A DNA stretch of 64,000 nucleotides from Marivirga harenae (GTDB taxonomy: Bacteria; Bacteroidota; Bacteroidia; Cytophagales; Cyclobacteriaceae), in contig NZ_CP130565.1 of NCBI RefSeq assembly GCF_030534335.1, forward strand, positions 4,299,501 to 4,363,500, written 5' to 3'. Positions 1-64,000 of the stretch are shown here, one piece after another; positions within the stretch are counted from its first letter, which is position 1, and every line of letters starts with the position of its first letter. Below the pieces are notes generated by a model. That model saw only the letters and a program-made list of their open reading frames with translations. It was not told the DNA's origin and did no database searches. Position numbers and translations under genes: made by a program.

Positions 1-1
1 A

Positions 2-274
2 TGGAACGGTAGTCTATCCGCAGGATTATGGTCGTGGGGTTTGATTTTCGCTTTCTTTGGAACTGTTATTCCTCCACTTTTCTATGCTTATGGTATCCCA
101 TCTACCGGAGTAGGGCTAAGCAGTATTTTAAGTTCCGCAGAATTACCCGTGGCCGTGTTTTTTTCAAGCTGGCTTTTAGCAGAAGAGGTAACCGCTTTGC
201 AATGGGTAGGAGTTGCTACTATTCTTTTTGCAATAGTAGTTGCGAATATTAAGAAGGCTAAAAGCCCTCTTTAA
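2..274 (+). CDS. DMT (EamA) family transporter, C-terminal part
   Basis: The reading frame is already open at the window edge, so only the last 90 codons are visible. The protein is strongly hydrophobic, with two or three membrane helices and the pattern GTVIPPLFYAYG followed by LSSAELPVAVFFSSWLLAEE. That pattern is typical of the second EamA repeat of drug/metabolite transporters, in the inner membrane. It ends with a short basic tail (NIKKAKSPL). The substrate cannot be told. The gene converges on pyrE, with a shared hairpin between them. The family call is fairly safe; a specific function is not. Confidence 0.75.
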   Translation, partial: WNGSLSAGLWSWGLIFAFFGTVIPPLFYAYGIPSTGVGLSSILSSAELPVAVFFSSWLLAEEVTALQWVGVATILFAIVVANIKKAKSPL

Positions 275-291
275 TTCCCATAAAGGGGGCT
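263..291. terminator. Hairpin between convergent transporter gene and pyrE
   Basis: An 11-bp stem (263-273 with 281-291, one G-T pair) closes a 7-nt loop. It overlaps the transporter stop codon and lies just past the pyrE stop. On the minus strand it is followed by a short TTTT run, so it fits pyrE termination best; the plus-strand side has no T run. Confidence 0.6.
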
Positions 292-294
292 GCC

Positions 295-948
295 TCAGTG
301 GGCTGGATTCCATCCCGAAGGATTATCCTTCCATTCTTTCAAAGTATCTAATTCGTCATTTTGAATCAATTTCTTGGACAGAGCTTCTTCCAATAAATGC
401 GGATAATCGGACAGACAAACTAATTTAATATTGGCCTTTTCAAAATTCCCTACTGCTACATCGAAGCCATAAGTGAAAATTGCTGCCATCCCTAAAATTT
501 CTGCTCCCGCTGCGTGCAAAGCCTCTGCTGCCTTAATAGAACTACCGCCCGTTGAAACCAGATCTTCAACAAGCACCACCTTTTGTCCTTTTTCTAATTT
601 ACCTTCAACCAAATTTTCCATACCATGACCTTTTGGTTTTGAACGAACATACATAAAAGGAAGATCCAAAGACTCTGCAACTAAAACACCCTGTGGAATA
701 CCAGCAGTGGCTACACCGGCTATAGCTTCTGCCTCAGGAAATTTCGACCTGATTACGTCAGCCAAATAATGTTTGATTATGCTTCGGGTTTCCGGAAAAG
801 ACAATGCTAATCTGTTATCACAATAAATAGGGGATTTCCAACCTGAAGCCCATGTAAATGGTTTAGTAGGTCTGATTTGGATAGCTCCAACATCTAATAA
901 CTCAATAGCAATGGCACGTGCAATTTCTGATTTAGCGATGGTAATCAT
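295..948 (-). CDS. pyrE: Orotate phosphoribosyltransferase
   Basis: This enzyme converts orotate and PRPP to orotidine 5'-phosphate, step five of de novo pyrimidine synthesis, in the cytoplasm. The 217-residue length is normal for the family. Residues 124-137 (VVLVEDLVSTGGSS) are the textbook PRPP-binding signature, with the paired acidic residues and TGGS loop. The preceding VRSKPKGHG segment (about 101-109) is the mobile catalytic loop with its Lys residues. The start is the only sensible ATG, and the gene is single, without an operon partner. The assignment is secure. Confidence 0.96.
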   Translation of the reverse strand: MITIAKSEIARAIAIELLDVGAIQIRPTKPFTWASGWKSPIYCDNRLALSFPETRSIIKHYLADVIRSKFPEAEAIAGVATAGIPQGVLVAESLDLPFMYVRSKPKGHGMENLVEGKLEKGQKVVLVEDLVSTGGSSIKAAEALHAAGAEILGMAAIFTYGFDVAVGNFEKANIKLVCLSDYPHLLEEALSKKLIQNDELDTLKEWKDNPSGWNPAH

Positions 949-1011
949 GAAAAAAAGTGATTTAGAATTTATGCGAATTTAGGGGTTTTATTCGCAAGGT
1001 TGAAATTAATT

Positions 1012-2937
1012 TTAATATTTGGAATCAATTTTATCAACTAATGTCAACATCCCCATTTTATCAATTTTCAATTTGCCTTCGTCATCAAGTTTTCTGACAG
1101 CCGATATCACTTTTTCTTTGGAATAGCCTTCAATGTTTTCTGCAAGTCGCTCCATATTCAGATGGGAATCTTCTAAGATATTTAAAATCTTCAACTCTAA
1201 ATCCTTCTCAAAACTACTAGATTTTTTCTTATTGATACAAACATCACAAAAACCACAAGGCTCCGACTTAAACTCACCAAAATACTGCAGTAATTTGAGC
1301 GTACGGCACACGACATCATTTTCTACATAATTCTTTACAGCTATCAGTTTTTGATGCTTATTCTTTTTGCGTTCTTCCAATCGCTTTTTGTCGAGAGGCA
1401 ATTTATTGGCATCATGGCGCGCTTCCAAAAATGTTAATTGCGGAGAGTCAGATTTAGGCGAATAATCAATTACTCCTTCTTTATCTAAATATTTCAATTG
1501 CTTTACAACTTCTTGCGGACTCATCTCAGCCAATTTCGCTATCTGCAACTCGTTTATAAAAATCACTTGTTGATACAAATCACCACCATAAATTCTTAAA
1601 ACCGTCTTAATTATTTTTTCAAATTTGGCATTTGCGATTTCATAAGAATACAAATCCTTGAAGTCTAAATTAATATGCAAACCCGATGGCCGATAAAAGT
1701 ACTCGTTCATTTGAATGAAGCCTTCTTCCTCTAATACTTTCAAAGCATGAAAAACAGGAAATACCTCATATCTGTAGTGTTGACAAAAATCCTGAATTTC
1801 AAAATCAAAACTTTGCATTTCACCAGAACCAATCGCTATTTTAAAGTAATTAGCCAGCGATTGATATAGTTTTTTCAGGAATTCGAATTCGGGATGAGCG
1901 ATCTCATGCTTCTCCTCCATTTCCTTAAAATCTTGCACATGGTAAAGGGCAACAGCAAAAGCGGGTTTTTCGTCACGCCCTGCCCTTCCAGCTTCTTGAT
2001 AGTAGGACTCTAAATTATCTGGTATTTCCCAGTGAATTACTGTGCGAACATCAGGTTTATCAATTCCCATACCAAATGCATTTGTAGCAACAATAATTCG
2101 AGTCTTATCTGTCAACCATGCATCCTGCTTGGCATTTCTGTCGGCCTGAGAAAGTCCTGCATGATAGAAATCTGCCGAAAACCCGTTCTTTTTCAAGAGT
2201 TCGGCTAATTCCTTTGTACGTCTTCTGTTACGGGCATAAACAACTGACGTACCTCCTATTTTTCTCAGAATTTCAAAAAGCTTGGCTTCCTTATTTTCAA
2301 CCTTTCTCACTGAATAGGATAGATTACCACGGGCAAAACTCTTTTGAAAAAGCTTCCCATTCTTGAAATTCAGTTTTTCCTGGATATCAATTTTAACATC
2401 TTCAGTGGCCGTGGCAGTTAAGGCAATACAAGTTACTTTGGGAAACAACTCCCTGAAATTAGCAATCTCCAAGTATGGAGGACGGAAATCATATCCCCAT
2501 TGGGAAATACAGTGCGCCTCATCTATTGCTAGAAGGTTAAGATTCATTTTCTTGGCTCGTTCCAGAAATAAATCAGTTTTCAATCTTTCGGGTGAAACAT
2601 ACAAAAATTTATAGGCTCCATGAGCGGCATTATCAAGTAGGATATCAATTTCTCGGGAAGTCATTCCTGAATAAACTGCTGCTGCAGGAATTTTTCGTTT
2701 CTTTAATTGCTCTACTTGATCTTTCATCAGGGCAATCAAAGGTGAAATCACCAAACATAAGCCCTCACTCATTAAAGCCGGGACTTGAAAGCAAATAGAC
2801 TTTCCCCCACCGGTAGGTAATAAAGCCAATGTATCATTCCCTGTAGTTACGGAGTTGATAATATCCTCCTGCATACTACGGAAGGCAGCATAGCCCCAGT
2901 ACTTTTGAAGGATATCAATGGCTTTTATATTTTGCAT
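1012..2937 (-). CDS. recQ: ATP-dependent DNA helicase RecQ
   Basis: RecQ is a 3'-5' DNA helicase that acts in recombination and repair of stalled forks. All superfamily-2 motifs are visible: Walker A PTGGGKS at 41-47, DEAH at 139-142, TATAT in motif III, and a motif VI stretch ending QEAGRAGRD. The RQC zinc site is formed by C544, C561, C564 and C567. The last ~70 residues look like a small helical or winged-helix segment rather than a clear HRDC domain. At 641 residues the length fits the family. It lies 34 bp downstream of the crotonase gene on the same strand, so the two may be co-transcribed. Confidence 0.95.
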   Translation of the reverse strand: MQNIKAIDILQKYWGYAAFRSMQEDIINSVTTGNDTLALLPTGGGKSICFQVPALMSEGLCLVISPLIALMKDQVEQLKKRKIPAAAVYSGMTSREIDILLDNAAHGAYKFLYVSPERLKTDLFLERAKKMNLNLLAIDEAHCISQWGYDFRPPYLEIANFRELFPKVTCIALTATATEDVKIDIQEKLNFKNGKLFQKSFARGNLSYSVRKVENKEAKLFEILRKIGGTSVVYARNRRRTKELAELLKKNGFSADFYHAGLSQADRNAKQDAWLTDKTRIIVATNAFGMGIDKPDVRTVIHWEIPDNLESYYQEAGRAGRDEKPAFAVALYHVQDFKEMEEKHEIAHPEFEFLKKLYQSLANYFKIAIGSGEMQSFDFEIQDFCQHYRYEVFPVFHALKVLEEEGFIQMNEYFYRPSGLHINLDFKDLYSYEIANAKFEKIIKTVLRIYGGDLYQQVIFINELQIAKLAEMSPQEVVKQLKYLDKEGVIDYSPKSDSPQLTFLEARHDANKLPLDKKRLEERKKNKHQKLIAVKNYVENDVVCRTLKLLQYFGEFKSEPCGFCDVCINKKKSSSFEKDLELKILNILEDSHLNMERLAENIEGYSKEKVISAVRKLDDEGKLKIDKMGMLTLVDKIDSKY

Positions 2938-2971
2938 AGAATATTGAACCGCTATTTATTAAGTCTGTAAA

Positions 2972-3745
2972 TTACCAACTAGGAGTTTTCTTGTTCAAAA
3001 AAGCGGCTATCCCTTTCTTACAATCTTCCGAAGCCCTTGCCTTAGCATTTTGCTCCGCAGCATACTGCAAACCCTCCTCTAACCCTTTTTCTTGAACTTC
3101 CGCTATCATTTGCTTGGTAAAGGCCATAGATTGACCTGAATTGTTTTGGATTAATTGTTGGGCAAAATCATAAACAGTTCCTGAAAGCTTTTCAGCTTCA
3201 ACCACTTCATTGACCAAGCCCATTTTTAGAGCATCTTTGGCTTCATACAATTTCCCGGAAAGAAGTAATTCTTTAGATTTCCCTTCTCCTATTTTTCTTA
3301 ATAAAAATACTTTTACGATGGCTGGAATGAAACCTATTTTCACTTCTGTGTAACCAAATTTAGCATGTGGTACTGTGTAAGAGAAATCACAAACGGTAGC
3401 TAATCCGCAGCCCCCTGCTAATGCATGACCCTGAATTTCGGCTATCACTACTTTGGGGTAAGTATAAATCTCATAGAAAAGCTCCTTTAAATGATTGGAA
3501 TCCTCTAAGTTCTCTTCAAAAGTATTGCCTTGCAGACCTTGAATGTAAGCCAAATCAGCACCTGCACAGAAAGCCTTTCCCTCAGCTCTCAACACGATCA
3601 CTTTTGCGCTATCATCTTCCTTCAACTGTGCAAAAGCATCCTTCAGTTCACCCACAAAATCGTAACTCAAAGCATTCCTTTTTTCAGGTCGGTTTAAGGT
3701 GATGTAACCAATTCTGTCTTTAATTTCAATTTTCGTTAATTCCAT
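2972..3745 (-). CDS. Enoyl-CoA hydratase/isomerase family protein
   Basis: This is a crotonase-fold protein of 257 residues, normal family length, acting on acyl-CoA thioesters. FCAGADL (about 59-65) and AGGCG form the oxyanion hole. The second catalytic Glu (TEVKIGF) is present. The position of the first catalytic Glu of true hydratases (GGGCEL in rat crotonase) is Gly here (GGCGL), so plain hydration of enoyl-CoA is uncertain; isomerase or methylglutaconyl-CoA-type chemistry is possible. The gene is 3 bp downstream of the comEC-like gene on the same strand, which suggests co-transcription but no shared role. Confidence 0.85.
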   Translation of the reverse strand: MELTKIEIKDRIGYITLNRPEKRNALSYDFVGELKDAFAQLKEDDSAKVIVLRAEGKAFCAGADLAYIQGLQGNTFEENLEDSNHLKELFYEIYTYPKVVIAEIQGHALAGGCGLATVCDFSYTVPHAKFGYTEVKIGFIPAIVKVFLLRKIGEGKSKELLLSGKLYEAKDALKMGLVNEVVEAEKLSGTVYDFAQQLIQNNSGQSMAFTKQMIAEVQEKGLEEGLQYAAEQNAKARASEDCKKGIAAFLNKKTPSW

Positions 3746-3748
3746 AGT

Positions 3749-5866
3749 TTATAATTTCCATTCAAAAGCACCTTCTTCCGGCACTATGTAATAATCTAAA
3801 TTTTCCTCCTCAAATTTAGCTTTAAAGTTTTGAATGTTATAATAAGAATTGGATGCATCTAATACAATTTTCTGGGCATTGAAATATTTTTGGAGTTTCG
3901 AAGGGTTTCTTAAAGCGTCATTACTTAGAATTAATAAATCAACGTCCAAAGGCTCCTTCAATATCACATTTTTATTTATTTTCTGATGCCAATGGACAAT
4001 TTTTTGACCGTTCCAGACAGAAACTTCTAACTCTTGAAAATCTTCAAAAATCTCATTCTGATTTTCAGCTTCAAATCGGTCAGGATGAAAATCGGCTATT
4101 CCTGCTTGCAGTTGACTAGGGTAAACATGGAATCGAAGTTTATTCTTATCTTGTGCTAGGCTATCTTCTACCTTCAAATATTGAGTAAATCCATTTCTGA
4201 TTGCTAATGCATGATGCTTTCCGGTGTCATATACGATCAATTTTTTGGCATTGAAGTTTTCATATTGACGCCAACAAATACTAGCACTCATTAAAAACAA
4301 ACTTAAGACAGTCAATTTTAAATAGTTTAGCTTCTTCTCAGAAATGAATAAGGCAATAAACAAAATACTAATGTAAATCAGCCAGCTTTCAGGAGTAGTA
4401 ATAAAAACACCATCTATTGTACTATTAGGAAGATAATCAAGCTTAAAAACCAAATAATTTATTAACTGTATAAAATGATCAATCAGAAAACCTATCCCTT
4501 CTGCTGCCCATTCCCAAAATGATATCAATAGTAGAAGTAAGCTACTATTTAGAATTACAAAAGCTGACGGGATTACCACCAAGTTTGATAAAAAGAAATA
4601 AGTAGGGAATTGGTGAAAATAAAGCAAGGCCAATGGAGCAGTTGCCAATTGCGCTGCAATAGAAACACAAGTGATTGCCCAGATTTTATCCCATAAAACA
4701 TATTTAAATTGTAAAAGGCTATAGAGTTTTGGCTGAAAGAAAACGATACCTAAAACAGCCAGATAAGACAGTTGAAATCCAACAGAGAACAATAGAAAGG
4801 GATTGATACTCAACAAAACAAAAGCCGAAGCAGCCAGAGTATTATATATATTTGTCTGTCTTCGTAAAGCCTGAGCCAAAATTATAAAACTAAACATCAT
4901 GGCTGCTCTTTGAACTGAAGGCGATAGACCTGTTATAAAAGCATAAGCCCACAACACCGACATACTGATTACGGCAAAATATATTCTACCTCCCCTCCTA
5001 TTCCGCCATCTTTTTAGTAGCGTAGAAACAATCAAAAAAATGATACCAACGTGCAATCCACTTACTGCCAAAACGTGCATTGCACCAGCCGCTGCATAAG
5101 CATTTCTTAAGTCATTATCTAGTTCATCTTTTATCCCTAAGGTTAAGGCTTTGGCAATGGCTAATGATCGCTCAGTATGAATGTTATCATTCATAATTTC
5201 TTCCAAATACTGTCCAGTTTCGATGGATGCTGCCATAATTAGATTACCTTTCCCTTTTCCAATCTTCAGCCATTTTCCAGATGTGATATATTGTTGATGA
5301 TAAACCTGATCAAAGCCCAAAAATCGCTTATAATTAAATTCTAATGGGTTCTTTGGTGTTTCTAATTCGTTTATGCGTGATTTTATTAGTAATTGATCAC
5401 CATATTTTAACACCTTCGATAAACTATCCTTTTGGAAGTAAATCATAGCGTTTCCCCTATTGTTTCGCCAGTCTCCATTTATTAAAACCTGCTGAATTTC
5501 GACTTTAAAACCGTAAGTTTTTTCGGTGCTTTTACCTGCACTGACTAGTATAGCCTCAAAAGCTTGTATTTGTGCTGATTCGATAGTGAGCAAATGGGTC
5601 TCGTCATGTTTTTCAGATTGCCAGTAAGCATTAAGATAGCCAAATGAAAAGCAAATCAGGAAAGCTAATAAAGCAAAAGAAATAGATTGAAAAGTAGGAA
5701 ACTGATAACCCCTAAAAAACTGAGCAGTTATATATATAACGACTATCGCACCAAATAAAAGAAGTACAATTTCAAAAATAGCTGGTAAAAAAGTCCCTGC
5801 AACTATTCCTCCAGACATGAATAGCACAAAACGGATGAAGGCGTATCTGTTCCAGGCTTGATGCAT
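3749..5866 (-). CDS. comEC: ComEC/Rec2-family DNA uptake channel
   Basis: ComEC forms the inner-membrane channel that carries single-stranded DNA into the cytoplasm during natural transformation. The 705-residue protein begins with hydrophobic helices and a DUF4131-type soluble insert (about 60-200). A polytopic Competence domain (about 225-500) follows, containing the family signature AAGAMHVLAVSGLHVG. The C-terminal ~170 residues (from LIVYDTGKHHALAI) occupy the place of the metallo-beta-lactamase domain but show no HxHxDH metal motif. This shortened form is, as I recall, common in Bacteroidota. Whether the cell is competent cannot be told from this gene alone. Confidence 0.88.
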   Translation of the reverse strand: MHQAWNRYAFIRFVLFMSGGIVAGTFLPAIFEIVLLLFGAIVVIYITAQFFRGYQFPTFQSISFALLAFLICFSFGYLNAYWQSEKHDETHLLTIESAQIQAFEAILVSAGKSTEKTYGFKVEIQQVLINGDWRNNRGNAMIYFQKDSLSKVLKYGDQLLIKSRINELETPKNPLEFNYKRFLGFDQVYHQQYITSGKWLKIGKGKGNLIMAASIETGQYLEEIMNDNIHTERSLAIAKALTLGIKDELDNDLRNAYAAAGAMHVLAVSGLHVGIIFLIVSTLLKRWRNRRGGRIYFAVISMSVLWAYAFITGLSPSVQRAAMMFSFIILAQALRRQTNIYNTLAASAFVLLSINPFLLFSVGFQLSYLAVLGIVFFQPKLYSLLQFKYVLWDKIWAITCVSIAAQLATAPLALLYFHQFPTYFFLSNLVVIPSAFVILNSSLLLLLISFWEWAAEGIGFLIDHFIQLINYLVFKLDYLPNSTIDGVFITTPESWLIYISILFIALFISEKKLNYLKLTVLSLFLMSASICWRQYENFNAKKLIVYDTGKHHALAIRNGFTQYLKVEDSLAQDKNKLRFHVYPSQLQAGIADFHPDRFEAENQNEIFEDFQELEVSVWNGQKIVHWHQKINKNVILKEPLDVDLLILSNDALRNPSKLQKYFNAQKIVLDASNSYYNIQNFKAKFEEENLDYYIVPEEGAFEWKL

Positions 5867-6068
5867 GGAAATAAAAGTAAAAAAATATCAATAAAGAAAA
5901 AAAGGGGGAGTAAAAAGCTGTGATATAATGTCTAACTAAAATATTACAAAATCATGAGTCGTTGTTATTAATATTGAGCTAACTCATTGGACTTTTTACC
6001 TTCCACCTTTCGAAATAACTTTTTATCTAAATCGTAAAAACTATTATTTAAATTTTACCACCTAGTGA

Positions 6069-6464
6069 TTACTTAATGACCAGGGCCCAATTAATTGCAT
6101 GGGCTGTGGCAATAAACGAAGCACCTGAAACCGTTAAAATGACTTCATCTATTGAAAACAATCCTGACTGACCAAATCCTATGAAAACAAAACCTACGCC
6201 AAGTAAAATTAGTGGAGAATACTTTCCATGATGACGTTTAAATGCAGGCAAAAAAGAAACCAACGCTAAAAACAAACTAAGTATAATGACTGAATACTCA
6301 ATCCAAGGATTAGCCAAAAAATGTAGGCTTGTCAGTGTTGAAAGGCTTAACAACAAAGGCAAGGCCGCACAATGAATGGCACATACTATGGAGGCCATCA
6401 TACCCAAGGCGTCAATAGGTATTCTTACTGTATTCTTATTTGAAGTTTTCATTTGTATCTGCAC
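6069..6464 (-). CDS. MerC-domain membrane protein
   Basis: This 131-residue protein has four predicted membrane helices. The first contains the MerC hallmark cysteine pair within VCAIHCAALP (about 27-36), which in MerC binds metal ions during transport. No other mer genes are nearby, so mercury resistance is not implied; chromosomal MerC-like proteins of Bacteroidota often accompany zinc or iron homeostasis genes. Two near-identical palindromes overlap its promoter, pointing to control by a Fur/Zur-type metal repressor. An alternative start is the Met at residue 5. The domain call is good; the substrate is unknown. Confidence 0.8.
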   Translation of the reverse strand: MQIQMKTSNKNTVRIPIDALGMMASIVCAIHCAALPLLLSLSTLTSLHFLANPWIEYSVIILSLFLALVSFLPAFKRHHGKYSPLILLGVGFVFIGFGQSGLFSIDEVILTVSGASFIATAHAINWALVIK

Positions 6465-6490
6465 TTTTGAAAATTAACAATGTTATTAAC

Positions 6491-6544
6491 GCAATTCTAT
6501 TGCAAATATAGATACAGATATTTTAAACGCAACTTGTTTGCGTT
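6491..6544 (-). promoter_or_regulatory. Promoter of the MerC gene with two palindromic operators
   Basis: On the minus strand a TTG (6530-6532) and TATATTTG (6503-6510) are separated by exactly 19 nt, matching the Bacteroidota TTG-N19-TAnnTTTG promoter. The first element lies inside a perfect inverted repeat, AACGCAA-N5-TTGCGTT (6526-6544). The second touches another, GCAAT-N3-ATTGC (6491-6503). The palindromes share the GCAA half site and resemble Zur/Fur-type boxes. Binding by such a repressor is inference. Confidence 0.7.
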
Positions 6545-6641
6545 AAAATTTTTAACAAAACTTAATGATAATAATGCTACCGCATTTATAGTAAGACTGT
6601 TGACTTTGATTGGGTTTATCCTCTGGTGATTCCTTGGTGTT

Positions 6642-7082
6642 TCAACTATTAACCATTTCCATCTGATAATGCATAATATTACATTCCTCGAATTGCTCAC
6701 CTACTTTTTCAAAACCAAAGCGCGAGTAAAGGGAAACTGCAGGAAGCTGAGCATGCATATACATTTTTTTACCTATCGAATCGGGCGATTCCTTAATGTT
6801 GTCAATAACTGCTTTTACTAATGCTTGTCCCACGCCCCTGCCTCTGTGCGATTTGAGAACTGCAAAGCGCTCCAGTTTCATCCCGTTTTCCGTAAATCGC
6901 CATCTTGCAGTACCGCAAGGCTTGCCATCTTCATCAGTAGCTATAAAGTGTGTAGAAATTTCTTCAAACTCATCATATTCCTCCTCTCGAGCCACTTTTT
7001 GCTCTTTAACAAAAACTTCCTCTCGAATACTAAATATTTGTTTTAACTCTTCTTTATCTTCTACTACTTTTACTGTAATCAT
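6642..7082 (-). CDS. GNAT-family N-acetyltransferase
   Basis: This 146-residue protein carries the acetyl-CoA pyrophosphate-binding motif RGRGVGQALV (about 84-93), with the preceding beta strand MKLERFAVL. The later segment LYSRFGFEKVGEQF is the usual GNAT motif B. The N-terminal pattern (IREEVFVKEQ) is that of the ElaA/YjcF-like group of small-substrate acetyltransferases. The ATG overlaps the phoH stop codon (ATGA), so translation is probably coupled. The substrate is unknown. Confidence 0.88.
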   Translation of the reverse strand: MITVKVVEDKEELKQIFSIREEVFVKEQKVAREEEYDEFEEISTHFIATDEDGKPCGTARWRFTENGMKLERFAVLKSHRGRGVGQALVKAVIDNIKESPDSIGKKMYMHAQLPAVSLYSRFGFEKVGEQFEECNIMHYQMEMVNS

Positions 7083-8050
7083 TTGTGGTCTTTTTCTATC
7101 AGAACGTCATTTTTGTCGTAAGCCTCGATGATTTGCTTCACCAATTTATGTCTCACCACATCTTCACCTTTTAAATGTACAATTCCTATTCCCTTGATAT
7201 CTTTTAATATTTGTGTGGACTCTATCAAACCTGATTTTTGCTTTTTTGGCAAATCAACCTGACTCATATCACCTGTGATAATGGCTTTGGAATTTGGCCC
7301 CATTCTGGTCAAGAACATCTTGATCTGCATAGGAGTAGTATTCTGGGCCTCATCTAATAAGATAAAAGCATTGTGTAAGGTCCTACCTCTCATGTAGGCT
7401 AATGGAGCAATTTCTATCACTCTATTTTCTTGGTAGTACTTTAATTTTTCCGCTGGAACCATATCGTCCAATGCATCATAAATCGGTCTTAGGTATGGAT
7501 CGATCTTTTCTTTTAAATCCCCAGGTAAGAATCCTAAATTTTCACCCGCCTCTACAGCAGGACGCGTAATAATGATTTTGCGGACCTCTTTATTCTTTAA
7601 AGCTTGAACCGCCATGGCAACTGAAACATAAGTCTTTCCAGTTCCAGCAGGGCCTATTGCAAAAACCAAATCATTTTTTCGTACAGCCTGGACCAATTTT
7701 ATTTGATTAGGAGTTTTTGCTTTTATCGCATAACCTTTCGTACCAAAAACTAAGGTTTCATCCGCATTAACATCAAGCTTCCTTTGGCTTTCTTCATGTT
7801 CCTCATTCAAGTAAGTTTTGACACTATCTTCTGTTATTTTCCCAAATTTGTGATAGTGGGTAACCAATGAATGTACAATCTGATTGATGCGAATAATTTC
7901 GGGTGTACTCCCTTGTATTCTAATTTCATTCCCTCTTGAGATAATTTTTGATTTAGGAAAAGCAGAAGAAAGTTCGTTAATATTCCGATTTTCTACTCCC
8001 AAAAAATCCACAAGGGATACATTTTCTAAAGTGATAACTTTTTCTACCAA
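7079..8050 (-). CDS. phoH: PhoH-family ATPase
   Basis: PhoH-like proteins are cytoplasmic P-loop NTPases of the helicase superfamily 1 type, linked to RNA metabolism. The 323-residue length is normal. Walker A is GPAGTGKT at 133-140, and Walker B is the LLDEAQN segment in the C-terminal half. The N-terminal ~90 residues form the KH-like domain usual in the family. It is the first gene of a two-gene unit with the acetyltransferase. It diverges from the SAM hydrolase gene, and a TAGTTTTG element at 8100-8107 could serve that plus-strand gene. Confidence 0.94.
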   Translation of the reverse strand: MVEKVITLENVSLVDFLGVENRNINELSSAFPKSKIISRGNEIRIQGSTPEIIRINQIVHSLVTHYHKFGKITEDSVKTYLNEEHEESQRKLDVNADETLVFGTKGYAIKAKTPNQIKLVQAVRKNDLVFAIGPAGTGKTYVSVAMAVQALKNKEVRKIIITRPAVEAGENLGFLPGDLKEKIDPYLRPIYDALDDMVPAEKLKYYQENRVIEIAPLAYMRGRTLHNAFILLDEAQNTTPMQIKMFLTRMGPNSKAIITGDMSQVDLPKKQKSGLIESTQILKDIKGIGIVHLKGEDVVRHKLVKQIIEAYDKNDVLIEKDHK

Positions 8051-8142
8051 ATGATTTTCTTATTTATGTTCTCTCAATGTGTTAGTACTGAAAATTATGT
8101 AGTTTTGTTTTTAACAAATTTAACAATAATTCGACTTTTTGT

Positions 8143-8925
8143 ATGCCTTTGATCACTTTTCTATCAGATTTCGGTTGGCGCGACCATTATGTGGCAGCGG
8201 TGAAAGCCAAAATACTGGGTGAAGATTCTAGTCTTCAAGTGATTGACATATCTCACAACATCACCAAGCACGATATCATTCATGCTGCACATGTACTAAA
8301 GTCCGTTTATCAAGATTTTCCGGAAGGTAGCGTTCATCTAGTAGCAGTCAATTCCCGTTCTGAACCAAATGAAGCAATGATCGCTGTTGAAATTAAAAAG
8401 CGTTTCTTCTTAGGTAGCAATAATGGATTGCTTAGTATTATAAGAGATAAACATCCCGATAAAATTGTGAAAATTGCGTCAACAGATGACTTAAAAGGTA
8501 ATTTTCCAGCTAAGGATATTTTGGCTCCTGCCGCTGTTAAAATTTTACAATCCAAAAATCTTGACGGAACTGGCGAAGAAATGGAAGTGGATGATTTTAA
8601 AAGATATATTGTACCAAAGGTAAAAGCTACCAGGGAGATTATTCAAGGTCATGTAGTACATATTGATGATTATGGAAACCTGATTACTGATATTCAGAAG
8701 TACGACTACGATATTTTAAGTAAAGGAAAATCCGTTCAAATAAAATTTAGAAATTATTCTCTCACAGGAGTTCAAGAGCATTATCACGAAAGCCAAGGAG
8801 GCGAAGCTTTTGCCATTTTTAATGATCAAGGCGTTTTAGAAATTGGTATCAAACAAGGAAATGCATCAGAATTACTGGGAATGGAATATAACAGTATGGT
8901 AAGCGTTAAGTTTGGGGAGTACTAG
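8143..8925 (+). CDS. SAM hydrolase (SAM hydroxide adenosyltransferase, DUF62)
   Basis: The family splits S-adenosylmethionine with hydroxide to adenosine and methionine, and is homologous to fluorinase and chlorinase. The N-terminal ITFLSDFGWRDHY (4-16) carries the conserved Asp that binds the SAM ribose. GNLITDI (about 186-192) begins the C-terminal domain. The 260-residue length and both domains fit the hydrolase; the fluorinase-type halide-site insertion is not apparent. The gene stands alone. Its 3' end runs directly into a GC-rich palindrome of the repeat family described at 8924-9184. Confidence 0.88.
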   Translation: MPLITFLSDFGWRDHYVAAVKAKILGEDSSLQVIDISHNITKHDIIHAAHVLKSVYQDFPEGSVHLVAVNSRSEPNEAMIAVEIKKRFFLGSNNGLLSIIRDKHPDKIVKIASTDDLKGNFPAKDILAPAAVKILQSKNLDGTGEEMEVDDFKRYIVPKVKATREIIQGHVVHIDDYGNLITDIQKYDYDILSKGKSVQIKFRNYSLTGVQEHYHESQGGEAFAIFNDQGVLEIGIKQGNASELLGMEYNSMVSVKFGEY

Positions 8926-9184
8926 CCCCTAGCCCCCAAAAGGGGGATTTGACCTCACATTTTAGACCCGCAAAACTTGATCATTGACATTTCAACACAG
9001 CACGAGTTAGAAACTTGCGTTGGCTTTGGGGGGAATGTCGGACATTTTCAATTTTGGACATTGGGATTTAAAAAAGCGCTTGTCAGCAAAAGTGTCCGAC
9101 ATTTTCAATGGCATACATTTTTGTATCATATAAAAAAACAACAGAATTTCTGTGCGAAGTTCCTCCTTCGGGGGTTAGGGGGCT
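8924..9184. repeat. Inverted pair of GC-rich palindromes (REP-doublet-like) with internal short repeat
   Basis: A palindromic unit AGCCCCTAGCCCCC plus AAAAGGGGGA (8930-8947) is matched in reverse orientation by a relative at about 9160-9183, the second overlapping the stop of the acyl-CoA oxidase gene. A similar inverted pair exists at 24477-24662. Between the units, TGTCGGACATTTTCAAT (9036-9052) recurs with one mismatch at 9093-9109. No gene is seen in the 249-bp gap (8926-9174). Confidence 0.65.
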
Positions 9185-11469
9185 GCAATAGGTGCAGCGA
9201 GCAAATTATCAGGGATACCGAAAGCATCAGTTAGTGCTACTGCATCCTGTCGAATGTCCCAGCATAATTGATTCACCATTTTTCGAATGGCTTTCGTTTT
9301 TACTCCTTCCATATAGCCTTGCTCCAAATACCAGCCCTTATTTTGCTCTATGGTATGTAAAGCGTATAATTGACATAATTGCTTTAACGCTTTTTTACAG
9401 GCAGCATTTTGAGTGGTTTCCACCGCCAATTGAAATCTTTCCAGTACTTTTCTTTCAATGTACGACTGCCCAACATTTACCAAATGATGTTGAGCCACAT
9501 TCACAGCATCGAATGAATCCATTCCAACATCAACCAATTTTTTTATTCGCTGACCGGCTGAAGCAACGATGGCCCTTTCTCTGTATTTGAACGCATTGAT
9601 ATGGAAATCAAAATCTAGCAGATGGGTTTCATCTGTACTTCTGACTACAATCGGATTTTTTTCAGTGAAGGATGTTTTAGCCTGATTACTCAGATAGTTA
9701 AAAATGGTGATGAAATTCATATCCCCCATTTCCCTTTTAAATTCAGTCAATCTACTTTTAGCAACCAACTGCATCAGTACGGTATTATCACCTTCAAAAG
9801 TGGTGTAAACATCCGTGTCGTTTTTCAGATCGTCAATTCTGTTTTCCGATAGATATCCTTTACCCCCACAAGCTTCTCGGCATTCTTGCAAACTAGCAGT
9901 TGTGAACCAAGTCCCATAAGCTTTCATTCCTGCGGCCAATGCTTCAATTTCTTGTCCTTCCTCTTGCGTTCTAGTTAAAAAACGATTGGTTAAATATTTT
10001 AAAGCGAAATGAAGCGCATAACTTTTTGCCAATAATGGCATCAATCTTCTTTGATGCATTCTATAATTTAAGATGGGCACCTCTTCTCCTCCCTCAGGAC
10101 CAAATTGCCTTCGGTTATTTCCGTAACGAATCGCGATGGTCAATCCTGATTTAGCAGCTGAAAGGCCTGAACGAGGTATCCCAATCCTACCACCTACCAA
10201 GGTTCCCAGCATAGTGAAGAACCTTTTATTATCACTGGAAATTGAGCTTTGAAATTTGCCTTCTTCATCTACAGACGCAAATTGATCCAACATATCAGCT
10301 TTAGGAATCTCAACTTTATTGAAAGCTATCAAACCGTTATCTACTCCATTCAGCCCCATTTTATATCCACAGTCTTCAATTTCAACACCAGGATGCATTT
10401 CTCCTTTTTTATCCCTTAGTGGAACCACGAAAGCATTTACTCCGAAATCATCTCCGTCAATAATCAATTTGGCAAATACGGTTGCTTTTTGACCATGTAG
10501 AGCTGCATTTCCAATATACTCCTTTCGTGCATTTTGATGAGGGGTATGTATAGTAAAAGTTTGATTCTGATGGTTATATGTGGCAGTAGTTTCTATCCCT
10601 CGTACATTGGAACCGTGATTGGTTTCCGTCATAGCAAAGCATCCCGGAAGTTCCAAAGTACCAATATCTTTCAAATATTTTTGATGATGTTTTTCGGTAC
10701 CCAAGAAGTATATGCTCATGCCCCAAAGCCCGAATTGCACGCCAAATTTGATGACCATGCTCAAATCATGATAACTCAATGTTTCCATGATGGTGAAATA
10801 GCCCTCCATATCAGCTCTCCCACCAAATTCTCTTGGAAAGGCCCATGATCCATAACCTTCCTTAGCCAACAATTTGCACCACTCTAATACTTGTTGTCTT
10901 TGATCTGCTATTTTTTCGTGATGATGATAGGCAAAATCAGCTTTTGCTAATGTTTCCTTTACTTTTTGAATCAATTCTATTTTGGATCCATCCAGCACTT
11001 CTTGCATTAGTTTTGGATCAAAAGAAGATTTGGATTGCTGTTCAGAAGTAATAGTAGAATGGCTGTCCTCAAATCGATAGGCCGCTTCATTGAATATTAG
11101 ACCCAATTCCTTTTCGGTATTTTGGAATGCTTTTTTATTCTGTTCAGAGATTTTTAATTCATTCCCATTTTGATGAGCAAGAACCAACTGCATTCCTAGA
11201 GTAGTCAAATTCTTTAGATTACGAGGCTTAATAAACTGAATCTGATTTTTCCAGCTCTTTAGTTCTTGGGCTGAAGGCTTTTGATTAGGATTAAGATTTT
11301 GCTCCAATAATTCGACCTCAGCTTTTTCCAGCCATAATTGAGATTTAATCAATTTCTTCATGATTTGAATATCAGCCTCGCTTAGATTAAAATCTTCCCA
11401 TAATGTGAAATAGAAAGGAAGAAATATGTAAAGGTTAGGATTTTTGGACAATAAATCAGATTGCAGCAT
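9175..11469 (-). CDS. Acyl-CoA dehydrogenase/oxidase family flavoprotein
   Basis: This 764-residue protein resembles acyl-CoA oxidases more than the ~380-residue dehydrogenases. After ~130 N-terminal residues unlike the core family come the helical N-domain, the FAD-contact stretch CFAMTETNHGSN, the beta domain with GVEIEDCGYKMGLNG, and the segment RYGNNRRQFG that contacts CoA/FAD. It ends with the oxidase-like C-terminal region (EACGGKGYLSENRI, FEGDNTVL). The likely role is fatty-acyl-CoA oxidation to 2-enoyl-CoA. Whether O2 or an electron-transfer flavoprotein is the acceptor cannot be seen. It is transcribed alone, and its stop lies inside a palindromic repeat. Confidence 0.88.
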   Translation of the reverse strand: MLQSDLLSKNPNLYIFLPFYFTLWEDFNLSEADIQIMKKLIKSQLWLEKAEVELLEQNLNPNQKPSAQELKSWKNQIQFIKPRNLKNLTTLGMQLVLAHQNGNELKISEQNKKAFQNTEKELGLIFNEAAYRFEDSHSTITSEQQSKSSFDPKLMQEVLDGSKIELIQKVKETLAKADFAYHHHEKIADQRQQVLEWCKLLAKEGYGSWAFPREFGGRADMEGYFTIMETLSYHDLSMVIKFGVQFGLWGMSIYFLGTEKHHQKYLKDIGTLELPGCFAMTETNHGSNVRGIETTATYNHQNQTFTIHTPHQNARKEYIGNAALHGQKATVFAKLIIDGDDFGVNAFVVPLRDKKGEMHPGVEIEDCGYKMGLNGVDNGLIAFNKVEIPKADMLDQFASVDEEGKFQSSISSDNKRFFTMLGTLVGGRIGIPRSGLSAAKSGLTIAIRYGNNRRQFGPEGGEEVPILNYRMHQRRLMPLLAKSYALHFALKYLTNRFLTRTQEEGQEIEALAAGMKAYGTWFTTASLQECREACGGKGYLSENRIDDLKNDTDVYTTFEGDNTVLMQLVAKSRLTEFKREMGDMNFITIFNYLSNQAKTSFTEKNPIVVRSTDETHLLDFDFHINAFKYRERAIVASAGQRIKKLVDVGMDSFDAVNVAQHHLVNVGQSYIERKVLERFQLAVETTQNAACKKALKQLCQLYALHTIEQNKGWYLEQGYMEGVKTKAIRKMVNQLCWDIRQDAVALTDAFGIPDNLLAAPIAAP

Positions 11470-11570
11470 GAGCTTAAAATTTAAATTAAATTCATACTAA
11501 TAACGTTATGGATAGGGCATAGTTTAAAAGTAGCAAGTCTGAGAATAGAAGTGAGAAGCAGGGAGTTTCA

Positions 11571-11631
11571 AAAAACGGCCTGACTGCCTTTTGACTTCAA
11601 GATTCTACTTAAGTCAGCAGGGAGTCAGGCC
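11571..11631 (-). terminator. Intrinsic terminator with two-part stem
   Basis: GGCCTGACT (11577-11585) pairs with AGTCAGGCC (11623-11631). Inside, TGACTT (11592-11597) pairs with AAGTCA (11611-11616). On the minus strand the stem is followed by TTTTTT, which fits termination of the small membrane-protein gene at 11707-11988. The rest of the 11470-11706 gap shows nothing recognisable. Confidence 0.75.
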
Positions 11632-11706
11632 AGCAATTGTTTAAAACACTCAATCTACAATACAAAATATTGTTTATTAACCTGTAGCGTTTCCGACCGA
11701 TCTACA

Positions 11707-11988
11707 TTAATCAAACTGACTTCTCTTCAATTTATACTGCTTAACCCCATAGTTGATGATCAATAAAACTATAAAAATAAAAGAAATTAAAAGGATATAG
11801 GGTGTAACAAATCCAATATTATACCCTACTATTTTTCCGAATTCATAAGCTGAAGAACTCTGAAAATTGTATAGAATGGAAAAAATGAAAACGGCTAAAT
11901 ACGCTAATCCAATAAAACTGAATAAAGATTTGAGAAATTTTTTAAAACTAAGGTTAATCATTTTGTCAATTTGAGGTTCAACATTCAA
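11707..11988 (-). CDS. Small two-helix membrane protein, unknown
   Basis: I do not recognise this 93-residue protein. It has two clear hydrophobic helices (about 17-39 and 55-78), with a polar N-terminus and a basic C-terminal tail (KQYKLKRSQ), the layout of a small inner-membrane protein. It is followed by a convincing terminator, which supports it being a real transcription unit. It has no close same-strand neighbour. It could be a remnant of a larger transporter, but nothing shows that. Confidence 0.5.
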   Translation of the reverse strand: MNVEPQIDKMINLSFKKFLKSLFSFIGLAYLAVFIFSILYNFQSSSAYEFGKIVGYNIGFVTPYILLISFIFIVLLIINYGVKQYKLKRSQFD

Positions 11989-12081
11989 ATAAATTTAAAA
12001 TTGTAAACTTTTACATACTATTCATGTTGAAATTTGATTTTTAAAATCTTAAGTTACCCAAAACTAGACTTTAGTATTCAT

Positions 12082-15000
12082 TTACTCACAATACTGCCTT
12101 ATGTAATAGTTAACGCTTTCCTCTCCCATATTTTTAGCTCTACTCCAATCTTCACAGGCTTTTATATCATCTTCTAACTGATAGTAAATATTCCCTCTTA
12201 ATTTATAGAATGAAGCGTCCTCAGAATTAAGTTCAATAGCTTTATTCAAATCTTTTAAGGCCGGTTGATAATTCTCCAGCACAGTCTTAACATTCCCTCT
12301 GTAATAGTAGGCTGAAGCATCCTCAGGATTTAACTGCACCACTTTATCATAATCTTCTAATGCACCTTCCCAATTTTCTGTTTCCTCTCGCAAAATGGCT
12401 CTATTGTAGTAAGCATCTGTATTTTCTGGTTGTAGAGTAATAGCTTTAGAGTAGTCTTCCGCGGCAAAGCGAACATCTCCTAGATATAGAAAACATTGAG
12501 CTCGGTACAAATAAATACTTGGATTAGAAGGATCTACCTCTGCTGCTCGATTCAAATCATCCAATGCTGCTTGATAATCCTCCAGTTCCAAATAAGACCT
12601 TCCTCTTTTGAAATATGAATCCGACTTGATCACTTCGCCTTGAATCGCCCTCTCAAAATAGGAAATAGCTCCTACCCAATCCTCTAAAGCATAGTAGGAT
12701 TCAGCTTTGATATAAAATGCATTGGGATTCCCCTCACCTAAATCCTCTAGCTTATCTACATCCTCAATTACTCCGGCATAATTTTCTTGCTCAAATCTAG
12801 CTGAAGCTCTGTTTTCATAAGCCCTACCATATTCACTGTCAGTCTGTATAGCTTTATCGTAATCTTCAACTGCTTCTTCCAATTGTCCCGTAAGTTGCTT
12901 CGCTTTTCCCCGGTTATTAAAATATACTGCCTCCACAATTCCTCCCTTGATAGCAGTATTATAATCGCTTATGGCACCAGATAGATCGTCTAATCGGAAT
13001 TTGGTATTTCCACGCAAAGCATAAGCCTCAAAATTTTCCTTGTCTGAAGCAATGGATGTGTTGAAATCTCCCAAAGCTTCCTTCCAATTATCTAAAGCAT
13101 AATGAGTTTTCGCTCTTAAGAAATAGAGTTGTTGTGCTTTACTTCCATATTCGTCAGCTTTAACAAAATCAGACAATGCCATTTCATATTCTTCCTTTTG
13201 GAAATTGATTTCCCCTCTATGGAAATAAGTTTCTGGATGCTTATCTCCAAAAGTAACTGCTTGATTTAAATCGTAATAAGCATTATCTAATTCACCTAGT
13301 TTATAATAGGCATTTCCTCTCCCGTAAAAAACATCTGAAGACTGATTTCCTGTTTGAAAAGCTTGTGTCATCATTTCAATAGTTTGTGGGTAGTTTTCTA
13401 AATTGAAGTAGCACAATCCTAACCTCACAAAAGTATCGTTGTCCGTTTGTCCCAATTCAGTGGCTTTATCAAAATCATTTAGGGCTTTCTGATACGCTTC
13501 CATTTGGAAATAAGCATTTCCTCTGTTTAAAATGGCTTGTCCATAATTTTGATCCACTGCAAGGGATTTATCATAGTCCAGAATAGCTTCTTCAAACTGT
13601 TCTAATTTTGCCTTTGCTTTTCCTCTGTTATTAAAAATTACCTCGTCCCTTTGCCCTAAGCCTATTGCTTCATCATATGATTTTATGGCATCATTAAACC
13701 TGTCTTCTCTGAACAGAGTATTCGCATAATGATAATGTGTTTTGGGGTTTTGAGTCCCTGACGCAATTGCTCTCTGTAAAAATTGAGCAGCTTCTTCATA
13801 TTTCTTTCCTTCATAGAGCGAATTTCCTAAATTCTCAATCACGGACTTCTCAGTCACTCCTTTGTCCACTGCTTTAATCAATTGCTCAGCCGCCTGTCTA
13901 AAATTATCTGTTTTGAAGAAAGCATTCCCCATCTTGGCAAATAAATCGCCTTCACTTATCCCGCCCTCTTCAGCTTTTTGAAAATCACTTATCGCTTGCC
14001 TATATTCTTCTTTTTCGTATAAAATACTACCCTTGAAATAAAACAGTTCAGGATTTTGAACTCCTCCACCGATTGCCAATTGCATACTTTGTAAAGCCTT
14101 ATCTGCTTGCTGAGTCTTGTAATAAGCTAAACCCAACATTTCTGCAACTTCAGGACTCTTCTTCTCAGTTTTTTCTAAATCCGAAATTGCTGCAGCATAA
14201 TTTTCCTGTTGATAATATGCCGTACCTCTATTCAATAAAGCTTGGTCATAATTGGGATTTTGAGCTAAAGCCAAACCATAATCTGTGATAGCTTCGGAAA
14301 CCTTGTCCTGCAGAAATTTTGCTTTCCCCCTATTATTATAAATGATCGCATCTTTTGCTCCTAAATTAACAGCTTTATCATAGGAGCTAACTGCATTTAG
14401 TAAATTCTGTTGACGAAAATAAAGATCTCCAAGCGTCACATAAACATCGATGGATTTGCTTCCCGTTCCCGATGCCTTCTCTAAATCCGAAATAGCAGAC
14501 TCAGCAGATTTTAATTCGTTATGAGCCAACCCTCTTTTTTCATAAAGAATTAGCGAATTCTCTCCTTGTTCTTCAGCTTTTCTTAGTGCATCTACCGCAC
14601 TTTTGAAATTCCCTAGTTCAAATTGTGACTGTCCTAATGCAAAAAATACAGATTGATTAGTAATTCCTCCCTGAATAGCAGAATTCAAAGCTCTTGATGC
14701 CTCCTGATAATTCTCAAGCATAAAATAAGATTGCCCGATTAATTCGTAATTTTCTGTCGACCCATCGCCTGCTTGTATAGCTTGTTTTAAATTGCCTACA
14801 GCTGAATTGAAATCACCTTTCTGGAAATAAGCTTTACCCAATGCCGAATATAGGCCTGCTTCTTTTAATCCACCTTCCTCAGCTTTTTGTAGTGAAGAAA
14901 TCGCTTGATCCCATTTTTTATCAACAATTGCTAAATACCCCTGATATAAATAAATCCTGTTTCCTTTAGCGCCAGCTGAAAGTGCCCGTTCAATATTGAT

Positions 15001-16821
15001 TTTAGCTTCTTGAGTACTACCTGATTCGTACAAAAGAATAGCATATTGTTGGAATACTTCAGGTGATTTTGCTCCGGCTGCAATGGCTTTTTTGAAATAA
15101 GAAATTGCGCCTTCGCTTCTACTTAATTGTTGACTTGCTTTTGCAGCATTTATGAAAAGACTGCTATCCTTGATCTCAAATGAAATCGCTCTTTCTAAAT
15201 TCTGTAGCGCCTCCTCATAGGTGCCTTTTTCAAACTGTGCTGTTCCAAGCAGTTGGAATATTTTGCCGTCATTCGCACCTCTTTGCACTGCAGCATTGAA
15301 ATCGGCAATTGCTTTGTCATTATTTCCCTCTCTTAAGTGAGCAGTTCCTCTTTTTCTGTAAACTTCAGCTTCGTTTTTTCCCGAATTGATGGCTTTGTCA
15401 AAATTCACTATAGCCGATGAATAATTCTCGGAATTATAGTAAGCTTCCCCTAACTGAAGAAAAATATCTGAAGTATTTGAACCTTGCTGTACGGCTTTTT
15501 CAAAATCTTTTATCGCATTTCCCCAAGCTTCAGTCTTATAGTAAGCAGCTCCACGATTCTCCAAAGCCGTTTGATAGTTTGCTTTTAAAGCCAATGAGGT
15601 GGTATAATCTTCAATAGCTGCTTCATACTTATCCGTTAAAAATTTTGCTTTCCCTCTATTATTAAAGAGCACTTCTGATCCAAACCCTAATTTTTCAGAT
15701 TGATCATAAGCGACAATAGCTTTTGCAAAGTCATTATTTTTAAAGTGGGCATTACCCAAATAATAGCTGACTTGTGGATCTTTAGACCCCAACTCAACTG
15801 CTTTCGCTAAATCTGGTATAGCTTGATTGATTTGTTCTAATTCATAATGACTAATTCCTTTATAAGCATGCCATTTTGCTGCATCTACCTTTTGATCTTG
15901 CGCCTGTGAAAAATCATTAATAGCTTCTGTGTACTTCTTTTGCTCAAAATAGGCAAAAGCCCTAATGGAATAGGCTCTCGGATTAGAGTTTATTTTAAAT
16001 GCATTGGTTAAATCACTTATGGTCTTATCATAATTCCCAGCTTCAAAAGCAGCAAACCCAGCCATTTTCCATGCAAAATCATCTCTAGGATTATCATTGG
16101 CAAATTGTTCAAATGCACTTGATGATTTTGACCATTCTTTATTCGAATATGCATTTAAGGCAGAAAATAAATTGGTAGTTGAATTAATTTTTTGGGAGAA
16201 GTTGGAAAAACCGTTCGTGATTGAATTAGCTTTTCCCAATCTACTTAAATCCACAATGACCGCTCCGTTAACGCCTTCGGCTTTATCTAAAATTATCCCT
16301 TCAATACTATTACCAGAAACCACAACAGCCCCTGTAGCGGACTTACTCAGATTATCAGGTATTACAGCAAAGTATCCATAGCCCTCAATTTCAGAGGATT
16401 TAGAAATCTTGGCATCCTTACTTTCTGTTTTTTGTATACCAGTAGCATGTATAAATTTTATTGAACCGCCTTCCTTGAATTTTCCATTGGTAATATTTGC
16501 TTTTTGAAATTTGGTGCTCAAGTTATTATCAACTGCAAATTTCACTAAACCAGTGGCAGGATCATGAGCATTGAATGTAGAAATATTATGTATTGTGCTA
16601 TCCTGAGTAAAAACCTTTGCACTTGTAGCCCCAATAAACAAATTCTGATGCGTGGCTCCTGTTCCCTGTCCATCTAAAATGATAGCCGTTCCTTTTTGTA
16701 AGGGTTGGCCAGCATTATCATAAGTCTGTACGAAATACAAACTTTTCTCTGCTTGAGAAAAGGAAGCAAATGAGCCGAACGAAAAAATTATTACGAATAT
16801 AATTTTATAAATTTTTATCAT
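12082..16821 (-). CDS. Giant secreted TPR-repeat protein with N-terminal trypsin-like domain
   Basis: The 1579-residue protein starts with a signal peptide (hydrophobic 6-20, cleavage near FASFSQA). About 200 residues follow that read like a degenerate trypsin-like beta fold (GTAIILDGQGTGATHQNLFIGA, later GAVVVSGNSIEGIIL), though a clear His-Asp-Ser triad is not visible. From about residue 225 to the end the sequence is a continuous array of roughly 35-40 TPR units of ~34 residues, many with the consensus AI.D..KAI..G. Several units alternate in sets (NNRGKAKF, YYNRA), suggesting block duplication. It is probably exported to the periplasm or cell surface as a protein-binding scaffold; partners are unknown. 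Single gene. Confidence 0.85.
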   Translation of the reverse strand: MIKIYKIIFVIIFSFGSFASFSQAEKSLYFVQTYDNAGQPLQKGTAIILDGQGTGATHQNLFIGATSAKVFTQDSTIHNISTFNAHDPATGLVKFAVDNNLSTKFQKANITNGKFKEGGSIKFIHATGIQKTESKDAKISKSSEIEGYGYFAVIPDNLSKSATGAVVVSGNSIEGIILDKAEGVNGAVIVDLSRLGKANSITNGFSNFSQKINSTTNLFSALNAYSNKEWSKSSSAFEQFANDNPRDDFAWKMAGFAAFEAGNYDKTISDLTNAFKINSNPRAYSIRAFAYFEQKKYTEAINDFSQAQDQKVDAAKWHAYKGISHYELEQINQAIPDLAKAVELGSKDPQVSYYLGNAHFKNNDFAKAIVAYDQSEKLGFGSEVLFNNRGKAKFLTDKYEAAIEDYTTSLALKANYQTALENRGAAYYKTEAWGNAIKDFEKAVQQGSNTSDIFLQLGEAYYNSENYSSAIVNFDKAINSGKNEAEVYRKRGTAHLREGNNDKAIADFNAAVQRGANDGKIFQLLGTAQFEKGTYEEALQNLERAISFEIKDSSLFINAAKASQQLSRSEGAISYFKKAIAAGAKSPEVFQQYAILLYESGSTQEAKINIERALSAGAKGNRIYLYQGYLAIVDKKWDQAISSLQKAEEGGLKEAGLYSALGKAYFQKGDFNSAVGNLKQAIQAGDGSTENYELIGQSYFMLENYQEASRALNSAIQGGITNQSVFFALGQSQFELGNFKSAVDALRKAEEQGENSLILYEKRGLAHNELKSAESAISDLEKASGTGSKSIDVYVTLGDLYFRQQNLLNAVSSYDKAVNLGAKDAIIYNNRGKAKFLQDKVSEAITDYGLALAQNPNYDQALLNRGTAYYQQENYAAAISDLEKTEKKSPEVAEMLGLAYYKTQQADKALQSMQLAIGGGVQNPELFYFKGSILYEKEEYRQAISDFQKAEEGGISEGDLFAKMGNAFFKTDNFRQAAEQLIKAVDKGVTEKSVIENLGNSLYEGKKYEEAAQFLQRAIASGTQNPKTHYHYANTLFREDRFNDAIKSYDEAIGLGQRDEVIFNNRGKAKAKLEQFEEAILDYDKSLAVDQNYGQAILNRGNAYFQMEAYQKALNDFDKATELGQTDNDTFVRLGLCYFNLENYPQTIEMMTQAFQTGNQSSDVFYGRGNAYYKLGELDNAYYDLNQAVTFGDKHPETYFHRGEINFQKEEYEMALSDFVKADEYGSKAQQLYFLRAKTHYALDNWKEALGDFNTSIASDKENFEAYALRGNTKFRLDDLSGAISDYNTAIKGGIVEAVYFNNRGKAKQLTGQLEEAVEDYDKAIQTDSEYGRAYENRASARFEQENYAGVIEDVDKLEDLGEGNPNAFYIKAESYYALEDWVGAISYFERAIQGEVIKSDSYFKRGRSYLELEDYQAALDDLNRAAEVDPSNPSIYLYRAQCFLYLGDVRFAAEDYSKAITLQPENTDAYYNRAILREETENWEGALEDYDKVVQLNPEDASAYYYRGNVKTVLENYQPALKDLNKAIELNSEDASFYKLRGNIYYQLEDDIKACEDWSRAKNMGEESVNYYIRQYCE

Positions 16822-16958
16822 AAATCAATGATTTAAAAAGATTGACGAAAATTATTGAATTTTTGGCGCTTATGGAAGAAAATAACCGCTTTAGTTATTC
16901 ATCTTGGTAAAAGAAATTCAGTTAAGTATATTGGATTCACAAAATAAATAATCAAAAT

Positions 16959-18029
16959 ATGAAAAAGACATACCAATACTACTTCAGCATTTTTGTTTTT
17001 CTTTTAATAATGGCTTGCGACCCTACCACAAGAAAGTCGCCACAGGAGAGAGATATCAAAACGGAGGAAAAGGAAGTAAAACAAGGTCCTATCAGTTTAG
17101 TGATTCACGGTGGAGCGGGCACAATAAAACGTGAAAACATGACCGAAGAGCAGGATGCGGAATATAGAGCAAAACTGGAAGAAGCACTTGAAGCAGGATA
17201 TGCAAAATTAGAATCAGGAGCACCAGCAATGCAAGCTGTGATAGCGGCTATACAGATCATGGAGGCATCTCCCTTATTCAATGCTGGAGTAGGAGCCGTT
17301 TTCACCAATGAAGGTAAAAATGAACTAGACGCAGCCGTAATGGATGGGAAAACAAGAAATGCTGGCGCAGTAGCAGGCGTTTCTACTATAAAGAGCCCAA
17401 TTTTAGCAGCTCTTTCAGTTATGGACGACAGCCCACACGTGATGATGTCTGGAAAAGGAGCAGAACAATTTGCAGCAGAACAGGGCTTGGAAATTGTAGA
17501 TCCTGAGTATTTCTTTACACAAAGTAGATTTGATGCATTACAAAGAGTAAAGAAAAGAGAAGTGGAAAAAGATAGAAGTGCTGCTTTATTGGATTTTCCT
17601 GATAGCAAATTCGGAACAGTGGGTTGTGTAGCCTTAGATAAAGATGGGAATATTGCTGCTGGAACTTCAACTGGCGGGATGACAAACAAAAGATATGGGA
17701 GAATTGGGGATGCGCCAATAATTGCAGCTGGAACTTATGCAGATAATGCAACTTGTGGAGTTTCCGCTACTGGTCATGGAGAATACTTTATTCGTTCTGT
17801 CGTAGCTTATGATGTTGCAGCTAAAATGAAGTATGCCGGCATGAGTCTAGACGCTGCTGCCAATAAAATTGTTTATGAAGAATTAGTGGAGTTTGGTGGG
17901 TCAGGAGGCTTTATTGCTTTAGATAAAGCTGGAAATATATCAATGCCATTTAATACATCTGGTATGTATCGTGGATATATGAATGAAAAAAATATGCCGA
18001 AAGTCTTCATTTATAAAGATGAGGAATAA
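16959..18029 (+). CDS. Isoaspartyl peptidase/L-asparaginase (Ntn hydrolase), lipoprotein form
   Basis: This plant-type asparaginase hydrolyses isoaspartyl dipeptides and L-asparagine after self-cleavage. Thr220 in FGTVG is the expected nucleophile and new N-terminus of the beta subunit. The GTSTGGMTNKRYGRIGDAP and CGVSATGHGEYF segments form the substrate pocket. GGAGT (51-55) lies near the start of the alpha subunit. The N-terminus is a lipoprotein signal with Cys20 (IMAC), so the enzyme is probably membrane-anchored outside the cytoplasm. At 356 residues it is the usual size. A strong terminator follows. Confidence 0.92.
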   Translation: MKKTYQYYFSIFVFLLIMACDPTTRKSPQERDIKTEEKEVKQGPISLVIHGGAGTIKRENMTEEQDAEYRAKLEEALEAGYAKLESGAPAMQAVIAAIQIMEASPLFNAGVGAVFTNEGKNELDAAVMDGKTRNAGAVAGVSTIKSPILAALSVMDDSPHVMMSGKGAEQFAAEQGLEIVDPEYFFTQSRFDALQRVKKREVEKDRSAALLDFPDSKFGTVGCVALDKDGNIAAGTSTGGMTNKRYGRIGDAPIIAAGTYADNATCGVSATGHGEYFIRSVVAYDVAAKMKYAGMSLDAAANKIVYEELVEFGGSGGFIALDKAGNISMPFNTSGMYRGYMNEKNMPKVFIYKDEE

Positions 18030-18050
18030 ATAGCATATTAAATTCAATTT

Positions 18051-18085
18051 AAAGCCATACTCAATAAAACCGAGTATGGCTTTTT
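18051..18085 (+). terminator. Intrinsic terminator after the asparaginase gene
   Basis: AAAGCCATACTC (18051-18062) and GAGTATGGCTTT (18072-18083) form a perfect 12-bp stem with a 9-nt loop, followed by a T run to 18085. It works in plus orientation, 22 bp after the stop codon. Confidence 0.93.
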
Positions 18086-18559
18086 AAATGCCAATAAACT
18101 ATTGTTGCTTTTATCTAAAACAAATACGTTTGTATATTAGAAGGATCGCCCCCTTTTTTGTTCAAATCATGTTTACTTCAAGGCTTCAATAATTAAACAA
18201 AAATGTATTTTTCAAAGATATCCATACAGTAATTTGGCAAGTTGAATAAACTAGCTTAAGTTCATGATCAATAAGAAAAAGGTAAGTCATTTTCAATAAG
18301 AACAAGCTGTATTTTAAGTAAATATGTATTCTTGAATACTGAAGAGATTGTTTAGGAAGAACATTAACAGAATTAAGTCCCCATAATTTTTGATTTTTGA
18401 ACAATTTTCATAGTTCAAGAAATGTATTTATCTTAGAAATATAGTAAGTCAAAGATCTCAATCTGATGGTATCATGCATTCGTCTAAAAAATTCGAATCA
18501 GTAACAGATTTCATTGATTTAAGGCTATCTTGTGACTTTAGTAGTATTAATAGTTATTT
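18086..18559. other. Intergenic region without recognised gene
   Basis: This 474-bp AT-rich stretch separates the asparaginase terminator from the desaturase. A 72-codon minus-strand open frame (18186-18404) has no codon bias or motif that makes it credible. The desaturase promoter and leader must lie in the last ~100 bp, but no exact TTG-N19-TAnnTTTG is seen. Confidence 0.5.
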
Positions 18560-19702
18560 ATGAATAAGAACACCGTAAAATTTAACACCACCGATAACCC
18601 CGAATTTGTAAGCATCTTAAGAAAAAGAGTAAATCAATACTTCAAAGATCATAATGTCTCAAAGTATGCTAATACTCGAATGAGAATAAAAACCGCTTTT
18701 ATGCTTTTGCTTTATTTCATCCCCTTAGCATTTTTACTTAGTGGATTGATCACTAGCTTTTCCTTGGCCTTCCCAATGTTTATAATTATGGGATTTGGAA
18801 TGGCTGGAATTGGACTTTGCGTAATGCATGACGCTAATCATGGAGTTTATTCCAAGAACAACAACGTTAATAAAATGTTAGGATTTACCGCAAATTTTCT
18901 GGGTGCGTATCATATCAATTGGAAAATCCAGCATAATGTCTTACATCATTCTTTCACTAATATTGATGAGTATGATGAAGACATTGACAAAAAAGGTATA
19001 ATTAGATTTTCCCCACATCAAGAGCGTAAAAGTATTTTCAAGTTTCAAGCTTTTTATGCCCCATTACTTTATGGATTTATGACATTCTATTGGTTGATAG
19101 CCAAAGATATTGACCAACTCATCAGATACAATAAAAGAAATCTATTAAAGGGACAAGGGCTTAATTTCAAAAAAGCATTAGGCCTAATGTTGTTCAACAA
19201 GACCTGGTACATTGCTTTAACGCTCGTGGCTCCCATTATGATAACAGGTATTGTGTGGTGGCAGGTTGTCTTAGCATTTTTGCTTATGCAATTTATCAGT
19301 GGCTTGGTGTTAGCGCTGGTATTTCAACCGGCACATGTAATCACTGAAACTGATTTCTATAAGGTCGATGAAAAAGGTAGCGTAGAAAACAATTGGGCGA
19401 TCCACCAAATGCGAACTACTTCCAATTTCGCGAATTCTTCCTCATGGTTTACTTGGATTGTTGGTGGATTAAATCATCAAATTGAGCACCATTTATTTCC
19501 TAATATTTGCCATGTCCATTACGATAAAATTGCGCCAATAGTGCAAAAAACTGCTGAAGAATTTGGTATTCCTTATCACCATCATAAATCTTTTGGAGTG
19601 GCATTGAAAAGTCATTTCACTTTATTAAATCAATTAGGAACTGGCAGCTATGATAAGAAAGTAAAGGAATTAAAAACAGCTCCTATTCCCGCAGTAGCTT
19701 AA
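18560..19702 (+). CDS. Membrane fatty-acid desaturase
   Basis: This 380-residue integral membrane di-iron enzyme introduces a double bond into fatty acyl chains. All three histidine boxes are present: HDANH (90-94), HNVLHH (125-130) and QIEHH (307-311). The Gln-type third box is typical of front-end or delta-6/delta-9-like desaturases of the bacterial linear-desaturase group. Hydrophobic segments at about 45-90 and 210-255 form the membrane hairpins. No cytochrome b5 domain is fused. The likely role is membrane fluidity adjustment. It converges on the UDG-like gene with an 8-bp gap. Confidence 0.93.
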   Translation: MNKNTVKFNTTDNPEFVSILRKRVNQYFKDHNVSKYANTRMRIKTAFMLLLYFIPLAFLLSGLITSFSLAFPMFIIMGFGMAGIGLCVMHDANHGVYSKNNNVNKMLGFTANFLGAYHINWKIQHNVLHHSFTNIDEYDEDIDKKGIIRFSPHQERKSIFKFQAFYAPLLYGFMTFYWLIAKDIDQLIRYNKRNLLKGQGLNFKKALGLMLFNKTWYIALTLVAPIMITGIVWWQVVLAFLLMQFISGLVLALVFQPAHVITETDFYKVDEKGSVENNWAIHQMRTTSNFANSSSWFTWIVGGLNHQIEHHLFPNICHVHYDKIAPIVQKTAEEFGIPYHHHKSFGVALKSHFTLLNQLGTGSYDKKVKELKTAPIPAVA

Positions 19703-19710
19703 TAATATTC

Positions 19711-20280
19711 TTAAATTATATCTGAAATCCGTGATTTTAAGTAAGGCAAGACCTCTGCTTTGAACCACGGATTTTTACTTTGCCATATATTATTTCTTGG
19801 TGAAGGATGAGGTAAAGGAAAATATTCAGGCAAGTAATCTGTATAGGATTGGACGGTCAAGGTCAAAGTTTCTTTCCTTTCTTTTTTCAAATAATATCTC
19901 TGTGCATATTGACCCACTAATAATGTGACTTTCACATTCAGCATTCTTTGAAATAACTTTTGATGCCACATAAGAGCACAAATTTTCATAGGAGGAAAAT
20001 CACCTGACTTGCCTGTACCAGGATAACAAAACCCCATAGGAATCAATGCAAAACTATGCTTATCGTAGAATTCCTCTTTACCCACACCGAGCCAATTCCT
20101 TAAATTATCACCACTTTTATCGTCCCACGGAATTCCAGATTGATGCACTTTTACACCAGGAGCTTGCCCAATAATGGCTATTTTGCTTTCTGAAGAAGCT
20201 TGAACTACCGGATTAGCACCAAGAGGAAGTTCATTTTGACAAAGTTGACACTCCTTTATTTCAGAAATCAAATCATCCAT
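19711..20280 (-). CDS. Uracil-DNA glycosylase family protein
   Basis: This 189-residue protein of the UDG superfamily has motif 1 GQAPG (38-42) and the C-terminal motif PLPHPSPRN (about 156-164), where the His and Ser contact the DNA backbone. The N-terminal cysteine pair CQLC (11-14) recalls the iron-sulfur group, but the full four-Cys set is not evident. The probable function is excision of uracil or related damaged bases. It lies 3 bp downstream of the ABC permease gene on the same strand, and so at the end of that operon. Confidence 0.82.
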   Translation of the reverse strand: MDDLISEIKECQLCQNELPLGANPVVQASSESKIAIIGQAPGVKVHQSGIPWDDKSGDNLRNWLGVGKEEFYDKHSFALIPMGFCYPGTGKSGDFPPMKICALMWHQKLFQRMLNVKVTLLVGQYAQRYYLKKERKETLTLTVQSYTDYLPEYFPLPHPSPRNNIWQSKNPWFKAEVLPYLKSRISDII

Positions 20281-20283
20281 AAA

Positions 20284-21099
20284 TTAATTAACGTCCCTTT
20301 TGGCAATTAAAAAGTAATTCAACCCAATACTTACAATCAACCAAGCTAGAGCTATTAATGCACTACTGACTTTTACAAAATCCTGAATCTCCATAAATAC
20401 ATATCTCTGAAAAGGAATCTCAACTAAATTATTGACTGCATGAATTGGGAAAAGCGTAATTAACCAATGATCATCAAATTTGTAATTTAAAATACCAACT
20501 ATTGCTGGTTCTAAAAAGATAGCATAAAAACACAACCCAATAATAGCAAAACCTGCTTTTTTCATCAAAACAGATATCAACATGGCCAGATTCAAAAAGG
20601 TAATCAGTTCGAGAAAATGAGCCAGTAAGAATTCCATGTCAGTCATATAGAGACCAAAATTAAATTCTGAACCATAAATTACACCCATAAGCGTACCCGA
20701 TATCCAGATAACCAACATATTGAAAAGGCTAAAGCCAAAAATTAAGCTTTGTTTTGCCCATAAGAATTCTGAAGGTGACATCCCATCAATAATATTCTGG
20801 CGAATAGTCCTATAAGAATACTCATTGGTAACTGATATGATCACTATAAAGGCTAAGAAAAACTTCAAGTAAGAAGCTAAATATGTTAAATTCTGCCAAA
20901 CATCAGGAAAATCATAGAAAGGAATGATATCGGGACTAATCCCTTGAAACTCCATGCCCGAACTGGCCATCCAAGATAAGAGCATTTTAACACTGCTTAA
21001 GACTAGTAATAAAAGCAAAAAATAAAGAGAGGCTAGGCGTATAAATGTCTTATAATTTTTAAGTTTTAACCATTCTATACGTAAAAATTTCAATATCAT
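20284..21099 (-). CDS. ABC-2 type transporter permease
   Basis: This 271-residue membrane protein has about six hydrophobic helices: one near the N-terminus (21-45) followed by a large loop, then helices around 80-100, 115-140, 155-180, 185-205 and 240-262. This is the layout of ABC-2 permeases. Its start overlaps the stop of the ATPase gene by 4 bp, so the two are almost certainly one exporter. Substrate unknown; such Bacteroidota pairs are often of the gliding or multidrug type. Confidence 0.85.
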   Translation of the reverse strand: MILKFLRIEWLKLKNYKTFIRLASLYFLLLLLVLSSVKMLLSWMASSGMEFQGISPDIIPFYDFPDVWQNLTYLASYLKFFLAFIVIISVTNEYSYRTIRQNIIDGMSPSEFLWAKQSLIFGFSLFNMLVIWISGTLMGVIYGSEFNFGLYMTDMEFLLAHFLELITFLNLAMLISVLMKKAGFAIIGLCFYAIFLEPAIVGILNYKFDDHWLITLFPIHAVNNLVEIPFQRYVFMEIQDFVKVSSALIALAWLIVSIGLNYFLIAKRDVN

Positions 21100-21998
21100 G
21101 ACTTTTCGGATAAAAGTTGTAAAAATTGTTTCTCCAAGGATTTATTGATGTAGGTTAAATAGGTCAAGACAACTCCTTTCTCAATTAAGAACCGATGAAA
21201 ATCCTGAATTGGGGTCTCTTTTGATAATTGCACCTCCAATCTTCCCAAATTATTGATTTTCATATCAACAAAGGCAGGAAAAGTCCTTACTGTGTTTTTA
21301 AGACTTTCGATATCATCAGCTAACAACTCCACTCCTTCATTTCCCATTAAACTTTCTGCTACTGTACCTTGAAAGATTTTCTCGCCCTGCTTCAAAACAG
21401 CAAAGTGAGTACAAACTTTTTGCACCTCATCCAATAAATGGCTTGCTAAAATGATGGTTTTTCCTTGCCCGGCAATATTAACGATTAGCTCTCTGATTTC
21501 TGCAATTCCTTGTGGATCTAATCCGTTAGTCGGCTCATCTAAAATCAAGATTTCTGGGTCGGATAGCAATGCAGAAGCAATGGCTAATCGCTGTTTCATT
21601 CCTAATGAATAAGTTTTGAAAGGAGATTTAGCTCTTTGAGCCAGTCCCACCTGCTCCAAAACTTCCATTATTCTGCTTTCGGGTACTTCCTTAATTTTGC
21701 AGACTATCTTTAAGTTTTGAATTCCTGAGAGATAGGGATAGAAAGTAGGGCTTTCTAAAATGGCTCCTAACCTTTTTCTTTGCGCTGCAGTCGGTTCCTC
21801 CCCAAACCATTGGAACATTCCAGAATCCTTCTGAACAACCCCCAGTAAAATTCCGAGGGTTGTACTTTTACCACTCCCATTGGGACCCAGCAATCCAAAA
21901 ACAGTTCCCTTTTCAACTTTTAATTCGAGATTATTAACTGCCTGAATATTTCCATATTGCTTATTCAGCCCTGAAATTTCTAATACATTTTCTGCCAT
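21096..21998 (-). CDS. ABC transporter ATP-binding protein
   Basis: This is a cytoplasmic ATPase that powers the adjoining ABC-2 permease. Visible motifs are Walker A GPNGSGKST, the signature YSLGMKQRL and Walker B LILDEPTNGLDP, followed by the switch His in LASHLLDE. I chose the ATG at 21998 (MAENVLEIS) because it follows the lipoprotein gene's stop by 4 bp and gives a standard N-terminus of 300 residues in total. An upstream ATG at 22043 would overlap that gene by 41 bp. The C-terminal ~85 residues are the accessory domain usual in this subfamily. Confidence 0.92.
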   Translation of the reverse strand: MAENVLEISGLNKQYGNIQAVNNLELKVEKGTVFGLLGPNGSGKSTTLGILLGVVQKDSGMFQWFGEEPTAAQRKRLGAILESPTFYPYLSGIQNLKIVCKIKEVPESRIMEVLEQVGLAQRAKSPFKTYSLGMKQRLAIASALLSDPEILILDEPTNGLDPQGIAEIRELIVNIAGQGKTIILASHLLDEVQKVCTHFAVLKQGEKIFQGTVAESLMGNEGVELLADDIESLKNTVRTFPAFVDMKINNLGRLEVQLSKETPIQDFHRFLIEKGVVLTYLTYINKSLEKQFLQLLSEKS

Positions 21999-22002
21999 AA
22001 AT

Positions 22003-22587
22003 TTATTCGTCAGTGCTTTCAGACTGTTTCTCAGTGGAATCACCCTTCATTTCCTTCTGCATCTTTCTTACCCTCTTCCTATGTTCCTTTTGCTTTTCTT
22101 TGTCTTGAATAAAGTCGCCAATCGGACCCAAATCCAAATCAGCTTTCATTAAAGCTGGAACTTGTGAAATATCGAATGTTCCTTCCAGAAAACCAACAAA
22201 AAGACCGTCCTTAGTGTCAGCAGAAGCAAAGAGGATATCTTCTCTACCTTCTGGTGCTTTAATTTCGATATCCGCATTTTCCATTCTAGCAGAAAATATA
22301 GATTCCCAATCGTTGAAATCTTGCTGGCTTTTCCATTCAGCATAATCAGCTTTTTTAGATTCCTTATCCCATTTTATCTGCAATACATGCAGTTTTTGTA
22401 TACCTTTCGTTGCCTCAGCAAAATTAGGATCATTTTTGGTATTGATCATTTTCAAATTGCTGGGATAAAGATTTATATTTAATGTATGAATTTCTTTTTC
22501 TTGGAGACTTTTCAATGGGTCTTCAATTTTTTTCTCGCAGGCTGAGAAAATAGATAAGGTAAATAAAAATAAAATTAATAGTCTCAT
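22003..22587 (-). CDS. Predicted lipoprotein, possibly an ECF-operon effector
   Basis: This 194-residue protein has a lipoprotein signal (SIFSAC, Cys17) and no motif I can name. A central segment (about 120-160, FASADTKDGLFVGFLEGTFDISQ) faintly resembles the DUF4252 protein encoded upstream, and the C-terminus is very basic and then acidic. It sits between the DUF4252 gene and the ABC ATPase gene on the same strand, so it is probably co-transcribed with the sigma/anti-sigma genes, the ABC genes or both. Confidence 0.6.
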   Translation of the reverse strand: MRLLILFLFTLSIFSACEKKIEDPLKSLQEKEIHTLNINLYPSNLKMINTKNDPNFAEATKGIQKLHVLQIKWDKESKKADYAEWKSQQDFNDWESIFSARMENADIEIKAPEGREDILFASADTKDGLFVGFLEGTFDISQVPALMKADLDLGPIGDFIQDKEKQKEHRKRVRKMQKEMKGDSTEKQSESTDE

Positions 22588-22662
22588 ATGCTCAATAATT
22601 TAAATAGAAAAAGCAAGGTAAGCCTAAGCTCACCTCGCTAAAATTAGTTTATTTTTTGGTAA

Positions 22663-23193
22663 TTACTTTTGGTCATCTTCCATATTGTCCAATTGTTCGA
22701 GATTTTCCATACCCGATATATTCAGACCTTTTGCCATTTTCGACATTTGTTTAAGGTCTATTTCACCGAAGATACTAGCCGCTACAAAACTGCTGTCACT
22801 TCCTACCAACATCACGAGTTCACTTACCTTACCGCCTTTTTCTTGAATTAAAAATCGAATATCTGAATCGCCATCTCTAACGGTCATCAACTCATCATAT
22901 CCTCTAGCAAATGCAGAATTCGCTTCTGAAAAAAGTGCTGCACCATTGCTAGTTTTACTATTAGCAATTAGTTTTATTCCCTTTAATCCAGATACCGCCT
23001 TTTTCATGGCTTCCTCTTCTTCTCCTTCTACTTCAAAATTAGAGAACAATTCAATCATTCGTTGATTCACTGAAACAATAGTAAAAGTCTCATCTGATGA
23101 GTATTTATTATAAAATTTCATGAATTCTGTGTTCTGTGCTTGTGCTGCTAAACTTACTAAAGCTAATGCAACTATTAATCCTATCTTTTTCAT
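22663..23193 (-). CDS. DUF4252 protein, exported
   Basis: This 176-residue protein has a cleavable signal peptide (hydrophobic 5-17, cleavage after AQAQ). Its mature region shows the DUF4252 pattern: FMKFYNKYSSDETFTIVSVN near the start, a GLKGIKLI strand, then LMTVRDGDSDIRFLI. The biochemical role is unknown. DUF4252 genes commonly follow ECF sigma/anti-sigma pairs in Bacteroidota, as here, so it is a likely member of the sigma regulon acting outside the cytoplasm. Confidence 0.82.
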   Translation of the reverse strand: MKKIGLIVALALVSLAAQAQNTEFMKFYNKYSSDETFTIVSVNQRMIELFSNFEVEGEEEEAMKKAVSGLKGIKLIANSKTSNGAALFSEANSAFARGYDELMTVRDGDSDIRFLIQEKGGKVSELVMLVGSDSSFVAASIFGEIDLKQMSKMAKGLNISGMENLEQLDNMEDDQK

Positions 23194-23199
23194 TTTTTC

Positions 23200-23310
23200 G
23201 AGTTTTAAGTATTGAGTAATAAGTATTAGGTACTTAGATTTAAGATGTAAGACTTTAAGATTTAAGATCCTATCTCCTGTCTAGATTCTAGACTCTAGAC
23301 TCTTGATTCT
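23200..23310. repeat. Low-complexity direct repeats between anti-sigma and DUF4252 genes
   Basis: The gap holds degenerate short repeats: runs of TTTAAGAT/TTTAAGATG units, then CTAGATT/CTAGACT units. This kind of simple-repeat filler is frequent between Bacteroidota genes. It may separate the two halves of the operon, but no terminator is evident. Confidence 0.55.
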
Positions 23311-23316
23311 ATCTAT

Positions 23317-23844
23317 TCATCCATCTTGCCCTACTTTTTTCTTTTCTTTTCTATCCGGTTGAAAAGTGTTTTTCACTTTCTCTTGTGCCGTATTAATCAT
23401 TTCAAGAGAGCTTAGATGCTTTTTTCCGTGATTCATCATGGAAGCCATCAGCTCTAAAGTAGCTTTTGCTTCTTTATAGGCTTTTTCTTCTTGTTGAGCC
23501 AGTTGTTTTTGCTCTTGTTGCTGTGGCATCCACCACGCGAAGAAACCTAATGCAAATACTACCAAGATAGAGGCTGCAACCTTCATCCAATTCCAGCTGT
23601 CTTTTGGCTTGGATTTTTGATGAATTTCCTTCATGATTCTATTATCAAAATCATCATCCAGCACGAGCTCTTGCTTGACTTCTTCATGGCTTCCAAACCA
23701 ATCTGCCAATTTCTTTAATTCGCCAGTAAGCTTATCTTTATTGGCTTTGAGTTCGTTTTTAAACTCCATTTCTTCTACTTGACTGAGCTCGCCCAGCCAG
23801 TACTTTTCAAGCCATTGTTCGAGTTTTCTTAATGCCATGGTCAT
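23317..23844 (-). CDS. Anti-sigma factor-like membrane protein
   Basis: This 175-residue protein has a cytoplasmic N-terminal region rich in Glu and Lys (1-85), a single membrane helix (about 88-106, VAASILVVFALGFFAWW), and a short outer region of about 70 residues with a coiled-coil-like Gln/Glu/Lys stretch. Its start overlaps the end of the ECF sigma gene by 38 bp, the usual coupling of a sigma factor to its antagonist. No zinc (ZAS) motif is present. Met3 is an equally likely start. Confidence 0.8.
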   Translation of the reverse strand: MTMALRKLEQWLEKYWLGELSQVEEMEFKNELKANKDKLTGELKKLADWFGSHEEVKQELVLDDDFDNRIMKEIHQKSKPKDSWNWMKVAASILVVFALGFFAWWMPQQQEQKQLAQQEEKAYKEAKATLELMASMMNHGKKHLSSLEMINTAQEKVKNTFQPDRKEKKKVGQDG

Positions 23845-24358
23845 TTATTTTTTGCATACTTGCTTTCAAAAATTTTCTGGAGCGAAAGAGGTCAGATTTC
23901 ACTTGTGCCTCAGATATTTCCAAAGTTTCAGCAATTTCCTGATAACTATTCCCTTCCACTTCTCTTAAAATGAATACCGTTTTTTGCTTGTCACTCAACT
24001 GCTCCATCACTTCCTGCATAATTTTCCATTGGTCTTGCCAAAGGGAGATTGTGCCAGGATCTTGTCCAAAAGTCTTCTCTAATTTGAGCGAATCATGATG
24101 CTTTTGGACTGTTTTTCTCTTCCTCAATCTATCCAAGCAAATATTCTTAACTATTTGCATACCCCAAGCCTCTGGATTTTCTACTGCTTCCCAGTCGGCT
24201 CTTTTGTCCCAAATCTTAATCATAGCTTCTTGGGTCGCGTCTTTAGCCTCCTCTTCGTCTTTTAGAAAGTAGTAGCCAAAGCGGAAGAGCTTATTCTTTT
24301 GACTTAGGTAGATATTTTTAAAGTAGTTTTCTTCGCTCATTACAATAGGTAGATGCAC
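23807..24358 (-). CDS. ECF-type RNA polymerase sigma factor
   Basis: This 183-residue sigma-70 family protein has region 2 (about 15-80, FRFGYYFLKDEEEAKDATQE and the conserved AWGMQIVKNICLDRLR) and region 4 (about 122-175, LREVEGNSYQEIAETLEIS with the helix-turn-helix). No region 3 lies between, as expected for ECF factors. It probably directs transcription of its own operon, including the DUF4252 and lipoprotein genes, when the anti-sigma releases it. Met7 (MSEENYF) is the more likely true start. Confidence 0.92.
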   Translation of the reverse strand: MHLPIVMSEENYFKNIYLSQKNKLFRFGYYFLKDEEEAKDATQEAMIKIWDKRADWEAVENPEAWGMQIVKNICLDRLRKRKTVQKHHDSLKLEKTFGQDPGTISLWQDQWKIMQEVMEQLSDKQKTVFILREVEGNSYQEIAETLEISEAQVKSDLFRSRKFLKASMQKINDHGIKKTRTMA

Positions 24359-24476
24359 AAGAGGAGTGAAAGTTACAGAGAATTTGAAATTATTTTAATA
24401 AAATTGATTCATATGAATTATTTAACTGAATATCAGTCAAATAAGTATTATTTCAATTAGCTGACATTTCTATCAA

Positions 24477-24662
24477 CACCCCTATGATCCCCTCAAGGGG
24501 ATAGTTCTCACCGATTTTATTTTAGTAGAAAGCAATAGGATTCATCACTATTTATTAAATAATACCTTTTGATAATATTTTATTACAGTGATACAAATCA
24601 AATTAAAAAATAAAAAGTAACTCTGTGCGTCTCCCCCCTTGAGGGGGGCTACGGGGGGGGGA
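24477..24662. repeat. Second inverted pair of GC-rich palindromes
   Basis: CACCCCTATGATCCCC...GGGGATAG (24478-24506) and, reversed, a unit with CCCCCCTTGAGGGGGG followed by CTACGGGGG (24632-24658) belong to the same family as the pair at 8924-9184. Together they occupy most of the 395-bp gap between the sigma gene and the next plus-strand gene. The remainder is AT-rich and shows nothing else. Confidence 0.6.
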
Positions 24663-24754
24663 TTTATTAGCTATGATCATTTTTTAAATCAACATAAGTA
24701 TGGGAAAAATAAGCCAAAGAAGTATCTTTCGAACATTACTATAAAACTCTCAAT

Positions 24755-25326
24755 ATGAAAATCCTATTTAGTCTTTCGGTATTATTATTCTCTTACACCT
24801 CCTTTTCTATCGCCCAAGAAGAAAAATCCAATCATCTCCAATTTTGGGAATCATTAGAACAACATTGCGGAAAAGCATATGCCGGTAAAGTGATTACGGC
24901 CCAGTGCCAAAGGATTTTCAGCAGCAAGATTTGGTCATGCATTTTCTATCTTGTGGCGAAGGGCAGATTAGAATTCCTTTTGTGGTGGGTGAAAACCGGT
25001 CCAGAACCTGGATTTTTACTTTGAACGAAAATAGTATCCAGTTAAAACATGACCACAGACACGAAGATGGAAGTCCGGACGATATTACGATGTACGGAGG
25101 CACAAGTCCCAACACTGGATTTGCGGAATTACAATATTTCCCAGCCGACCAAGAAACGGTTGATTTAATCCCTTACGCTGCTGGAAATGTTTGGTGGGTC
25201 AGTATCACGGATTCTACCTTTACCTATAACTTAAGGAGAGTAAGTAGCGATAAACCTATTAGAGTTGAATTTGATTTAACTGAAGAAGTGGAAGCACCTG
25301 CTGCTCCTTGGGGTTGGGAAAATTAG
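24755..25326 (+). pseudogene. Secreted protein gene broken by a one-base frameshift
   Basis: A frame starting at 24755 encodes a signal peptide (MKILFSLSVLLFSYTSF...AQ) and ~50 residues, up to GKVITA at about 24900. The rest of the protein continues in another frame from about 24901 (PVPKDFQQQDLVMHFLSCG onwards) to the stop at 25326. One missing base in the GGCCCAG stretch explains the break, and the repaired product would be 190 residues. The family is unknown to me; the ending is acidic and Pro/Ala-rich. It is either a true recent pseudogene or a sequencing error. Confidence 0.75.
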
Positions 25327-25377
25327 AAAAAGTTTTCAGTTTTTTGAAAACCTAGCGTTGTATATGAGAGTTTAAAG

Positions 25378-26280
25378 ATGAATAAAAAATCTAGTGCAAT
25401 GTCTAATATCTCCTTAATAATAGAAGAACGTGCTGCCGATATAGGCGGTTTTATGGTTGGTCGTTTACTTCCGTTCAAACAGAAAAGAAGTGTTGGGCCA
25501 TTTGTTTTTATCGATCACATGGGCCCAGCTGCATTGAGTGATCATGAAAACTTAGATGTTCCTCCACATCCTCATATTGGACTTTCTACCCTGACCTATT
25601 TATTTGAAGGTTCTATTTTGCATAAAGATAGTATCGGTAGCGAGGTAGAAATTAAACCAGGGGCTGTTAATTGGATGACTGCTGGAAAAGGTGTTGTGCA
25701 TTCGGAGCGAACACCAGAATATTTAAGAAATTCTGATAAGAAGCTTCATGGCTTACAAATTTGGGTAGCATTACCTAAGCATTTAGAAGATTCCGCTCCC
25801 ACCTTTGCACATATTGAAGCAAATAAGATTCCGCAGTGGAATGAAAACGGCTTAGAAATAAAACTGATAGCAGGACAAGCATTTGAAAAAGAGTCTCCTG
25901 TGCCAGTGCATAGCAACTTGTTTTTCATTGAGATTAAAAGTAAAAAGGCTCAAAAAGTGAATATAGGTAATGATCTTTTTGGTGAAAGTGCCCTATATAT
26001 TCTAGAAGGACATATAAAAAGCGAGGGAAATCAATTTGATCCAAAGCAAATACTAATAGCTAAAGAAAGCTCTTTGTGCGAATTTGAAATGGGAGAAAAC
26101 AGCACAGTCTATATTTTTGGTGGAGATCCTTTTCCTGAAGAGCGCTATATTAATTGGAATTTTGTTTCATCTGATAAGGAAGTTTTACGGCAAGCCAGGC
26201 AAGACTGGATAGACAAAAAATTCCCAAAAGTGCCAGGTGATGATGGTTATGTGCCTTATCCAAATATCAGAATAAAATAA
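25378..26280 (+). CDS. Pirin family protein
   Basis: This cupin-fold protein of 300 residues has the pirin N-domain signature: GPFVFIDHMGPA, then PPHPHIG (His residues of the metal site), HKDSIGS, and WMTAGKGVVHSER with the last ligand. The C-terminal pirin domain is present. Pirins bind iron; several act as quercetinases or redox-linked regulators, but the activity of this one is unknown. It precedes the MarR and old-yellow-enzyme genes and may respond to the same stress. An internal start (Met8) is possible. Confidence 0.9.
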   Translation: MNKKSSAMSNISLIIEERAADIGGFMVGRLLPFKQKRSVGPFVFIDHMGPAALSDHENLDVPPHPHIGLSTLTYLFEGSILHKDSIGSEVEIKPGAVNWMTAGKGVVHSERTPEYLRNSDKKLHGLQIWVALPKHLEDSAPTFAHIEANKIPQWNENGLEIKLIAGQAFEKESPVPVHSNLFFIEIKSKKAQKVNIGNDLFGESALYILEGHIKSEGNQFDPKQILIAKESSLCEFEMGENSTVYIFGGDPFPEERYINWNFVSSDKEVLRQARQDWIDKKFPKVPGDDGYVPYPNIRIK

Positions 26281-26333
26281 TTTGATTTTTTTCTTTAAAA
26301 ACCTAACCTATAATTTAAGCTCCCGTATATATA

Positions 26334-26358
26334 TTCCATGGAACATAATTCCATGGAA
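26334..26358. promoter_or_regulatory. Tandem palindromic operator at the marR start
   Basis: Two identical perfect palindromes TTCCATGGAA (26334-26343 and 26349-26358) are spaced 15 bp centre to centre. The second runs into the ATG of the MarR-family gene. Such paired boxes are typical autoregulatory MarR sites. The ligand and the binding itself are inferred. Confidence 0.7.
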
Positions 26359-26801
26359 TGCTTATGGAAATAGAAAAAGTCATCAATCATCAGTTTCAAA
26401 ATGAAAGTCAAAAACTTATCGCGGAATTACTGTATTCAGCGAATTGGCTTGAAAATCTGATCGCTAAAGCATTAAGCCCTTTGGATATTTCTTTCCAGCA
26501 GCTAAACGTATTGCGCATCATTCATGGGCAAGAAGCAAATAAAGCCAATGTACAAGTCATCAAGGATAGAATGATTGATGACCGCTCCAATGTTTCCCGA
26601 TTGCTGAATAAGCTATGCGAAAAGGGATTTACTCTCAAAGATAGATGTACACGCGATCAAAGAGTAGTGTATATAGCGCTAACTGAAAAAGGTATAGAGG
26701 TGATGAAGCAGGGAAAAGCGAAGATGGAGCAAATTCAATTTTCATTAAACAACAAAAAACTACAAAATCTAAACAATCAATTAGAAGAACTTAGATCATA
26801 A
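26358..26801 (+). CDS. MarR-family transcriptional regulator
   Basis: This 147-residue winged-helix regulator shows the MarR pattern: LNVLRIIHG, then MIDDRSNVSRLLNKLCEKGF (recognition helix) and RCTRDQRVVYIALTEKG (the wing with the conserved Asp-Arg). It likely represses itself and the downstream old-yellow-enzyme gene (31-bp gap) through the tandem palindromes at its start. The inducer is probably a reactive electrophile or quinone, by analogy with other regulators of such reductases; this is inference. A second ATG at 26364 is also plausible. Confidence 0.9.
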   Translation: MLMEIEKVINHQFQNESQKLIAELLYSANWLENLIAKALSPLDISFQQLNVLRIIHGQEANKANVQVIKDRMIDDRSNVSRLLNKLCEKGFTLKDRCTRDQRVVYIALTEKGIEVMKQGKAKMEQIQFSLNNKKLQNLNNQLEELRS

Positions 26802-26832
26802 ATTCAATCAAGCAAAATTTAATTACATAAAA

Positions 26833-27942
26833 ATGAATACAAATCAAGCACTATTAAAACCTATTCAATTAGGAGATTTAACACTAAAAAATAGAGTCAT
26901 TATGGCTCCAATGACCAGAAGTAGAGCAGATAATCCTGAAAAAATAGCTAGTGCAGCTTTACAGGGAACCTATTATCAGCAAAGATCTTCTGCTGGTTTA
27001 ATCATCACCGAAGGTTCTCAAATTTCAGAAAAAGCTGTAGGCTATATTAATACTCCCGGCATTCACACTAAAGCACAAACGGAAGCTTGGGAAGAGGTGA
27101 CCAAAATGGTGCACGATGAGGGTGGTAAAATTTTTATCCAGCTTTGGCATGTAGGCAGAATATCACATCCTGATTTTCATAATGGAGAACTACCACATGC
27201 TCCTTCAGCGCTTAATCCTGAAGCAAAATCTTTTACTCCTGAGGGATTCAAAGACACGGTGGTACCAAAGGAAATGAGCCTTGAGGACATCCAGCAGACC
27301 ATCCAGGATTTCAAGAATGCAGCAGCAAATGCATGGGAAGCAGGTTTCGATGGTGTTGAAATCCATTCATCAAATGGTTATTTATTACATCAATTCTTCA
27401 GTTCCACTTCAAATATTCGCGAAGATGAATATGGTGGCTCCATTGAAAACAGAGCCAGAATACTTTTTGAAATTATAGATGAGATTAAACAAGTGATGCC
27501 TGAAAACAGAATTGGGTTAAGATTAAATCCTTCACTGCATGGTATTTTCGGAATGACTTTAAATGAAGACACCATTCCAACTTTCGACTATATTATTGAA
27601 AAGTTAAATGATTATGATTTAGCTTATTTACACTTATCAGAACCTTTTAATGATGTATCAGATGTAGAAGACGCAGAGACACAAATTGCCAAAAGATACA
27701 GACCAATTTACAAAGGCAATTTAATGATTAATGCTAATTTCGATCAAGAAAAAGGTAATAAGGTTATTGAAGATGGAGATGCTGATATGGTAGCTTATGG
27801 AAAGCCTTACATCTCAAACCCTGATTTAGTAGAGCGTTTTGAGAACGGGGCTGAGCTAGCAGAATTTGATACTGATACTTTCTATACGCCTGGTCATAAA
27901 GGCTATACCGATTACCCGAAACTTCAAGAGGTAGAAAATTAA
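26833..27942 (+). CDS. Old yellow enzyme family alkene reductase (NADH:flavin oxidoreductase)
   Basis: This FMN-dependent TIM-barrel enzyme of 369 residues reduces activated C=C bonds in enones, nitro-esters or maleimides with NAD(P)H. Visible are the FMN-binding N-terminus (NRVIMAPMTRSRA), QLWHVGR, and the catalytic region HSSNGYLLHQF, where His and Asn hold the substrate carbonyl and Tyr donates the proton. The REDEYGGSIENR signature follows. HSSN replaces the more usual HAAN/HGAN but keeps the key residues. It is encoded directly after the MarR gene and followed by a terminator. Confidence 0.93.
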   Translation: MNTNQALLKPIQLGDLTLKNRVIMAPMTRSRADNPEKIASAALQGTYYQQRSSAGLIITEGSQISEKAVGYINTPGIHTKAQTEAWEEVTKMVHDEGGKIFIQLWHVGRISHPDFHNGELPHAPSALNPEAKSFTPEGFKDTVVPKEMSLEDIQQTIQDFKNAAANAWEAGFDGVEIHSSNGYLLHQFFSSTSNIREDEYGGSIENRARILFEIIDEIKQVMPENRIGLRLNPSLHGIFGMTLNEDTIPTFDYIIEKLNDYDLAYLHLSEPFNDVSDVEDAETQIAKRYRPIYKGNLMINANFDQEKGNKVIEDGDADMVAYGKPYISNPDLVERFENGAELAEFDTDTFYTPGHKGYTDYPKLQEVEN

Positions 27943-27967
27943 AGTTTAATAGTTTAGTATATGGTTG

Positions 27968-28000
27968 AGCCACCTAGATGAGAATTCGGGTGGCTTTTTT
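27968..28000 (+). terminator. Terminator of the marR-reductase operon
   Basis: AGCCACC (27968-27974) pairs with GGTGGCT (27989-27995) around a 14-nt loop, followed by a T run to 28000. It lies 26 bp after the reductase stop codon. Confidence 0.88.
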
Positions 28001-28056
28001 ATTTTGCAAATTTACTTTTTGTGAAACGCTATTTCAGGACTAGACAGATTTAAATT

Positions 28057-28091
28057 AAAAAAAGCCTCTTCAAACTAATGAAAAGGCTTTT
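28057..28091 (-). terminator. Original ssrA terminator, displaced by the island
   Basis: On the minus strand AAAAGCCT and AGGCTTTT form an 8-bp stem with a 16-nt loop, followed by seven T. It sits 4 bp outside the left attachment core. Without the island it would lie immediately 3' of ssrA, which fits a tmRNA terminator. It is now about 20.8 kb from ssrA. Confidence 0.85.
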
Positions 28092-28094
28092 ATT

Positions 28095-28103
28095 GTGGAG
28101 TTG
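28095..28103 (+). other. Left attachment core (attL)
   Basis: GTGGAGTTG with left flank TTATT (chromosome, ssrA terminator side) and right flank TCAAG (element). It is a direct copy of the core in ssrA at 48863. The flank logic fits attB = TTATT-core-GAGGG and attP = TCAAA-core-TCAAG. Confidence 0.88.
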
Positions 28104-28137
28104 TCAAGAACAAACCCTATCCTTCAAAATCTTCGTT

Positions 28138-28161
28138 TCTGCTTAGCATAAGCAGATTTTT
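28138..28161 (+). terminator. Hairpin with T run near the left end of the island
   Basis: TCTGCTTA and TAAGCAGA form an 8-bp stem with a 3-nt loop, followed by TTTTT. The T run itself begins a second perfect hairpin (TTTTTCAC-CTTA-GTGAAAAA, 28157-28176). The same structure occurs inverted at 45270-45308. It may block transcription entering the element from the chromosome, or be part of the integrase binding region. Confidence 0.55.
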
Positions 28162-28178
28162 CACCTTAGTGAAAAAGC

Positions 28179-28200
28179 AGGTACTACAATTGGTCAATTA
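28179..28200 (+). promoter_or_regulatory. Candidate integrase arm-type site, left
   Basis: A 22-bp sequence beginning AGGTACTACAATTGG lies 76 bp inside the left core. It matches 48641-48662, on the other side of the core in the circular form, at 21 of 22 positions. Such repeats around an attP are usual binding sites for the N-terminal arm domain of tyrosine integrases. Binding is inferred. Confidence 0.5.
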
Positions 28201-28306
28201 TTTTAGCTTTTCAACTGATTTTCTTGTGATTTTCACACTCTTAAGATAATTGATTTAATTGGGATGATAAAACGATCAGAACTATCAATTTCTTCACTGC
28301 GTTAAA

Positions 28307-28498
28307 TTGGATATGCTTAGATATGATAAAGTATTAATCAACTACCGAAGACTGCACCATCGGATATCACGTGGTGAGAGTTTATCTCCTGACCATCAAC
28401 GATATTATGACGGTGCAAGTAAACTACTTTCTGGTATCATCAAACATGGTAACCTTAATAGTGGTAACGGCTTAGATACCAATAATAAAAAATTATAA
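28307..28498 (+). CDS. Small protein of the island repeat (copy 1), unknown
   Basis: This 63-residue basic protein is identical to that at 44948-45139. The N-terminal half is helical with many Arg, His and Tyr (YDKVLINYRRLHHRISRGE), so nucleic-acid binding is possible. I know no family for it. It lies ~200 bp from the attachment core, a place where excision (Xis-like) factors are often encoded, but no known Xis pattern is seen. Perfect conservation in both arms reflects the repeat rather than selection. Confidence 0.45.
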   Translation: MDMLRYDKVLINYRRLHHRISRGESLSPDHQRYYDGASKLLSGIIKHGNLNSGNGLDTNNKKL

Positions 28499-28542
28499 TA
28501 TTTTATAAAATCTACTTTTAGCTAAAATTCTACTTAGAAGTT

Positions 28543-28722
28543 CCGCATGTATGCGGGCACGGGGTATCACCCCCTGCAGTCCCCCTTCGTAATGGCGGGG
28601 GGATACTCCCCCCACCACTACTTCAACTAATACAATGTACAAGCATCGGTACTAGATGTGGATAAGACCTTATTATGACGGTGGTATAGTTTCGCTTTAT
28701 AGCGAGCACAGGGCTATGCCCT
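28543..28722. ncRNA. Array of five GC-rich hairpins (copy 1), candidate structured RNA or origin
   Basis: Within 180 bp of an otherwise AT-rich region are five perfect short stems: CCGCAT/ATGCGG (28543-28556), GGGGT/ACCCC (28561-28573), GGGGGG/CCCCCC (28597-28613), CGCT/AGCG (28693-28704) and AGGGC/GCCCT (28710-28722). There is no open reading frame of note. It may be a structured RNA, a replication or transfer origin, or a recombination site. The type label is a guess. Confidence 0.35.
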
Positions 28723-28972
28723 TTGCAAAACCCATGTGATAGAAGAATAAGGAAAATATCCCTTTAAATGGATTTAAGACCGATATGGGGATTCCCATAA
28801 CCGTCTAATTTGCTTTAAACGCATTTTTTAAAATATAGTGTATTGACTGATAAGATATTAAAGACTGGCACTAGTTATCTTATTAGATAATGAAAATGGG
28901 TAATTAGGGGTACATTATTCTTTTCCTTTTACTAATGAACAAGTGTTTACCCATTTTATGGTAATGAGAATG

Positions 28973-28994
28973 AAACGCCTCATTAGAGGTGTTT
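28973..28994 (-). terminator. Terminator after the 81-codon gene (copy 1)
   Basis: AAACGCCTC and GAGGTGTTT (one G-T pair) form a 9-bp stem with a 4-nt loop, 43 bp past the stop of the 81-codon frame on the minus strand. The T run on that strand is weak, but a run exists on the plus side. Confidence 0.55.
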
Positions 28995-29036
28995 TATTTG
29001 AGAGTGTTAAGCTTATCGTTAATTGAATAAAGTATA

Positions 29037-29282
29037 TCAATTTAGATTTAATGATATCACCATTAGATCATTAGTGACACAATATTCAAATTGATCAACA
29101 TAATATTTAATCTCCACTGGAGTAAATTCATCTACCTTCTTTACATTCTTCATGAGATTACGATATCTCACAAAGCATTGCTTATGTTCACATTCTAATA
29201 TCATGTAAGCTCTTCGGAATGTATCCAGTGAAGTGTATGCTAGTCTTTCATCTGGCAGTAGGTGCATCTCTCGGATTCTCAT
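29037..29282 (-). CDS. Small protein of the island repeat (copy 1), unknown
   Basis: This 81-residue protein is identical to that at 44164-44409. It is helical, with three Cys and several aromatic residues (FRRAYMILECEHKQCFVRYRN), and I know no family for it. In the intact arrangement on the right arm it follows the serine recombinase by 123 bp on the same strand, so it may be a recombination accessory protein. Here it follows only the recombinase remnant. A hairpin terminator lies downstream. Confidence 0.5.
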   Translation of the reverse strand: MRIREMHLLPDERLAYTSLDTFRRAYMILECEHKQCFVRYRNLMKNVKKVDEFTPVEIKYYVDQFEYCVTNDLMVISLNLN

Positions 29283-29405
29283 GATAGTGTGGGTAAATAA
29301 ACGTTCGGTTATTTGGTAATAGATTTACAGGGGAGGTTGACGGGATTGGTGAGCAGAATTAGCAGTTTAATTATAACAGTAATTTTTTACCCCCACCTTT
29401 ATTTA

Positions 29406-29547
29406 CTATAGTTGCAACTTCCTTCTAGCTTCTCGCAACACGTAACCATCGGTTTTTCTTTTCTTTTTATCTTTAGCACCTGCTGGTCTGCCTACCTTCT
29501 TGCCTTGTGATCTGGCTCGATTAAGTCCTTCAATGGTACGCTGCCTA
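29406..29547 (-). pseudogene. Remnant (last 47 codons) of the serine recombinase
   Basis: This is the reverse-strand copy of 43899-44040 and ends with the same stop codon. The match stops at 29547 because the repeat ends there. It lacks the catalytic domain and is not functional as it stands. If the interval 29548-43898 were inverted, this remnant would be joined to the 5' part and restore a full gene. Confidence 0.9.
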
Positions 29548-29607
29548 TAATATGATAATTTGGCAAGATTATTGCAGTATTCATGTAAAAAAATTTGTGT
29601 GGATTAA

Positions 29608-30264
29608 ATGAGAAGGTGTTACAATTGTGGGAAAGAAGTGAGTAGAAAAGACAAATCAGAGATTAAGGAGCACATTCCCGCTCAAAATCTGTTCGCTGGA
29701 TACAGCTCGGAGTACAAAAATAACAGGATAGTTGTGCCAAGTTGTAAGGATTGTAATAATGGAACAAGTGACATTGATGAAGAGTTTAGAAACTTTATTG
29801 GTGTTATGAGTAACTCCGAAGAACTAGATCAGATAAGTAAGAATACAACAAAATCCATGATAACCCTTAAAAAAGAGTTTGAAAGATTAACCCTAGATGA
29901 AAATGGAAATATTATTGGTGTGAAATTTAATGACAGGCAAATAAAAGATAATCATTGTAAAATATTTAAGGGGCTTTATTACCATCAATATAGTCAACCA
30001 CTACCACAGGATTACAAGGTAGAGGCAACATTTGATCCAACTGAATATACTCAAATGTGCGTACACTATTTGCAAGGCAATTTTAAATGGGATCATTCTG
30101 GTCACCCAGAAGTTTTTAAGTATATTATTCAGCCTTTTAGAGAAAACTTAAATAATCCAGAAAAAAAGAATTTACAAATGAGTTCCGAAGATTCCGTTAT
30201 CGTTGGGCTTCTTGTTTATAATGTACATCATGCTTGCATTGTTCTTGCTTCTAATAACATTTGA
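29608..30264 (+). CDS. HNH-like zinc-finger nuclease candidate
   Basis: This 218-residue protein has an N-terminal Cys4-type HNH-like core: CYNCGKE (4-10), then KEHIPAQNLF with the likely catalytic His, then VPSCKDCNNG with the second Cys pair. This pattern is seen in HNH nucleases linked to defence and mobile elements. The C-terminal ~140 residues have no recognised domain. It is the only plus-strand gene next to the restriction operon and converges on the DUF2971 gene. The nuclease role is inferred from the motif. Confidence 0.6.
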   Translation: MRRCYNCGKEVSRKDKSEIKEHIPAQNLFAGYSSEYKNNRIVVPSCKDCNNGTSDIDEEFRNFIGVMSNSEELDQISKNTTKSMITLKKEFERLTLDENGNIIGVKFNDRQIKDNHCKIFKGLYYHQYSQPLPQDYKVEATFDPTEYTQMCVHYLQGNFKWDHSGHPEVFKYIIQPFRENLNNPEKKNLQMSSEDSVIVGLLVYNVHHACIVLASNNI

Positions 30265-30291
30265 GGATTTATAGATTTACATTTGTTAAAT

Positions 30292-31083
30292 CTAATATAC
30301 TGGAGGTTTTAGTAGGCTAGATTTCTCAATTATCGAAGTTTTCCCGTTACTACCGAGTATTTCTTCTACCTTTCTTTTTACATCTCCACCACTGGTTGGA
30401 GGAAGAATTATTTTATGTATTAATTTATTTAGATCGCAACTGATGAACTTACCATTCTCGTTATCTTCCCAATAATAGTCATCATGAACTGCATCTTGAA
30501 TTTCTGCAAATAAACGTAATTCACGCTCATGCTCAAAAGCCTTCCTTTTATGAATTATTGGGCTTGACAAGTTATAGCTCTTTACTGGATAGTCTTTTTT
30601 GTCATACCAAACATCTTTTTCATAATCTAAGTATCGAACTTTACTAATTGCCACTTCTTCATCGGAAGATTCAAAAGCAGCTTTTAAACCCCGCACTGTA
30701 GATTGTATTGCGACTCCTTCATTGGATTTAAGATATAATCTCCACATAGCATCAGATTCACCATCATTTTGATGCCAGCAATTAACTATAAATGATCTTT
30801 TTAGTTTCTGGTGAAATATTCCGATTTCGTCACTTTTATTTTTAGCTTCTTCAGTAGTTATTTTCTTACCAAATTCTGATGCAATTATATGTTCCATTTT
30901 CTGTCTAAACTCTACTTCTCTCTTCGGAACACTTCCTTCGTATGGATCAGAAAATTTATCTGATCTACAAAAAAACAAAGATTTTTGATTCAGAAGACTT
31001 TCAAATTTTTCCAAATCCATATAACGCCATATGGTAAGGTTATCATCAGGCTCTATTAATGCTGGATAAGTTATAATTGACAT
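30292..31083 (-). CDS. DUF2971 protein, last gene of the restriction operon
   Basis: This 263-residue protein shows the DUF2971 pattern: LTIWRYMDLEKFESLL, LFFCRSDKFSDPYEG, then FIVNCWHQNDGESDAMWRLY, the conserved W/D/MW core, and KRKAFEHERELRLF near the end. The function of the family is unsettled; members occur often in defence islands. It starts 6 bp after the HNH gene, so it is the sixth gene of the hsd operon. Confidence 0.82.
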   Translation of the reverse strand: MSIITYPALIEPDDNLTIWRYMDLEKFESLLNQKSLFFCRSDKFSDPYEGSVPKREVEFRQKMEHIIASEFGKKITTEEAKNKSDEIGIFHQKLKRSFIVNCWHQNDGESDAMWRLYLKSNEGVAIQSTVRGLKAAFESSDEEVAISKVRYLDYEKDVWYDKKDYPVKSYNLSSPIIHKRKAFEHERELRLFAEIQDAVHDDYYWEDNENGKFISCDLNKLIHKIILPPTSGGDVKRKVEEILGSNGKTSIIEKSSLLKPPVY

Positions 31084-31089
31084 CCTGAT

Positions 31090-32133
31090 TTATTTTAAGA
31101 TAGACTTCAACTCTTCAATACTATACACTGGATCACCTTTATGAAGCATTTTATGGCAATTACTACATACCAAGGCTATGTCCGATTTCTTAGTGACTTT
31201 TTCTCCCTCTTTTTCAGCGAGGGGATTTAGGTGATGTGCTTCGATAAAACCTTCTCCGCATTGTCCGTATACTTCCTTGAAAGAAAACCCACATACTTCG
31301 CACCTCAGTAGTGGGTCTTTAGCGATAGCCGACTTTTTAATATTCAATATAAAAGAAGGATTTCTTTCATATTGCATATGTGTAGAAAGCTTTGACTTTC
31401 CTTCTACCGTGGATAGATTACCTTCATCTTGGACATCCTTATTAGTATCACTTGATTTATAAAGTTCTAAGATTTCCCGATGGATAAATAAGTGGAAATC
31501 TTCTATCAACCATGCCCAGTCAATCTTGCCGAAACTATCCTTGGCTTTTACATTTAGTTCAGGATTGTCTCTGTAAAACTTATTCCACTCTGCCAACCAT
31601 AGGCTTTCTATAGGAAAGTCTCTCAGAATCCTCTCCGTTTCCTTGAAATATTCTTGACATTGAAGGAAGTATTTTATTCCTTTTTTATGCAACTGATCTA
31701 AGTCTTTATTAAATAAGTATGAGATGGTGTATGTAAAACCTGACATAGGTGAAGCATAGAATCTATTAGGGAACAGAGATGCGATCCAAGCAGAAAGTCC
31801 TGTAAAACTCATTGATCTCCCACTCCAATCGATACTGTCAAAGCTATTTCCTTCATGTAATCGTCTGAAAAGTTCAATATCAGATATTGTAATAAATTCG
31901 CTTAGTTTTTCCCTACCACTCTTTTGTACGAACTGTACTCCACGGCTTCCATATGTGTAGGTTATTTTCTGAGAATTTATTAATACTTCAAGAATTTGTA
32001 GGTTTGAATCAGACCAGTAGACATTTTCATATACGTAGTTGGCGTATTCGAACTTATAGGATTCTTTTTTAATCCATTCTCCAGCTTTGCAAGCCTTCAA
32101 ATATTTACTTATCACTTTGTCCAGTTGCTGCAT
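31090..32133 (-). CDS. HNH endonuclease of the restriction operon
   Basis: This 347-residue protein has a C-terminal McrA-like HNH domain: CEVC (278-281), EAHHLNPL (about 298-305, with the catalytic His pair) and CSNCH (323-327). The N-terminal ~270 residues are a separate domain that I do not recognise, possibly for target recognition. It starts 1 bp after hsdR and precedes DUF2971. HNH proteins of this kind can cut modified DNA; as part of this operon it may be a second restriction activity. The function is inferred. Confidence 0.8.
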   Translation of the reverse strand: MQQLDKVISKYLKACKAGEWIKKESYKFEYANYVYENVYWSDSNLQILEVLINSQKITYTYGSRGVQFVQKSGREKLSEFITISDIELFRRLHEGNSFDSIDWSGRSMSFTGLSAWIASLFPNRFYASPMSGFTYTISYLFNKDLDQLHKKGIKYFLQCQEYFKETERILRDFPIESLWLAEWNKFYRDNPELNVKAKDSFGKIDWAWLIEDFHLFIHREILELYKSSDTNKDVQDEGNLSTVEGKSKLSTHMQYERNPSFILNIKKSAIAKDPLLRCEVCGFSFKEVYGQCGEGFIEAHHLNPLAEKEGEKVTKKSDIALVCSNCHKMLHKGDPVYSIEELKSILK

Positions 32134-32134
32134 A

Positions 32135-35083
32135 TTAGTCTTTTCTTAACCTCTCATATACCTTCTCCAGCATCCAACCCTTCACCACTTTTGAGAAATC
32201 CTGATCATCCATGATCTTCTGAAAAATATCTTGATTTTGATCCATTCGGTTGATGATCGAATTTAAAAACATCTCTTCAAATCCGTATTTAAAATTCTCT
32301 TTAGTGTTAGACTTTGCCTGTTGCTGTAGGGAAGAATTAGCAGAAAGTTCTTCCTCTATTTGGTCAAAAAATAGCTTGTCACCGTCCTTGAATTCTGTGC
32401 CAAATCTGTCGTTCAGGACATTGATTATTTCCGAAAGCTGTGCCTTATCTTCCTTAGTCTGGCGAATGCCAGCCTCCTTGATTCCATCAAGACCATACTC
32501 TGCTTGATCCTCAAGCAGGATGGCTGATTCCCTCATCTTCTGGATTCGGTAGTACTCTAACGCTACCTCGTCTCCAAGCTGAAATTTGTCAGTTTCTTTT
32601 CGTGGCAATTTCTTTAGTAAAAATCTTAAATAGGCAAATAGCTTCTCCAGCTCAGCATCCTGAAAAGGCATAATTTGAGTTAAGAATGAATACAGCCTAG
32701 TAAAGGTGGTGGCTGCATGTTTAAAATTTTCTTGCTCGTCCTCCGATGGCATATGTATAAATCGTTGTACTGCAGGATCAATGTAGCTATTTAATTTTGC
32801 ATGGTCTTTCTTTGATAATTCCGCACCAGCTTTAAAATAGGTGCTGGCAAAATTATCGATCTCCGATTGCCAGAGAATTTGAGAACTTTCCAGTTGATTC
32901 TTGAGGTCATATAAGTGGTCAGGGTCAGTAGATTCTTCTACAGTAGTAAGCTCATAGAATGGCTGAAAAGACTCTTTGATGCTTTCCTCTTCATTTACGA
33001 AGTCCAAAACAAAAGTCCCTTCTTTACCTTTGGTGGTTCTATTCAGTCTTGACAGTGTTTGTACTGCTAATACTCCAGACAGTGGCTTATCAACATACAT
33101 AGTATGTAGCAGTGGCTCGTCAAAACCCGTTTGATATTTGTTAGCCACTATTAGCACTTGGTACTCATTTGAATGAAACTTATCCTTAAGTTCACTCATT
33201 GAGAATCCTGTCATTTGTGGTTCTGTGTACTCTGCACCACCATCATTAACAGTTCCCGAAAATGCCACTAAGGTTTTAATGTCAGTGTACTTCTTTTCTT
33301 TGATATACCTGTCAAACTCCAGCTTATAGCGTACAGCATGAAGTCTTGACGAAGTAACTAACATGGCTTTTGCTTTACCACCTATCTTGTGAGCCACCAC
33401 TCGTCTAAAGTGCTCGACCATCACCTCTGTTTTTTGGGCGATGTTGTGCGGGTGCAGCTTCACAAAGCGTGCAATAGCTATGGCTGCTTTCTTCTTGTTT
33501 ACTTCAGGATCATCCTGAATAGCTTTAGTAAGCTTAAAAAAAGTTTTATAAGTGGTATAGTTCTTTAATACATCGTGGATAAAACCTTCTTGGATTGCCT
33601 GCTTCATTGAGTAGAGATGGAATGGCTTTGGCTTGCCTTCTTTTTCTTTTGTCCCGAAGACTTCAAGTGTCTTATATTTTGGAGTAGCAGTAAATCCAAA
33701 GAAACTGAGGTTATCTTGCTTACCACGTGCCATCATGGATTTTCTGATCTGATCTTCACCGTCTTCTATTTCAACATCATCCTCATCGGCAGCTTCTTCA
33801 AGGCTGCCAGATGAGAGCACTTCCTTCATCTTTTTAGTAGCCTCACCTCCCTGACTCGAATGTGACTCATCTACAATTACCGCATAATTCCTTGCAGGTA
33901 GTCCTGATATTTTACCAATAACAAAGGGGAACTTTTGCAAAGTGGTAATAATGATATTCTTACCTTCTTGTAGTGCTTTTGCTAACTGGCTGGAATCCTT
34001 ATCAATGCGTTGTACTACTCCTTGCGTATGTTCAAACTGATAGATGGTATCCTGCAATTGATTATCTAAAACCGTTCGATCGGTGATTACGATAACGCTG
34101 TCGAATATACGCTGATCTTGGTCATTGTGGAGACTTGATAATCGATAGGACAGCCATGCAATACTATTACTTTTCCCACTACCTGCAGAGTGCTGAATCA
34201 GATAATTTTTACCTGTTCCTGATACTTTTGCATCAGCTACTAATTTACGGACAGCGTCCATTTGATGATACCTTGGGAAAATCAACTTATCCCAGTTTCC
34301 ATCTTCATCTTTTTCTAAATGAATGAATTTGCCAATTAGCTCCAGTACACTCGACTTAGCAAAAACTTCGTTCCAGAGATAGTCCGTTCTTCGTCCATCT
34401 TCATTCGGTGGATTACCAGCACCATTATCATAGCCCTTATTAAAGGGTAAATAGAATGTTTTTTTACCAGCCACTTTAGTGGTCATGGAACAAGTGTCTG
34501 CATCCACAGCAAAATGTACCAACGAACCTTTGTTAAAGTGGAAAAGCGGCTCTTTAAAGTTACGGTCAAAAATATACTGCTTCTCTGCATTTGCAGTAGT
34601 CTGCCCAGTAAAGGCATTCTTTAACTCAATGGTGGCAATACTAAAACCGTTGAGACTAATCAATAAGTCGATACTATTCTCATTTTTTCTGTCATACTTT
34701 ACCTGACGCGTGACAGAAAGTATATTCTGCTCATATTTTTTATATGCCTCTTCATTTAGCTTGCTGACAGGTTTAAAATAAGCCAGTTTTAACTTCACAC
34801 CATGGGTGGTAATTCCATTTCGAATTACATCCAGTAGCCCTCTGCTTTTAATTTCATGTTGTAAACGGTAAGCAATCCTGCTCTCAGTATTATCACCATG
34901 TACCTTCTCCAGTTTCTGGTAAGCAACTTCCTGAGTGTCTTTTAAGAAAGAGTAAAGCTGGCTTGGAATAAGTGCTGTCTCTTTATCAAACTCATTGGCT
35001 AGATACTGCTGGTATCCTTGTTCTTTCAACAGCTCTATTACTTCATCCTCGAAATCTTTTTCAGTATATGATGATTGACCCAT
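32135..35083 (-). CDS. hsdR: Type I restriction enzyme R subunit
   Basis: HsdR is the translocating nuclease of type I restriction enzymes: ATP-driven DNA pumping followed by random cleavage. The 982-residue protein has the N-terminal PD-(D/E)XK nuclease (D139, E153, K155 in IDLLI...IELK), Walker A SAGSGKS (299-305), a DESH Walker B (VIVDESHSSQ) and helicase motif VI (LSRLNRT). It is separated by 1 bp from the DUF262 gene upstream and by 1 bp from the HNH gene downstream. All motifs are intact, so it should be active. Confidence 0.96.
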   Translation of the reverse strand: MGQSSYTEKDFEDEVIELLKEQGYQQYLANEFDKETALIPSQLYSFLKDTQEVAYQKLEKVHGDNTESRIAYRLQHEIKSRGLLDVIRNGITTHGVKLKLAYFKPVSKLNEEAYKKYEQNILSVTRQVKYDRKNENSIDLLISLNGFSIATIELKNAFTGQTTANAEKQYIFDRNFKEPLFHFNKGSLVHFAVDADTCSMTTKVAGKKTFYLPFNKGYDNGAGNPPNEDGRRTDYLWNEVFAKSSVLELIGKFIHLEKDEDGNWDKLIFPRYHQMDAVRKLVADAKVSGTGKNYLIQHSAGSGKSNSIAWLSYRLSSLHNDQDQRIFDSVIVITDRTVLDNQLQDTIYQFEHTQGVVQRIDKDSSQLAKALQEGKNIIITTLQKFPFVIGKISGLPARNYAVIVDESHSSQGGEATKKMKEVLSSGSLEEAADEDDVEIEDGEDQIRKSMMARGKQDNLSFFGFTATPKYKTLEVFGTKEKEGKPKPFHLYSMKQAIQEGFIHDVLKNYTTYKTFFKLTKAIQDDPEVNKKKAAIAIARFVKLHPHNIAQKTEVMVEHFRRVVAHKIGGKAKAMLVTSSRLHAVRYKLEFDRYIKEKKYTDIKTLVAFSGTVNDGGAEYTEPQMTGFSMSELKDKFHSNEYQVLIVANKYQTGFDEPLLHTMYVDKPLSGVLAVQTLSRLNRTTKGKEGTFVLDFVNEEESIKESFQPFYELTTVEESTDPDHLYDLKNQLESSQILWQSEIDNFASTYFKAGAELSKKDHAKLNSYIDPAVQRFIHMPSEDEQENFKHAATTFTRLYSFLTQIMPFQDAELEKLFAYLRFLLKKLPRKETDKFQLGDEVALEYYRIQKMRESAILLEDQAEYGLDGIKEAGIRQTKEDKAQLSEIINVLNDRFGTEFKDGDKLFFDQIEEELSANSSLQQQAKSNTKENFKYGFEEMFLNSIINRMDQNQDIFQKIMDDQDFSKVVKGWMLEKVYERLRKD

Positions 35084-35084
35084 A

Positions 35085-36926
35085 TTATGCCTTTTTAAGA
35101 TGATCTCCTGCTAATTCTTTAATTCTACTCACATCCCATATACGGTGAGCAATTTGTTCATATAGTTCCTGTCTCTTCTCTATCGACTCGGTGGTGTATT
35201 CTTCATATGGCTCAAAATCCAGCTCATATTTTTCTCTAAAATTTTTAAACTGCGGGTTGTTCTGGTAGCACTGAGGGTTCAAAGACCTCGCTAAAAGATT
35301 CTCTCCATAATAGTGAGGAAGCTTTTGCTTGTAGGTGTAGTCGCTGTAACTCCTGTTTTTATCCCTCGGCAAAAGTATCAGGTCACCAAATCGATCCCGA
35401 AATTCATCAAATGCCTCTTCGGTATCAAAGGTGTCTAAATGCCTTTCATATTTATCAGCCCAGATATGTTCGATGTCATATGAGTTCTTTATTTGCCTGT
35501 CTACATAGGTTTCAAACCGAGTCTCTAAGCCAGTTTCTCTCTCAATAAAATGAGTAAGTCTGGCTAACACATGCAGCATATATCGTTTTGTCCAGCCGTT
35601 GAGCCTGAAATGTTTAATACCACTTAATTTAAATTCCATTGCTTCAACTTCGGCAGTTAACATATCCACCAGCTCAGGTATTGGCTTCCTCCTGATTTTC
35701 TTAGTCAGCAAGAAAATATTGTACATCATAGCAGAGTAGTCAACCGTTTTGTAGTTGAAAATTCTACGGATGAGGTAGTTATCCAAAAAGCAGGAGACCA
35801 CTCTCAGCTTTGTATCTACTACATCCGAACTATCTGCAGGATCAATCGCTGCTAACAATAGCTGCGATTGCAGGGTAAAGTTTTTGTTGGCATTGTAAAA
35901 AATATAACCAAAGCCAGTCGTGAATGATCTGGCATACTGGTTGATTCGAAAGTAGATATCACAATATTTTACGAACTCATATCTTACAAAGTGATAGTAG
36001 TCTGAAGGTTTTACCAGACCTATTTTTGTAGCATTTTCTCTTGTCCATTTATGGAAAGTTGTACCGATGATCTCAAAATCTTGTGCAGCAGCACCTTTCT
36101 TTCGCTCTCGGATCGAATCGGCATACTGTGCCCTCAGCCAGTTCTTAATGAAATCACTTTCCTCTTCTTTACCTAATTCTTTTAGCTCTAAAATTTTACT
36201 CTTCCAGATGTCATTGGCTTCTCTTCTCTGATCGTCATCGGATATTTCCGATAACAGGAAGCCCTTGAGCATTTCTGTAGGTGTGAGACTTAAGCCACGG
36301 TCATTCATGGAAACAAATATCTTATGAGCATCTTGCTCAGTTTGGGTTTGAATCCTTATAAACTCCACATTCTCAATGAGCCAGTCTTTAAAGAAAATAA
36401 TCTGATGATCCTCCAGCTTATCATCCATAAGCTCCTTTATATCAAAGTATCGTCTGTATATATTCTGTACACTTTCAGGGTGACCTTCGGAATCGAAGTC
36501 TTTCTTATTTTTTATAGCATCCAAGCAAGCATTGCGTTCCTTAACATTGATGTTATAAGACTTTTCACCTGCTTTCTTAGAGAAAATCATGTTTAATACC
36601 TCGGCTTTGTCCTCATCATCCTGAAGTCTATGGTAAAGATATAATAGTAGCAGGGAGAGAGAGGTCAGCCGTTGTTGTCCATCAATGATGGCATTGTCAT
36701 CTTCGGTAAGCACCACCGATCCCATAAAGTAATGTCCGTATTGAAGTATGTCTTTTAACTCGTCTTCTTCGGAGTAATGCTGGAAGAATTCACTGGTTAA
36801 GTCCTCAATAAGTTCTTCTATTTGCTTACGTCTCCACTGATATTCACGCTGATAATAGTGGATGGTATATTTGACTCCCGTAAAAAGTTCTCGGATGGTT
36901 TTTGGTGTCCCGTCTATTTTTTTCAT
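35085..36926 (-). CDS. DUF262/DUF1524 (GmrSD/RloF-like) protein inside the hsd operon
   Basis: This 613-residue protein has an N-terminal DUF262 domain with YQREYQW (25-31) and IDGQQRLT (81-88), the ParB-like nucleotide-binding motif of GmrS. The C-terminal DUF1524 region has the HNH-like EHIW (486-489) and later NLxL-type residues, as in GmrD. Fused forms act as modification-dependent restriction enzymes; DUF262 genes (RloF) are known inside Campylobacter type I loci, as I recall. The start codon overlaps the hsdS stop by one base, which shows coupling. It may restrict DNA modified against the type I system. Confidence 0.88.
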   Translation of the reverse strand: MKKIDGTPKTIRELFTGVKYTIHYYQREYQWRRKQIEELIEDLTSEFFQHYSEEDELKDILQYGHYFMGSVVLTEDDNAIIDGQQRLTSLSLLLLYLYHRLQDDEDKAEVLNMIFSKKAGEKSYNINVKERNACLDAIKNKKDFDSEGHPESVQNIYRRYFDIKELMDDKLEDHQIIFFKDWLIENVEFIRIQTQTEQDAHKIFVSMNDRGLSLTPTEMLKGFLLSEISDDDQRREANDIWKSKILELKELGKEEESDFIKNWLRAQYADSIRERKKGAAAQDFEIIGTTFHKWTRENATKIGLVKPSDYYHFVRYEFVKYCDIYFRINQYARSFTTGFGYIFYNANKNFTLQSQLLLAAIDPADSSDVVDTKLRVVSCFLDNYLIRRIFNYKTVDYSAMMYNIFLLTKKIRRKPIPELVDMLTAEVEAMEFKLSGIKHFRLNGWTKRYMLHVLARLTHFIERETGLETRFETYVDRQIKNSYDIEHIWADKYERHLDTFDTEEAFDEFRDRFGDLILLPRDKNRSYSDYTYKQKLPHYYGENLLARSLNPQCYQNNPQFKNFREKYELDFEPYEEYTTESIEKRQELYEQIAHRIWDVSRIKELAGDHLKKA

Positions 36927-38272
36927 TAGCTAACTGCTTCTTTTTCTAAGTTATAATCTCTGACATCAATTTTCCCTGTTACTGCTTCATCGATTAATGA
37001 GGTTTTATATTCTTTTAAAAGACTTATTTCCTTTTTAACATTTTGTGAAGTTTGATCCAATTTATTCAATAACTTCTCAAGTCGATTAACTATTTGATAC
37101 TGTTCATTGACTGCAGGAATAACGATTTTCATATTTCGAACGGATTCCAAAGAGAGGTTATAAATAGTCGTTCCCGTTAGTTCAATAGTTAAAAAATTAC
37201 TTACGTAGTTCGATTGAAAGAAATAGTAAAGGAACTCTCTTGATACCTCTGTGGTAAGATTGATATAGCATGCACTCTTACCGAGTATAATTTTCTCTCC
37301 CCTGTAAAGGGCTAAATTCCCTATAGTTCCGTTAATTGAAATAAGTAGAGTATTGTCACCCAAATCAATATGATGTTTCTCAAATTCGTTCTTATCAACA
37401 TTTCTTGTTTTTGGCGTAAATATTATTTGACCATTCGCTAAATTGTTTCCGTTAACAAAATAGTATTCAGATTTGTCAACGTATTGAGGCGTAGAGTGCA
37501 GTCCGTCACCAATCCTCAAAGAGTAGTTCTTTAATTTCGAAACTTGCCATTGCTCAGGTATCTCCCCCAGCCATTCAATACCAGAATCTTTCATCGGCAC
37601 ATCAGGGTTTAAACCCTTGGTTACCGCATGGTTGATCATAGCTGTTCGCTCTCCTTTGAGTAGTTCGATGAGCCTTTCTTTTTTTTCAATTAAAGAATCA
37701 ATCTGCTGGGTTTTGTAGTCGAGGAATTTGGCTATTTGGGTTTGTTCACTCTTTGGAGGTAAAGGATACTTAAATTCCTCAAACACATTTTGGTAGAGAT
37801 GCTTAATAGTAGAACCCGTTTCTTTGTACTCTATAAAAGTTGCAAATGAATTCGACTTTAAAATCCAAAACATATATTCTGTAAGATACTCTTCATTGAG
37901 TGGTCTTATTAAAAAGATTCCGCTATTTAAGCAAGCTGGTTTATCTAATTTCTTCACTAATGCAACCTTTCCAATTGTTCCATCCTTGGTAATTAATAAA
38001 TCACCATTTTGCAGTTGAATATATGGGTCGTCTTCATATCTATTTTGGTCTATATAATAACAATTGTCCCAACTAATGCTATCATTTTTAAAGTCAGTAC
38101 CAGTGATCAGGTATGAGTAACCTTGTGTTAGAAACTCATCAGATTTTAAGCCTTTCCAACCAACTCTACCTTTAACATAGGTGTTGTGTTTGATCTTCTT
38201 TACTTCCCAATTTTCAGGTATATCACCAAGCCAATTGACTCCAGTTTTTTTTAATGATTTATATCTTTCCAT
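36926..38272 (-). CDS. hsdS: Type I restriction enzyme specificity subunit
   Basis: HsdS recognises the bipartite target sequence for methylation and cleavage. The 448-residue protein has two target-recognition halves, each opening with the same pattern (GVNWLGDIPENWEVKKIK near residue 12, and GIEWLGEIPEQWQVSKLK near 233). Each half is followed by a long conserved helix (KTQQIDSLIEKKERLI and the C-terminal coiled coil). I chose the ATG at 38272, which shares one base with the hsdM stop (TGATG); a TTG one codon earlier is unlikely. No internal truncation is seen. Confidence 0.95.
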   Translation of the reverse strand: MERYKSLKKTGVNWLGDIPENWEVKKIKHNTYVKGRVGWKGLKSDEFLTQGYSYLITGTDFKNDSISWDNCYYIDQNRYEDDPYIQLQNGDLLITKDGTIGKVALVKKLDKPACLNSGIFLIRPLNEEYLTEYMFWILKSNSFATFIEYKETGSTIKHLYQNVFEEFKYPLPPKSEQTQIAKFLDYKTQQIDSLIEKKERLIELLKGERTAMINHAVTKGLNPDVPMKDSGIEWLGEIPEQWQVSKLKNYSLRIGDGLHSTPQYVDKSEYYFVNGNNLANGQIIFTPKTRNVDKNEFEKHHIDLGDNTLLISINGTIGNLALYRGEKIILGKSACYINLTTEVSREFLYYFFQSNYVSNFLTIELTGTTIYNLSLESVRNMKIVIPAVNEQYQIVNRLEKLLNKLDQTSQNVKKEISLLKEYKTSLIDEAVTGKIDVRDYNLEKEAVS

Positions 38273-39990
38273 CAATCCAGCACCTCCTTAATCATACCCT
38301 CTGTTACTTCTTCTAGAGCAAGTATGTCGGCTCTAATGTCTTCCAAGTTCCGAAGTGGCTTGTACTCGTAAAAATATCTGGTGAAGTTGATTTCATAGCC
38401 TACCTTGCTCTTGCTGTGATTGATCCATGCGTCAGGCACATGAGGCTTAACCTCTCGTTCAAAGTACTCTTCTATATCTTCCTTTAAAGGAACATCTTCC
38501 GTATCTCTCAGACTTGTGTCTACCTTTACTTCACCTTTTTTATTGGTTATTATCTCACCGTCTTTGTCTCGCTCTGGTCGTTCGATGGTGATGCGTGTAT
38601 AGCCAAAATCTTCGTTATCAAATATTTTGCAATGCTCACCTGCTTGATATGCTCCATATATTTGAGTCAATTCTTCAATCTGTTCATCGGTAATTACATG
38701 ACGTTTATTGCCTAGCGATTTACCCATCTTTTTATACAAGTCAACTGCGTTGATCAACTGGACTTTGCCTTTTCGGTGCTTTTCCTTTCTATTTGTTAAA
38801 AACCATAAATAGGAGTAAATACCAGTATTGTAGAATATCTGGTCAGGCAAGGCTACTACAGATTCTAGCATATCGTTCTCAATGATCCACTTTCTGATGT
38901 CACTTTCACCAGAACCTGCACTGCCCGTAAATAAAGGACTGCCGTTTAATACTATTCCTATTCTTGAGCCTTCCTCATCCTGCTTCATCTTAGAGATCAG
39001 GTGCATTAAGAAAAGTAAAGAACCATCAGAAACACGAGGTAAGCCAGCACCGAAACGTCCAGAGAACCCAAGGTTTTTGTGCTCTTCTTTAATTTCTTTT
39101 TGCACTTTTTTCCACTGTACTCCAAAGGGTGGGTTAGTTAATAAGTAGTCAAATTTCTTGTTTGGAAAAACATCTTTGGAAAGGCTGTTACCTAGAGCAA
39201 TATTCTTAGTACTTTGGGCTTTCACCATCATATCTGATTTACAGATAGCATAAGATTCAGGATTCAACTCCTGCCCAAAAACTTCAAGTCGAGCATCTGG
39301 GTTTAATTCATGGAGGTATTCTTCTGCTACTGATAGCATGCCACCAGTACCTGCACATACATCATAGGCTGTCTTCACAACACCCTTTTTTGTCAAAATA
39401 TCACGGTCGTTTAAGAAGAGAATATTGACCATCAACCGAATGATCTCTCTTGGGCTATAGTGCTCACCAGCCGTCTCGTTAGAAAGTTCAGAGAATCTCC
39501 TAATGAGTTCCTCATAAAGATAACCCATATGTGTATTGTCTATCACATCAGGGTGTAGGTCAACCTCCTGAAATCTCTTGACCACCATGAAGAGCAGATT
39601 ATGTTCTTCTAGTTTGGCGATTTGTACATCAAAAGAAAAGTGCTCAATTATATCACGAGCGTTTTCTGAAAAACCAGCAATATAGTCGTTAAGGTTTTGT
39701 GCTATATTTTCAGGGTCAGCCACCAGCTTGTCAAAGTCGTATTTAGAATGGTTGTGGAAATTATAACCAGACTTATTATTTAGTATCGGATCGATATTCT
39801 GCACGTCCATTGCTTGTACCTTTGGGTACTGCTCTAATACCTTGTCCTTTGTAGGTTCTAGCACACAATCAAGTCGTCTGATTACAGTTAATGGAAGGAT
39901 TACCTTACCGTAATCAGACTGTTTAAAGTCTCCCCGAAGGAGTTCAGCGATATCCCAAATCAGATTGGCAGTTTGTGAAAAATTGGTCAT
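38272..39990 (-). CDS. hsdM: Type I restriction enzyme methyltransferase subunit
   Basis: HsdM transfers a methyl group from SAM to adenine in the sequence chosen by HsdS. The 572-residue protein shows the N-terminal helical domain (QTANLIWDIAELLRG), SAM motif I DVCAGTGG (210-217) and catalytic motif IV NPPF (286-289). It is the first gene of the six-gene operon. Its promoter should lie in 39991-40196, shared with the divergent ribbon-helix-helix gene, which could regulate it. All key residues are present. Confidence 0.96.
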   Translation of the reverse strand: MTNFSQTANLIWDIAELLRGDFKQSDYGKVILPLTVIRRLDCVLEPTKDKVLEQYPKVQAMDVQNIDPILNNKSGYNFHNHSKYDFDKLVADPENIAQNLNDYIAGFSENARDIIEHFSFDVQIAKLEEHNLLFMVVKRFQEVDLHPDVIDNTHMGYLYEELIRRFSELSNETAGEHYSPREIIRLMVNILFLNDRDILTKKGVVKTAYDVCAGTGGMLSVAEEYLHELNPDARLEVFGQELNPESYAICKSDMMVKAQSTKNIALGNSLSKDVFPNKKFDYLLTNPPFGVQWKKVQKEIKEEHKNLGFSGRFGAGLPRVSDGSLLFLMHLISKMKQDEEGSRIGIVLNGSPLFTGSAGSGESDIRKWIIENDMLESVVALPDQIFYNTGIYSYLWFLTNRKEKHRKGKVQLINAVDLYKKMGKSLGNKRHVITDEQIEELTQIYGAYQAGEHCKIFDNEDFGYTRITIERPERDKDGEIITNKKGEVKVDTSLRDTEDVPLKEDIEEYFEREVKPHVPDAWINHSKSKVGYEINFTRYFYEYKPLRNLEDIRADILALEEVTEGMIKEVLD

Positions 39991-40196
39991 GTTTCAGTAT
40001 AGTGAGTAAAAGGGTGAAGATAATAAAGACTCAGTAAAATTTACCATCTGTGGAAGATTTATGTATTGCAAGCGTAGGTTCTATTCCATTTTGCTCCATA
40101 TTGATGTTTTTTTGGCAGAAATGTAGGTCAAATCTGTGCTTTTCTGTACTCGGTCAGTATTTATAATTAAATAATCTGAATCGTAAATTAAAGAGA

Positions 40197-40406
40197 ATGA
40201 AAAACGAAGAAGTAAAAGAAAACACATTATACTGCAGACTGGATAAATTGACCATGGATACCTTGGATGATTATGCGTATGAGACTGGACTAAGCAAATC
40301 GCAAATCGTAAGAGAGGCTATAAGGAGATTGATCCATGAAACCATAACCACTGGAAATTTAAGCATAAATATGTACGTTAAACAGCCTGATCTGTCTCCT
40401 GATTAA
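40197..40406 (+). CDS. Ribbon-helix-helix (CopG-like) regulator
   Basis: This 69-residue protein has the RHH pattern: a beta strand (LYCRLDKLTMDTLDDYA) followed by a helix ending in GLSKSQIVREAIRRLI. It diverges from hsdM across 206 bp, so it may control the restriction operon. Its end overlaps the end of the polymerase-like gene by 29 bp in opposite orientation. It could also be the antitoxin type of RHH protein, but no toxin gene adjoins it. Confidence 0.78.
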   Translation: MKNEEVKENTLYCRLDKLTMDTLDDYAYETGLSKSQIVREAIRRLIHETITTGNLSINMYVKQPDLSPD

Positions 40407-42096
40407 ACAGTGTATTAAAAATAGTAACGATTTGCTGCTCATCTTCATCAGGTAGTGGTAGATCGTTCTTTTGTAGTTCAATCAGACGAGATTGGATATG
40501 GTTGTATGCTTTTTCAGAGACAAGATTTCTTTCCCATCCTATCTCAAGGATTTGCAATAGGTCATCTGTTTCCAATTCTTCGGTTGGTTTATAAAGGTGT
40601 TCAAATCCCTCCGTAATTTCGTGATCTAATGTATTTAAACTCTTCTCCTGATTATAGTTTTCAATCTTAAAATCAGATATAAAACCAAACTCTTGCATGA
40701 CACCCTGCATGATGTTTAGAGCACTATCTTTGTTTCTTTCCGACACCAGTACGGAATCATGGCGTAGAAGAGCAACTATTTTATTTTTATGCAATCGGTT
40801 AAAGATGTGATCGATGAAAATATAAGCCTCAATGGCTTGCAGGTTAGAAGCAAACTTACCGTAAGCTTTATCACCTACATATCGTTTTTTAGCTTCCTTC
40901 ATATCTTTATAACCATCTATAATTTTGAAGACCGTAGGATATTTTTCTTTTACTCTAGCTTTCAATATCGACTTGGAATCTGACTTGGAGAAGAATATAC
41001 TGAAGGTGAATTGCTTGGCTTGCGACCTATTTATTTTTAGTTCATCGGCTAGTATTTGATATATATCTTGCTGGATGACATCATTGAAAAAAGTCTCAAT
41101 ATCATCATCTGATGCAGGTATATTCTTTAGATACAATTGATAAAGATCGTCTAAAAATGTTTTTTGCTTACCTGTAAATTTTGAAAGAAGTGCTTCATCA
41201 TTAGTTCGGTAGCTGTATAAAATATTAGCTAAAAGTGTTAATTGAGAACTTCTCAAATCAATGCCAAGCACCGATTCTCCATTAAGCTTAAGGTATGGAA
41301 GTGCCTTTGAGGGTAAGGATGTAATTATGGAATAAACTCTTCGGGTATTGCTGTTTCTAGTAATACGGAAGTCTTTGTATGCTAAATGCCTTGAGACTTC
41401 AACTGTAGATTTGACTAAGTTTATGTATTTAGTTTGAGCAAAGTCTGCAGGTGTTGTTAATAATATTGAACTTCCTGATCTGTATGCTGATAAATTATTC
41501 TCATGCAGTCTCTTTTGAACTTCGCTAACTCTATAGCCATGTTTAACAGTTCCATTAGGGTATTGAATTTTACTGTCAACATACAAGTTGTCAGGTAGTC
41601 CTGATAGATATATTTGATATGAATATACATCCATTGCCGATGCAGAATTATAGTCCTCCTTGAAAGAATCTAAATCAATACTCGTGGCGTGCATGCCTCT
41701 GTTGAGCCTTTGTAACAGCCTCTCTGATATACTAGAGTTTTTCTTCAGGTGACTACTAAAAGATTTTTCTGGATTGTTATAAAAAACAGGAATAACGGGA
41801 CTGGGACTTAACAGGTATTCACTTGAAATAGCATAAGACTTTTTACCATGGTAATTACCATCTCTAATAATGACTTCGCTTTCAACCAACTTATTGAGGT
41901 AAATGTTATACCTCTTTGAGATTAGCTTTACCCAATAAGAACTAGGAAAATCATGACTCACCTCGTTGTTTTGTCTACAATTATAGAGAATAGCAGATAC
42001 AATGATCAGGTATATATCTAACCTAGTTTTAGGTCTTTGCTCTTCATTAGATAACTCTAATAACCTATTATGTAAAGCTTCATTAATCAGTTCCAT
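40378..42096 (-). CDS. Divergent family-A polymerase-like palm protein
   Basis: This 572-residue protein has the three palm motifs of family-A (T7-like) DNA polymerases in the right order. Motif A is GIDLRSSQLTLLA (278-290) with Asp280. Motif B is RSQAKQFTFSIFFS (357-370) with Arg357 and Lys361. Motif C is RHDSVLV (445-451) with His446 and Asp447. Both catalytic Asp residues are kept, but the motif-A Glu is Gln and the motif-C Glu is Ser, and the motif-B Tyr/Gly become Phe/Ser. The N-terminal ~100 residues may be a winged helix; no 3'-5' exonuclease is seen. A possible role is element replication or repair, or defence. Not a recognised named family to me. Confidence 0.6.
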   Translation of the reverse strand: MELINEALHNRLLELSNEEQRPKTRLDIYLIIVSAILYNCRQNNEVSHDFPSSYWVKLISKRYNIYLNKLVESEVIIRDGNYHGKKSYAISSEYLLSPSPVIPVFYNNPEKSFSSHLKKNSSISERLLQRLNRGMHATSIDLDSFKEDYNSASAMDVYSYQIYLSGLPDNLYVDSKIQYPNGTVKHGYRVSEVQKRLHENNLSAYRSGSSILLTTPADFAQTKYINLVKSTVEVSRHLAYKDFRITRNSNTRRVYSIITSLPSKALPYLKLNGESVLGIDLRSSQLTLLANILYSYRTNDEALLSKFTGKQKTFLDDLYQLYLKNIPASDDDIETFFNDVIQQDIYQILADELKINRSQAKQFTFSIFFSKSDSKSILKARVKEKYPTVFKIIDGYKDMKEAKKRYVGDKAYGKFASNLQAIEAYIFIDHIFNRLHKNKIVALLRHDSVLVSERNKDSALNIMQGVMQEFGFISDFKIENYNQEKSLNTLDHEITEGFEHLYKPTEELETDDLLQILEIGWERNLVSEKAYNHIQSRLIELQKNDLPLPDEDEQQIVTIFNTLFNQETDQAV

Positions 42097-42411
42097 AATG
42101 CAAATATAGAGTACCGATTAGAATGTCAACATCATCATTAGTACCCATTATAATAATTCATTTATATAGATTAGTATTAACAAAACACTATTTTAATATA
42201 AGTGTCATATATTACTATACAAGTATCTACATTTTATATATCTTTTGCATCCACATTTACGCAATATCCTTTATTTAATTAAAAATATAACGGTTTTTAT
42301 CGTAACCATTTCAGCACCGAAATATGTATTTAAAATGCAGATAGAGATTGTAGAAATCCCTTTAAATCTTTTATCCAAGACTTTCTTTAATTTTTGAGAA
42401 TCATCGTTCTT
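42097..42411. other. AT-rich intergenic region in the island
   Basis: This 315-bp region lies between the 114-codon gene and the polymerase-like gene, both on the minus strand. It is very AT-rich, with no credible frame, repeat or hairpin. It must contain the promoter or leader of the polymerase-like gene. Confidence 0.4.
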
Positions 42412-42756
42412 TTAGTTCATTCTTCCGTCCTCATTGACCGATATTAGTAAGAGGCTCTTGCGTAATTCTTTCAGCTCCTCTTCAGGCTCTGCATCTAAGT
42501 CACCATATGATCTCAAAAAGTAATACACCGTATGTTCAGCAATCTCTGAAGGATTACCTAAAAGGCTAAAAAGTATGTCCTCCGATGACAAATTTTTGAC
42601 ATAATCTTCAAATTTCAGTAGACGCTTTACACCTATTTCATTTAAATCCATATCAATTGATTCCAACTGCTTCAGTTTACTTCTCCAGTAAACTGCATAC
42701 TGTATGCCGTTGATAAAAATCTCTTTGTTTTGCTCATTACTAAGCCAGTATTTCAT
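42412..42756 (-). CDS. Hypothetical island protein
   Basis: This 114-residue acidic, soluble protein is not recognised. It starts MKYWLSNEQNKEIFINGIQYAVYWRSKL and is predicted mostly helical, ending in an acidic stretch (EPEEELKEL). It has no Cys or His motif and no signal. It is single and minus-strand, between the HTH gene and the polymerase-like gene. Codon choice looks coding. A small acidic island protein could be an anti-restriction or partner protein, but nothing supports that directly. Confidence 0.5.
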   Translation of the reverse strand: MKYWLSNEQNKEIFINGIQYAVYWRSKLKQLESIDMDLNEIGVKRLLKFEDYVKNLSSEDILFSLLGNPSEIAEHTVYYFLRSYGDLDAEPEEELKELRKSLLLISVNEDGRMN

Positions 42757-42851
42757 ATTATTATTAATTAATCGGCACTAAAACATATTTATCTATACCA
42801 TCTTGCCTCATAGCATAGCACAACTGCAGAACAGACCCTACAGTAAGATCA

Positions 42852-42878
42852 CGACATCAGTGTACATGTCGGTTTTTT
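42852..42878 (+). terminator. Orphan terminator in a gene-less stretch
   Basis: CGACAT (42852-42857) and ATGTCG (42866-42871) with an 8-nt loop are followed by TTTTTT in plus orientation. No plus-strand gene lies upstream, so it may end a short untranslated RNA starting near 42760. The rest of the 42757-43166 gap (410 bp) holds nothing I recognise. Confidence 0.55.
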
Positions 42879-43166
42879 CTTTTGTTTTAGTGTTTACCTC
42901 CAGAAAAGGAAGTGGGTGGAATAGAGGATATTCCATACATTGATTAATTCATCATACGCAGAATAATCATGATCAGTTACAATTATTTTTTTATAAAAAA
43001 CTGCCTACCTACCTTGTAACCAAGGGTTTGAATAAAGTAAAGTACACATATGAGTGAGACTTTGATATAACTGCGGTGATGTTGTACGATGATATTGAAA
43101 CTTAATGTCCCTGCTACAGACAAATAAATTAATCGATATTTTGTGAAAAGTTGATTTTATAAATTT

Positions 43167-43433
43167 TTATAGTCCTTTAAAAAAGTCTTCCAATGACACC
43201 CCTAGCCCTTTACAGACTTTTAATAAGTTGACCATCTGAAAATTAGAACCTGCCTCCATCCTGTATTGACTGATACGGTTTATCCCATTCTTTACTGCAA
43301 AGACTTCGTAACTGTCACCAGTTTTTTCTTCTCGCAACTGTTTAACTCTAACACCTATACTAACTAGTTGGTGCTTAGCGAAATCAGGAATCTCTACTTT
43401 GCTTCGTGTCTTTTTATTTGAGGTCTGTCCCAT
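43167..43433 (-). CDS. XRE-like helix-turn-helix regulator
   Basis: This 88-residue DNA-binding protein has a basic N-terminal tail (TSNKKTRSKVEIP) and a helix-turn-helix domain from about residue 25 (IGVRVKQLREEKTGDSYEVFAVKNGINRISQYRMEAG). The C-terminus (LLKVCKGLGVSLEDFFKGL) is typical of the XRE/Cro family. It diverges from the serine recombinase gene across 82 bp containing tandem palindromic boxes, so it probably represses itself and the recombinase. Confidence 0.85.
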   Translation of the reverse strand: MGQTSNKKTRSKVEIPDFAKHQLVSIGVRVKQLREEKTGDSYEVFAVKNGINRISQYRMEAGSNFQMVNLLKVCKGLGVSLEDFFKGL

Positions 43434-43445
43434 GATGGTGCAATA

Positions 43446-43492
43446 TACTTAATATATTATACTTAATATATTAAGTATTTTATGTATATTTG
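43446..43492 (+). promoter_or_regulatory. Tandem operator and recombinase promoter
   Basis: The 14-bp unit TACTTAATATATTA occurs twice in tandem (43446-43459 and 43460-43473). The second continues into a perfect 18-bp palindrome, TACTTAATATATTAAGTA (43460-43477). A TATATTTG element (43485-43492) follows 8 bp later, 24 bp before the recombinase ATG. A repressor on the palindrome would cover the upstream promoter region. Confidence 0.7.
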
Positions 43493-43515
43493 TTTCTCGC
43501 TAACCTTTCTTAAAT

Positions 43516-44040
43516 ATGAAATTTGCACTTTATGCCAGAGTATCGACAGCAGATGGTCGTCAAAATACTGAGAATCAAACACGGGTATTAATAGACTATG
43601 CTAAGAAGCAAGGGTGGGAATACGATCTCTACGAAGAGCAGGAAAGCACCAGAAAAACAAGACCTACCAAGGCAAAAATGTTATCGCTCCTACGTGCAGG
43701 TAAATATAGTGGTATTGCTGTGGTCAAATTGGATAGATACGCTCGCTCTTCAACCGAATTACTTTTGGAAGTACAAGAGTTACTTGATAGAGGATTAGAA
43801 TTTCATTCCATCAATGAAAATCTAGATTTCAGTACAGCTACAGGTAAACTTCATTTTCATATCTTAAGTGCTTTTGCAGAATTTGAACGAGACCTCATTA
43901 GGCAGCGTACCATTGAAGGACTTAATCGAGCCAGATCACAAGGCAAGAAGGTAGGCAGACCAGCAGGTGCTAAAGATAAAAAGAAAAGAAAAACCGATGG
44001 TTACGTGTTGCGAGAAGCTAGAAGGAAGTTGCAACTATAG
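43516..44040 (+). CDS. Serine recombinase (resolvase/invertase type)
   Basis: This 174-residue site-specific recombinase has the nucleophile Ser10 in YARVST, KLDRYARS carrying active-site Arg residues, and FAEFERDLIRQRT leading to the long E helix. A short basic C-terminus (GRPAGAKDKKKRKTDGYVL) stands for the DNA-binding domain; it is somewhat shorter than the classic HTH of Gin/Hin. From codon 128 the gene lies within the 1,453-bp inverted repeat, so its 3' end is duplicated at 29406-29547. It could act on the repeats or on another site; the target is unknown. Confidence 0.92.
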   Translation: MKFALYARVSTADGRQNTENQTRVLIDYAKKQGWEYDLYEEQESTRKTRPTKAKMLSLLRAGKYSGIAVVKLDRYARSSTELLLEVQELLDRGLEFHSINENLDFSTATGKLHFHILSAFAEFERDLIRQRTIEGLNRARSQGKKVGRPAGAKDKKKRKTDGYVLREARRKLQL

Positions 44041-44163
44041 TAAATAAAGGTGGGGGTAAAAAATTACTGTTATAATTAAACTGCTAATTCTGCTCACCAA
44101 TCCCGTCAACCTCCCCTGTAAATCTATTACCAAATAACCGAACGTTTATTTACCCACACTATC

Positions 44164-44409
44164 ATGAGAATCCGAGAGATGCACCTACTACCAGATGAAA
44201 GACTAGCATACACTTCACTGGATACATTCCGAAGAGCTTACATGATATTAGAATGTGAACATAAGCAATGCTTTGTGAGATATCGTAATCTCATGAAGAA
44301 TGTAAAGAAGGTAGATGAATTTACTCCAGTGGAGATTAAATATTATGTTGATCAATTTGAATATTGTGTCACTAATGATCTAATGGTGATATCATTAAAT
44401 CTAAATTGA
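44164..44409 (+). CDS. Small protein of the island repeat (copy 2), unknown
   Basis: This 81-residue protein, identical to that at 29037-29282, lies 123 bp downstream of the intact serine recombinase on the same strand. Here the two could share a transcript, ending at the hairpin at 44451. It has three Cys and many aromatic and basic residues, with no family known to me. A recombination accessory role is a guess from position. Confidence 0.5.
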   Translation: MRIREMHLLPDERLAYTSLDTFRRAYMILECEHKQCFVRYRNLMKNVKKVDEFTPVEIKYYVDQFEYCVTNDLMVISLNLN

Positions 44410-44450
44410 TATACTTTATTCAATTAACGATAAGCTTAACACTCTCAAAT

Positions 44451-44473
44451 AAAACACCTCTAATGAGGCGTTT
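44451..44473 (+). terminator. Terminator after the 81-codon gene (copy 2)
   Basis: AAACACCTC and GAGGCGTTT form a 9-bp stem (one G-T pair) with a 4-nt loop and a short T run. It is the mirror copy of 28973-28994. It lies 42 bp past the stop codon. Confidence 0.55.
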
Positions 44474-44723
44474 CATTCTCATTACCATAAAATGGGTAAA
44501 CACTTGTTCATTAGTAAAAGGAAAAGAATAATGTACCCCTAATTACCCATTTTCATTATCTAATAAGATAACTAGTGCCAGTCTTTAATATCTTATCAGT
44601 CAATACACTATATTTTAAAAAATGCGTTTAAAGCAAATTAGACGGTTATGGGAATCCCCATATCGGTCTTAAATCCATTTAAAGGGATATTTTCCTTATT
44701 CTTCTATCACATGGGTTTTGCAA

Positions 44724-44903
44724 AGGGCATAGCCCTGTGCTCGCTATAAAGCGAAACTATACCACCGTCATAATAAGGTCTTATCCACATCTAGTACCGA
44801 TGCTTGTACATTGTATTAGTTGAAGTAGTGGTGGGGGGAGTATCCCCCCGCCATTACGAAGGGGGACTGCAGGGGGTGATACCCCGTGCCCGCATACATG
44901 CGG
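44724..44903. ncRNA. Array of five GC-rich hairpins (copy 2)
   Basis: This is the inverted copy of 28543-28722, with the same five stems, including GGGGGG-AGTAT-CCCCCC and AGGGC-ATA-GCCCT. The surrounding DNA is AT-rich and lacks frames. Its type is uncertain: structured RNA, origin or recombination site. Confidence 0.35.
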
Positions 44904-44947
44904 AACTTCTAAGTAGAATTTTAGCTAAAAGTAGATTTTATAAAATA

Positions 44948-45139
44948 TTATAATTTTTTATTATTGGTATCTAAGCCGTTACCACTATTAAGGTTACCAT
45001 GTTTGATGATACCAGAAAGTAGTTTACTTGCACCGTCATAATATCGTTGATGGTCAGGAGATAAACTCTCACCACGTGATATCCGATGGTGCAGTCTTCG
45101 GTAGTTGATTAATACTTTATCATATCTAAGCATATCCAA
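44948..45139 (-). CDS. Small protein of the island repeat (copy 2), unknown
   Basis: This 63-residue basic protein is identical to that at 28307-28498. It is encoded ~200 bp from the internal attachment core and reads away from it. It may bind DNA, judging by its basic helical N-terminal half. No family is recognised. Confidence 0.45.
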   Translation of the reverse strand: MDMLRYDKVLINYRRLHHRISRGESLSPDHQRYYDGASKLLSGIIKHGNLNSGNGLDTNNKKL

Positions 45140-45245
45140 TTTAACGCAGTGAAGAAATTGATAGTTCTGATCGTTTTATCATCCCAATTAAATCAATTAT
45201 CTTAAGAGTGTGAAAATCACAAGAAAATCAGTTGAAAAGCTAAAA

Positions 45246-45267
45246 TAATTGACCAATTGTAGTACCT
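45246..45267 (-). promoter_or_regulatory. Candidate integrase arm-type site, internal copy
   Basis: This is the inverted copy of the 22-bp sequence at 28179-28200, and lies the same 76 bp from the internal core. It is part of the 1,600-bp segment and would serve the internal attP in the same way. Confidence 0.45.
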
Positions 45268-45342
45268 GCTTTTTCACTAAGGTGAAAAATCTGCTTATGC
45301 TAAGCAGAAACGAAGATTTTGAAGGATAGGGTTTGTTCTTGA

Positions 45343-45351
45343 CAACTCCAC
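45343..45351 (-). other. Internal inverted attachment core (attP-like)
   Basis: On the minus strand the site reads TCAAA-GTGGAGTTG-TCAAG, exactly the flanks predicted for the attP that entered ssrA. It is opposite in direction to the two outer cores. It is unrecombined and separates module 1 from module 2. Confidence 0.85.
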
Positions 45352-45551
45352 TTTGAACCCAACCTGACTGTAGAAAAGCATCCTCGATGCCTTTCCACAG
45401 GGGTTGATTTCAAACCTGAATCTGAAGAGATTCTATCCCTATCTACTCATAATCGATGTTTTAATGGTACGTGCCTAGGTCGCTGAAATTACTGGTGGTA
45501 AAAATCAGTAAAAAATGATCTCTTTCTTATGACCTCAACCAAATCAAGAAA

Positions 45552-47330
45552 ATGAAAATAACCTACAATATCCCTAGGTGTGGGAATCTCACAGCCCAAT
45601 TATATCCTAATGCACTTAAGCTTTATGATCTCTTAGATCACTATAAGCATATTGATAGACTCAAAAAAGTTAACCAATTGGGTAGATTACGTGATATCTA
45701 TCAGGGGGCTCATCATACTCGTTTCGAGTATGTATTTCTTCAGTTGGCTTTAATAACTGAATTATGCACTAATAATAGAGCTGATTTTGGCTTTACTTCA
45801 AGTAGAAGGTTTTGTGGAAGAATCAACTCAGAAATTGGAAATCCGTCACTTGGTGATTTGCTTCAGTGTCTCGTTATTTTATCTAATTCAGGTTATATGC
45901 ATGGTACTCTGTCAGCATCAAGAGCATGGTTGTCAGTTCTAAAAAATGATGAAGATGTAAGGCAGATTTTCAGAAGAAATATGGTTTCTGAGGACAGAGC
46001 ATTTTTCGATTCTACTTTAAAAAGTTTTAACTATTATGATTTTAAGTATATAGTTTCATTATTCTTTCTTCAGAGAAGTAAAAGATTTGATCACGGGCGA
46101 GGAACAGCCATATCTGATTTTGGATCAGATGTTATCAGGATGTATATGAAAAGCACTAAAGATATCCAAATAGAGACATGGAAGAGTCTATACAGAACAA
46201 TTAGAAAGATATCTTTTATTACCCTTGATTCCTTATATGCTCCCGTCCCCTTTAATCTAGAATTATCATCTATAATGCTAAATTTTGAAGAGCTTTATGA
46301 GACTCTTTTTATAAAAAATGCCACTTATAATTTAGCTCTGAACAGCCTTGAGCAAGCACTACAAAGTTCAGTTTACCTGTCTTCGGATGCTTGCTTAACT
46401 ACTTCCAAAGCTACAGCAGAGATTCGGAAAGAATTAAATACTCGAATTTCCAAGGGAAACTTGACCGCTACCAGAATAAATAATCTACTTACGGAGGATT
46501 TGAACGTCAAGTCCTCTGTAAATTGGACGAGAGAAAGGAAACTAATTTTAACTTATAGTTTTAACCGAAAGCAGGATCAGCCACCTGCTGCCATCTTTAA
46601 CCCTGCTAAATGGGAATCTGATACAGAAAATAAGATTAATTCCTCACAAGTCATTGCAGGATTATTGCTCAACGGAACAGGTAATACTATCAAGTTATCA
46701 TTTGGTCTTAAGTCCACATCTCCCGTAGAAAACCAAAAAGCAACTTTAAAAATCATTACAGAAGCGATAAAATTTAGAAGTCAATTTAATTCAAATTATA
46801 TTAACTCAAGTGATTTAAATAATCAAAACGAAATGGTAAAAATGCTTTTGAAGTCAATCTTTGGTTGGGAAACTCGTTCTATACTTTCTAATAGCGTTGT
46901 TGGAAAAAGTGCTACTATTTTTTCCAAGGGGCGAGCTTCATTTATTTCTAAATTGGACGAGTACATAGATAATGGTGCTGGAGTACTGGAGGACTCTGAA
47001 ATACATGAGCTAAATGCAATTAGGAGGTTCGTAGAAAACAGAGCATGGGCTGGGCTGACATTTGGATACGTGGGGAACATGCGTCTTTTTCTTAGTGGTA
47101 GCAACAATATAGCTGCTGAGTTTGATGGAATAATAGTTTTACCAACAATTAACCCTTCCAATCCATTTATTTATCTCATTGAAGCAAAAAATACAGCAAA
47201 TGGGATGGGGCATACAGTAGCCATCAATCAAATCAGAAATCGTTTAGATGATCTGCTAAGTGATCATTTATCTTATACTCCTCATCCCATAGATAATTTA
47301 GGTGCTTATGCCGCTATCCAACTTAGTTAG
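45552..47330 (+). CDS. Putative HD-domain plus PD-(D/E)XK nuclease protein
   Basis: This 592-residue protein is not a family I can name. Residues 44-70 (GRLRDIYQGAHHTRFEYVF) resemble the start of HD phosphohydrolase domains, where the HTRFEH motif supplies the first His. The expected HD pair later looks degenerate (LVILSNSGYMHGT, 108-119). Near the C-terminus, EFDGIIV (523-529) and YLIEAK (541-546) form a D-x(18)-E-x-K pattern typical of PD-(D/E)XK nucleases, with D525, E544 and K546. The middle is uncharacterised. It ends tail-to-tail with the integrase (8-bp overlap). A defence role is plausible, but only inferred. Confidence 0.55.
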   Translation: MKITYNIPRCGNLTAQLYPNALKLYDLLDHYKHIDRLKKVNQLGRLRDIYQGAHHTRFEYVFLQLALITELCTNNRADFGFTSSRRFCGRINSEIGNPSLGDLLQCLVILSNSGYMHGTLSASRAWLSVLKNDEDVRQIFRRNMVSEDRAFFDSTLKSFNYYDFKYIVSLFFLQRSKRFDHGRGTAISDFGSDVIRMYMKSTKDIQIETWKSLYRTIRKISFITLDSLYAPVPFNLELSSIMLNFEELYETLFIKNATYNLALNSLEQALQSSVYLSSDACLTTSKATAEIRKELNTRISKGNLTATRINNLLTEDLNVKSSVNWTRERKLILTYSFNRKQDQPPAAIFNPAKWESDTENKINSSQVIAGLLLNGTGNTIKLSFGLKSTSPVENQKATLKIITEAIKFRSQFNSNYINSSDLNNQNEMVKMLLKSIFGWETRSILSNSVVGKSATIFSKGRASFISKLDEYIDNGAGVLEDSEIHELNAIRRFVENRAWAGLTFGYVGNMRLFLSGSNNIAAEFDGIIVLPTINPSNPFIYLIEAKNTANGMGHTVAINQIRNRLDDLLSDHLSYTPHPIDNLGAYAAIQLS

Positions 47331-48552
47331 TAACTGGATTATTTAAATTACTTTTTAGCACTGCAAAATCCTTTTTGATCTTTTCATCGGTGATTGCTGA
47401 ATAAGCGTCTACTGTAACTTTAATGGAACTGTGCCCAAGTAGCAAGCTGAGAGTTTCTATCGGCACTGAGTTCTGCAGCACTACGGATACCGAAAAACTT
47501 TTTCTTGCAAGGTGATGATGTAGCTTTTTGCTGATGCCAGCAACGTCACCAATTTCTTTTAGGTAGGCATTAAACTTTTGGTTGCTAGGAATTGGTAGAC
47601 ATTTTTTCCGTTTGATTGAAACGGGGTGATTTTTGTACTTCTCTAATATCTCAACTGCCTTTGGTAAGAGTGGGATTTTAAACTCATTTCCAGTTTTTTG
47701 TCGTACTATTTTTATCCAGACTTCATTGTCTTCCTGAAGGATATGTTTTGGTTCTAAGTTTTCTACTTCTTTGAAAGCTAAGCCTGAGTAACATGAAAAA
47801 ACAAATAAATCCTTTACAATTTCTAATCTGTCAATATCGAAGCTACATGCGGCTATTTTGTTGATTTCTTCAATTGTCAAAAACTCTACTTTATTCTTTG
47901 GTAGTTTTATTTTAAATCCCTCAAACGGATACCTATCTAAATATCCACGGCTGACTAGAATCCTGACAACCCGAGTGAATCTTTGGTAATGTTTATAACA
48001 GGTAGTCTGAGAGTTGTCATATTCTGTTTTGAGAAAATCAATAAATTTTGATAAAAATTCATGATCAAGCTCAAATAAATGCACATCATTTCTACCCCAT
48101 CGGTGCTTAATGTATTGGCTGATTCTCAGATAAGTATTTGAATATTTACTATAAGTTGGCTTTGAAAAGTCTTTTCCCAAAAGACTTTCTATATGATCAA
48201 GGTGCTGCTGAAACCCTGAAAGAAGGGTAGTGGACTTCTGGTTTTTGCCAGTAAGTTTATCCTTAATTATATGTGCACTTAGTTGTCTACCTTCGGTATG
48301 TAGTTCAAAGGCTGCTCTTTGAGTGTCTGCTGCCATTGTATTTAGAGTTTTGTTTATAGTGCTTAACTCCTGACTACTTCCTTTCACTTTCATACGCTTT
48401 TTGTCCCAATAGGAAGGGGTAATATAAAAGCCTGTAGATACCATGGCTATGGAATTGGGAAGGGTGATCCTCATGTAGATGGGACATTTCCTCTTCTTGT
48501 TTTGCTTAGATTTAACTAACCAAAAACTCGTTTTAACTGATTTTAACATCAT
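47323..48552 (-). CDS. int: Tyrosine recombinase/integrase of the island
   Basis: This 409-residue Bacteroidota-type integrase has an N-terminal arm-binding domain (1-60, with WLVKSKQNKKRKCPIYMR), a SAM-like core-binding domain (about 110-210), and a catalytic domain with K287 (RQKTG), H347/R350 (HHLAR), H374 (LLGHSS) and Tyr384 (nucleophile, AYSAI). The first catalytic Arg position is replaced (SGLAFKEV), as known for many CTnDOT-like enzymes. The gene points away from ssrA and lies 163 bp from the repeat next to the core. It should carry out integration and excision at the ssrA core. Confidence 0.94.
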   Translation of the reverse strand: MMLKSVKTSFWLVKSKQNKKRKCPIYMRITLPNSIAMVSTGFYITPSYWDKKRMKVKGSSQELSTINKTLNTMAADTQRAAFELHTEGRQLSAHIIKDKLTGKNQKSTTLLSGFQQHLDHIESLLGKDFSKPTYSKYSNTYLRISQYIKHRWGRNDVHLFELDHEFLSKFIDFLKTEYDNSQTTCYKHYQRFTRVVRILVSRGYLDRYPFEGFKIKLPKNKVEFLTIEEINKIAACSFDIDRLEIVKDLFVFSCYSGLAFKEVENLEPKHILQEDNEVWIKIVRQKTGNEFKIPLLPKAVEILEKYKNHPVSIKRKKCLPIPSNQKFNAYLKEIGDVAGISKKLHHHLARKSFSVSVVLQNSVPIETLSLLLGHSSIKVTVDAYSAITDEKIKKDFAVLKSNLNNPVTN

Positions 48553-48640
48553 TTTTCATTTTGAATTTAATGATCAGAAAATCAGAATAAGAGCTCAGAA
48601 TAATTGTACCAAATTGACTAGGTGGCTAATGGTATGTAGC

Positions 48641-48662
48641 TAGGTACTAAAATTGGTCAATT
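48641..48662 (+). promoter_or_regulatory. Candidate integrase arm-type site, right
   Basis: A 22-bp sequence beginning AGGTACTAAAATTGG matches 28179-28200 with one difference and has the same direction. It lies 201 bp from the right core, outside the 147-bp repeat and upstream of int, so it could also affect int expression. Confidence 0.5.
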
Positions 48663-48715
48663 AATATTCAATTCAGTAATAAAGAATAATTAAAAAACAA
48701 ACATACTATTAAAAG

Positions 48716-48862
48716 CCACCAGTAATTTCAGCGACCTAGGCACGTACCATTAAAACATCGATTATGAGTAGATAGGGATAGAATCTCTTCAGATTCAGGT
48801 TTGAAATCAACCCCTGTGGAAAGGCATCGAGGATGCTTTTCTACAGTCAGGTTGGGTTCAAA
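48716..48862 (+). repeat. 147-bp inverted repeat at the right end of the island
   Basis: The segment is the exact reverse complement of 45352-45498, compared base by base. It ends at the core in ssrA. It contains a small hairpin, GCATC-GAG-GATGC. With the 1,453-bp arm on the other side of the core it makes up the second copy of the 1,600-bp attachment region. Confidence 0.95.
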
Positions 48863-48871
48863 GTGGAGTTG
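48863..48871 (+). other. Right attachment core in ssrA (attR)
   Basis: GTGGAGTTG with left flank TCAAA (element) and right flank GAGGG (ssrA). All but the first base belong to the tmRNA acceptor stem, so integration leaves ssrA intact up to its last transcribed pairing base. Confidence 0.88.
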
Positions 48872-49262
48872 GAGGGATTCGAACCCTCGTCCGGATAAGG
48901 AAACGATGCATCTTCTACATGCTTAGTTACTAATTAGGTTTTCGAGCCTGTTATGGAAAGCAACAGTCCTGTTGCAGGCCTTAGCTATTTGAGTTTCGCA
49001 ACGGCTTAATAGCATCACCACGCTAGTTTCTCCTTTCGACACTCCTTGACCGCTCCCGGAAAAACGAAGGAACGAGGAATGTGGCTGGGGAATCCTTTTG
49101 GGGACTCAACCCTTAAAGCTTTATCTTAATAAATTAAGATTATGCAGCCATGGCGTAATTAGATTCGCCAATTATAGTTGGAATGAATTACTTAAGGATG
49201 TACATTCTCCACCCTGCATGCTAATACATAATTCACACTTACCGTCAATACCGGTCAACCCC
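48864..49262 (-). ncRNA. ssrA: tmRNA
   Basis: tmRNA rescues stalled ribosomes and tags the unfinished protein. The 5' end GGGGTTG (49262-49256) pairs with CAACTCC near the 3' end. The T-arm reads GGGTTCGAATCCC. CCA is not encoded: CTTT follows the discriminator A. The tag frame at 49169-49140 reads GESNYAMAA and then TAA. A TACATTTG promoter element lies upstream. The length of ~399 nt is normal. The island has replaced the DNA directly after its 3' end, including its terminator. Confidence 0.95.
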
Positions 49263-49299
49263 ATATTTCAATTTATTAATCCTTCCGTTTGAAGGGCTA

Positions 49300-49307
49300 C
49301 AAATGTA
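49300..49307 (-). promoter_or_regulatory. Probable -7 element of ssrA
   Basis: On the minus strand TACATTTG matches TAnnTTTG, about 38 bp before the mature tmRNA 5' end. A TTG at the expected distance is not seen, so the upstream element is weak. Confidence 0.5.
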
Positions 49308-49497
49308 CGATATTACATTCGATTCTAAATCCGAATTATCTAATTCTTTCACACGGGCTTGTCAATTAAAAGTTTATTAAAATCTCCAAAAATATAGTTT
49401 TGACTATTTTTAAACAACAACACCCTGCGCTTCAATCTTTTAAAAATTCCCAAAATATTTTTCTCCTTTCCCTATTTACATTTCCAATCATTCTTCC

Positions 49498-49505
49498 TAC
49501 CTTTG
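49498..49505 (+). promoter_or_regulatory. Probable -7 element of the SRP RNA gene
   Basis: TACCTTTG matches TAnnTTTG and ends 5 bp before the first paired base of the SRP RNA, the right distance for a start at 49510. No clear TTG lies 19 nt upstream. Confidence 0.6.
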
Positions 49506-49509
49506 CATC

Positions 49510-49600
49510 GGCAAATCGGCACGACCAGCTCCTGCTGAATTCCCCCAGGACCGGAAGGTAGCAAGGGTAGGCGGTCGTAGCGGTGCGATGTTGGTTTGCC
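49510..49600 (+). ncRNA. ffs: Signal recognition particle RNA (4.5S)
   Basis: This RNA binds Ffh and guides membrane-protein targeting. The 91-nt segment has complementary ends (GGCAAATC with GGTTTGCC) and the conserved apical domain: CCAGGACCGGAAGGTAGCAA holds the GGAA tetraloop and the asymmetric loop. A T-rich stretch (ATTTTTCTTTT) follows and probably ends transcription. Confidence 0.92.
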
Positions 49601-49777
49601 ATTTTTCTTTTCCCTTCTTTTTCCCAATAATACTACATCTATTCATCAATTAAACTGGAGTAGCCTTAAACCTGTCTGGTTTTCACTCGATATTTATGAT
49701 GTAAACGCTCTAGTATTGACACTATTAATTCTATAAAGCTGACAGGTTTCTAATAAGACATTTTCAGATTAATATCC

Positions 49778-49785
49778 TACCTTTG
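49778..49785 (+). promoter_or_regulatory. Probable -7 element of the transaldolase gene
   Basis: TACCTTTG matches TAnnTTTG, 37 bp before the ATG at 49823. The gap 49601-49777 shows nothing else. Confidence 0.5.
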
Positions 49786-49822
49786 CAAAAGATTACTTGA
49801 ACTCATTAAAATAACTTTACCA

Positions 49823-50479
49823 ATGAAATTTTTTATTGATACCGCTAATTTAGACGAAATAAGAGAAGCCTATGATATGGGCGTTCTAGATGGCGTAACC
49901 ACCAACCCTAGCCTTATGGCTAAAGAAGGCATCACTGGAGATGCGAACATCAAAGCTCACTACAAAGCGATATGTGATATCGTTGATAATAATGTTAGTG
50001 CAGAAGTAATTGCTACTGACTACGAAACCATGATGAAAGAAGGCCGAGAGCTTGCTAAAATCGATGACAAAATCGTAGTCAAAGTGCCTATGATCAAAGA
50101 TGGCGTGAAAGCGATCAAGCAATTCTCAGCTGAAGGCATCAGAACCAATTGCACTTTGGTATTTTCTTCTGGTCAGGCTTTATTGGCTGCCAAAGCTGGG
50201 GCTTCTTATGTATCCCCTTTTATCGGAAGATTAGACGATATTTCCACTGATGGGTTGACCTTAATTGAAGATATCATTCGTATCTATGACAATTATGCTT
50301 ACGATACTGAGGTTTTAGCAGCTTCTGTTAGACACACTATGCACTTAATAGAATGTGCCAATATGGGTGCTGATGTTGTGACTTGTCCGTTGAAAGTAAT
50401 TACAGGATTATTGAAACATCCACTAACAGATTCTGGTTTAGCTCAATTCCTTGCTGATCATAAAAAAGGAAATAAATAA
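49823..50479 (+). CDS. fsa: Transaldolase of the fructose-6-phosphate aldolase type
   Basis: This short (218-residue) TIM-barrel enzyme forms a Schiff base with Lys87 (VVKVPM) and transfers dihydroxyacetone units in the pentose phosphate pathway, or cleaves fructose 6-phosphate. Other family marks are FIDTAN at the start, GVTTNPSL, the NCTLVFS strand and SPFIGRLDD. TalC-type transaldolases and FSA cannot be told apart safely here. It is transcribed singly from a TACCTTTG promoter element. Confidence 0.93.
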
Positions 50480-50487
50480 AAGTAGAC

Positions 50488-50542
50488 ATGAGAAATTGGA
50501 AATATGATAACCACTTTTCCTATTTCCAATTTCAAATCTCAT
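50488..50542. repeat. Inverted repeat in the transaldolase 3' region
   Basis: GAAATTGGAAAT (50492-50503) and ATTTCCAATTTC (50522-50533) form a perfect 12-bp stem with an 18-nt loop; weaker pairing extends outward. It may terminate the transaldolase transcript. It covers what would be the first codons of an ATG at 50504, which argues against that start. Confidence 0.7.
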
Positions 50543-50554
50543 ATTGATCAAGAA

Positions 50555-50758
50555 ATGTATATCATAAAAGTAAAAGGCAAAGCAAAAATACCAGATTATA
50601 TCCAACTAAGAGATAACGATTTTGTATTAATTGCCTACTTCAGAGCTGACCGTCCGTTAAAAAATATGGACAAATATGGACTAGAGGGCAAGGAAGAAGC
50701 CTTAGAAAAAGTCATAAATGAACTACCTTTTGGTAAAATTCAAGCTTTAGACATATGA
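50555..50758 (+). CDS. Small conserved-looking hypothetical protein
   Basis: This 67-residue soluble protein (MYIIKVKGKAKIPDYIQLRD...) has an alternating beta and helix pattern and no known motif. I chose the ATG at 50555 because an earlier one at 50504 would place 17 codons inside a palindromic intergenic repeat. It lies between the transaldolase and the FtsE-like gene, all plus strand. No function can be given. Confidence 0.6.
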   Translation: MYIIKVKGKAKIPDYIQLRDNDFVLIAYFRADRPLKNMDKYGLEGKEEALEKVINELPFGKIQALDI

Positions 50759-50863
50759 TGTACCCTCATTTGACAATTTTATGAAGATGGTATAATCTTT
50801 AGATTGTTCATGAGCCCATGATATTTTTTTGTATAATTAAGTTTTAGAATTCATAAAACCGAA

Positions 50864-51577
50864 ATGTCCTCATTTTCCAACGATCCAGTAATCCGAATTG
50901 AAAACGCTACAATCTTCCAAGAAGATAAGGCTATTTTAAGTGATATATCTTTAAGTATCGGCAAAGGTGAATTTGTCTATCTTATTGGCAGAACAGGAAG
51001 TGGAAAAAGTTCTTTAATGAAGACAATTTATGCAGATCTAGATTTACGTTTGGGTCAAATGGAAGTGGGGGGATTTAAAATAAATGGAATTAAATCAAAA
51101 CAGATTGCACAACTCCGAAGGAAAATTAGTGTGATTTTTCAAGATTTTCAGCTTCTGGCTGACCGGACTGTAGCCGAAAATCTGTATTTCGTCATGAAAG
51201 CCACTGGATGGAAAGAAAAATCCAAAATGAAAGCTCGCATGGCGGATGTATTGATGAGAGTGGGTTTGGGTGCTGTAGATTCAAAAATGCCTCATCAGCT
51301 ATCTGGCGGTGAACAACAAAGAGTGGTAATTGCAAGAGCCTTAATAAATGAACCCGTTTTATTAATTGCAGATGAACCTACCGGAAACTTAGACCCTGAA
51401 GTTTCTGAGGGCATTTTTAAATTATTTACAGACATCAACAAAAGTGGTACAGCTATACTTATGGGCACACATGACCATAGCTTTTTAGATACGCACCCTT
51501 CCAGAGTCTTAAAATGCCAACAGGGTAAATTATTGGATTCTGAACAAGAAGATTTTGATTTTAAGAGTAACTATTAA
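50864..51577 (+). CDS. ftsE: FtsE-like ABC ATPase
   Basis: This 237-residue ATPase of the FtsE group works with FtsX in cell-division peptidoglycan remodelling. It has Walker A GRTGSGKSS, the FQDFQLLADRTVAENL stretch typical of FtsE, signature LSGGEQQR and Walker B LLIADEPTGNLD. No ftsX lies beside it, which is common in Bacteroidota. LolD-like ATPases are similar, but the Q-loop text favours FtsE. The gene probably begins a short unit with the hypothetical gene that follows 48 bp later. Confidence 0.9.
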   Translation: MSSFSNDPVIRIENATIFQEDKAILSDISLSIGKGEFVYLIGRTGSGKSSLMKTIYADLDLRLGQMEVGGFKINGIKSKQIAQLRRKISVIFQDFQLLADRTVAENLYFVMKATGWKEKSKMKARMADVLMRVGLGAVDSKMPHQLSGGEQQRVVIARALINEPVLLIADEPTGNLDPEVSEGIFKLFTDINKSGTAILMGTHDHSFLDTHPSRVLKCQQGKLLDSEQEDFDFKSNY

Positions 51578-51625
51578 AAGCATTAATGCATCTGAACAAT
51601 TTACGTCCTTTTTGCTTTTTTAAAG

Positions 51626-52012
51626 ATGCATAATTTTGATTCAAGACCAATAATTCCATCTTCTGAAGTAAAAGCTGGTACCAAAGAAATTGAAGCCTTT
51701 CAAAACAATACTTTACGGCCTATTATTAAACAGCTTCATTCCATTCTACTCAATCATTTTTCTTTACTACTTTCCAGTAAAAAGGGGCAATACTTTAAAT
51801 TCTCAGAAGATCAAAAGCCCAGTTATATTCATAGGATTTTTCAAAAAGAAACTAGATACAAATCCGAATTAAAGGGGATGATTATTGGCAATCTAACTTC
51901 TGAAGAGTTCGAAATTTACAGGTTAAACTACAAAATTATTGACAAGAGAATTTACTCTATCGTGGAAGAACGAATAGTAACCAATCAAGAAGAGCTTCAG
52001 GATTGGAATTAA
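51626..52012 (+). CDS. Hypothetical cytosolic protein
   Basis: This 128-residue, basic, mostly helical protein has no signal peptide, membrane helix or known motif. The N-terminus is polar (NFDSRPIIPSSEVKAGTKEIEA). It follows the FtsE-like gene on the same strand and may be co-transcribed. Its frame has good coding character over the whole length. Nothing indicates its role. Confidence 0.6.
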   Translation: MHNFDSRPIIPSSEVKAGTKEIEAFQNNTLRPIIKQLHSILLNHFSLLLSSKKGQYFKFSEDQKPSYIHRIFQKETRYKSELKGMIIGNLTSEEFEIYRLNYKIIDKRIYSIVEERIVTNQEELQDWN

Positions 52013-52112
52013 ATTTCTACATTAAGTAGCAACTAATACCCAACAAAGAAAGCTTGAAACTTCATATTCTTAAATCCTCTAAGAATAAAAAGGCTTACAA
52101 TCTCCTTACGAA

Positions 52113-52140
52113 CACCGTTAACTAATGGTGATTTTCTTTA
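52113..52140 (+). terminator. Weak hairpin after the ftsE unit
   Basis: CACCGTTA and TAATGGTG (one mismatch) with a 2-nt loop are followed by a T-rich stretch. It could end the ftsE transcript. The remainder of the 52013-52293 gap contains only AT-rich DNA. Confidence 0.4.
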
Positions 52141-52293
52141 TCAGGAATAATGTGGGTTTTATCGAAAAAGGTAAAAAATATAATACCTACATATAGGTAT
52201 ATCTCTATCCATCAATAGCATATCAATTTTCATTTTTGTACTTTGAATAATATTAAAAGTTAAAAATAGCTTCTATTTAAAAGATACTGCAAA

Positions 52294-53808
52294 ATGAAAA
52301 AAATCAATATCACCATCGCATTAATTCTACTTTTTAGCATCAGTCTTGTAGCTCAGAAATTACCTTTCCAAGGCTATCTGGAAGAATCAGGTGTCCCAGT
52401 GGAAGGAAACCGAGATTTTCAGTTTGATTTAGCAGATTTCGGTTGGACAGAAAGTTTCAGTGCAATTCCTGTAACTAAGGGAATATATAATGTGGTATTG
52501 GGCACAAACTCGCCACTACCATCCAATATTTTTAACGGTATAGCTGAAACACCACTTACAATCACAGTTGATGGAACTGAAATTGGAATAATTACTCTTT
52601 ACAAGCCTTTAATCTCCACGAACTCATTGTTGAATGACGAAGGTAATCTTAAAATAATTGGTATCAATGACAGTGTCAATATCACAATTGGAAGCACCAA
52701 TGATCAATTTTTCGGTAATATCGGTATTTTTGATTCACTAGGAGTTTCAAATGGATTTCTAAGAGCTAGAAATAATGGAGGCTATCTTCAACTTCAAAAA
52801 CTTGATCCATCTGGGAATTTTTCTAGCGCCATAACCGCAAGTACTTCTAATGCTACAAGTAGTTTAAACTTGTTTGGTCAAAACACTGCTGCAGATAATG
52901 CCTCCTTAATGATTAATAATTACATTACTGGAAACGAGATAGAAAATGGTCCGGCTATGAGCGGAAATTACAAGCGAGCAGGTACTGATTGGTCGGATAA
53001 TGAAGGCACTCTGCTTGCGGCAATTGGAAATGCAAGGGATGAATCAGGTCCCGACCCAAGTGGGAAATCAGGCTATTTGACATTATGGGGCACAAATTCA
53101 ATAAATGTTTCACTAACAGGAAAAAGATGGGACAATAATAATTTACCTATACTGGAATTATTTGGAAATAACGATGACGGAGATACTTTTTTTCAATCAA
53201 ATTTTAGTGCTGAAATTTTGCGAGGTGAAGGAACGAGCAGCTATGCTGATTTAAAAATGAAGCGCACAGATAATGGAGGGTTGAACTACGAAGGAGTTTT
53301 AGTGACTTCCGATTATGGTGCAGCTGGACTTGGAGGAGGTATAGAAATCAGAAATAGTTCTGGTATCAATACCGTAGTTTTGAATGGTCAAAATGGAGAA
53401 TTGACTGCAACAGCATACAATAATCCATCAGATAGAAGATTAAAAAAAGAAATTTCTCCCCTTGAAAATGCTTTGCAAAACACTTTGCAATTGAGAGCCA
53501 CGACCTACTATTGGAAAGATAAAAATAAATCAACTCAACGGCAAATAGGAGTGATTGCACAAGAACTCGAAAAAGTATATCCTGAGTTTGTACATACTAG
53601 TAGTGAAGGATTAAAATCAGTTAATTATGCTCAAATGACTGCCGTATTAATAGAAGCGGTTAAAGAGCTAAACACAAAAATAGAAAAACTTAGGACAGAA
53701 AATGATAATTTAGCTACTGCATTAAACCAGCAAAAAGACCTTACTGAAAGGATTTCTAAGCTGGAAAAAATGCTAATGGAAAATATTAGTATTACAAGCA
53801 ATGATTAA
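52294..53808 (+). CDS. Secreted protein with C-terminal S74 (intramolecular chaperone) domain
   Basis: This 504-residue protein has a signal peptide (IALILLFSISLVAQ) and a beta-rich body with many Gly/Asn/Asp turns. From Ser379 it carries the S74 chaperone domain: SDRRLKKEISPL, then QIGVIAQELEKVYPE and VNYAQMTAVLIEAVKEL. A C-terminal coiled coil (about 455-500) ends it. Such domains assist trimer folding and then cleave themselves off, as in phage tail spikes; in Bacteroidota they occur on surface proteins. It lies 33 bp before the leucine-rich-repeat gene and is likely in the same operon. Confidence 0.85.
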   Translation: MKKINITIALILLFSISLVAQKLPFQGYLEESGVPVEGNRDFQFDLADFGWTESFSAIPVTKGIYNVVLGTNSPLPSNIFNGIAETPLTITVDGTEIGIITLYKPLISTNSLLNDEGNLKIIGINDSVNITIGSTNDQFFGNIGIFDSLGVSNGFLRARNNGGYLQLQKLDPSGNFSSAITASTSNATSSLNLFGQNTAADNASLMINNYITGNEIENGPAMSGNYKRAGTDWSDNEGTLLAAIGNARDESGPDPSGKSGYLTLWGTNSINVSLTGKRWDNNNLPILELFGNNDDGDTFFQSNFSAEILRGEGTSSYADLKMKRTDNGGLNYEGVLVTSDYGAAGLGGGIEIRNSSGINTVVLNGQNGELTATAYNNPSDRRLKKEISPLENALQNTLQLRATTYYWKDKNKSTQRQIGVIAQELEKVYPEFVHTSSEGLKSVNYAQMTAVLIEAVKELNTKIEKLRTENDNLATALNQQKDLTERISKLEKMLMENISITSND

Positions 53809-53841
53809 TAATAAATGGTTTTAATCTTAAACAGAATCATC

Positions 53842-56800
53842 ATGAAAAAAATAATATCATTAATCATTTTTCTGATCGCTGGTTCAGCTTTCGCATTTAC
53901 CCAATCACTTCAAAACAATAGCTACACGGTTAGCGCTGCACGAATAGTAAATGGTAACACGAGCATGACTGTTAGTAGTTCTTCATTTAGTACTAGCCCC
54001 ATCGCTAGCGGTGAGCAGTCTTTATCCCCTGGTTTTCAGTCATTATATAATGCAATAAACAGCGCATCCTTAGCTACTGAAATTGATTCGCTAGCACTAG
54101 TGGATTTGTATAATGCAACCAATTCTGGGGATACTACCTGGAACAATGCGAGCGGCTGGCTTACAGATCCTTTGGATCAATGGCAAGGAGTTGGTTTAAA
54201 TGCGGAAAGAAGGGTAAATTTTTTGGATCTTAGCAATAATAACCTGACAGGAGCTTTACCTGAAAGTTTTAAAAACTTGGATGCACTGCAACAATTATAT
54301 TTCTACATCAATCCAAATTTAGAAGGAGAACTCTTTGATTTTTTAAGAAACTTCCCCGCATTAGAGAGAGTTTCTGCACATGATTGTAATTTCACTGGTC
54401 TAATTAACCCAGAGGCTTTTCAAATAAACCTGGTGGAGCTAAGAGTACATAATAACGCGATTTCGGATAGCATTCCAATTGAAATTACTAACTCCCCCAA
54501 TTTGGATGACCTCACTTTAAATGGTAACAACATCACCGGTTCCATCCCAGCTGAAATCGGCCAGCTTCGAAAGCTTCGTAGCTTAGACTTGAGTGCTAAT
54601 CCCTTGGAAGGCAATCTTCCAACTGAAATAGGCCTGATGGATAGTTTAAAATTTCTTTACATTGAACAAATTGGTTTAACAGGAGAAGTGCCTCCCGAAA
54701 TACTAAATTGTATGAACCTACAGGAATTTTGGTTCAGTGAAAATAATTTTTCTGGTAGCTTACCTGACGTATTTAATCTACCGAATTTTAGAGCCTTGCA
54801 AGCAGGTGGTAATGTGAATCTTTTGGTGGATCTACCTGACAATATTGGCGATTTGACGCAGCTGGAATTTCTCTCTATTTGGAATACAAGACCAAATGGA
54901 GGTGCTTTCCCCGAAGGAGTATATAATTTAACGAATCTTTATGGTCTTGATTTATCAGAGCAATTCTTTACTGGAACCATAGATGAAAGAATCGGTAATT
55001 TAGTTAATCTTGAACAGCTTTATTTGAGAAATAATCTTTTGGAGGGTGCTTTTCCAATTGAAATTATGTCAGCTTCCGGTTTGCATACTTTTGATATCAG
55101 TTCTAATAATTTCGATTTTATGCCTGATATCAGTGGGATGGCCAATTTACAGAGCGTAAATCTGATCCAAAATCGCTTTCAATTTGAAAGTTTAATACCA
55201 TATTTAGGCATAAGTGAATATTTCTTCATGCCTCAAAGGATAATTGGCAACTCCCAAGACATAGAAGTTTCAATTGGGTCAACACAAGAAATAAGTTCTG
55301 CTATAAATGAATTTGAAAATGTTGATTATCAATGGATATTAAATGGTGACTCCCTAGCGAATGCTTCTGCTAGTTCATTTACGATTGAGAACTTCACAAC
55401 TAGCACATCAGGTAGATACTTTATGCAGGCTACGCACCCAGATTTACCGGAGCTTATATTGAATTCAGCACCAATAAATTTAAAAATTGCAGGAGGAAAA
55501 ACAAACTGGTACATTGACAACAGATCTGGTACAATTGCTGATTTTAGAGATTTAAGCCAAGCAATCAACGCCACTAAATCTGGGGACACATTATATATTG
55601 CTGGGTCTAATCAACTCTATACGGGCGGTATTATAGAAGGTGCAAGGATAATTATAGGCCCTGGGTACTTCTTAGAAGAAAATCCGAATACCCAATTCAA
55701 TACCCAAGCGGCAGAGATTGATTTTCTTGACTTATCCAATAGTGCAGACGGAAGTGAAGTCTACGGTATTTCAACGCAAACTTTGAGACTTAACAACCAA
55801 TCTTCATCTGCGCCTGATACTTTGAAAAACGTTATCGTTGCCGGCAATAGAGTAAAATCACTGAGTTTTACGGACAAAAACATTAACATAACTGTTCGAG
55901 GGAATATTATAAATGAATTACAATTCGCATCTACATCCGTTCAAAATGTTAATCGATCATATAATGGCTTTACAATTAGCAATAACATAATCGATACAGT
56001 GAATACTTTTTTTGATGTTATTTCGACTGAAAAAAGTAGTCTAGATAATATGATTTTTGATTTTAACAACATTCGGTACATTTCTGACAGTATTAATGAT
56101 TTAAGCTTTTCAAACAGTATTATTGGAGAGCAAGGAATCGGAACCAATACTTTTGAAAATAATATTGACTACGATGAAGGGCTGTTCACGAATTCTAGTG
56201 GGGATTTTACTGTTGATAATGATTATACTCCAATTAATAGTGATCTACCGCAAGGTGCCTTTGCAGGGACCATCCATACAAACTGAGCGGACTTCCACCT
56301 ATTCCTTCTATTTACAATATTGAGATTGGAGACCGCCTATCGGCAAAATTAAATGTCAAATCTAACAATGATACTAATATTACAAATATTAGATACTTGT
56401 ACAGGCGGAACAATCAATCCTCAAGCCCCTATAATGTAAATGGATTTGAAATTTCCCAAGATTTGGAGGTAGAGTTTTTACCTAACCGATCATCTATACA
56501 AGCTAATGAATCTTACGACTTGATATTCGTGGCCATTGATGAATCTGGCAAGAGAAGTCATAGAACATATGTCACGTATGAAGCCATATCAGCAAATTTA
56601 TCAGGAGACGTAGTAGATATCGACAATATTAATGTAACAGAAGGCACTGTTAGGTTATTTGCTATAAATCCATTTGCCAACAAATATGATACTGCAGCTA
56701 TTCAAAGTTTAAATGGCTCTAACACTTTTAATTTTGAAAACCTTATTTTAGGTGACTATATAATTTTAGCTGATCCTGATGAAACAGAATACCCCAACCT

Positions 56801-57560
56801 AATCCCAACATACCTTGGTAATACATTAGATTGGCAAGTGGCTGATACCTTATTCTTGCAAGGAAATATTAGCAATGTCACTATTGAGGTTGAAAAAGAG
56901 CCAGAACCCTTAACAGAACGCGGTTCAGAAATCTCAGGAACTATTCAAGAAGAATTCTCAGATGCTGACACCACCTTAAGAGTACTGCCGAGAAAGCGAG
57001 TAAGCGGTGTTGGAGTGAGCGTCAGGGTCTTAACAGGCTCTTCAAGACCTGAAAAAAGTTTAAGATTATTGGACGATGATTATGAATTGGTCGCTTATAT
57101 CAAAACAGATGAAAATGGAGAATTCACGCTCCCAAATTTACCTAGTGGTAATTACCGAATAAGAATAGAATACCCTGGGGTCGAAATGGATGAAACTTCT
57201 GACATCAATTTTAATTTAACAGGTGAGCAAGGGGAAGTTGTGACTTTAGAGGCTCTAGTTGAAGACGGCCTTGTCACAGTTACTGAAACGGGAAGAGTTA
57301 CTTCCAATAATCCTGAAAACCCTATACTTTTCAAATTTTACCCCAATCCAGTCAAAAATGAATTACACTTGATGCTGGAAAGCGAAACAATTTCAACTGA
57401 ATTAATTGTGTTTGACATGAAGGGAGTGATTCAAAAGCGTATCAAGTTGAACAGCGGACAAAATACGCTAGATACAAAAGATTTGAGCACAGGTACTTAT
57501 ATTTTACGACTACAAGATACTGATGGAAATTATATAATGAAAAAGATGATTAAGATCTAA
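53842..57560 (+). pseudogene. Leucine-rich-repeat surface protein with T9SS sorting domain, broken by a frameshift
   Basis: The first part (53842-56286, signal peptide from MKKIISLIIFL) has plant-type LRRs (about 130-460: LDLSNNNLTGALPES and similar), an Ig-like domain and a beta-rich region. It stops at TGA 56284. The frame that continues (LSGLPPIPSIYNIEIGDRL) is open from 56283 to 57560 and ends with a type IX secretion C-terminal domain (FYPNPVKNELHL, DLSTGTYILRL). One missing C at 56283 explains the break, and the repaired product would be 1,239 residues. The real start is Met at 53842, not an earlier in-frame ATG. The alternatives are a sequencing error or a true pseudogene. Confidence 0.8.
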
Positions 57561-57566
57561 ATTACC

Positions 57567-57606
57567 ACCTACTCGTTCTTTAGCATTTTCTAAAGAACGG
57601 GTAGGT
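57567..57606. terminator. Bidirectional hairpin between convergent genes
   Basis: A 16-bp stem (57567-57582 with 57591-57606, one G-T pair) with an 8-nt loop lies between the LRR gene and cytidine deaminase. It lacks a long T run on either side, but its length and place suggest transcription stop for both. Confidence 0.65.
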
Positions 57607-58079
57607 CAAAATACAAAAGAGAAAGGGAACAAATCAGTAGGTTTGTCAATCAAAACAAATTCTCCTTCCGAATTCATGAACAAAATTTCAAAAGCTTGTT
57701 GATGTCTCTTTTCAAATTCCAACATGACTTGCCTGCATCCACCACAAGGCGGGGCACTTGATAACTGATCGGCATTCTTTCTGCTTGCAGCAATCGCTAT
57801 CCGTTTGAACTTTTGATCTGGTGCCTGAATACCTGCTCGATACATCGCAGTTCTTTCGGCACACAGTCCGGCTGGAAAGGATGCATTTTCTTGATTGGTT
57901 CCTGTAATAATTTCACCATTTTCTAATTCTATAGCTGCTCCAACTGTAAAACTGGAATATGGAGAATGAGAAAATTGTCGAGCCTCTAGTGCTGCACTCC
58001 ACAATTTTTGATATTCAATTGGTAAATCCTCTGCGTTACTAAAGGTTTTGTATCCTATTTCAATTAGTTCTTTCTTCAC
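57606..58079 (-). CDS. cdd: Cytidine deaminase
   Basis: This zinc enzyme deaminates cytidine and deoxycytidine to uridine forms in pyrimidine salvage. The 157-residue length fits the tetrameric class. C73-A74-E75 (CAERTA) supplies one zinc ligand and the catalytic Glu; PCGGC gives C112 and C115. SPYSSFTVGAA holds the substrate loop. It is a single gene. Confidence 0.95.
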   Translation of the reverse strand: MKKELIEIGYKTFSNAEDLPIEYQKLWSAALEARQFSHSPYSSFTVGAAIELENGEIITGTNQENASFPAGLCAERTAMYRAGIQAPDQKFKRIAIAASRKNADQLSSAPPCGGCRQVMLEFEKRHQQAFEILFMNSEGEFVLIDKPTDLFPFSFVF

Positions 58080-58176
58080 AATAAGTCTAAATTATAATGG
58101 ATTACAATATACTATTTCCGTAAAATTAAGTTCATTAATTTTACACAATAATTTTTATGACTTGCGTTTCTAAAGT

Positions 58177-58572
58177 ATGAATAAAGTTTGTTTTGTATTT
58201 ATTGCCTGTGGTTTACTCCTTGCTTCATGTCAAAAGCAAGCCATAAACCAATCCCAACCAAATTACAGTAAGCAAAGTCCTTCTAGCTTGAATCCAGAAG
58301 CTAGAGAAAATTACGGACAAAGACCTATACCTAAGCAAGATACTTGGTTTTTCGGGCTTTTTAAAAAGAAGCAACAAGTGAGTTGGGGAGACCAGTTGGT
58401 GGAAGAATATGAGGAAAGAATGAAGCGGAATGCAAAAGCAAAGCGCAAGAAAGCCAAAGAAATGGAAAAACCCCAATACTCAGACTGGACATACTTTGGA
58501 CATAAAAAAAAGCCTAAAAAGCGAGCTCCGGAAAAAATGAAGTATTGTGAAGAATGTGGTATTAGACATTAA
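58177..58572 (+). CDS. Small basic lipoprotein, unknown
   Basis: This 131-residue protein has a lipoprotein signal with lipobox LLASC (Cys18). The mature part is very rich in Lys and Arg (KRNAKAKRKKAKEMEKP) and ends with CEECGIRH. No family is known to me. The terminal Cys-x2-Cys could bind a metal. It is monocistronic. Confidence 0.65.
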   Translation: MNKVCFVFIACGLLLASCQKQAINQSQPNYSKQSPSSLNPEARENYGQRPIPKQDTWFFGLFKKKQQVSWGDQLVEEYEERMKRNAKAKRKKAKEMEKPQYSDWTYFGHKKKPKKRAPEKMKYCEECGIRH

Positions 58573-58643
58573 TTTGCCCACTAATGCTCAAAAAACCTTC
58601 TGTTTTTATGGATTTGGTTATATATTTGTAAAAATATAATTGA

Positions 58644-59147
58644 ATGAAGCGCAGATTTTTTCCTTTTGATAAAAATTACTTGTTAGAGAATGTTCAGATG
58701 GAACATAAAAAAGTTTTAATGGATCAATTGGTTGAAATCGTCAAGGAAATCTATCTTTTACGTTATAATCCTCTTGGTCTTAAAGACAGTTCTATCAATA
58801 AAATTCTTAGCACAAAGAACTATAATTTCGAGGAACTCTCCGTTTTTTACGATGAACTTGCTGGATACTATCGATACAAGTATAGTTCAAATCAACTTGA
58901 ACTTCTATTTGATGGTAGAGACCACCAAGAGAAATATATAGAGGATTGGTCACTAGCTTACAAAAAATGGATTGTTGAATTTTCCAAGTCTAAATATTTT
59001 CTAAAGGCTATTTTGGAAACCACTATTTTCTATCCAGATGACAAGCAATCACAATTGGCTTATTCCAGATTAAAAAATTATATCTCCGATTATTTCGGAA
59101 TTAAGATATATAAATACAAAGGAATTGTGCCCATGAAAATAGCTTAG
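58644..59147 (+). CDS. Hypothetical protein
   Basis: This 167-residue soluble protein is rich in aromatic residues and Lys (YKKWIVEFSKSKYFLK) and predicted mostly helical. It has no signal peptide or known motif. A TATATTTG element at 58621-58628 may be its promoter, giving a very short leader. It converges on deoC with no gap between stops. Confidence 0.6.
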   Translation: MKRRFFPFDKNYLLENVQMEHKKVLMDQLVEIVKEIYLLRYNPLGLKDSSINKILSTKNYNFEELSVFYDELAGYYRYKYSSNQLELLFDGRDHQEKYIEDWSLAYKKWIVEFSKSKYFLKAILETTIFYPDDKQSQLAYSRLKNYISDYFGIKIYKYKGIVPMKIA

Positions 59148-59804
59148 TTATTTCATTTTACATATTTCCGGGCCTGAAGATGTGCCGATTCTTTCTGCCC
59201 CAGCCTCAATAAACTGTAAAGCCTGCTCATAGGATTTTATCCCTCCGCTTGCCTTAATACCTACATGATCAGGTAAAACTGAACGCATTAATTGAACATG
59301 CTCCAGCTTAGCTCCCTCTGCTGCAAAACCTGTTGAAGTCTTTACAAAATCAGCACCGGCATCAGCACAAATCTTACAAGCCTCCTTAATTTCGCCATCA
59401 TTCAGATAGGCTGTTTCTATAATCACTTTTAATATTTTCTCATTTTCATGAACCAGCTTCCCTATTTTTGCTATCTCAATTTTGGGCCACATCATTTGAG
59501 ATTTAACAGCAGATATATTTAACACCATATCAATTTCATCCGCGCCATCTTTAATAGCCTGAATAGTTTCAGCTTCTTTGGTTTGACTCATCTGATAGCC
59601 TAAAGGAAACCCTATCACAGTAATTAAACTAATATTTGACTTACCAATGTCTCTTTTAACCTTTTTCACCCAAAATGGGGGGACACATATTCCAAAAATA
59701 TTGTTTTCTTTCACTTCATTTAATAACATTTCAATTTCATTTGAAGTTATTGTGGGTTTAAGGTTAGTATGCTCAATGTAATTTTGTATATTTCTCATAT
59801 TCAT
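59148..59804 (-). CDS. deoC: Deoxyribose-phosphate aldolase
   Basis: DeoC cleaves 2-deoxyribose 5-phosphate to glyceraldehyde 3-phosphate and acetaldehyde in deoxynucleoside catabolism. The 218-residue barrel has the Schiff-base Lys155 (DFVKTSTGF), the DEIDMVLN strand with Asp, and VGIKASGGIKS with the second Lys. The length is normal. It diverges from the aspartyl protease gene across 17 bp. It lies near cytidine deaminase, consistent with nucleoside salvage. Confidence 0.95.
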   Translation of the reverse strand: MNMRNIQNYIEHTNLKPTITSNEIEMLLNEVKENNIFGICVPPFWVKKVKRDIGKSNISLITVIGFPLGYQMSQTKEAETIQAIKDGADEIDMVLNISAVKSQMMWPKIEIAKIGKLVHENEKILKVIIETAYLNDGEIKEACKICADAGADFVKTSTGFAAEGAKLEHVQLMRSVLPDHVGIKASGGIKSYEQALQFIEAGAERIGTSSGPEICKMK

Positions 59805-59821
59805 CTAATTATTATCAAACT

Positions 59822-61078
59822 ATGACCAAAAAGTGTATCCTCTATACTTTTTTAACTATACTACTATTAACCAATGAAATTAAAAAAGTTTCAGGTCAAA
59901 ATTTAAAATTTGGATTTGAAATAAATGACAATAAGAGAAGTACTACTATCCCATTTGAATTAAATAGTAATCTTATAATCGTAAATGTACTTTTTGAAGG
60001 AGTAATCCCATTAAAGTTTATCGTGGATACTGGAGTCACCAATACCGTATTAATCGATAAGACTTATAGTGATATTTTAGATATAGAACCAGACCGAAAA
60101 TTAATTCTAGTAGGTGCAGCAGGGATTAAGGAAGTTGAAGCCTACATTGTCAACCGAACAAATATCAAAGTCCAAAATATAACAGGTACAAACATCCCAT
60201 TATTAATCTTAAAAGAAGATTACTTGAACCTTCAAAAAAACTTAGGGATAAAAATCCATGGAATTTTAGGATATGACTTCTTTAAAAATTTTATCGTGAG
60301 GGTTGATTACAAAAATGAGTTAATGAAATTTTATAGACCGGAATATTTTAATAGACCAATGCTGTTTTACAAATCGATTGACATGAAAATAGAGCAAAGT
60401 AAACCTTATATTTTTCAAAAACTTCAAGTAAATGACAGCACGGAAATACTAAGTAAACTCATGATTGATACAGGAGCTTCACATCCATTAATGCTCCATA
60501 AAAATAGCAGTGAATACATTCAACTGCCAGAAAAAAATGTACGGGATATCTTGGGTGCAGGAATTGCGGGAACGATTGAAGGTCATGCGGCTAGAATCCC
60601 ATTACTGACTATTGATAAATACACACTAGAAAATGTGGTTACAAATTATCCTGATTCTGGAGTTTATCAAGATATTATCCGAAGTACCGGCAGAAATGGA
60701 ACTATCGGTGGTGGAGTACTAAAAAGATTCAAGCTATTTTTCGATTATGGAAATGAAAAATTATATCTCAGAAGAAATAGTCTAATTAGGGAAGACTTTG
60801 ATCATGATATGAGCGGAATGACCGTAGTAGCCAAAGGAGAATATTTCTTAGAACCTTATTATGAAGTGGAAAAAGTACGAGAAGGTACACCTGCATATAC
60901 ATCGGGAGTAAGAAAGGAAGATAAAATTATCAGTTTAAATGGAAACTCGGGCAAAGACCTAAGTTTGCAAAGAATTAATGAAACATTAAGCAAAAAGGAA
61001 GGAAAAAAAATAAAGCTCAAAGTAAAGAGAGCTGAGGAAATATTAACATTCACCTTTTACTTACAAGCTTTTATATAA
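59822..61078 (+). CDS. Retropepsin-like aspartyl protease with PDZ domain
   Basis: This 418-residue protein has an N-terminal signal (hydrophobic 6-17) and two aspartyl protease half-domains, each with a DTG motif: D69-T-G (FIVDTG) and D216-T-G (MIDTGAS). A C-terminal PDZ domain follows (about 340-410, VREGTPAYTSGVRKEDKIISLNG). The family is frequent in Bacteroidota; substrates are unknown, and the site is probably periplasmic. It overlaps the end of the following minus-strand gene by 8 bp. Confidence 0.88.
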   Translation: MTKKCILYTFLTILLLTNEIKKVSGQNLKFGFEINDNKRSTTIPFELNSNLIIVNVLFEGVIPLKFIVDTGVTNTVLIDKTYSDILDIEPDRKLILVGAAGIKEVEAYIVNRTNIKVQNITGTNIPLLILKEDYLNLQKNLGIKIHGILGYDFFKNFIVRVDYKNELMKFYRPEYFNRPMLFYKSIDMKIEQSKPYIFQKLQVNDSTEILSKLMIDTGASHPLMLHKNSSEYIQLPEKNVRDILGAGIAGTIEGHAARIPLLTIDKYTLENVVTNYPDSGVYQDIIRSTGRNGTIGGGVLKRFKLFFDYGNEKLYLRRNSLIREDFDHDMSGMTVVAKGEYFLEPYYEVEKVREGTPAYTSGVRKEDKIISLNGNSGKDLSLQRINETLSKKEGKKIKLKVKRAEEILTFTFYLQAFI

Positions 61079-61556
61079 ACATCCTTTTAATGTTTCTTTT
61101 TCCCGAATAATATTTTATTCTAAAAAACTGTTGTGTTTTTTTGAATTTAAGTGCATTTCTTAAAGCATTATATATCCGATTACTATCTATGCCATCCTTG
61201 AGAATATACTCCTGAACTCCTGAGGTTACTTCCTGCTTATTATATGTTTTTAAAAGTGTAATAGATATTGCTTCTTTGCTTAATTCATTAATATTCCTAA
61301 TTATAGCCTTTAATGGATTTAGGCCTAAATTATCATCTAAGATAATACAGTTGGGATGCGTTAAATGAATTTTATTTAACATATCTGCTTGAGAGAAAGC
61401 AGTTTCTATTCTCTTTATTTTACCTTTTAAATCAAACAGTTTTTCATAGACAATGCTCATTTCAATAGGATTATTACCGACAAGAAGCACATTAATCTCA
61501 TTTTCAACTAGTGAAGGACTTTTCCGGGATTTAATAATGAGCTTTGACATATACAC
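61071..61556 (-). CDS. Degenerate response-regulator receiver protein
   Basis: This 161-residue protein has the shape of a REC domain: the INVLLVGNNP strand, CIILDDNLG with the likely phospho-Asp position, an ITLLKTY strand, and YILKDG with the conserved Lys. The acidic pair after the first strand is replaced (VGNN instead of VDDD), so Mg-dependent phosphorylation is doubtful. No output domain is present. It is a stand-alone pseudo-receiver or binding module. The gene is monocistronic. Confidence 0.72.
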   Translation of the reverse strand: MYMSKLIIKSRKSPSLVENEINVLLVGNNPIEMSIVYEKLFDLKGKIKRIETAFSQADMLNKIHLTHPNCIILDDNLGLNPLKAIIRNINELSKEAISITLLKTYNKQEVTSGVQEYILKDGIDSNRIYNALRNALKFKKTQQFFRIKYYSGKRNIKRMFI

Positions 61557-61695
61557 TTTATTTAATACAATAAAATATTACTTAAATTAAAAATAGCAAA
61601 GAAGAATTATAATAGCTAAACATATTCTACAATAGGCCAGATTTATTCGATAAACGCTAGTTGTAACATTTTAGATTGCGAGAAGTTTTATAATT

Positions 61696-63165
61696 ATGAA
61701 GATTCTACTTACAGGAGCAAATGGGTATATCGGAAGAAGGCTACTTCCTATTTTAGTGATGCAAGGACATGAGCTTGTTTGTTTCGTAAGAGATAAGAGA
61801 AGAATTGAACTTGAGGAAAAACTCATAGATAAAGTCCAATTTTTTGAAGCGGATCTGCTTAAACCAGAACAACTCCAAGATTTACCGAAAGACATTGAAG
61901 CTTCCTACTACTTAGTTCATTCGCTGGGTAGTTCTTCCAATGAATTCCAGCAAATGGAAAAAGATACTGCTAGTAATTATGTTGAAGCCCTCAATAAAAC
62001 TAATTGTAAGCAAATAATTTACTTAAGTGGGATTTCTAATGATCACTCACTATCCAAACACCTATCATCAAGAAAAAATGCAGAAGATATTTTAGCTTCA
62101 GCTAAAGCAGAATTAACCGTTTTAAGGGCAGCTATTATTATCGGGTCAGGTGGGGCCTCATTCGAAATCATCCGTGATTTGGTAGAAAAACTCCCAGTAA
62201 TGGTAGCTCCAAAATGGCTCCGAACTCGTTGTCAGCCCATTGCCGTTAGAAATGTTATCAATTATCTATCTGGAATTATTGGGAAAAATGAATCTTATGG
62301 TAAAACTTACGATATAGGAGGTCCTGATATTTTGACCTACAAAGAGATGCTTCTCATCTTCGCCAAAGTGCGAGGCCTAAAAAGATATATCATCACACTT
62401 CCAGTACTGACTCCTAGATTAAGTTCATATTGGCTTCATTTTGTAACTGCAACGAGTTATAAAATTGCAAGCAGCTTAGTGGCAAGCATGAAAAATGAAG
62501 TGATAGTTCAAAACAAAGGAATCGAAAACATTGTACCACAAGAACTCATTCCTTATAGCGAAGCGGTGAAAATGGCTTTTGATAGAATTGCTCAAAATGA
62601 GGTGGTTTCCAGCTGGAAAGATGCATTTGCTAGTTCGAAAATCAATACCGAATTAATGGAATTTGTCCAAGTCCCTACATACGGATGCTTTGTTGATAAA
62701 AGGACGGCCACATTTCGCAGACAGCGATCCGAAGTACTGCAGAATATTTGGGAAATTGGTGGTGATCGTGGGTGGTATTACTGGAATTTTTTATGGAAAA
62801 TTAGGGGCTACCTTGACAAGGCTGTCGGAGGGGTTGGACTACGTAGAGGCAGAAGAAGCCCTGACCAATTAGTGGTCGGTGATTCATTGGATTTTTGGCG
62901 AGTCTTAGTGGCTGATAAACAAGAAGGGAGATTATTGTTATATGCTGAAATGCGATTACCTGGTGAAGCGTGGTTAGAATTTAAAATCACTAAGGACAAT
63001 GAAAAGAATAAACTCACACAAACTGCCACTTTCAGGCCACACGGTTTATTTGGAAGATTGTATTGGTATAGTGTCTTTATTTTTCATGAATTTATTTTCA
63101 AGGGAATGATGAATAGAATTATTAATCACCGAGAAAATGAAAAAGATTCGGCAGTAGTAGTATAA
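61696..63165 (+). CDS. SDR-family NAD(P)-binding protein with DUF2867 domain
   Basis: This 489-residue protein has an N-terminal Rossmann domain with TGANGYIGRR (6-15), the nucleotide-binding motif of atypical SDR proteins of the NmrA/UDP-sugar-epimerase-like type. The C-terminal ~160 residues are the DUF2867 region (RGWYYWNFLW, VGDSLDFWRV, ATFRPHGLFGRLYW). Members are oxidoreductase-like, with unproven reactions. Its end overlaps the end of the glycosyltransferase gene on the opposite strand by 40 bp. Confidence 0.88.
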   Translation: MKILLTGANGYIGRRLLPILVMQGHELVCFVRDKRRIELEEKLIDKVQFFEADLLKPEQLQDLPKDIEASYYLVHSLGSSSNEFQQMEKDTASNYVEALNKTNCKQIIYLSGISNDHSLSKHLSSRKNAEDILASAKAELTVLRAAIIIGSGGASFEIIRDLVEKLPVMVAPKWLRTRCQPIAVRNVINYLSGIIGKNESYGKTYDIGGPDILTYKEMLLIFAKVRGLKRYIITLPVLTPRLSSYWLHFVTATSYKIASSLVASMKNEVIVQNKGIENIVPQELIPYSEAVKMAFDRIAQNEVVSSWKDAFASSKINTELMEFVQVPTYGCFVDKRTATFRRQRSEVLQNIWEIGGDRGWYYWNFLWKIRGYLDKAVGGVGLRRGRRSPDQLVVGDSLDFWRVLVADKQEGRLLLYAEMRLPGEAWLEFKITKDNEKNKLTQTATFRPHGLFGRLYWYSVFIFHEFIFKGMMNRIINHRENEKDSAVVV

Positions 63166-64000
63166 TAAGGATCTACATTTTCACAGACTAGTCTTCTGAC
63201 AATTGCATCCGTTTGATTTGGGTAATTGGTATTGACAACATTTGCTTCAGTAATGAAAAGCTTTAAGGTATCTAATTGTGACAATTTCAAAGATTCAATC
63301 ACTTTTACACCCATTTTTTGTAAAGCAACGGCATTGCACTGTTGTTCATATTGCCCTCTCATCGGAATTACAAGTAACTTCTTTTGAAGAAACAATGCCT
63401 CCGCAGGACCTTCAAAACCCGCGCCACAAATAAGACCCTCACATGCTGCAAGACTCTGAAGATACAATTGATTATCAATAGGAATAATCTCAATATTCCC
63501 CACCTTTTTTGCTGCAGTGCAATGCTTTGAAAACACTTTGCAGGACACTTCCAGTACTGATAAAACTTTGACTATTCTTTCGTCACTATATGCAGGTAAA
63601 TAAACAGTATAAAAATCACCTTCCTTCGTCTTTAGATCTCGGATTTCCTGTCTAATAATAGGGAGATAGATTTTATCCGCATAAGTTTTAAAATGAACCC
63701 CATAAGATTGATTGACAGGAGCGTAATATTTCAGTATCAAATAACCTAGCCAATCTGTTTTCATTGGTTTTGGAGAAAAAGGATGAATAACTGCTGATTG
63801 ATGGCTTAATCCGACACATTTCTTTGCTTTCAATAAACATGCCCAAGCAGAAACAGCTTCAAAGTCATTAATAATTAAATCATATTGGTGCACATCTAAA
63901 TTCCATATTTCCTTTATAAAGCGGAAGAGGTTCATCCTTTTTAATGTTTTAAAAATATCGACACCTCCCCTTTTGCCAAAAATGAAGCTAACACCAAATA
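63126..64000 (-). CDS. Glycosyltransferase family protein, 5' end beyond the window
   Basis: The reading frame is open to the window edge and reads FGVSFIFGKRGGVDIF before an internal Met at 63935, so the gene is longer than the visible 291 codons. QYDLIINDFEAVSAWA and the GAGFEGPAEALFLQKKLLVIP region (nucleotide-sugar pocket) resemble the GT-B fold of UDP-glucuronosyl/MurG-like transferases common in Bacteroidota. The acceptor and sugar are unknown. It converges with the SDR gene (40-bp overlap). Confidence 0.8.
   Translation of the reverse strand, partial: FGVSFIFGKRGGVDIFKTLKRMNLFRFIKEIWNLDVHQYDLIINDFEAVSAWACLLKAKKCVGLSHQSAVIHPFSPKPMKTDWLGYLILKYYAPVNQSYGVHFKTYADKIYLPIIRQEIRDLKTKEGDFYTVYLPAYSDERIVKVLSVLEVSCKVFSKHCTAAKKVGNIEIIPIDNQLYLQSLAACEGLICGAGFEGPAEALFLQKKLLVIPMRGQYEQQCNAVALQKMGVKVIESLKLSQLDTLKLFITEANVVNTNYPNQTDAIVRRLVCENVDPYYTTTAESFSFSR

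Follow-up and report, generated by a model that had tools for sequence, protein, structure and literature searches.

An island in the tmRNA gene of Marivirga harenae with a second, inverted attachment-like region, and its recurrence among related integrases

Organisation of the island at ssrA

The window analysed in this study is a 64,000-nucleotide stretch of the Marivirga harenae genome, which consists of one contig of 4,373,458 bp. Positions 28095-48871 hold a 20.8-kb defence island, located at the 3' end of ssrA and bounded on both sides by direct copies of a 9-bp core. The core, GTGGAGTTG, corresponds to the 3'-terminal 9 bp of ssrA, which lies on the opposite strand. ssrA, the tmRNA gene (48863-49262, minus strand), is intact; the target gene is restored between direct cores. 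The island borders are fixed by an empty site in a congener (L033), in which the left flank is continuous into ssrA across a single 9-bp core; in the alignment, the match of the left flank ends at base 1511 and that of the right flank begins at base 1503. A Bacteroidales small SRP RNA adjoins ssrA at 49502-49605.

The order of the island is core-X-A-X'-core'-Y'-B-Y-core, where X is 1444 bp and Y is 147 bp. The attL core lies at 28095-28103 (plus strand), the internal inverted core at 45343-45351 (minus strand), and the attR core, which is the 3' end of ssrA, at 48863-48871 (plus strand). An earlier note on this DNA had counted three core copies. That count fits the island, in which the outer copies are direct and the inner copy is inverted, but the window holds a fourth copy beyond the island, at 21324 (minus strand); shuffled sequences are expected to hold 0.22 copies per window. 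The flanks that the note had given, TTATT/TCAAG, TCAAA/GAGGG, and, on the reverse strand, TCAAA/TCAAG, agree with the sequence letter by letter.

Two inverted pairs were compared base by base. The first, 28095-29547 and 43899-45351, is 1453 bp long with one mismatch, and consists of a core plus X (28104-29547, plus strand) or its inverted copy X' (43899-45342, minus strand). The second, 45343-45498 and 48716-48871, is 156 bp long without mismatch, and consists of a core plus Y' (45352-45498, minus strand) or Y (48716-48862, plus strand). The 100% reported for the first pair by the repeat finder is a rounding, as strict equality fails at one base, C at 29256 against T at 44190, which is silent in an 81-aa open reading frame (ORF). 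The self-alignment proposed in the earlier note thus revealed near-identical segments. The note had equated the internal segment with the island ends joined at the core (147 bp, core, and 1,444 bp); for 43899-45498 this is accurate at 1599 of 1600 positions. The 1600-bp repeat has no further match anywhere in the single-contig genome. Two more integrases of the wider family are encoded elsewhere in the same genome (G000:C1:3226245-3227456 and 196857-198074).

Unit A (29548-43898) is the cargo unit. By ORF and family searches, it encodes type I restriction and modification proteins, a protein matching the HEC-06/Orf5 models, an HNH protein, a DUF2971/PDC-S31 protein, a 572-aa protein (40378-42096, minus strand), several small ORFs, and a serine recombinase of the resolvase/invertase family (43516-44040, plus strand). 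For a type I specificity subunit within unit A (36926-38275), the name was assigned from its position and by visual inspection. PADLOC was the one library scanned with the type I and DUF262-like proteins, and the 449-aa specificity-type protein was included in no library scan. The C-terminal part of the resolvase lies within X', and the left arm retains this part only, as a remnant inside which the left copy of X ends. Profile searches assigned no family, and no replication family in particular, to the 572-aa protein, and its single PDB match, to citrate synthase, was at chance level (E 0.066). The idea that it is a polymerase, raised by A-family motifs seen by eye, was dropped because the searches gave it no support and the structural model was unusable (pLDDT 38).

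Unit B (45499-48715) contains two convergent genes, one for a 592-aa protein (45552-47330, plus strand) and one for a tyrosine integrase (47323-48552, minus strand). In domain searches, the integrase matched the Phage_integrase, SAM-like, and Arm-DNA-bind_5 families (PF00589, PF17293, and PF13102) above the cut-off, covering catalytic and arm-binding domains. The 592-aa protein matched no Pfam, PADLOC, or PHROG family at E 0.001; it had one weak NCBIfam match, of 19.3 bits against a cut-off of 416 bits. Its place in unit B is occupied by two other ORFs in the related contig L025.

Each copy of X carries a 61-aa and an 81-aa ORF. In the right copy, the 81-aa ORF lies at 44164-44409 (plus strand) and the 61-aa ORF at 44948-45133 (minus strand). 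In the left copy, the 81-aa ORF lies at 29037-29282 (minus strand), and the 61-aa ORF at 28313-28498 (plus strand), a position mirrored from the right copy.

Recurrence in Marivirga tractuosa and among related integrases

The earlier note had proposed a search for the same layout in other islands. The full layout is repeated at the same ssrA of a congener, Marivirga tractuosa DSM 4126, and repeats that bracket the integrase occur in further relatives. The double-attP layout is therefore recurrent in a group of related integrases at the sequence level, and not a one-off oddity. The M. tractuosa genome is described as finished with a 10-kb paired-end library and PCR (PMC3111994). Its inverted pairs are 1336 bp (1334 of 1336 positions identical) and 203 bp (203 of 203 identical). 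Relative to the M. harenae island, the cargo is different, the integrase is 59% identical, and X is about 77-81% identical over the long blastn matches. Since the copies in one element resemble each other far more closely than they resemble those of the other element, concerted evolution is indicated, and the double-attP layout looks like a conserved architecture evolving in concert.

Synonymous divergence (dS) between the two species was 0.48-0.76 for three host genes and 0.32 for the 81-aa ORF, and was saturated for the integrase and the resolvase. The two small ORFs of X are strongly conserved between the two Marivirga elements by sequence comparison (4 of 81 and 5 of 61 residues differ). 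Past the repeat, the left arm of M. tractuosa leads into a different resolvase C-terminus, and a gene-conversion tract probably ends at this switch. Ahead of the M. tractuosa resolvase, a 110-bp segment (joined L028 and L029 coordinates 32677-32786) is 77% identical to part of X. The M. tractuosa element also encodes a protein with a BT4734-like_N domain, which we take to be related to replication.

No known family was found for the 81-aa ORF in profile searches; its model, built from two sequences, is helical with a mean pLDDT of 68.7. A role as a putative excisionase was a guess that the family searches did not match, and it was not retained. Among 295 family genomes, the ORF was present in the two Marivirga elements, with one further poor match interrupted by 5 stops, and none was found in the phages or viral contigs searched. 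X or Y DNA was not found in plasmids.

A survey of 66 loci was carried out, comprising the two complete elements, four contigs (L024-L027), a locus of genome G924 (L106), and 59 further relatives as controls. Relatives were drawn from searches of 390 and 395 genomes. The controls correspond to 34 of 143 and 25 of 86 rows (totals that include own-genome rows), mostly, although not strictly, the better-scoring ones. About 9 kb was covered on each side of the integrase (7 of the 59 controls were shorter, at contig or stretch ends); an internal att copy farther away would thus be missed. The integrase is enclosed by an inverted repeat (at least 120 bp, at least 99% identity) in the window, M. tractuosa, and three contigs from other Bacteroidota, namely L025 (141 bp), L027 (142 bp, with the core at both ends), and L106 (120 bp). 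As the L024 and L026 contigs end too soon for this comparison, the count is five of five testable rows in a group of seven. A comparable integrase-bracketing repeat was present in 0 of the 59 other relatives, one of which, L154, had a single 28-bp inverted pair of 93% identity. The contigs of L025, L027, and L106 reach no farther than the repeat on at least one side, and the full layout is visible in two elements. The L106 contig starts inside the repeat, the 120 bp of which are seen twice on the contig, and the repeat presumably reaches the tRNA.

In a maximum-likelihood tree with a midpoint root, the five repeat-bearing and the two untestable rows fall on one side of a branch supported at 100/100. 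The tool warned of long branches that meet at this root (L106, and the join of L108 and L115 with the group), and L106 is weakly placed inside the group (82/42). The integrases of the repeat-less relatives L116, L157, L160, and L161 lie within 330 bp of a tmRNA gene, yet L106, which adjoins tRNA-Ser, has the repeat; the trait therefore follows the integrase lineage rather than the target. A second search, of 42 genomes of the order of G1007 and 14 genomes of the family of G924, added no group member. The second Y was not found in the metagenome-assembled genome of L024, and G924 and G1007 hold no Y copies besides the two on the same contig. No integrase relative was confirmed in viral contigs. 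Integrase matches in plasmids and phages were all below 60% identity, the listed ones at 35% or less. The cargo past X in L027 (5558-9266) presumably resembles BREX genes. In L026, positions 185-225, within the X region, resemble by eye the 3' end of a tRNA or tmRNA; this fragment had no Rfam match at E 0.1.

Putative arm sites, the Y hairpin, and orientation

A 21-bp motif, GGTACTANAATTGGTCAATTA, occurs at three sites in the window at up to 4 mismatches, namely in X (28180-28200, plus strand), in X' (45246-45266, minus strand), and between the integrase and Y, at the integrase end of B and outside the repeat (48643-48663, plus strand). A 19-bp motif occupies the same two places, X and the integrase end of B, in L027. 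L026 has a motif common to X and the integrase end, of which the B-side copy deviates from the pattern at 2 positions. At the opposite end of B, no copy was found at up to 4 mismatches in the window, L025, or L027. When the first 400 bp of X were compared with the segment on the integrase side, the best match exceeded every one of 100 first-order resamples for the window, L027, and M. tractuosa alike. In M. tractuosa, however, this best match is another sequence, on the opposite strand, and the motif at the same place is weak (4 mismatches). Inverted pairs of 10-17 bp were seen, with no chance control, in five of seven integrase-side segments (L024-L027 and L106); the segments of the window and M. 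tractuosa had weak inverted pairs only, again with no chance control. The 21-bp motif is possibly an arm site of the integrase.

The internal attP-like copy has the X-side motif alone, since the motif of the integrase end lies outside the repeat. With a putative arm site only at the integrase end of B, the two attPs would be unequal. The earlier note had read the three junctions as attL, attR, and an unused attP. The attL, the attR, and an inverted attP-like copy are all present, but the equivalence of the internal copy to a full attP is doubtful, because it lacks the second 21-bp motif in the present orientation of B. If the arm-site reading holds, the internal core now has one putative arm set, and a flip of B would transfer the other to the internal site.

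Y forms a strong hairpin beside the core in all five elements folded (the window, M. tractuosa, L024, L027, and L106; z -3.0 to -5.7), with a T-run in three of the five. Between the window and M. tractuosa, a comparison of two sequences, two-sided changes affect 5 of 25 pairs, and 92% of cells are paired; these values were reached in 11 and 5 of 500 shuffles, respectively, and a control slide by one column still yielded 3 two-sided pair changes. As integration displaces a palindrome that was seen by eye at several empty sites, the hairpin may be a replacement terminator for ssrA or the tRNA gene. A simple consensus scan of 43400-49300 gave no excess over shuffles (20 promoter-like hits against 21.5, and 3 terminator-like hits against 3.4) and did not list the Y hairpin. 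The possibility that read-through from ssrA switches the integrase was set aside, because the Y hairpin makes B look insulated.

The 5' end of the integrase points toward ssrA in the window, M. tractuosa, and L024, and its 3' end points toward tRNA-Ser in L106. X is joined to the 3' side of the integrase in L027 and to the 5' side in L026; the L026 junction represents either a flipped B or an excised circle. Both orientations of B thus occur across the family, between strains. A and B are the same way round in both complete elements, which free flipping does not predict.

Four isomers were built in silico; the left copy of X served for both arms, and the single mismatch was thereby ignored. 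No k-mer differed at k = 101 or 151, and B flips became visible at k = 158; A flips gave no k-mer difference at 1454 and a difference at 1460. The flips preserve 156 bp (B) or 1453 bp (A) beside each junction, and the earlier claim that they leave the junction sequences unchanged is true within the repeat length. On a phase-variable switch, in which inversion would alter the expression of a neighbouring gene, the bearing observations are these preserved stretches and the strong hairpins of Y beside the core. Short reads by themselves could not distinguish the orientation isomers that such islands may have.

Proposed inversion, alternatives, and comparison with known systems

On balance, we read the island as an integrative element with its attP doubled in opposite directions, in which the integrase probably excises the element through the outer cores and inverts parts of it through the inner core. 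Recombination between the outer direct cores would lead to excision and re-insertion, and the excised circle would have the structure [Y-core-X]-A-[X'-core'-Y']-B. Recombination of the inner core with the left core would invert A, and with the right core B. As the inner core is inverted, recombination with it could not delete DNA, only invert it. Gene conversion would keep the repeats alike. The conservation of this odd layout despite the changed cargo and integrase suggests, from comparison of the sequences, that the integrase can flip the island halves and that the layout is not an accident.

The orientation of B would decide which of two sites, the right end on the chromosome or the internal one, has both motifs. 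It is conceivable, although we hold this only tentatively, that the orientation of B sets the ease of excision, alongside an exchange of cargo unit A between related elements. We are somewhat doubtful that these elements form a distinct bacterial class akin to the 2-micron plasmid, in which a self-flipping integrase module would shift its arm-binding site from the chromosomal junction to an internal attP and back, acting as a reversible excision lock, and the inverted cores would let defence modules swap.

Several other explanations were weighed against inversion by the integrase. That the internal copy is a spurious duplication made by the assembly is very improbable. Long and nearly perfect repeats do invite such errors, but the silent difference between the copies and the same layout in the independently finished M. 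tractuosa genome reject this explanation, and diverged versions are present in other contigs. A neutral relic is easier to imagine. An ancestral inverted dimer or duplication, which the integrase could not delete since inverted cores cannot delete each other, might be kept alike by RecA-dependent gene conversion alone, and the resolvase remnants in the left arms of both complete elements resemble leftovers of a longer duplication. We nevertheless consider a relic unlikely, because integrase-bracketing repeats are present in five of five testable rows of a deeply split group despite the turnover of cargo and integrase.

The inverted cores that flank A might alternatively serve to swap cargo units between related elements by double recombination, for which engineered recombinase-mediated cassette exchange offers a parallel. 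Cargo A does differ between the two complete elements at the same site, and X and the integrase have different histories (dS of 0.32 in the 81-aa ORF, 0.48-0.76 in host genes, and saturation in the integrase). X would be expected to travel with A, however, yet X is conserved and the rest of A is not, and purifying selection may explain the low divergence of X; as the main function of the layout, we find such an exchange hard to favour. Copy-number amplification as in the 2-micron plasmid, in which recombination between inverted sites during replication of the circle would turn the forks and produce many copies, is rated as quite improbable. It would accord with the predicted circle, which shares the anatomy of two inverted repeats with recombinase sites and two unique arcs, and with the BT4734-like_N protein of M. 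tractuosa; the absence of a detectable family and of a usable model for the 572-aa protein counts against it.

To our knowledge, integrative elements are usually assumed to carry a single attP and direct att repeats that enable exit. The island shares with other islands that target tRNA or tmRNA genes through a tyrosine integrase its direct cores, the restored 3' end of ssrA, an att-adjacent integrase, and defence-type cargo. It differs in having two attPs, inverted, where the usual islands have one, and no comparable repeat around the integrase was present at the 59 related control loci. A literature search, with most subscription journals outside its reach, found no natural integrative element with two inverted attPs.

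Partial parallels exist. Tandem arrays of SGI1 are described as having an internal attP in the integrated element and tandem units that can be excised (PMC2297512); the internal attP is common to both systems, but the SGI1 units are tandem, whereas the inverted arrangement here could only invert. The Int protein of the Thermococcus plasmid pTN3 is described as inverting, in vitro, the DNA between inverted attP sites that had been placed on a constructed template; in cells, the described inversions lie between chromosomal paralogues (PMC5495485). A tyrosine integrase can therefore invert DNA between attPs, although pTN3, unlike the island, is not a natural double-attP element. In DIRS-type retrotransposons, as here, an internal region is complementary to the joined ends and a tyrosine recombinase is encoded; the island differs from them in that none of its scanned proteins was named as a reverse transcriptase.

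Under the favoured reading, inversion by the integrase, a further parallel is the yeast 2-micron plasmid with its Flp recombinase. Such plasmids have two inverted repeats with a recombinase site and two unique arcs, and the predicted circle is built alike. Unlike them, the present element integrates in a bacterial chromosome, and its integrase has an arm-binding domain. In several Bacteroidota integrase relatives, a second, inverted attP-like region has persisted through extensive turnover of both the cargo and the integrase. If the inversion is true, these islands would represent a naturally occurring bacterial analogue of Flp-type inverted-site circles and inverted-site cassette exchange, and would provide a testable route for defence islands to swap cargo.
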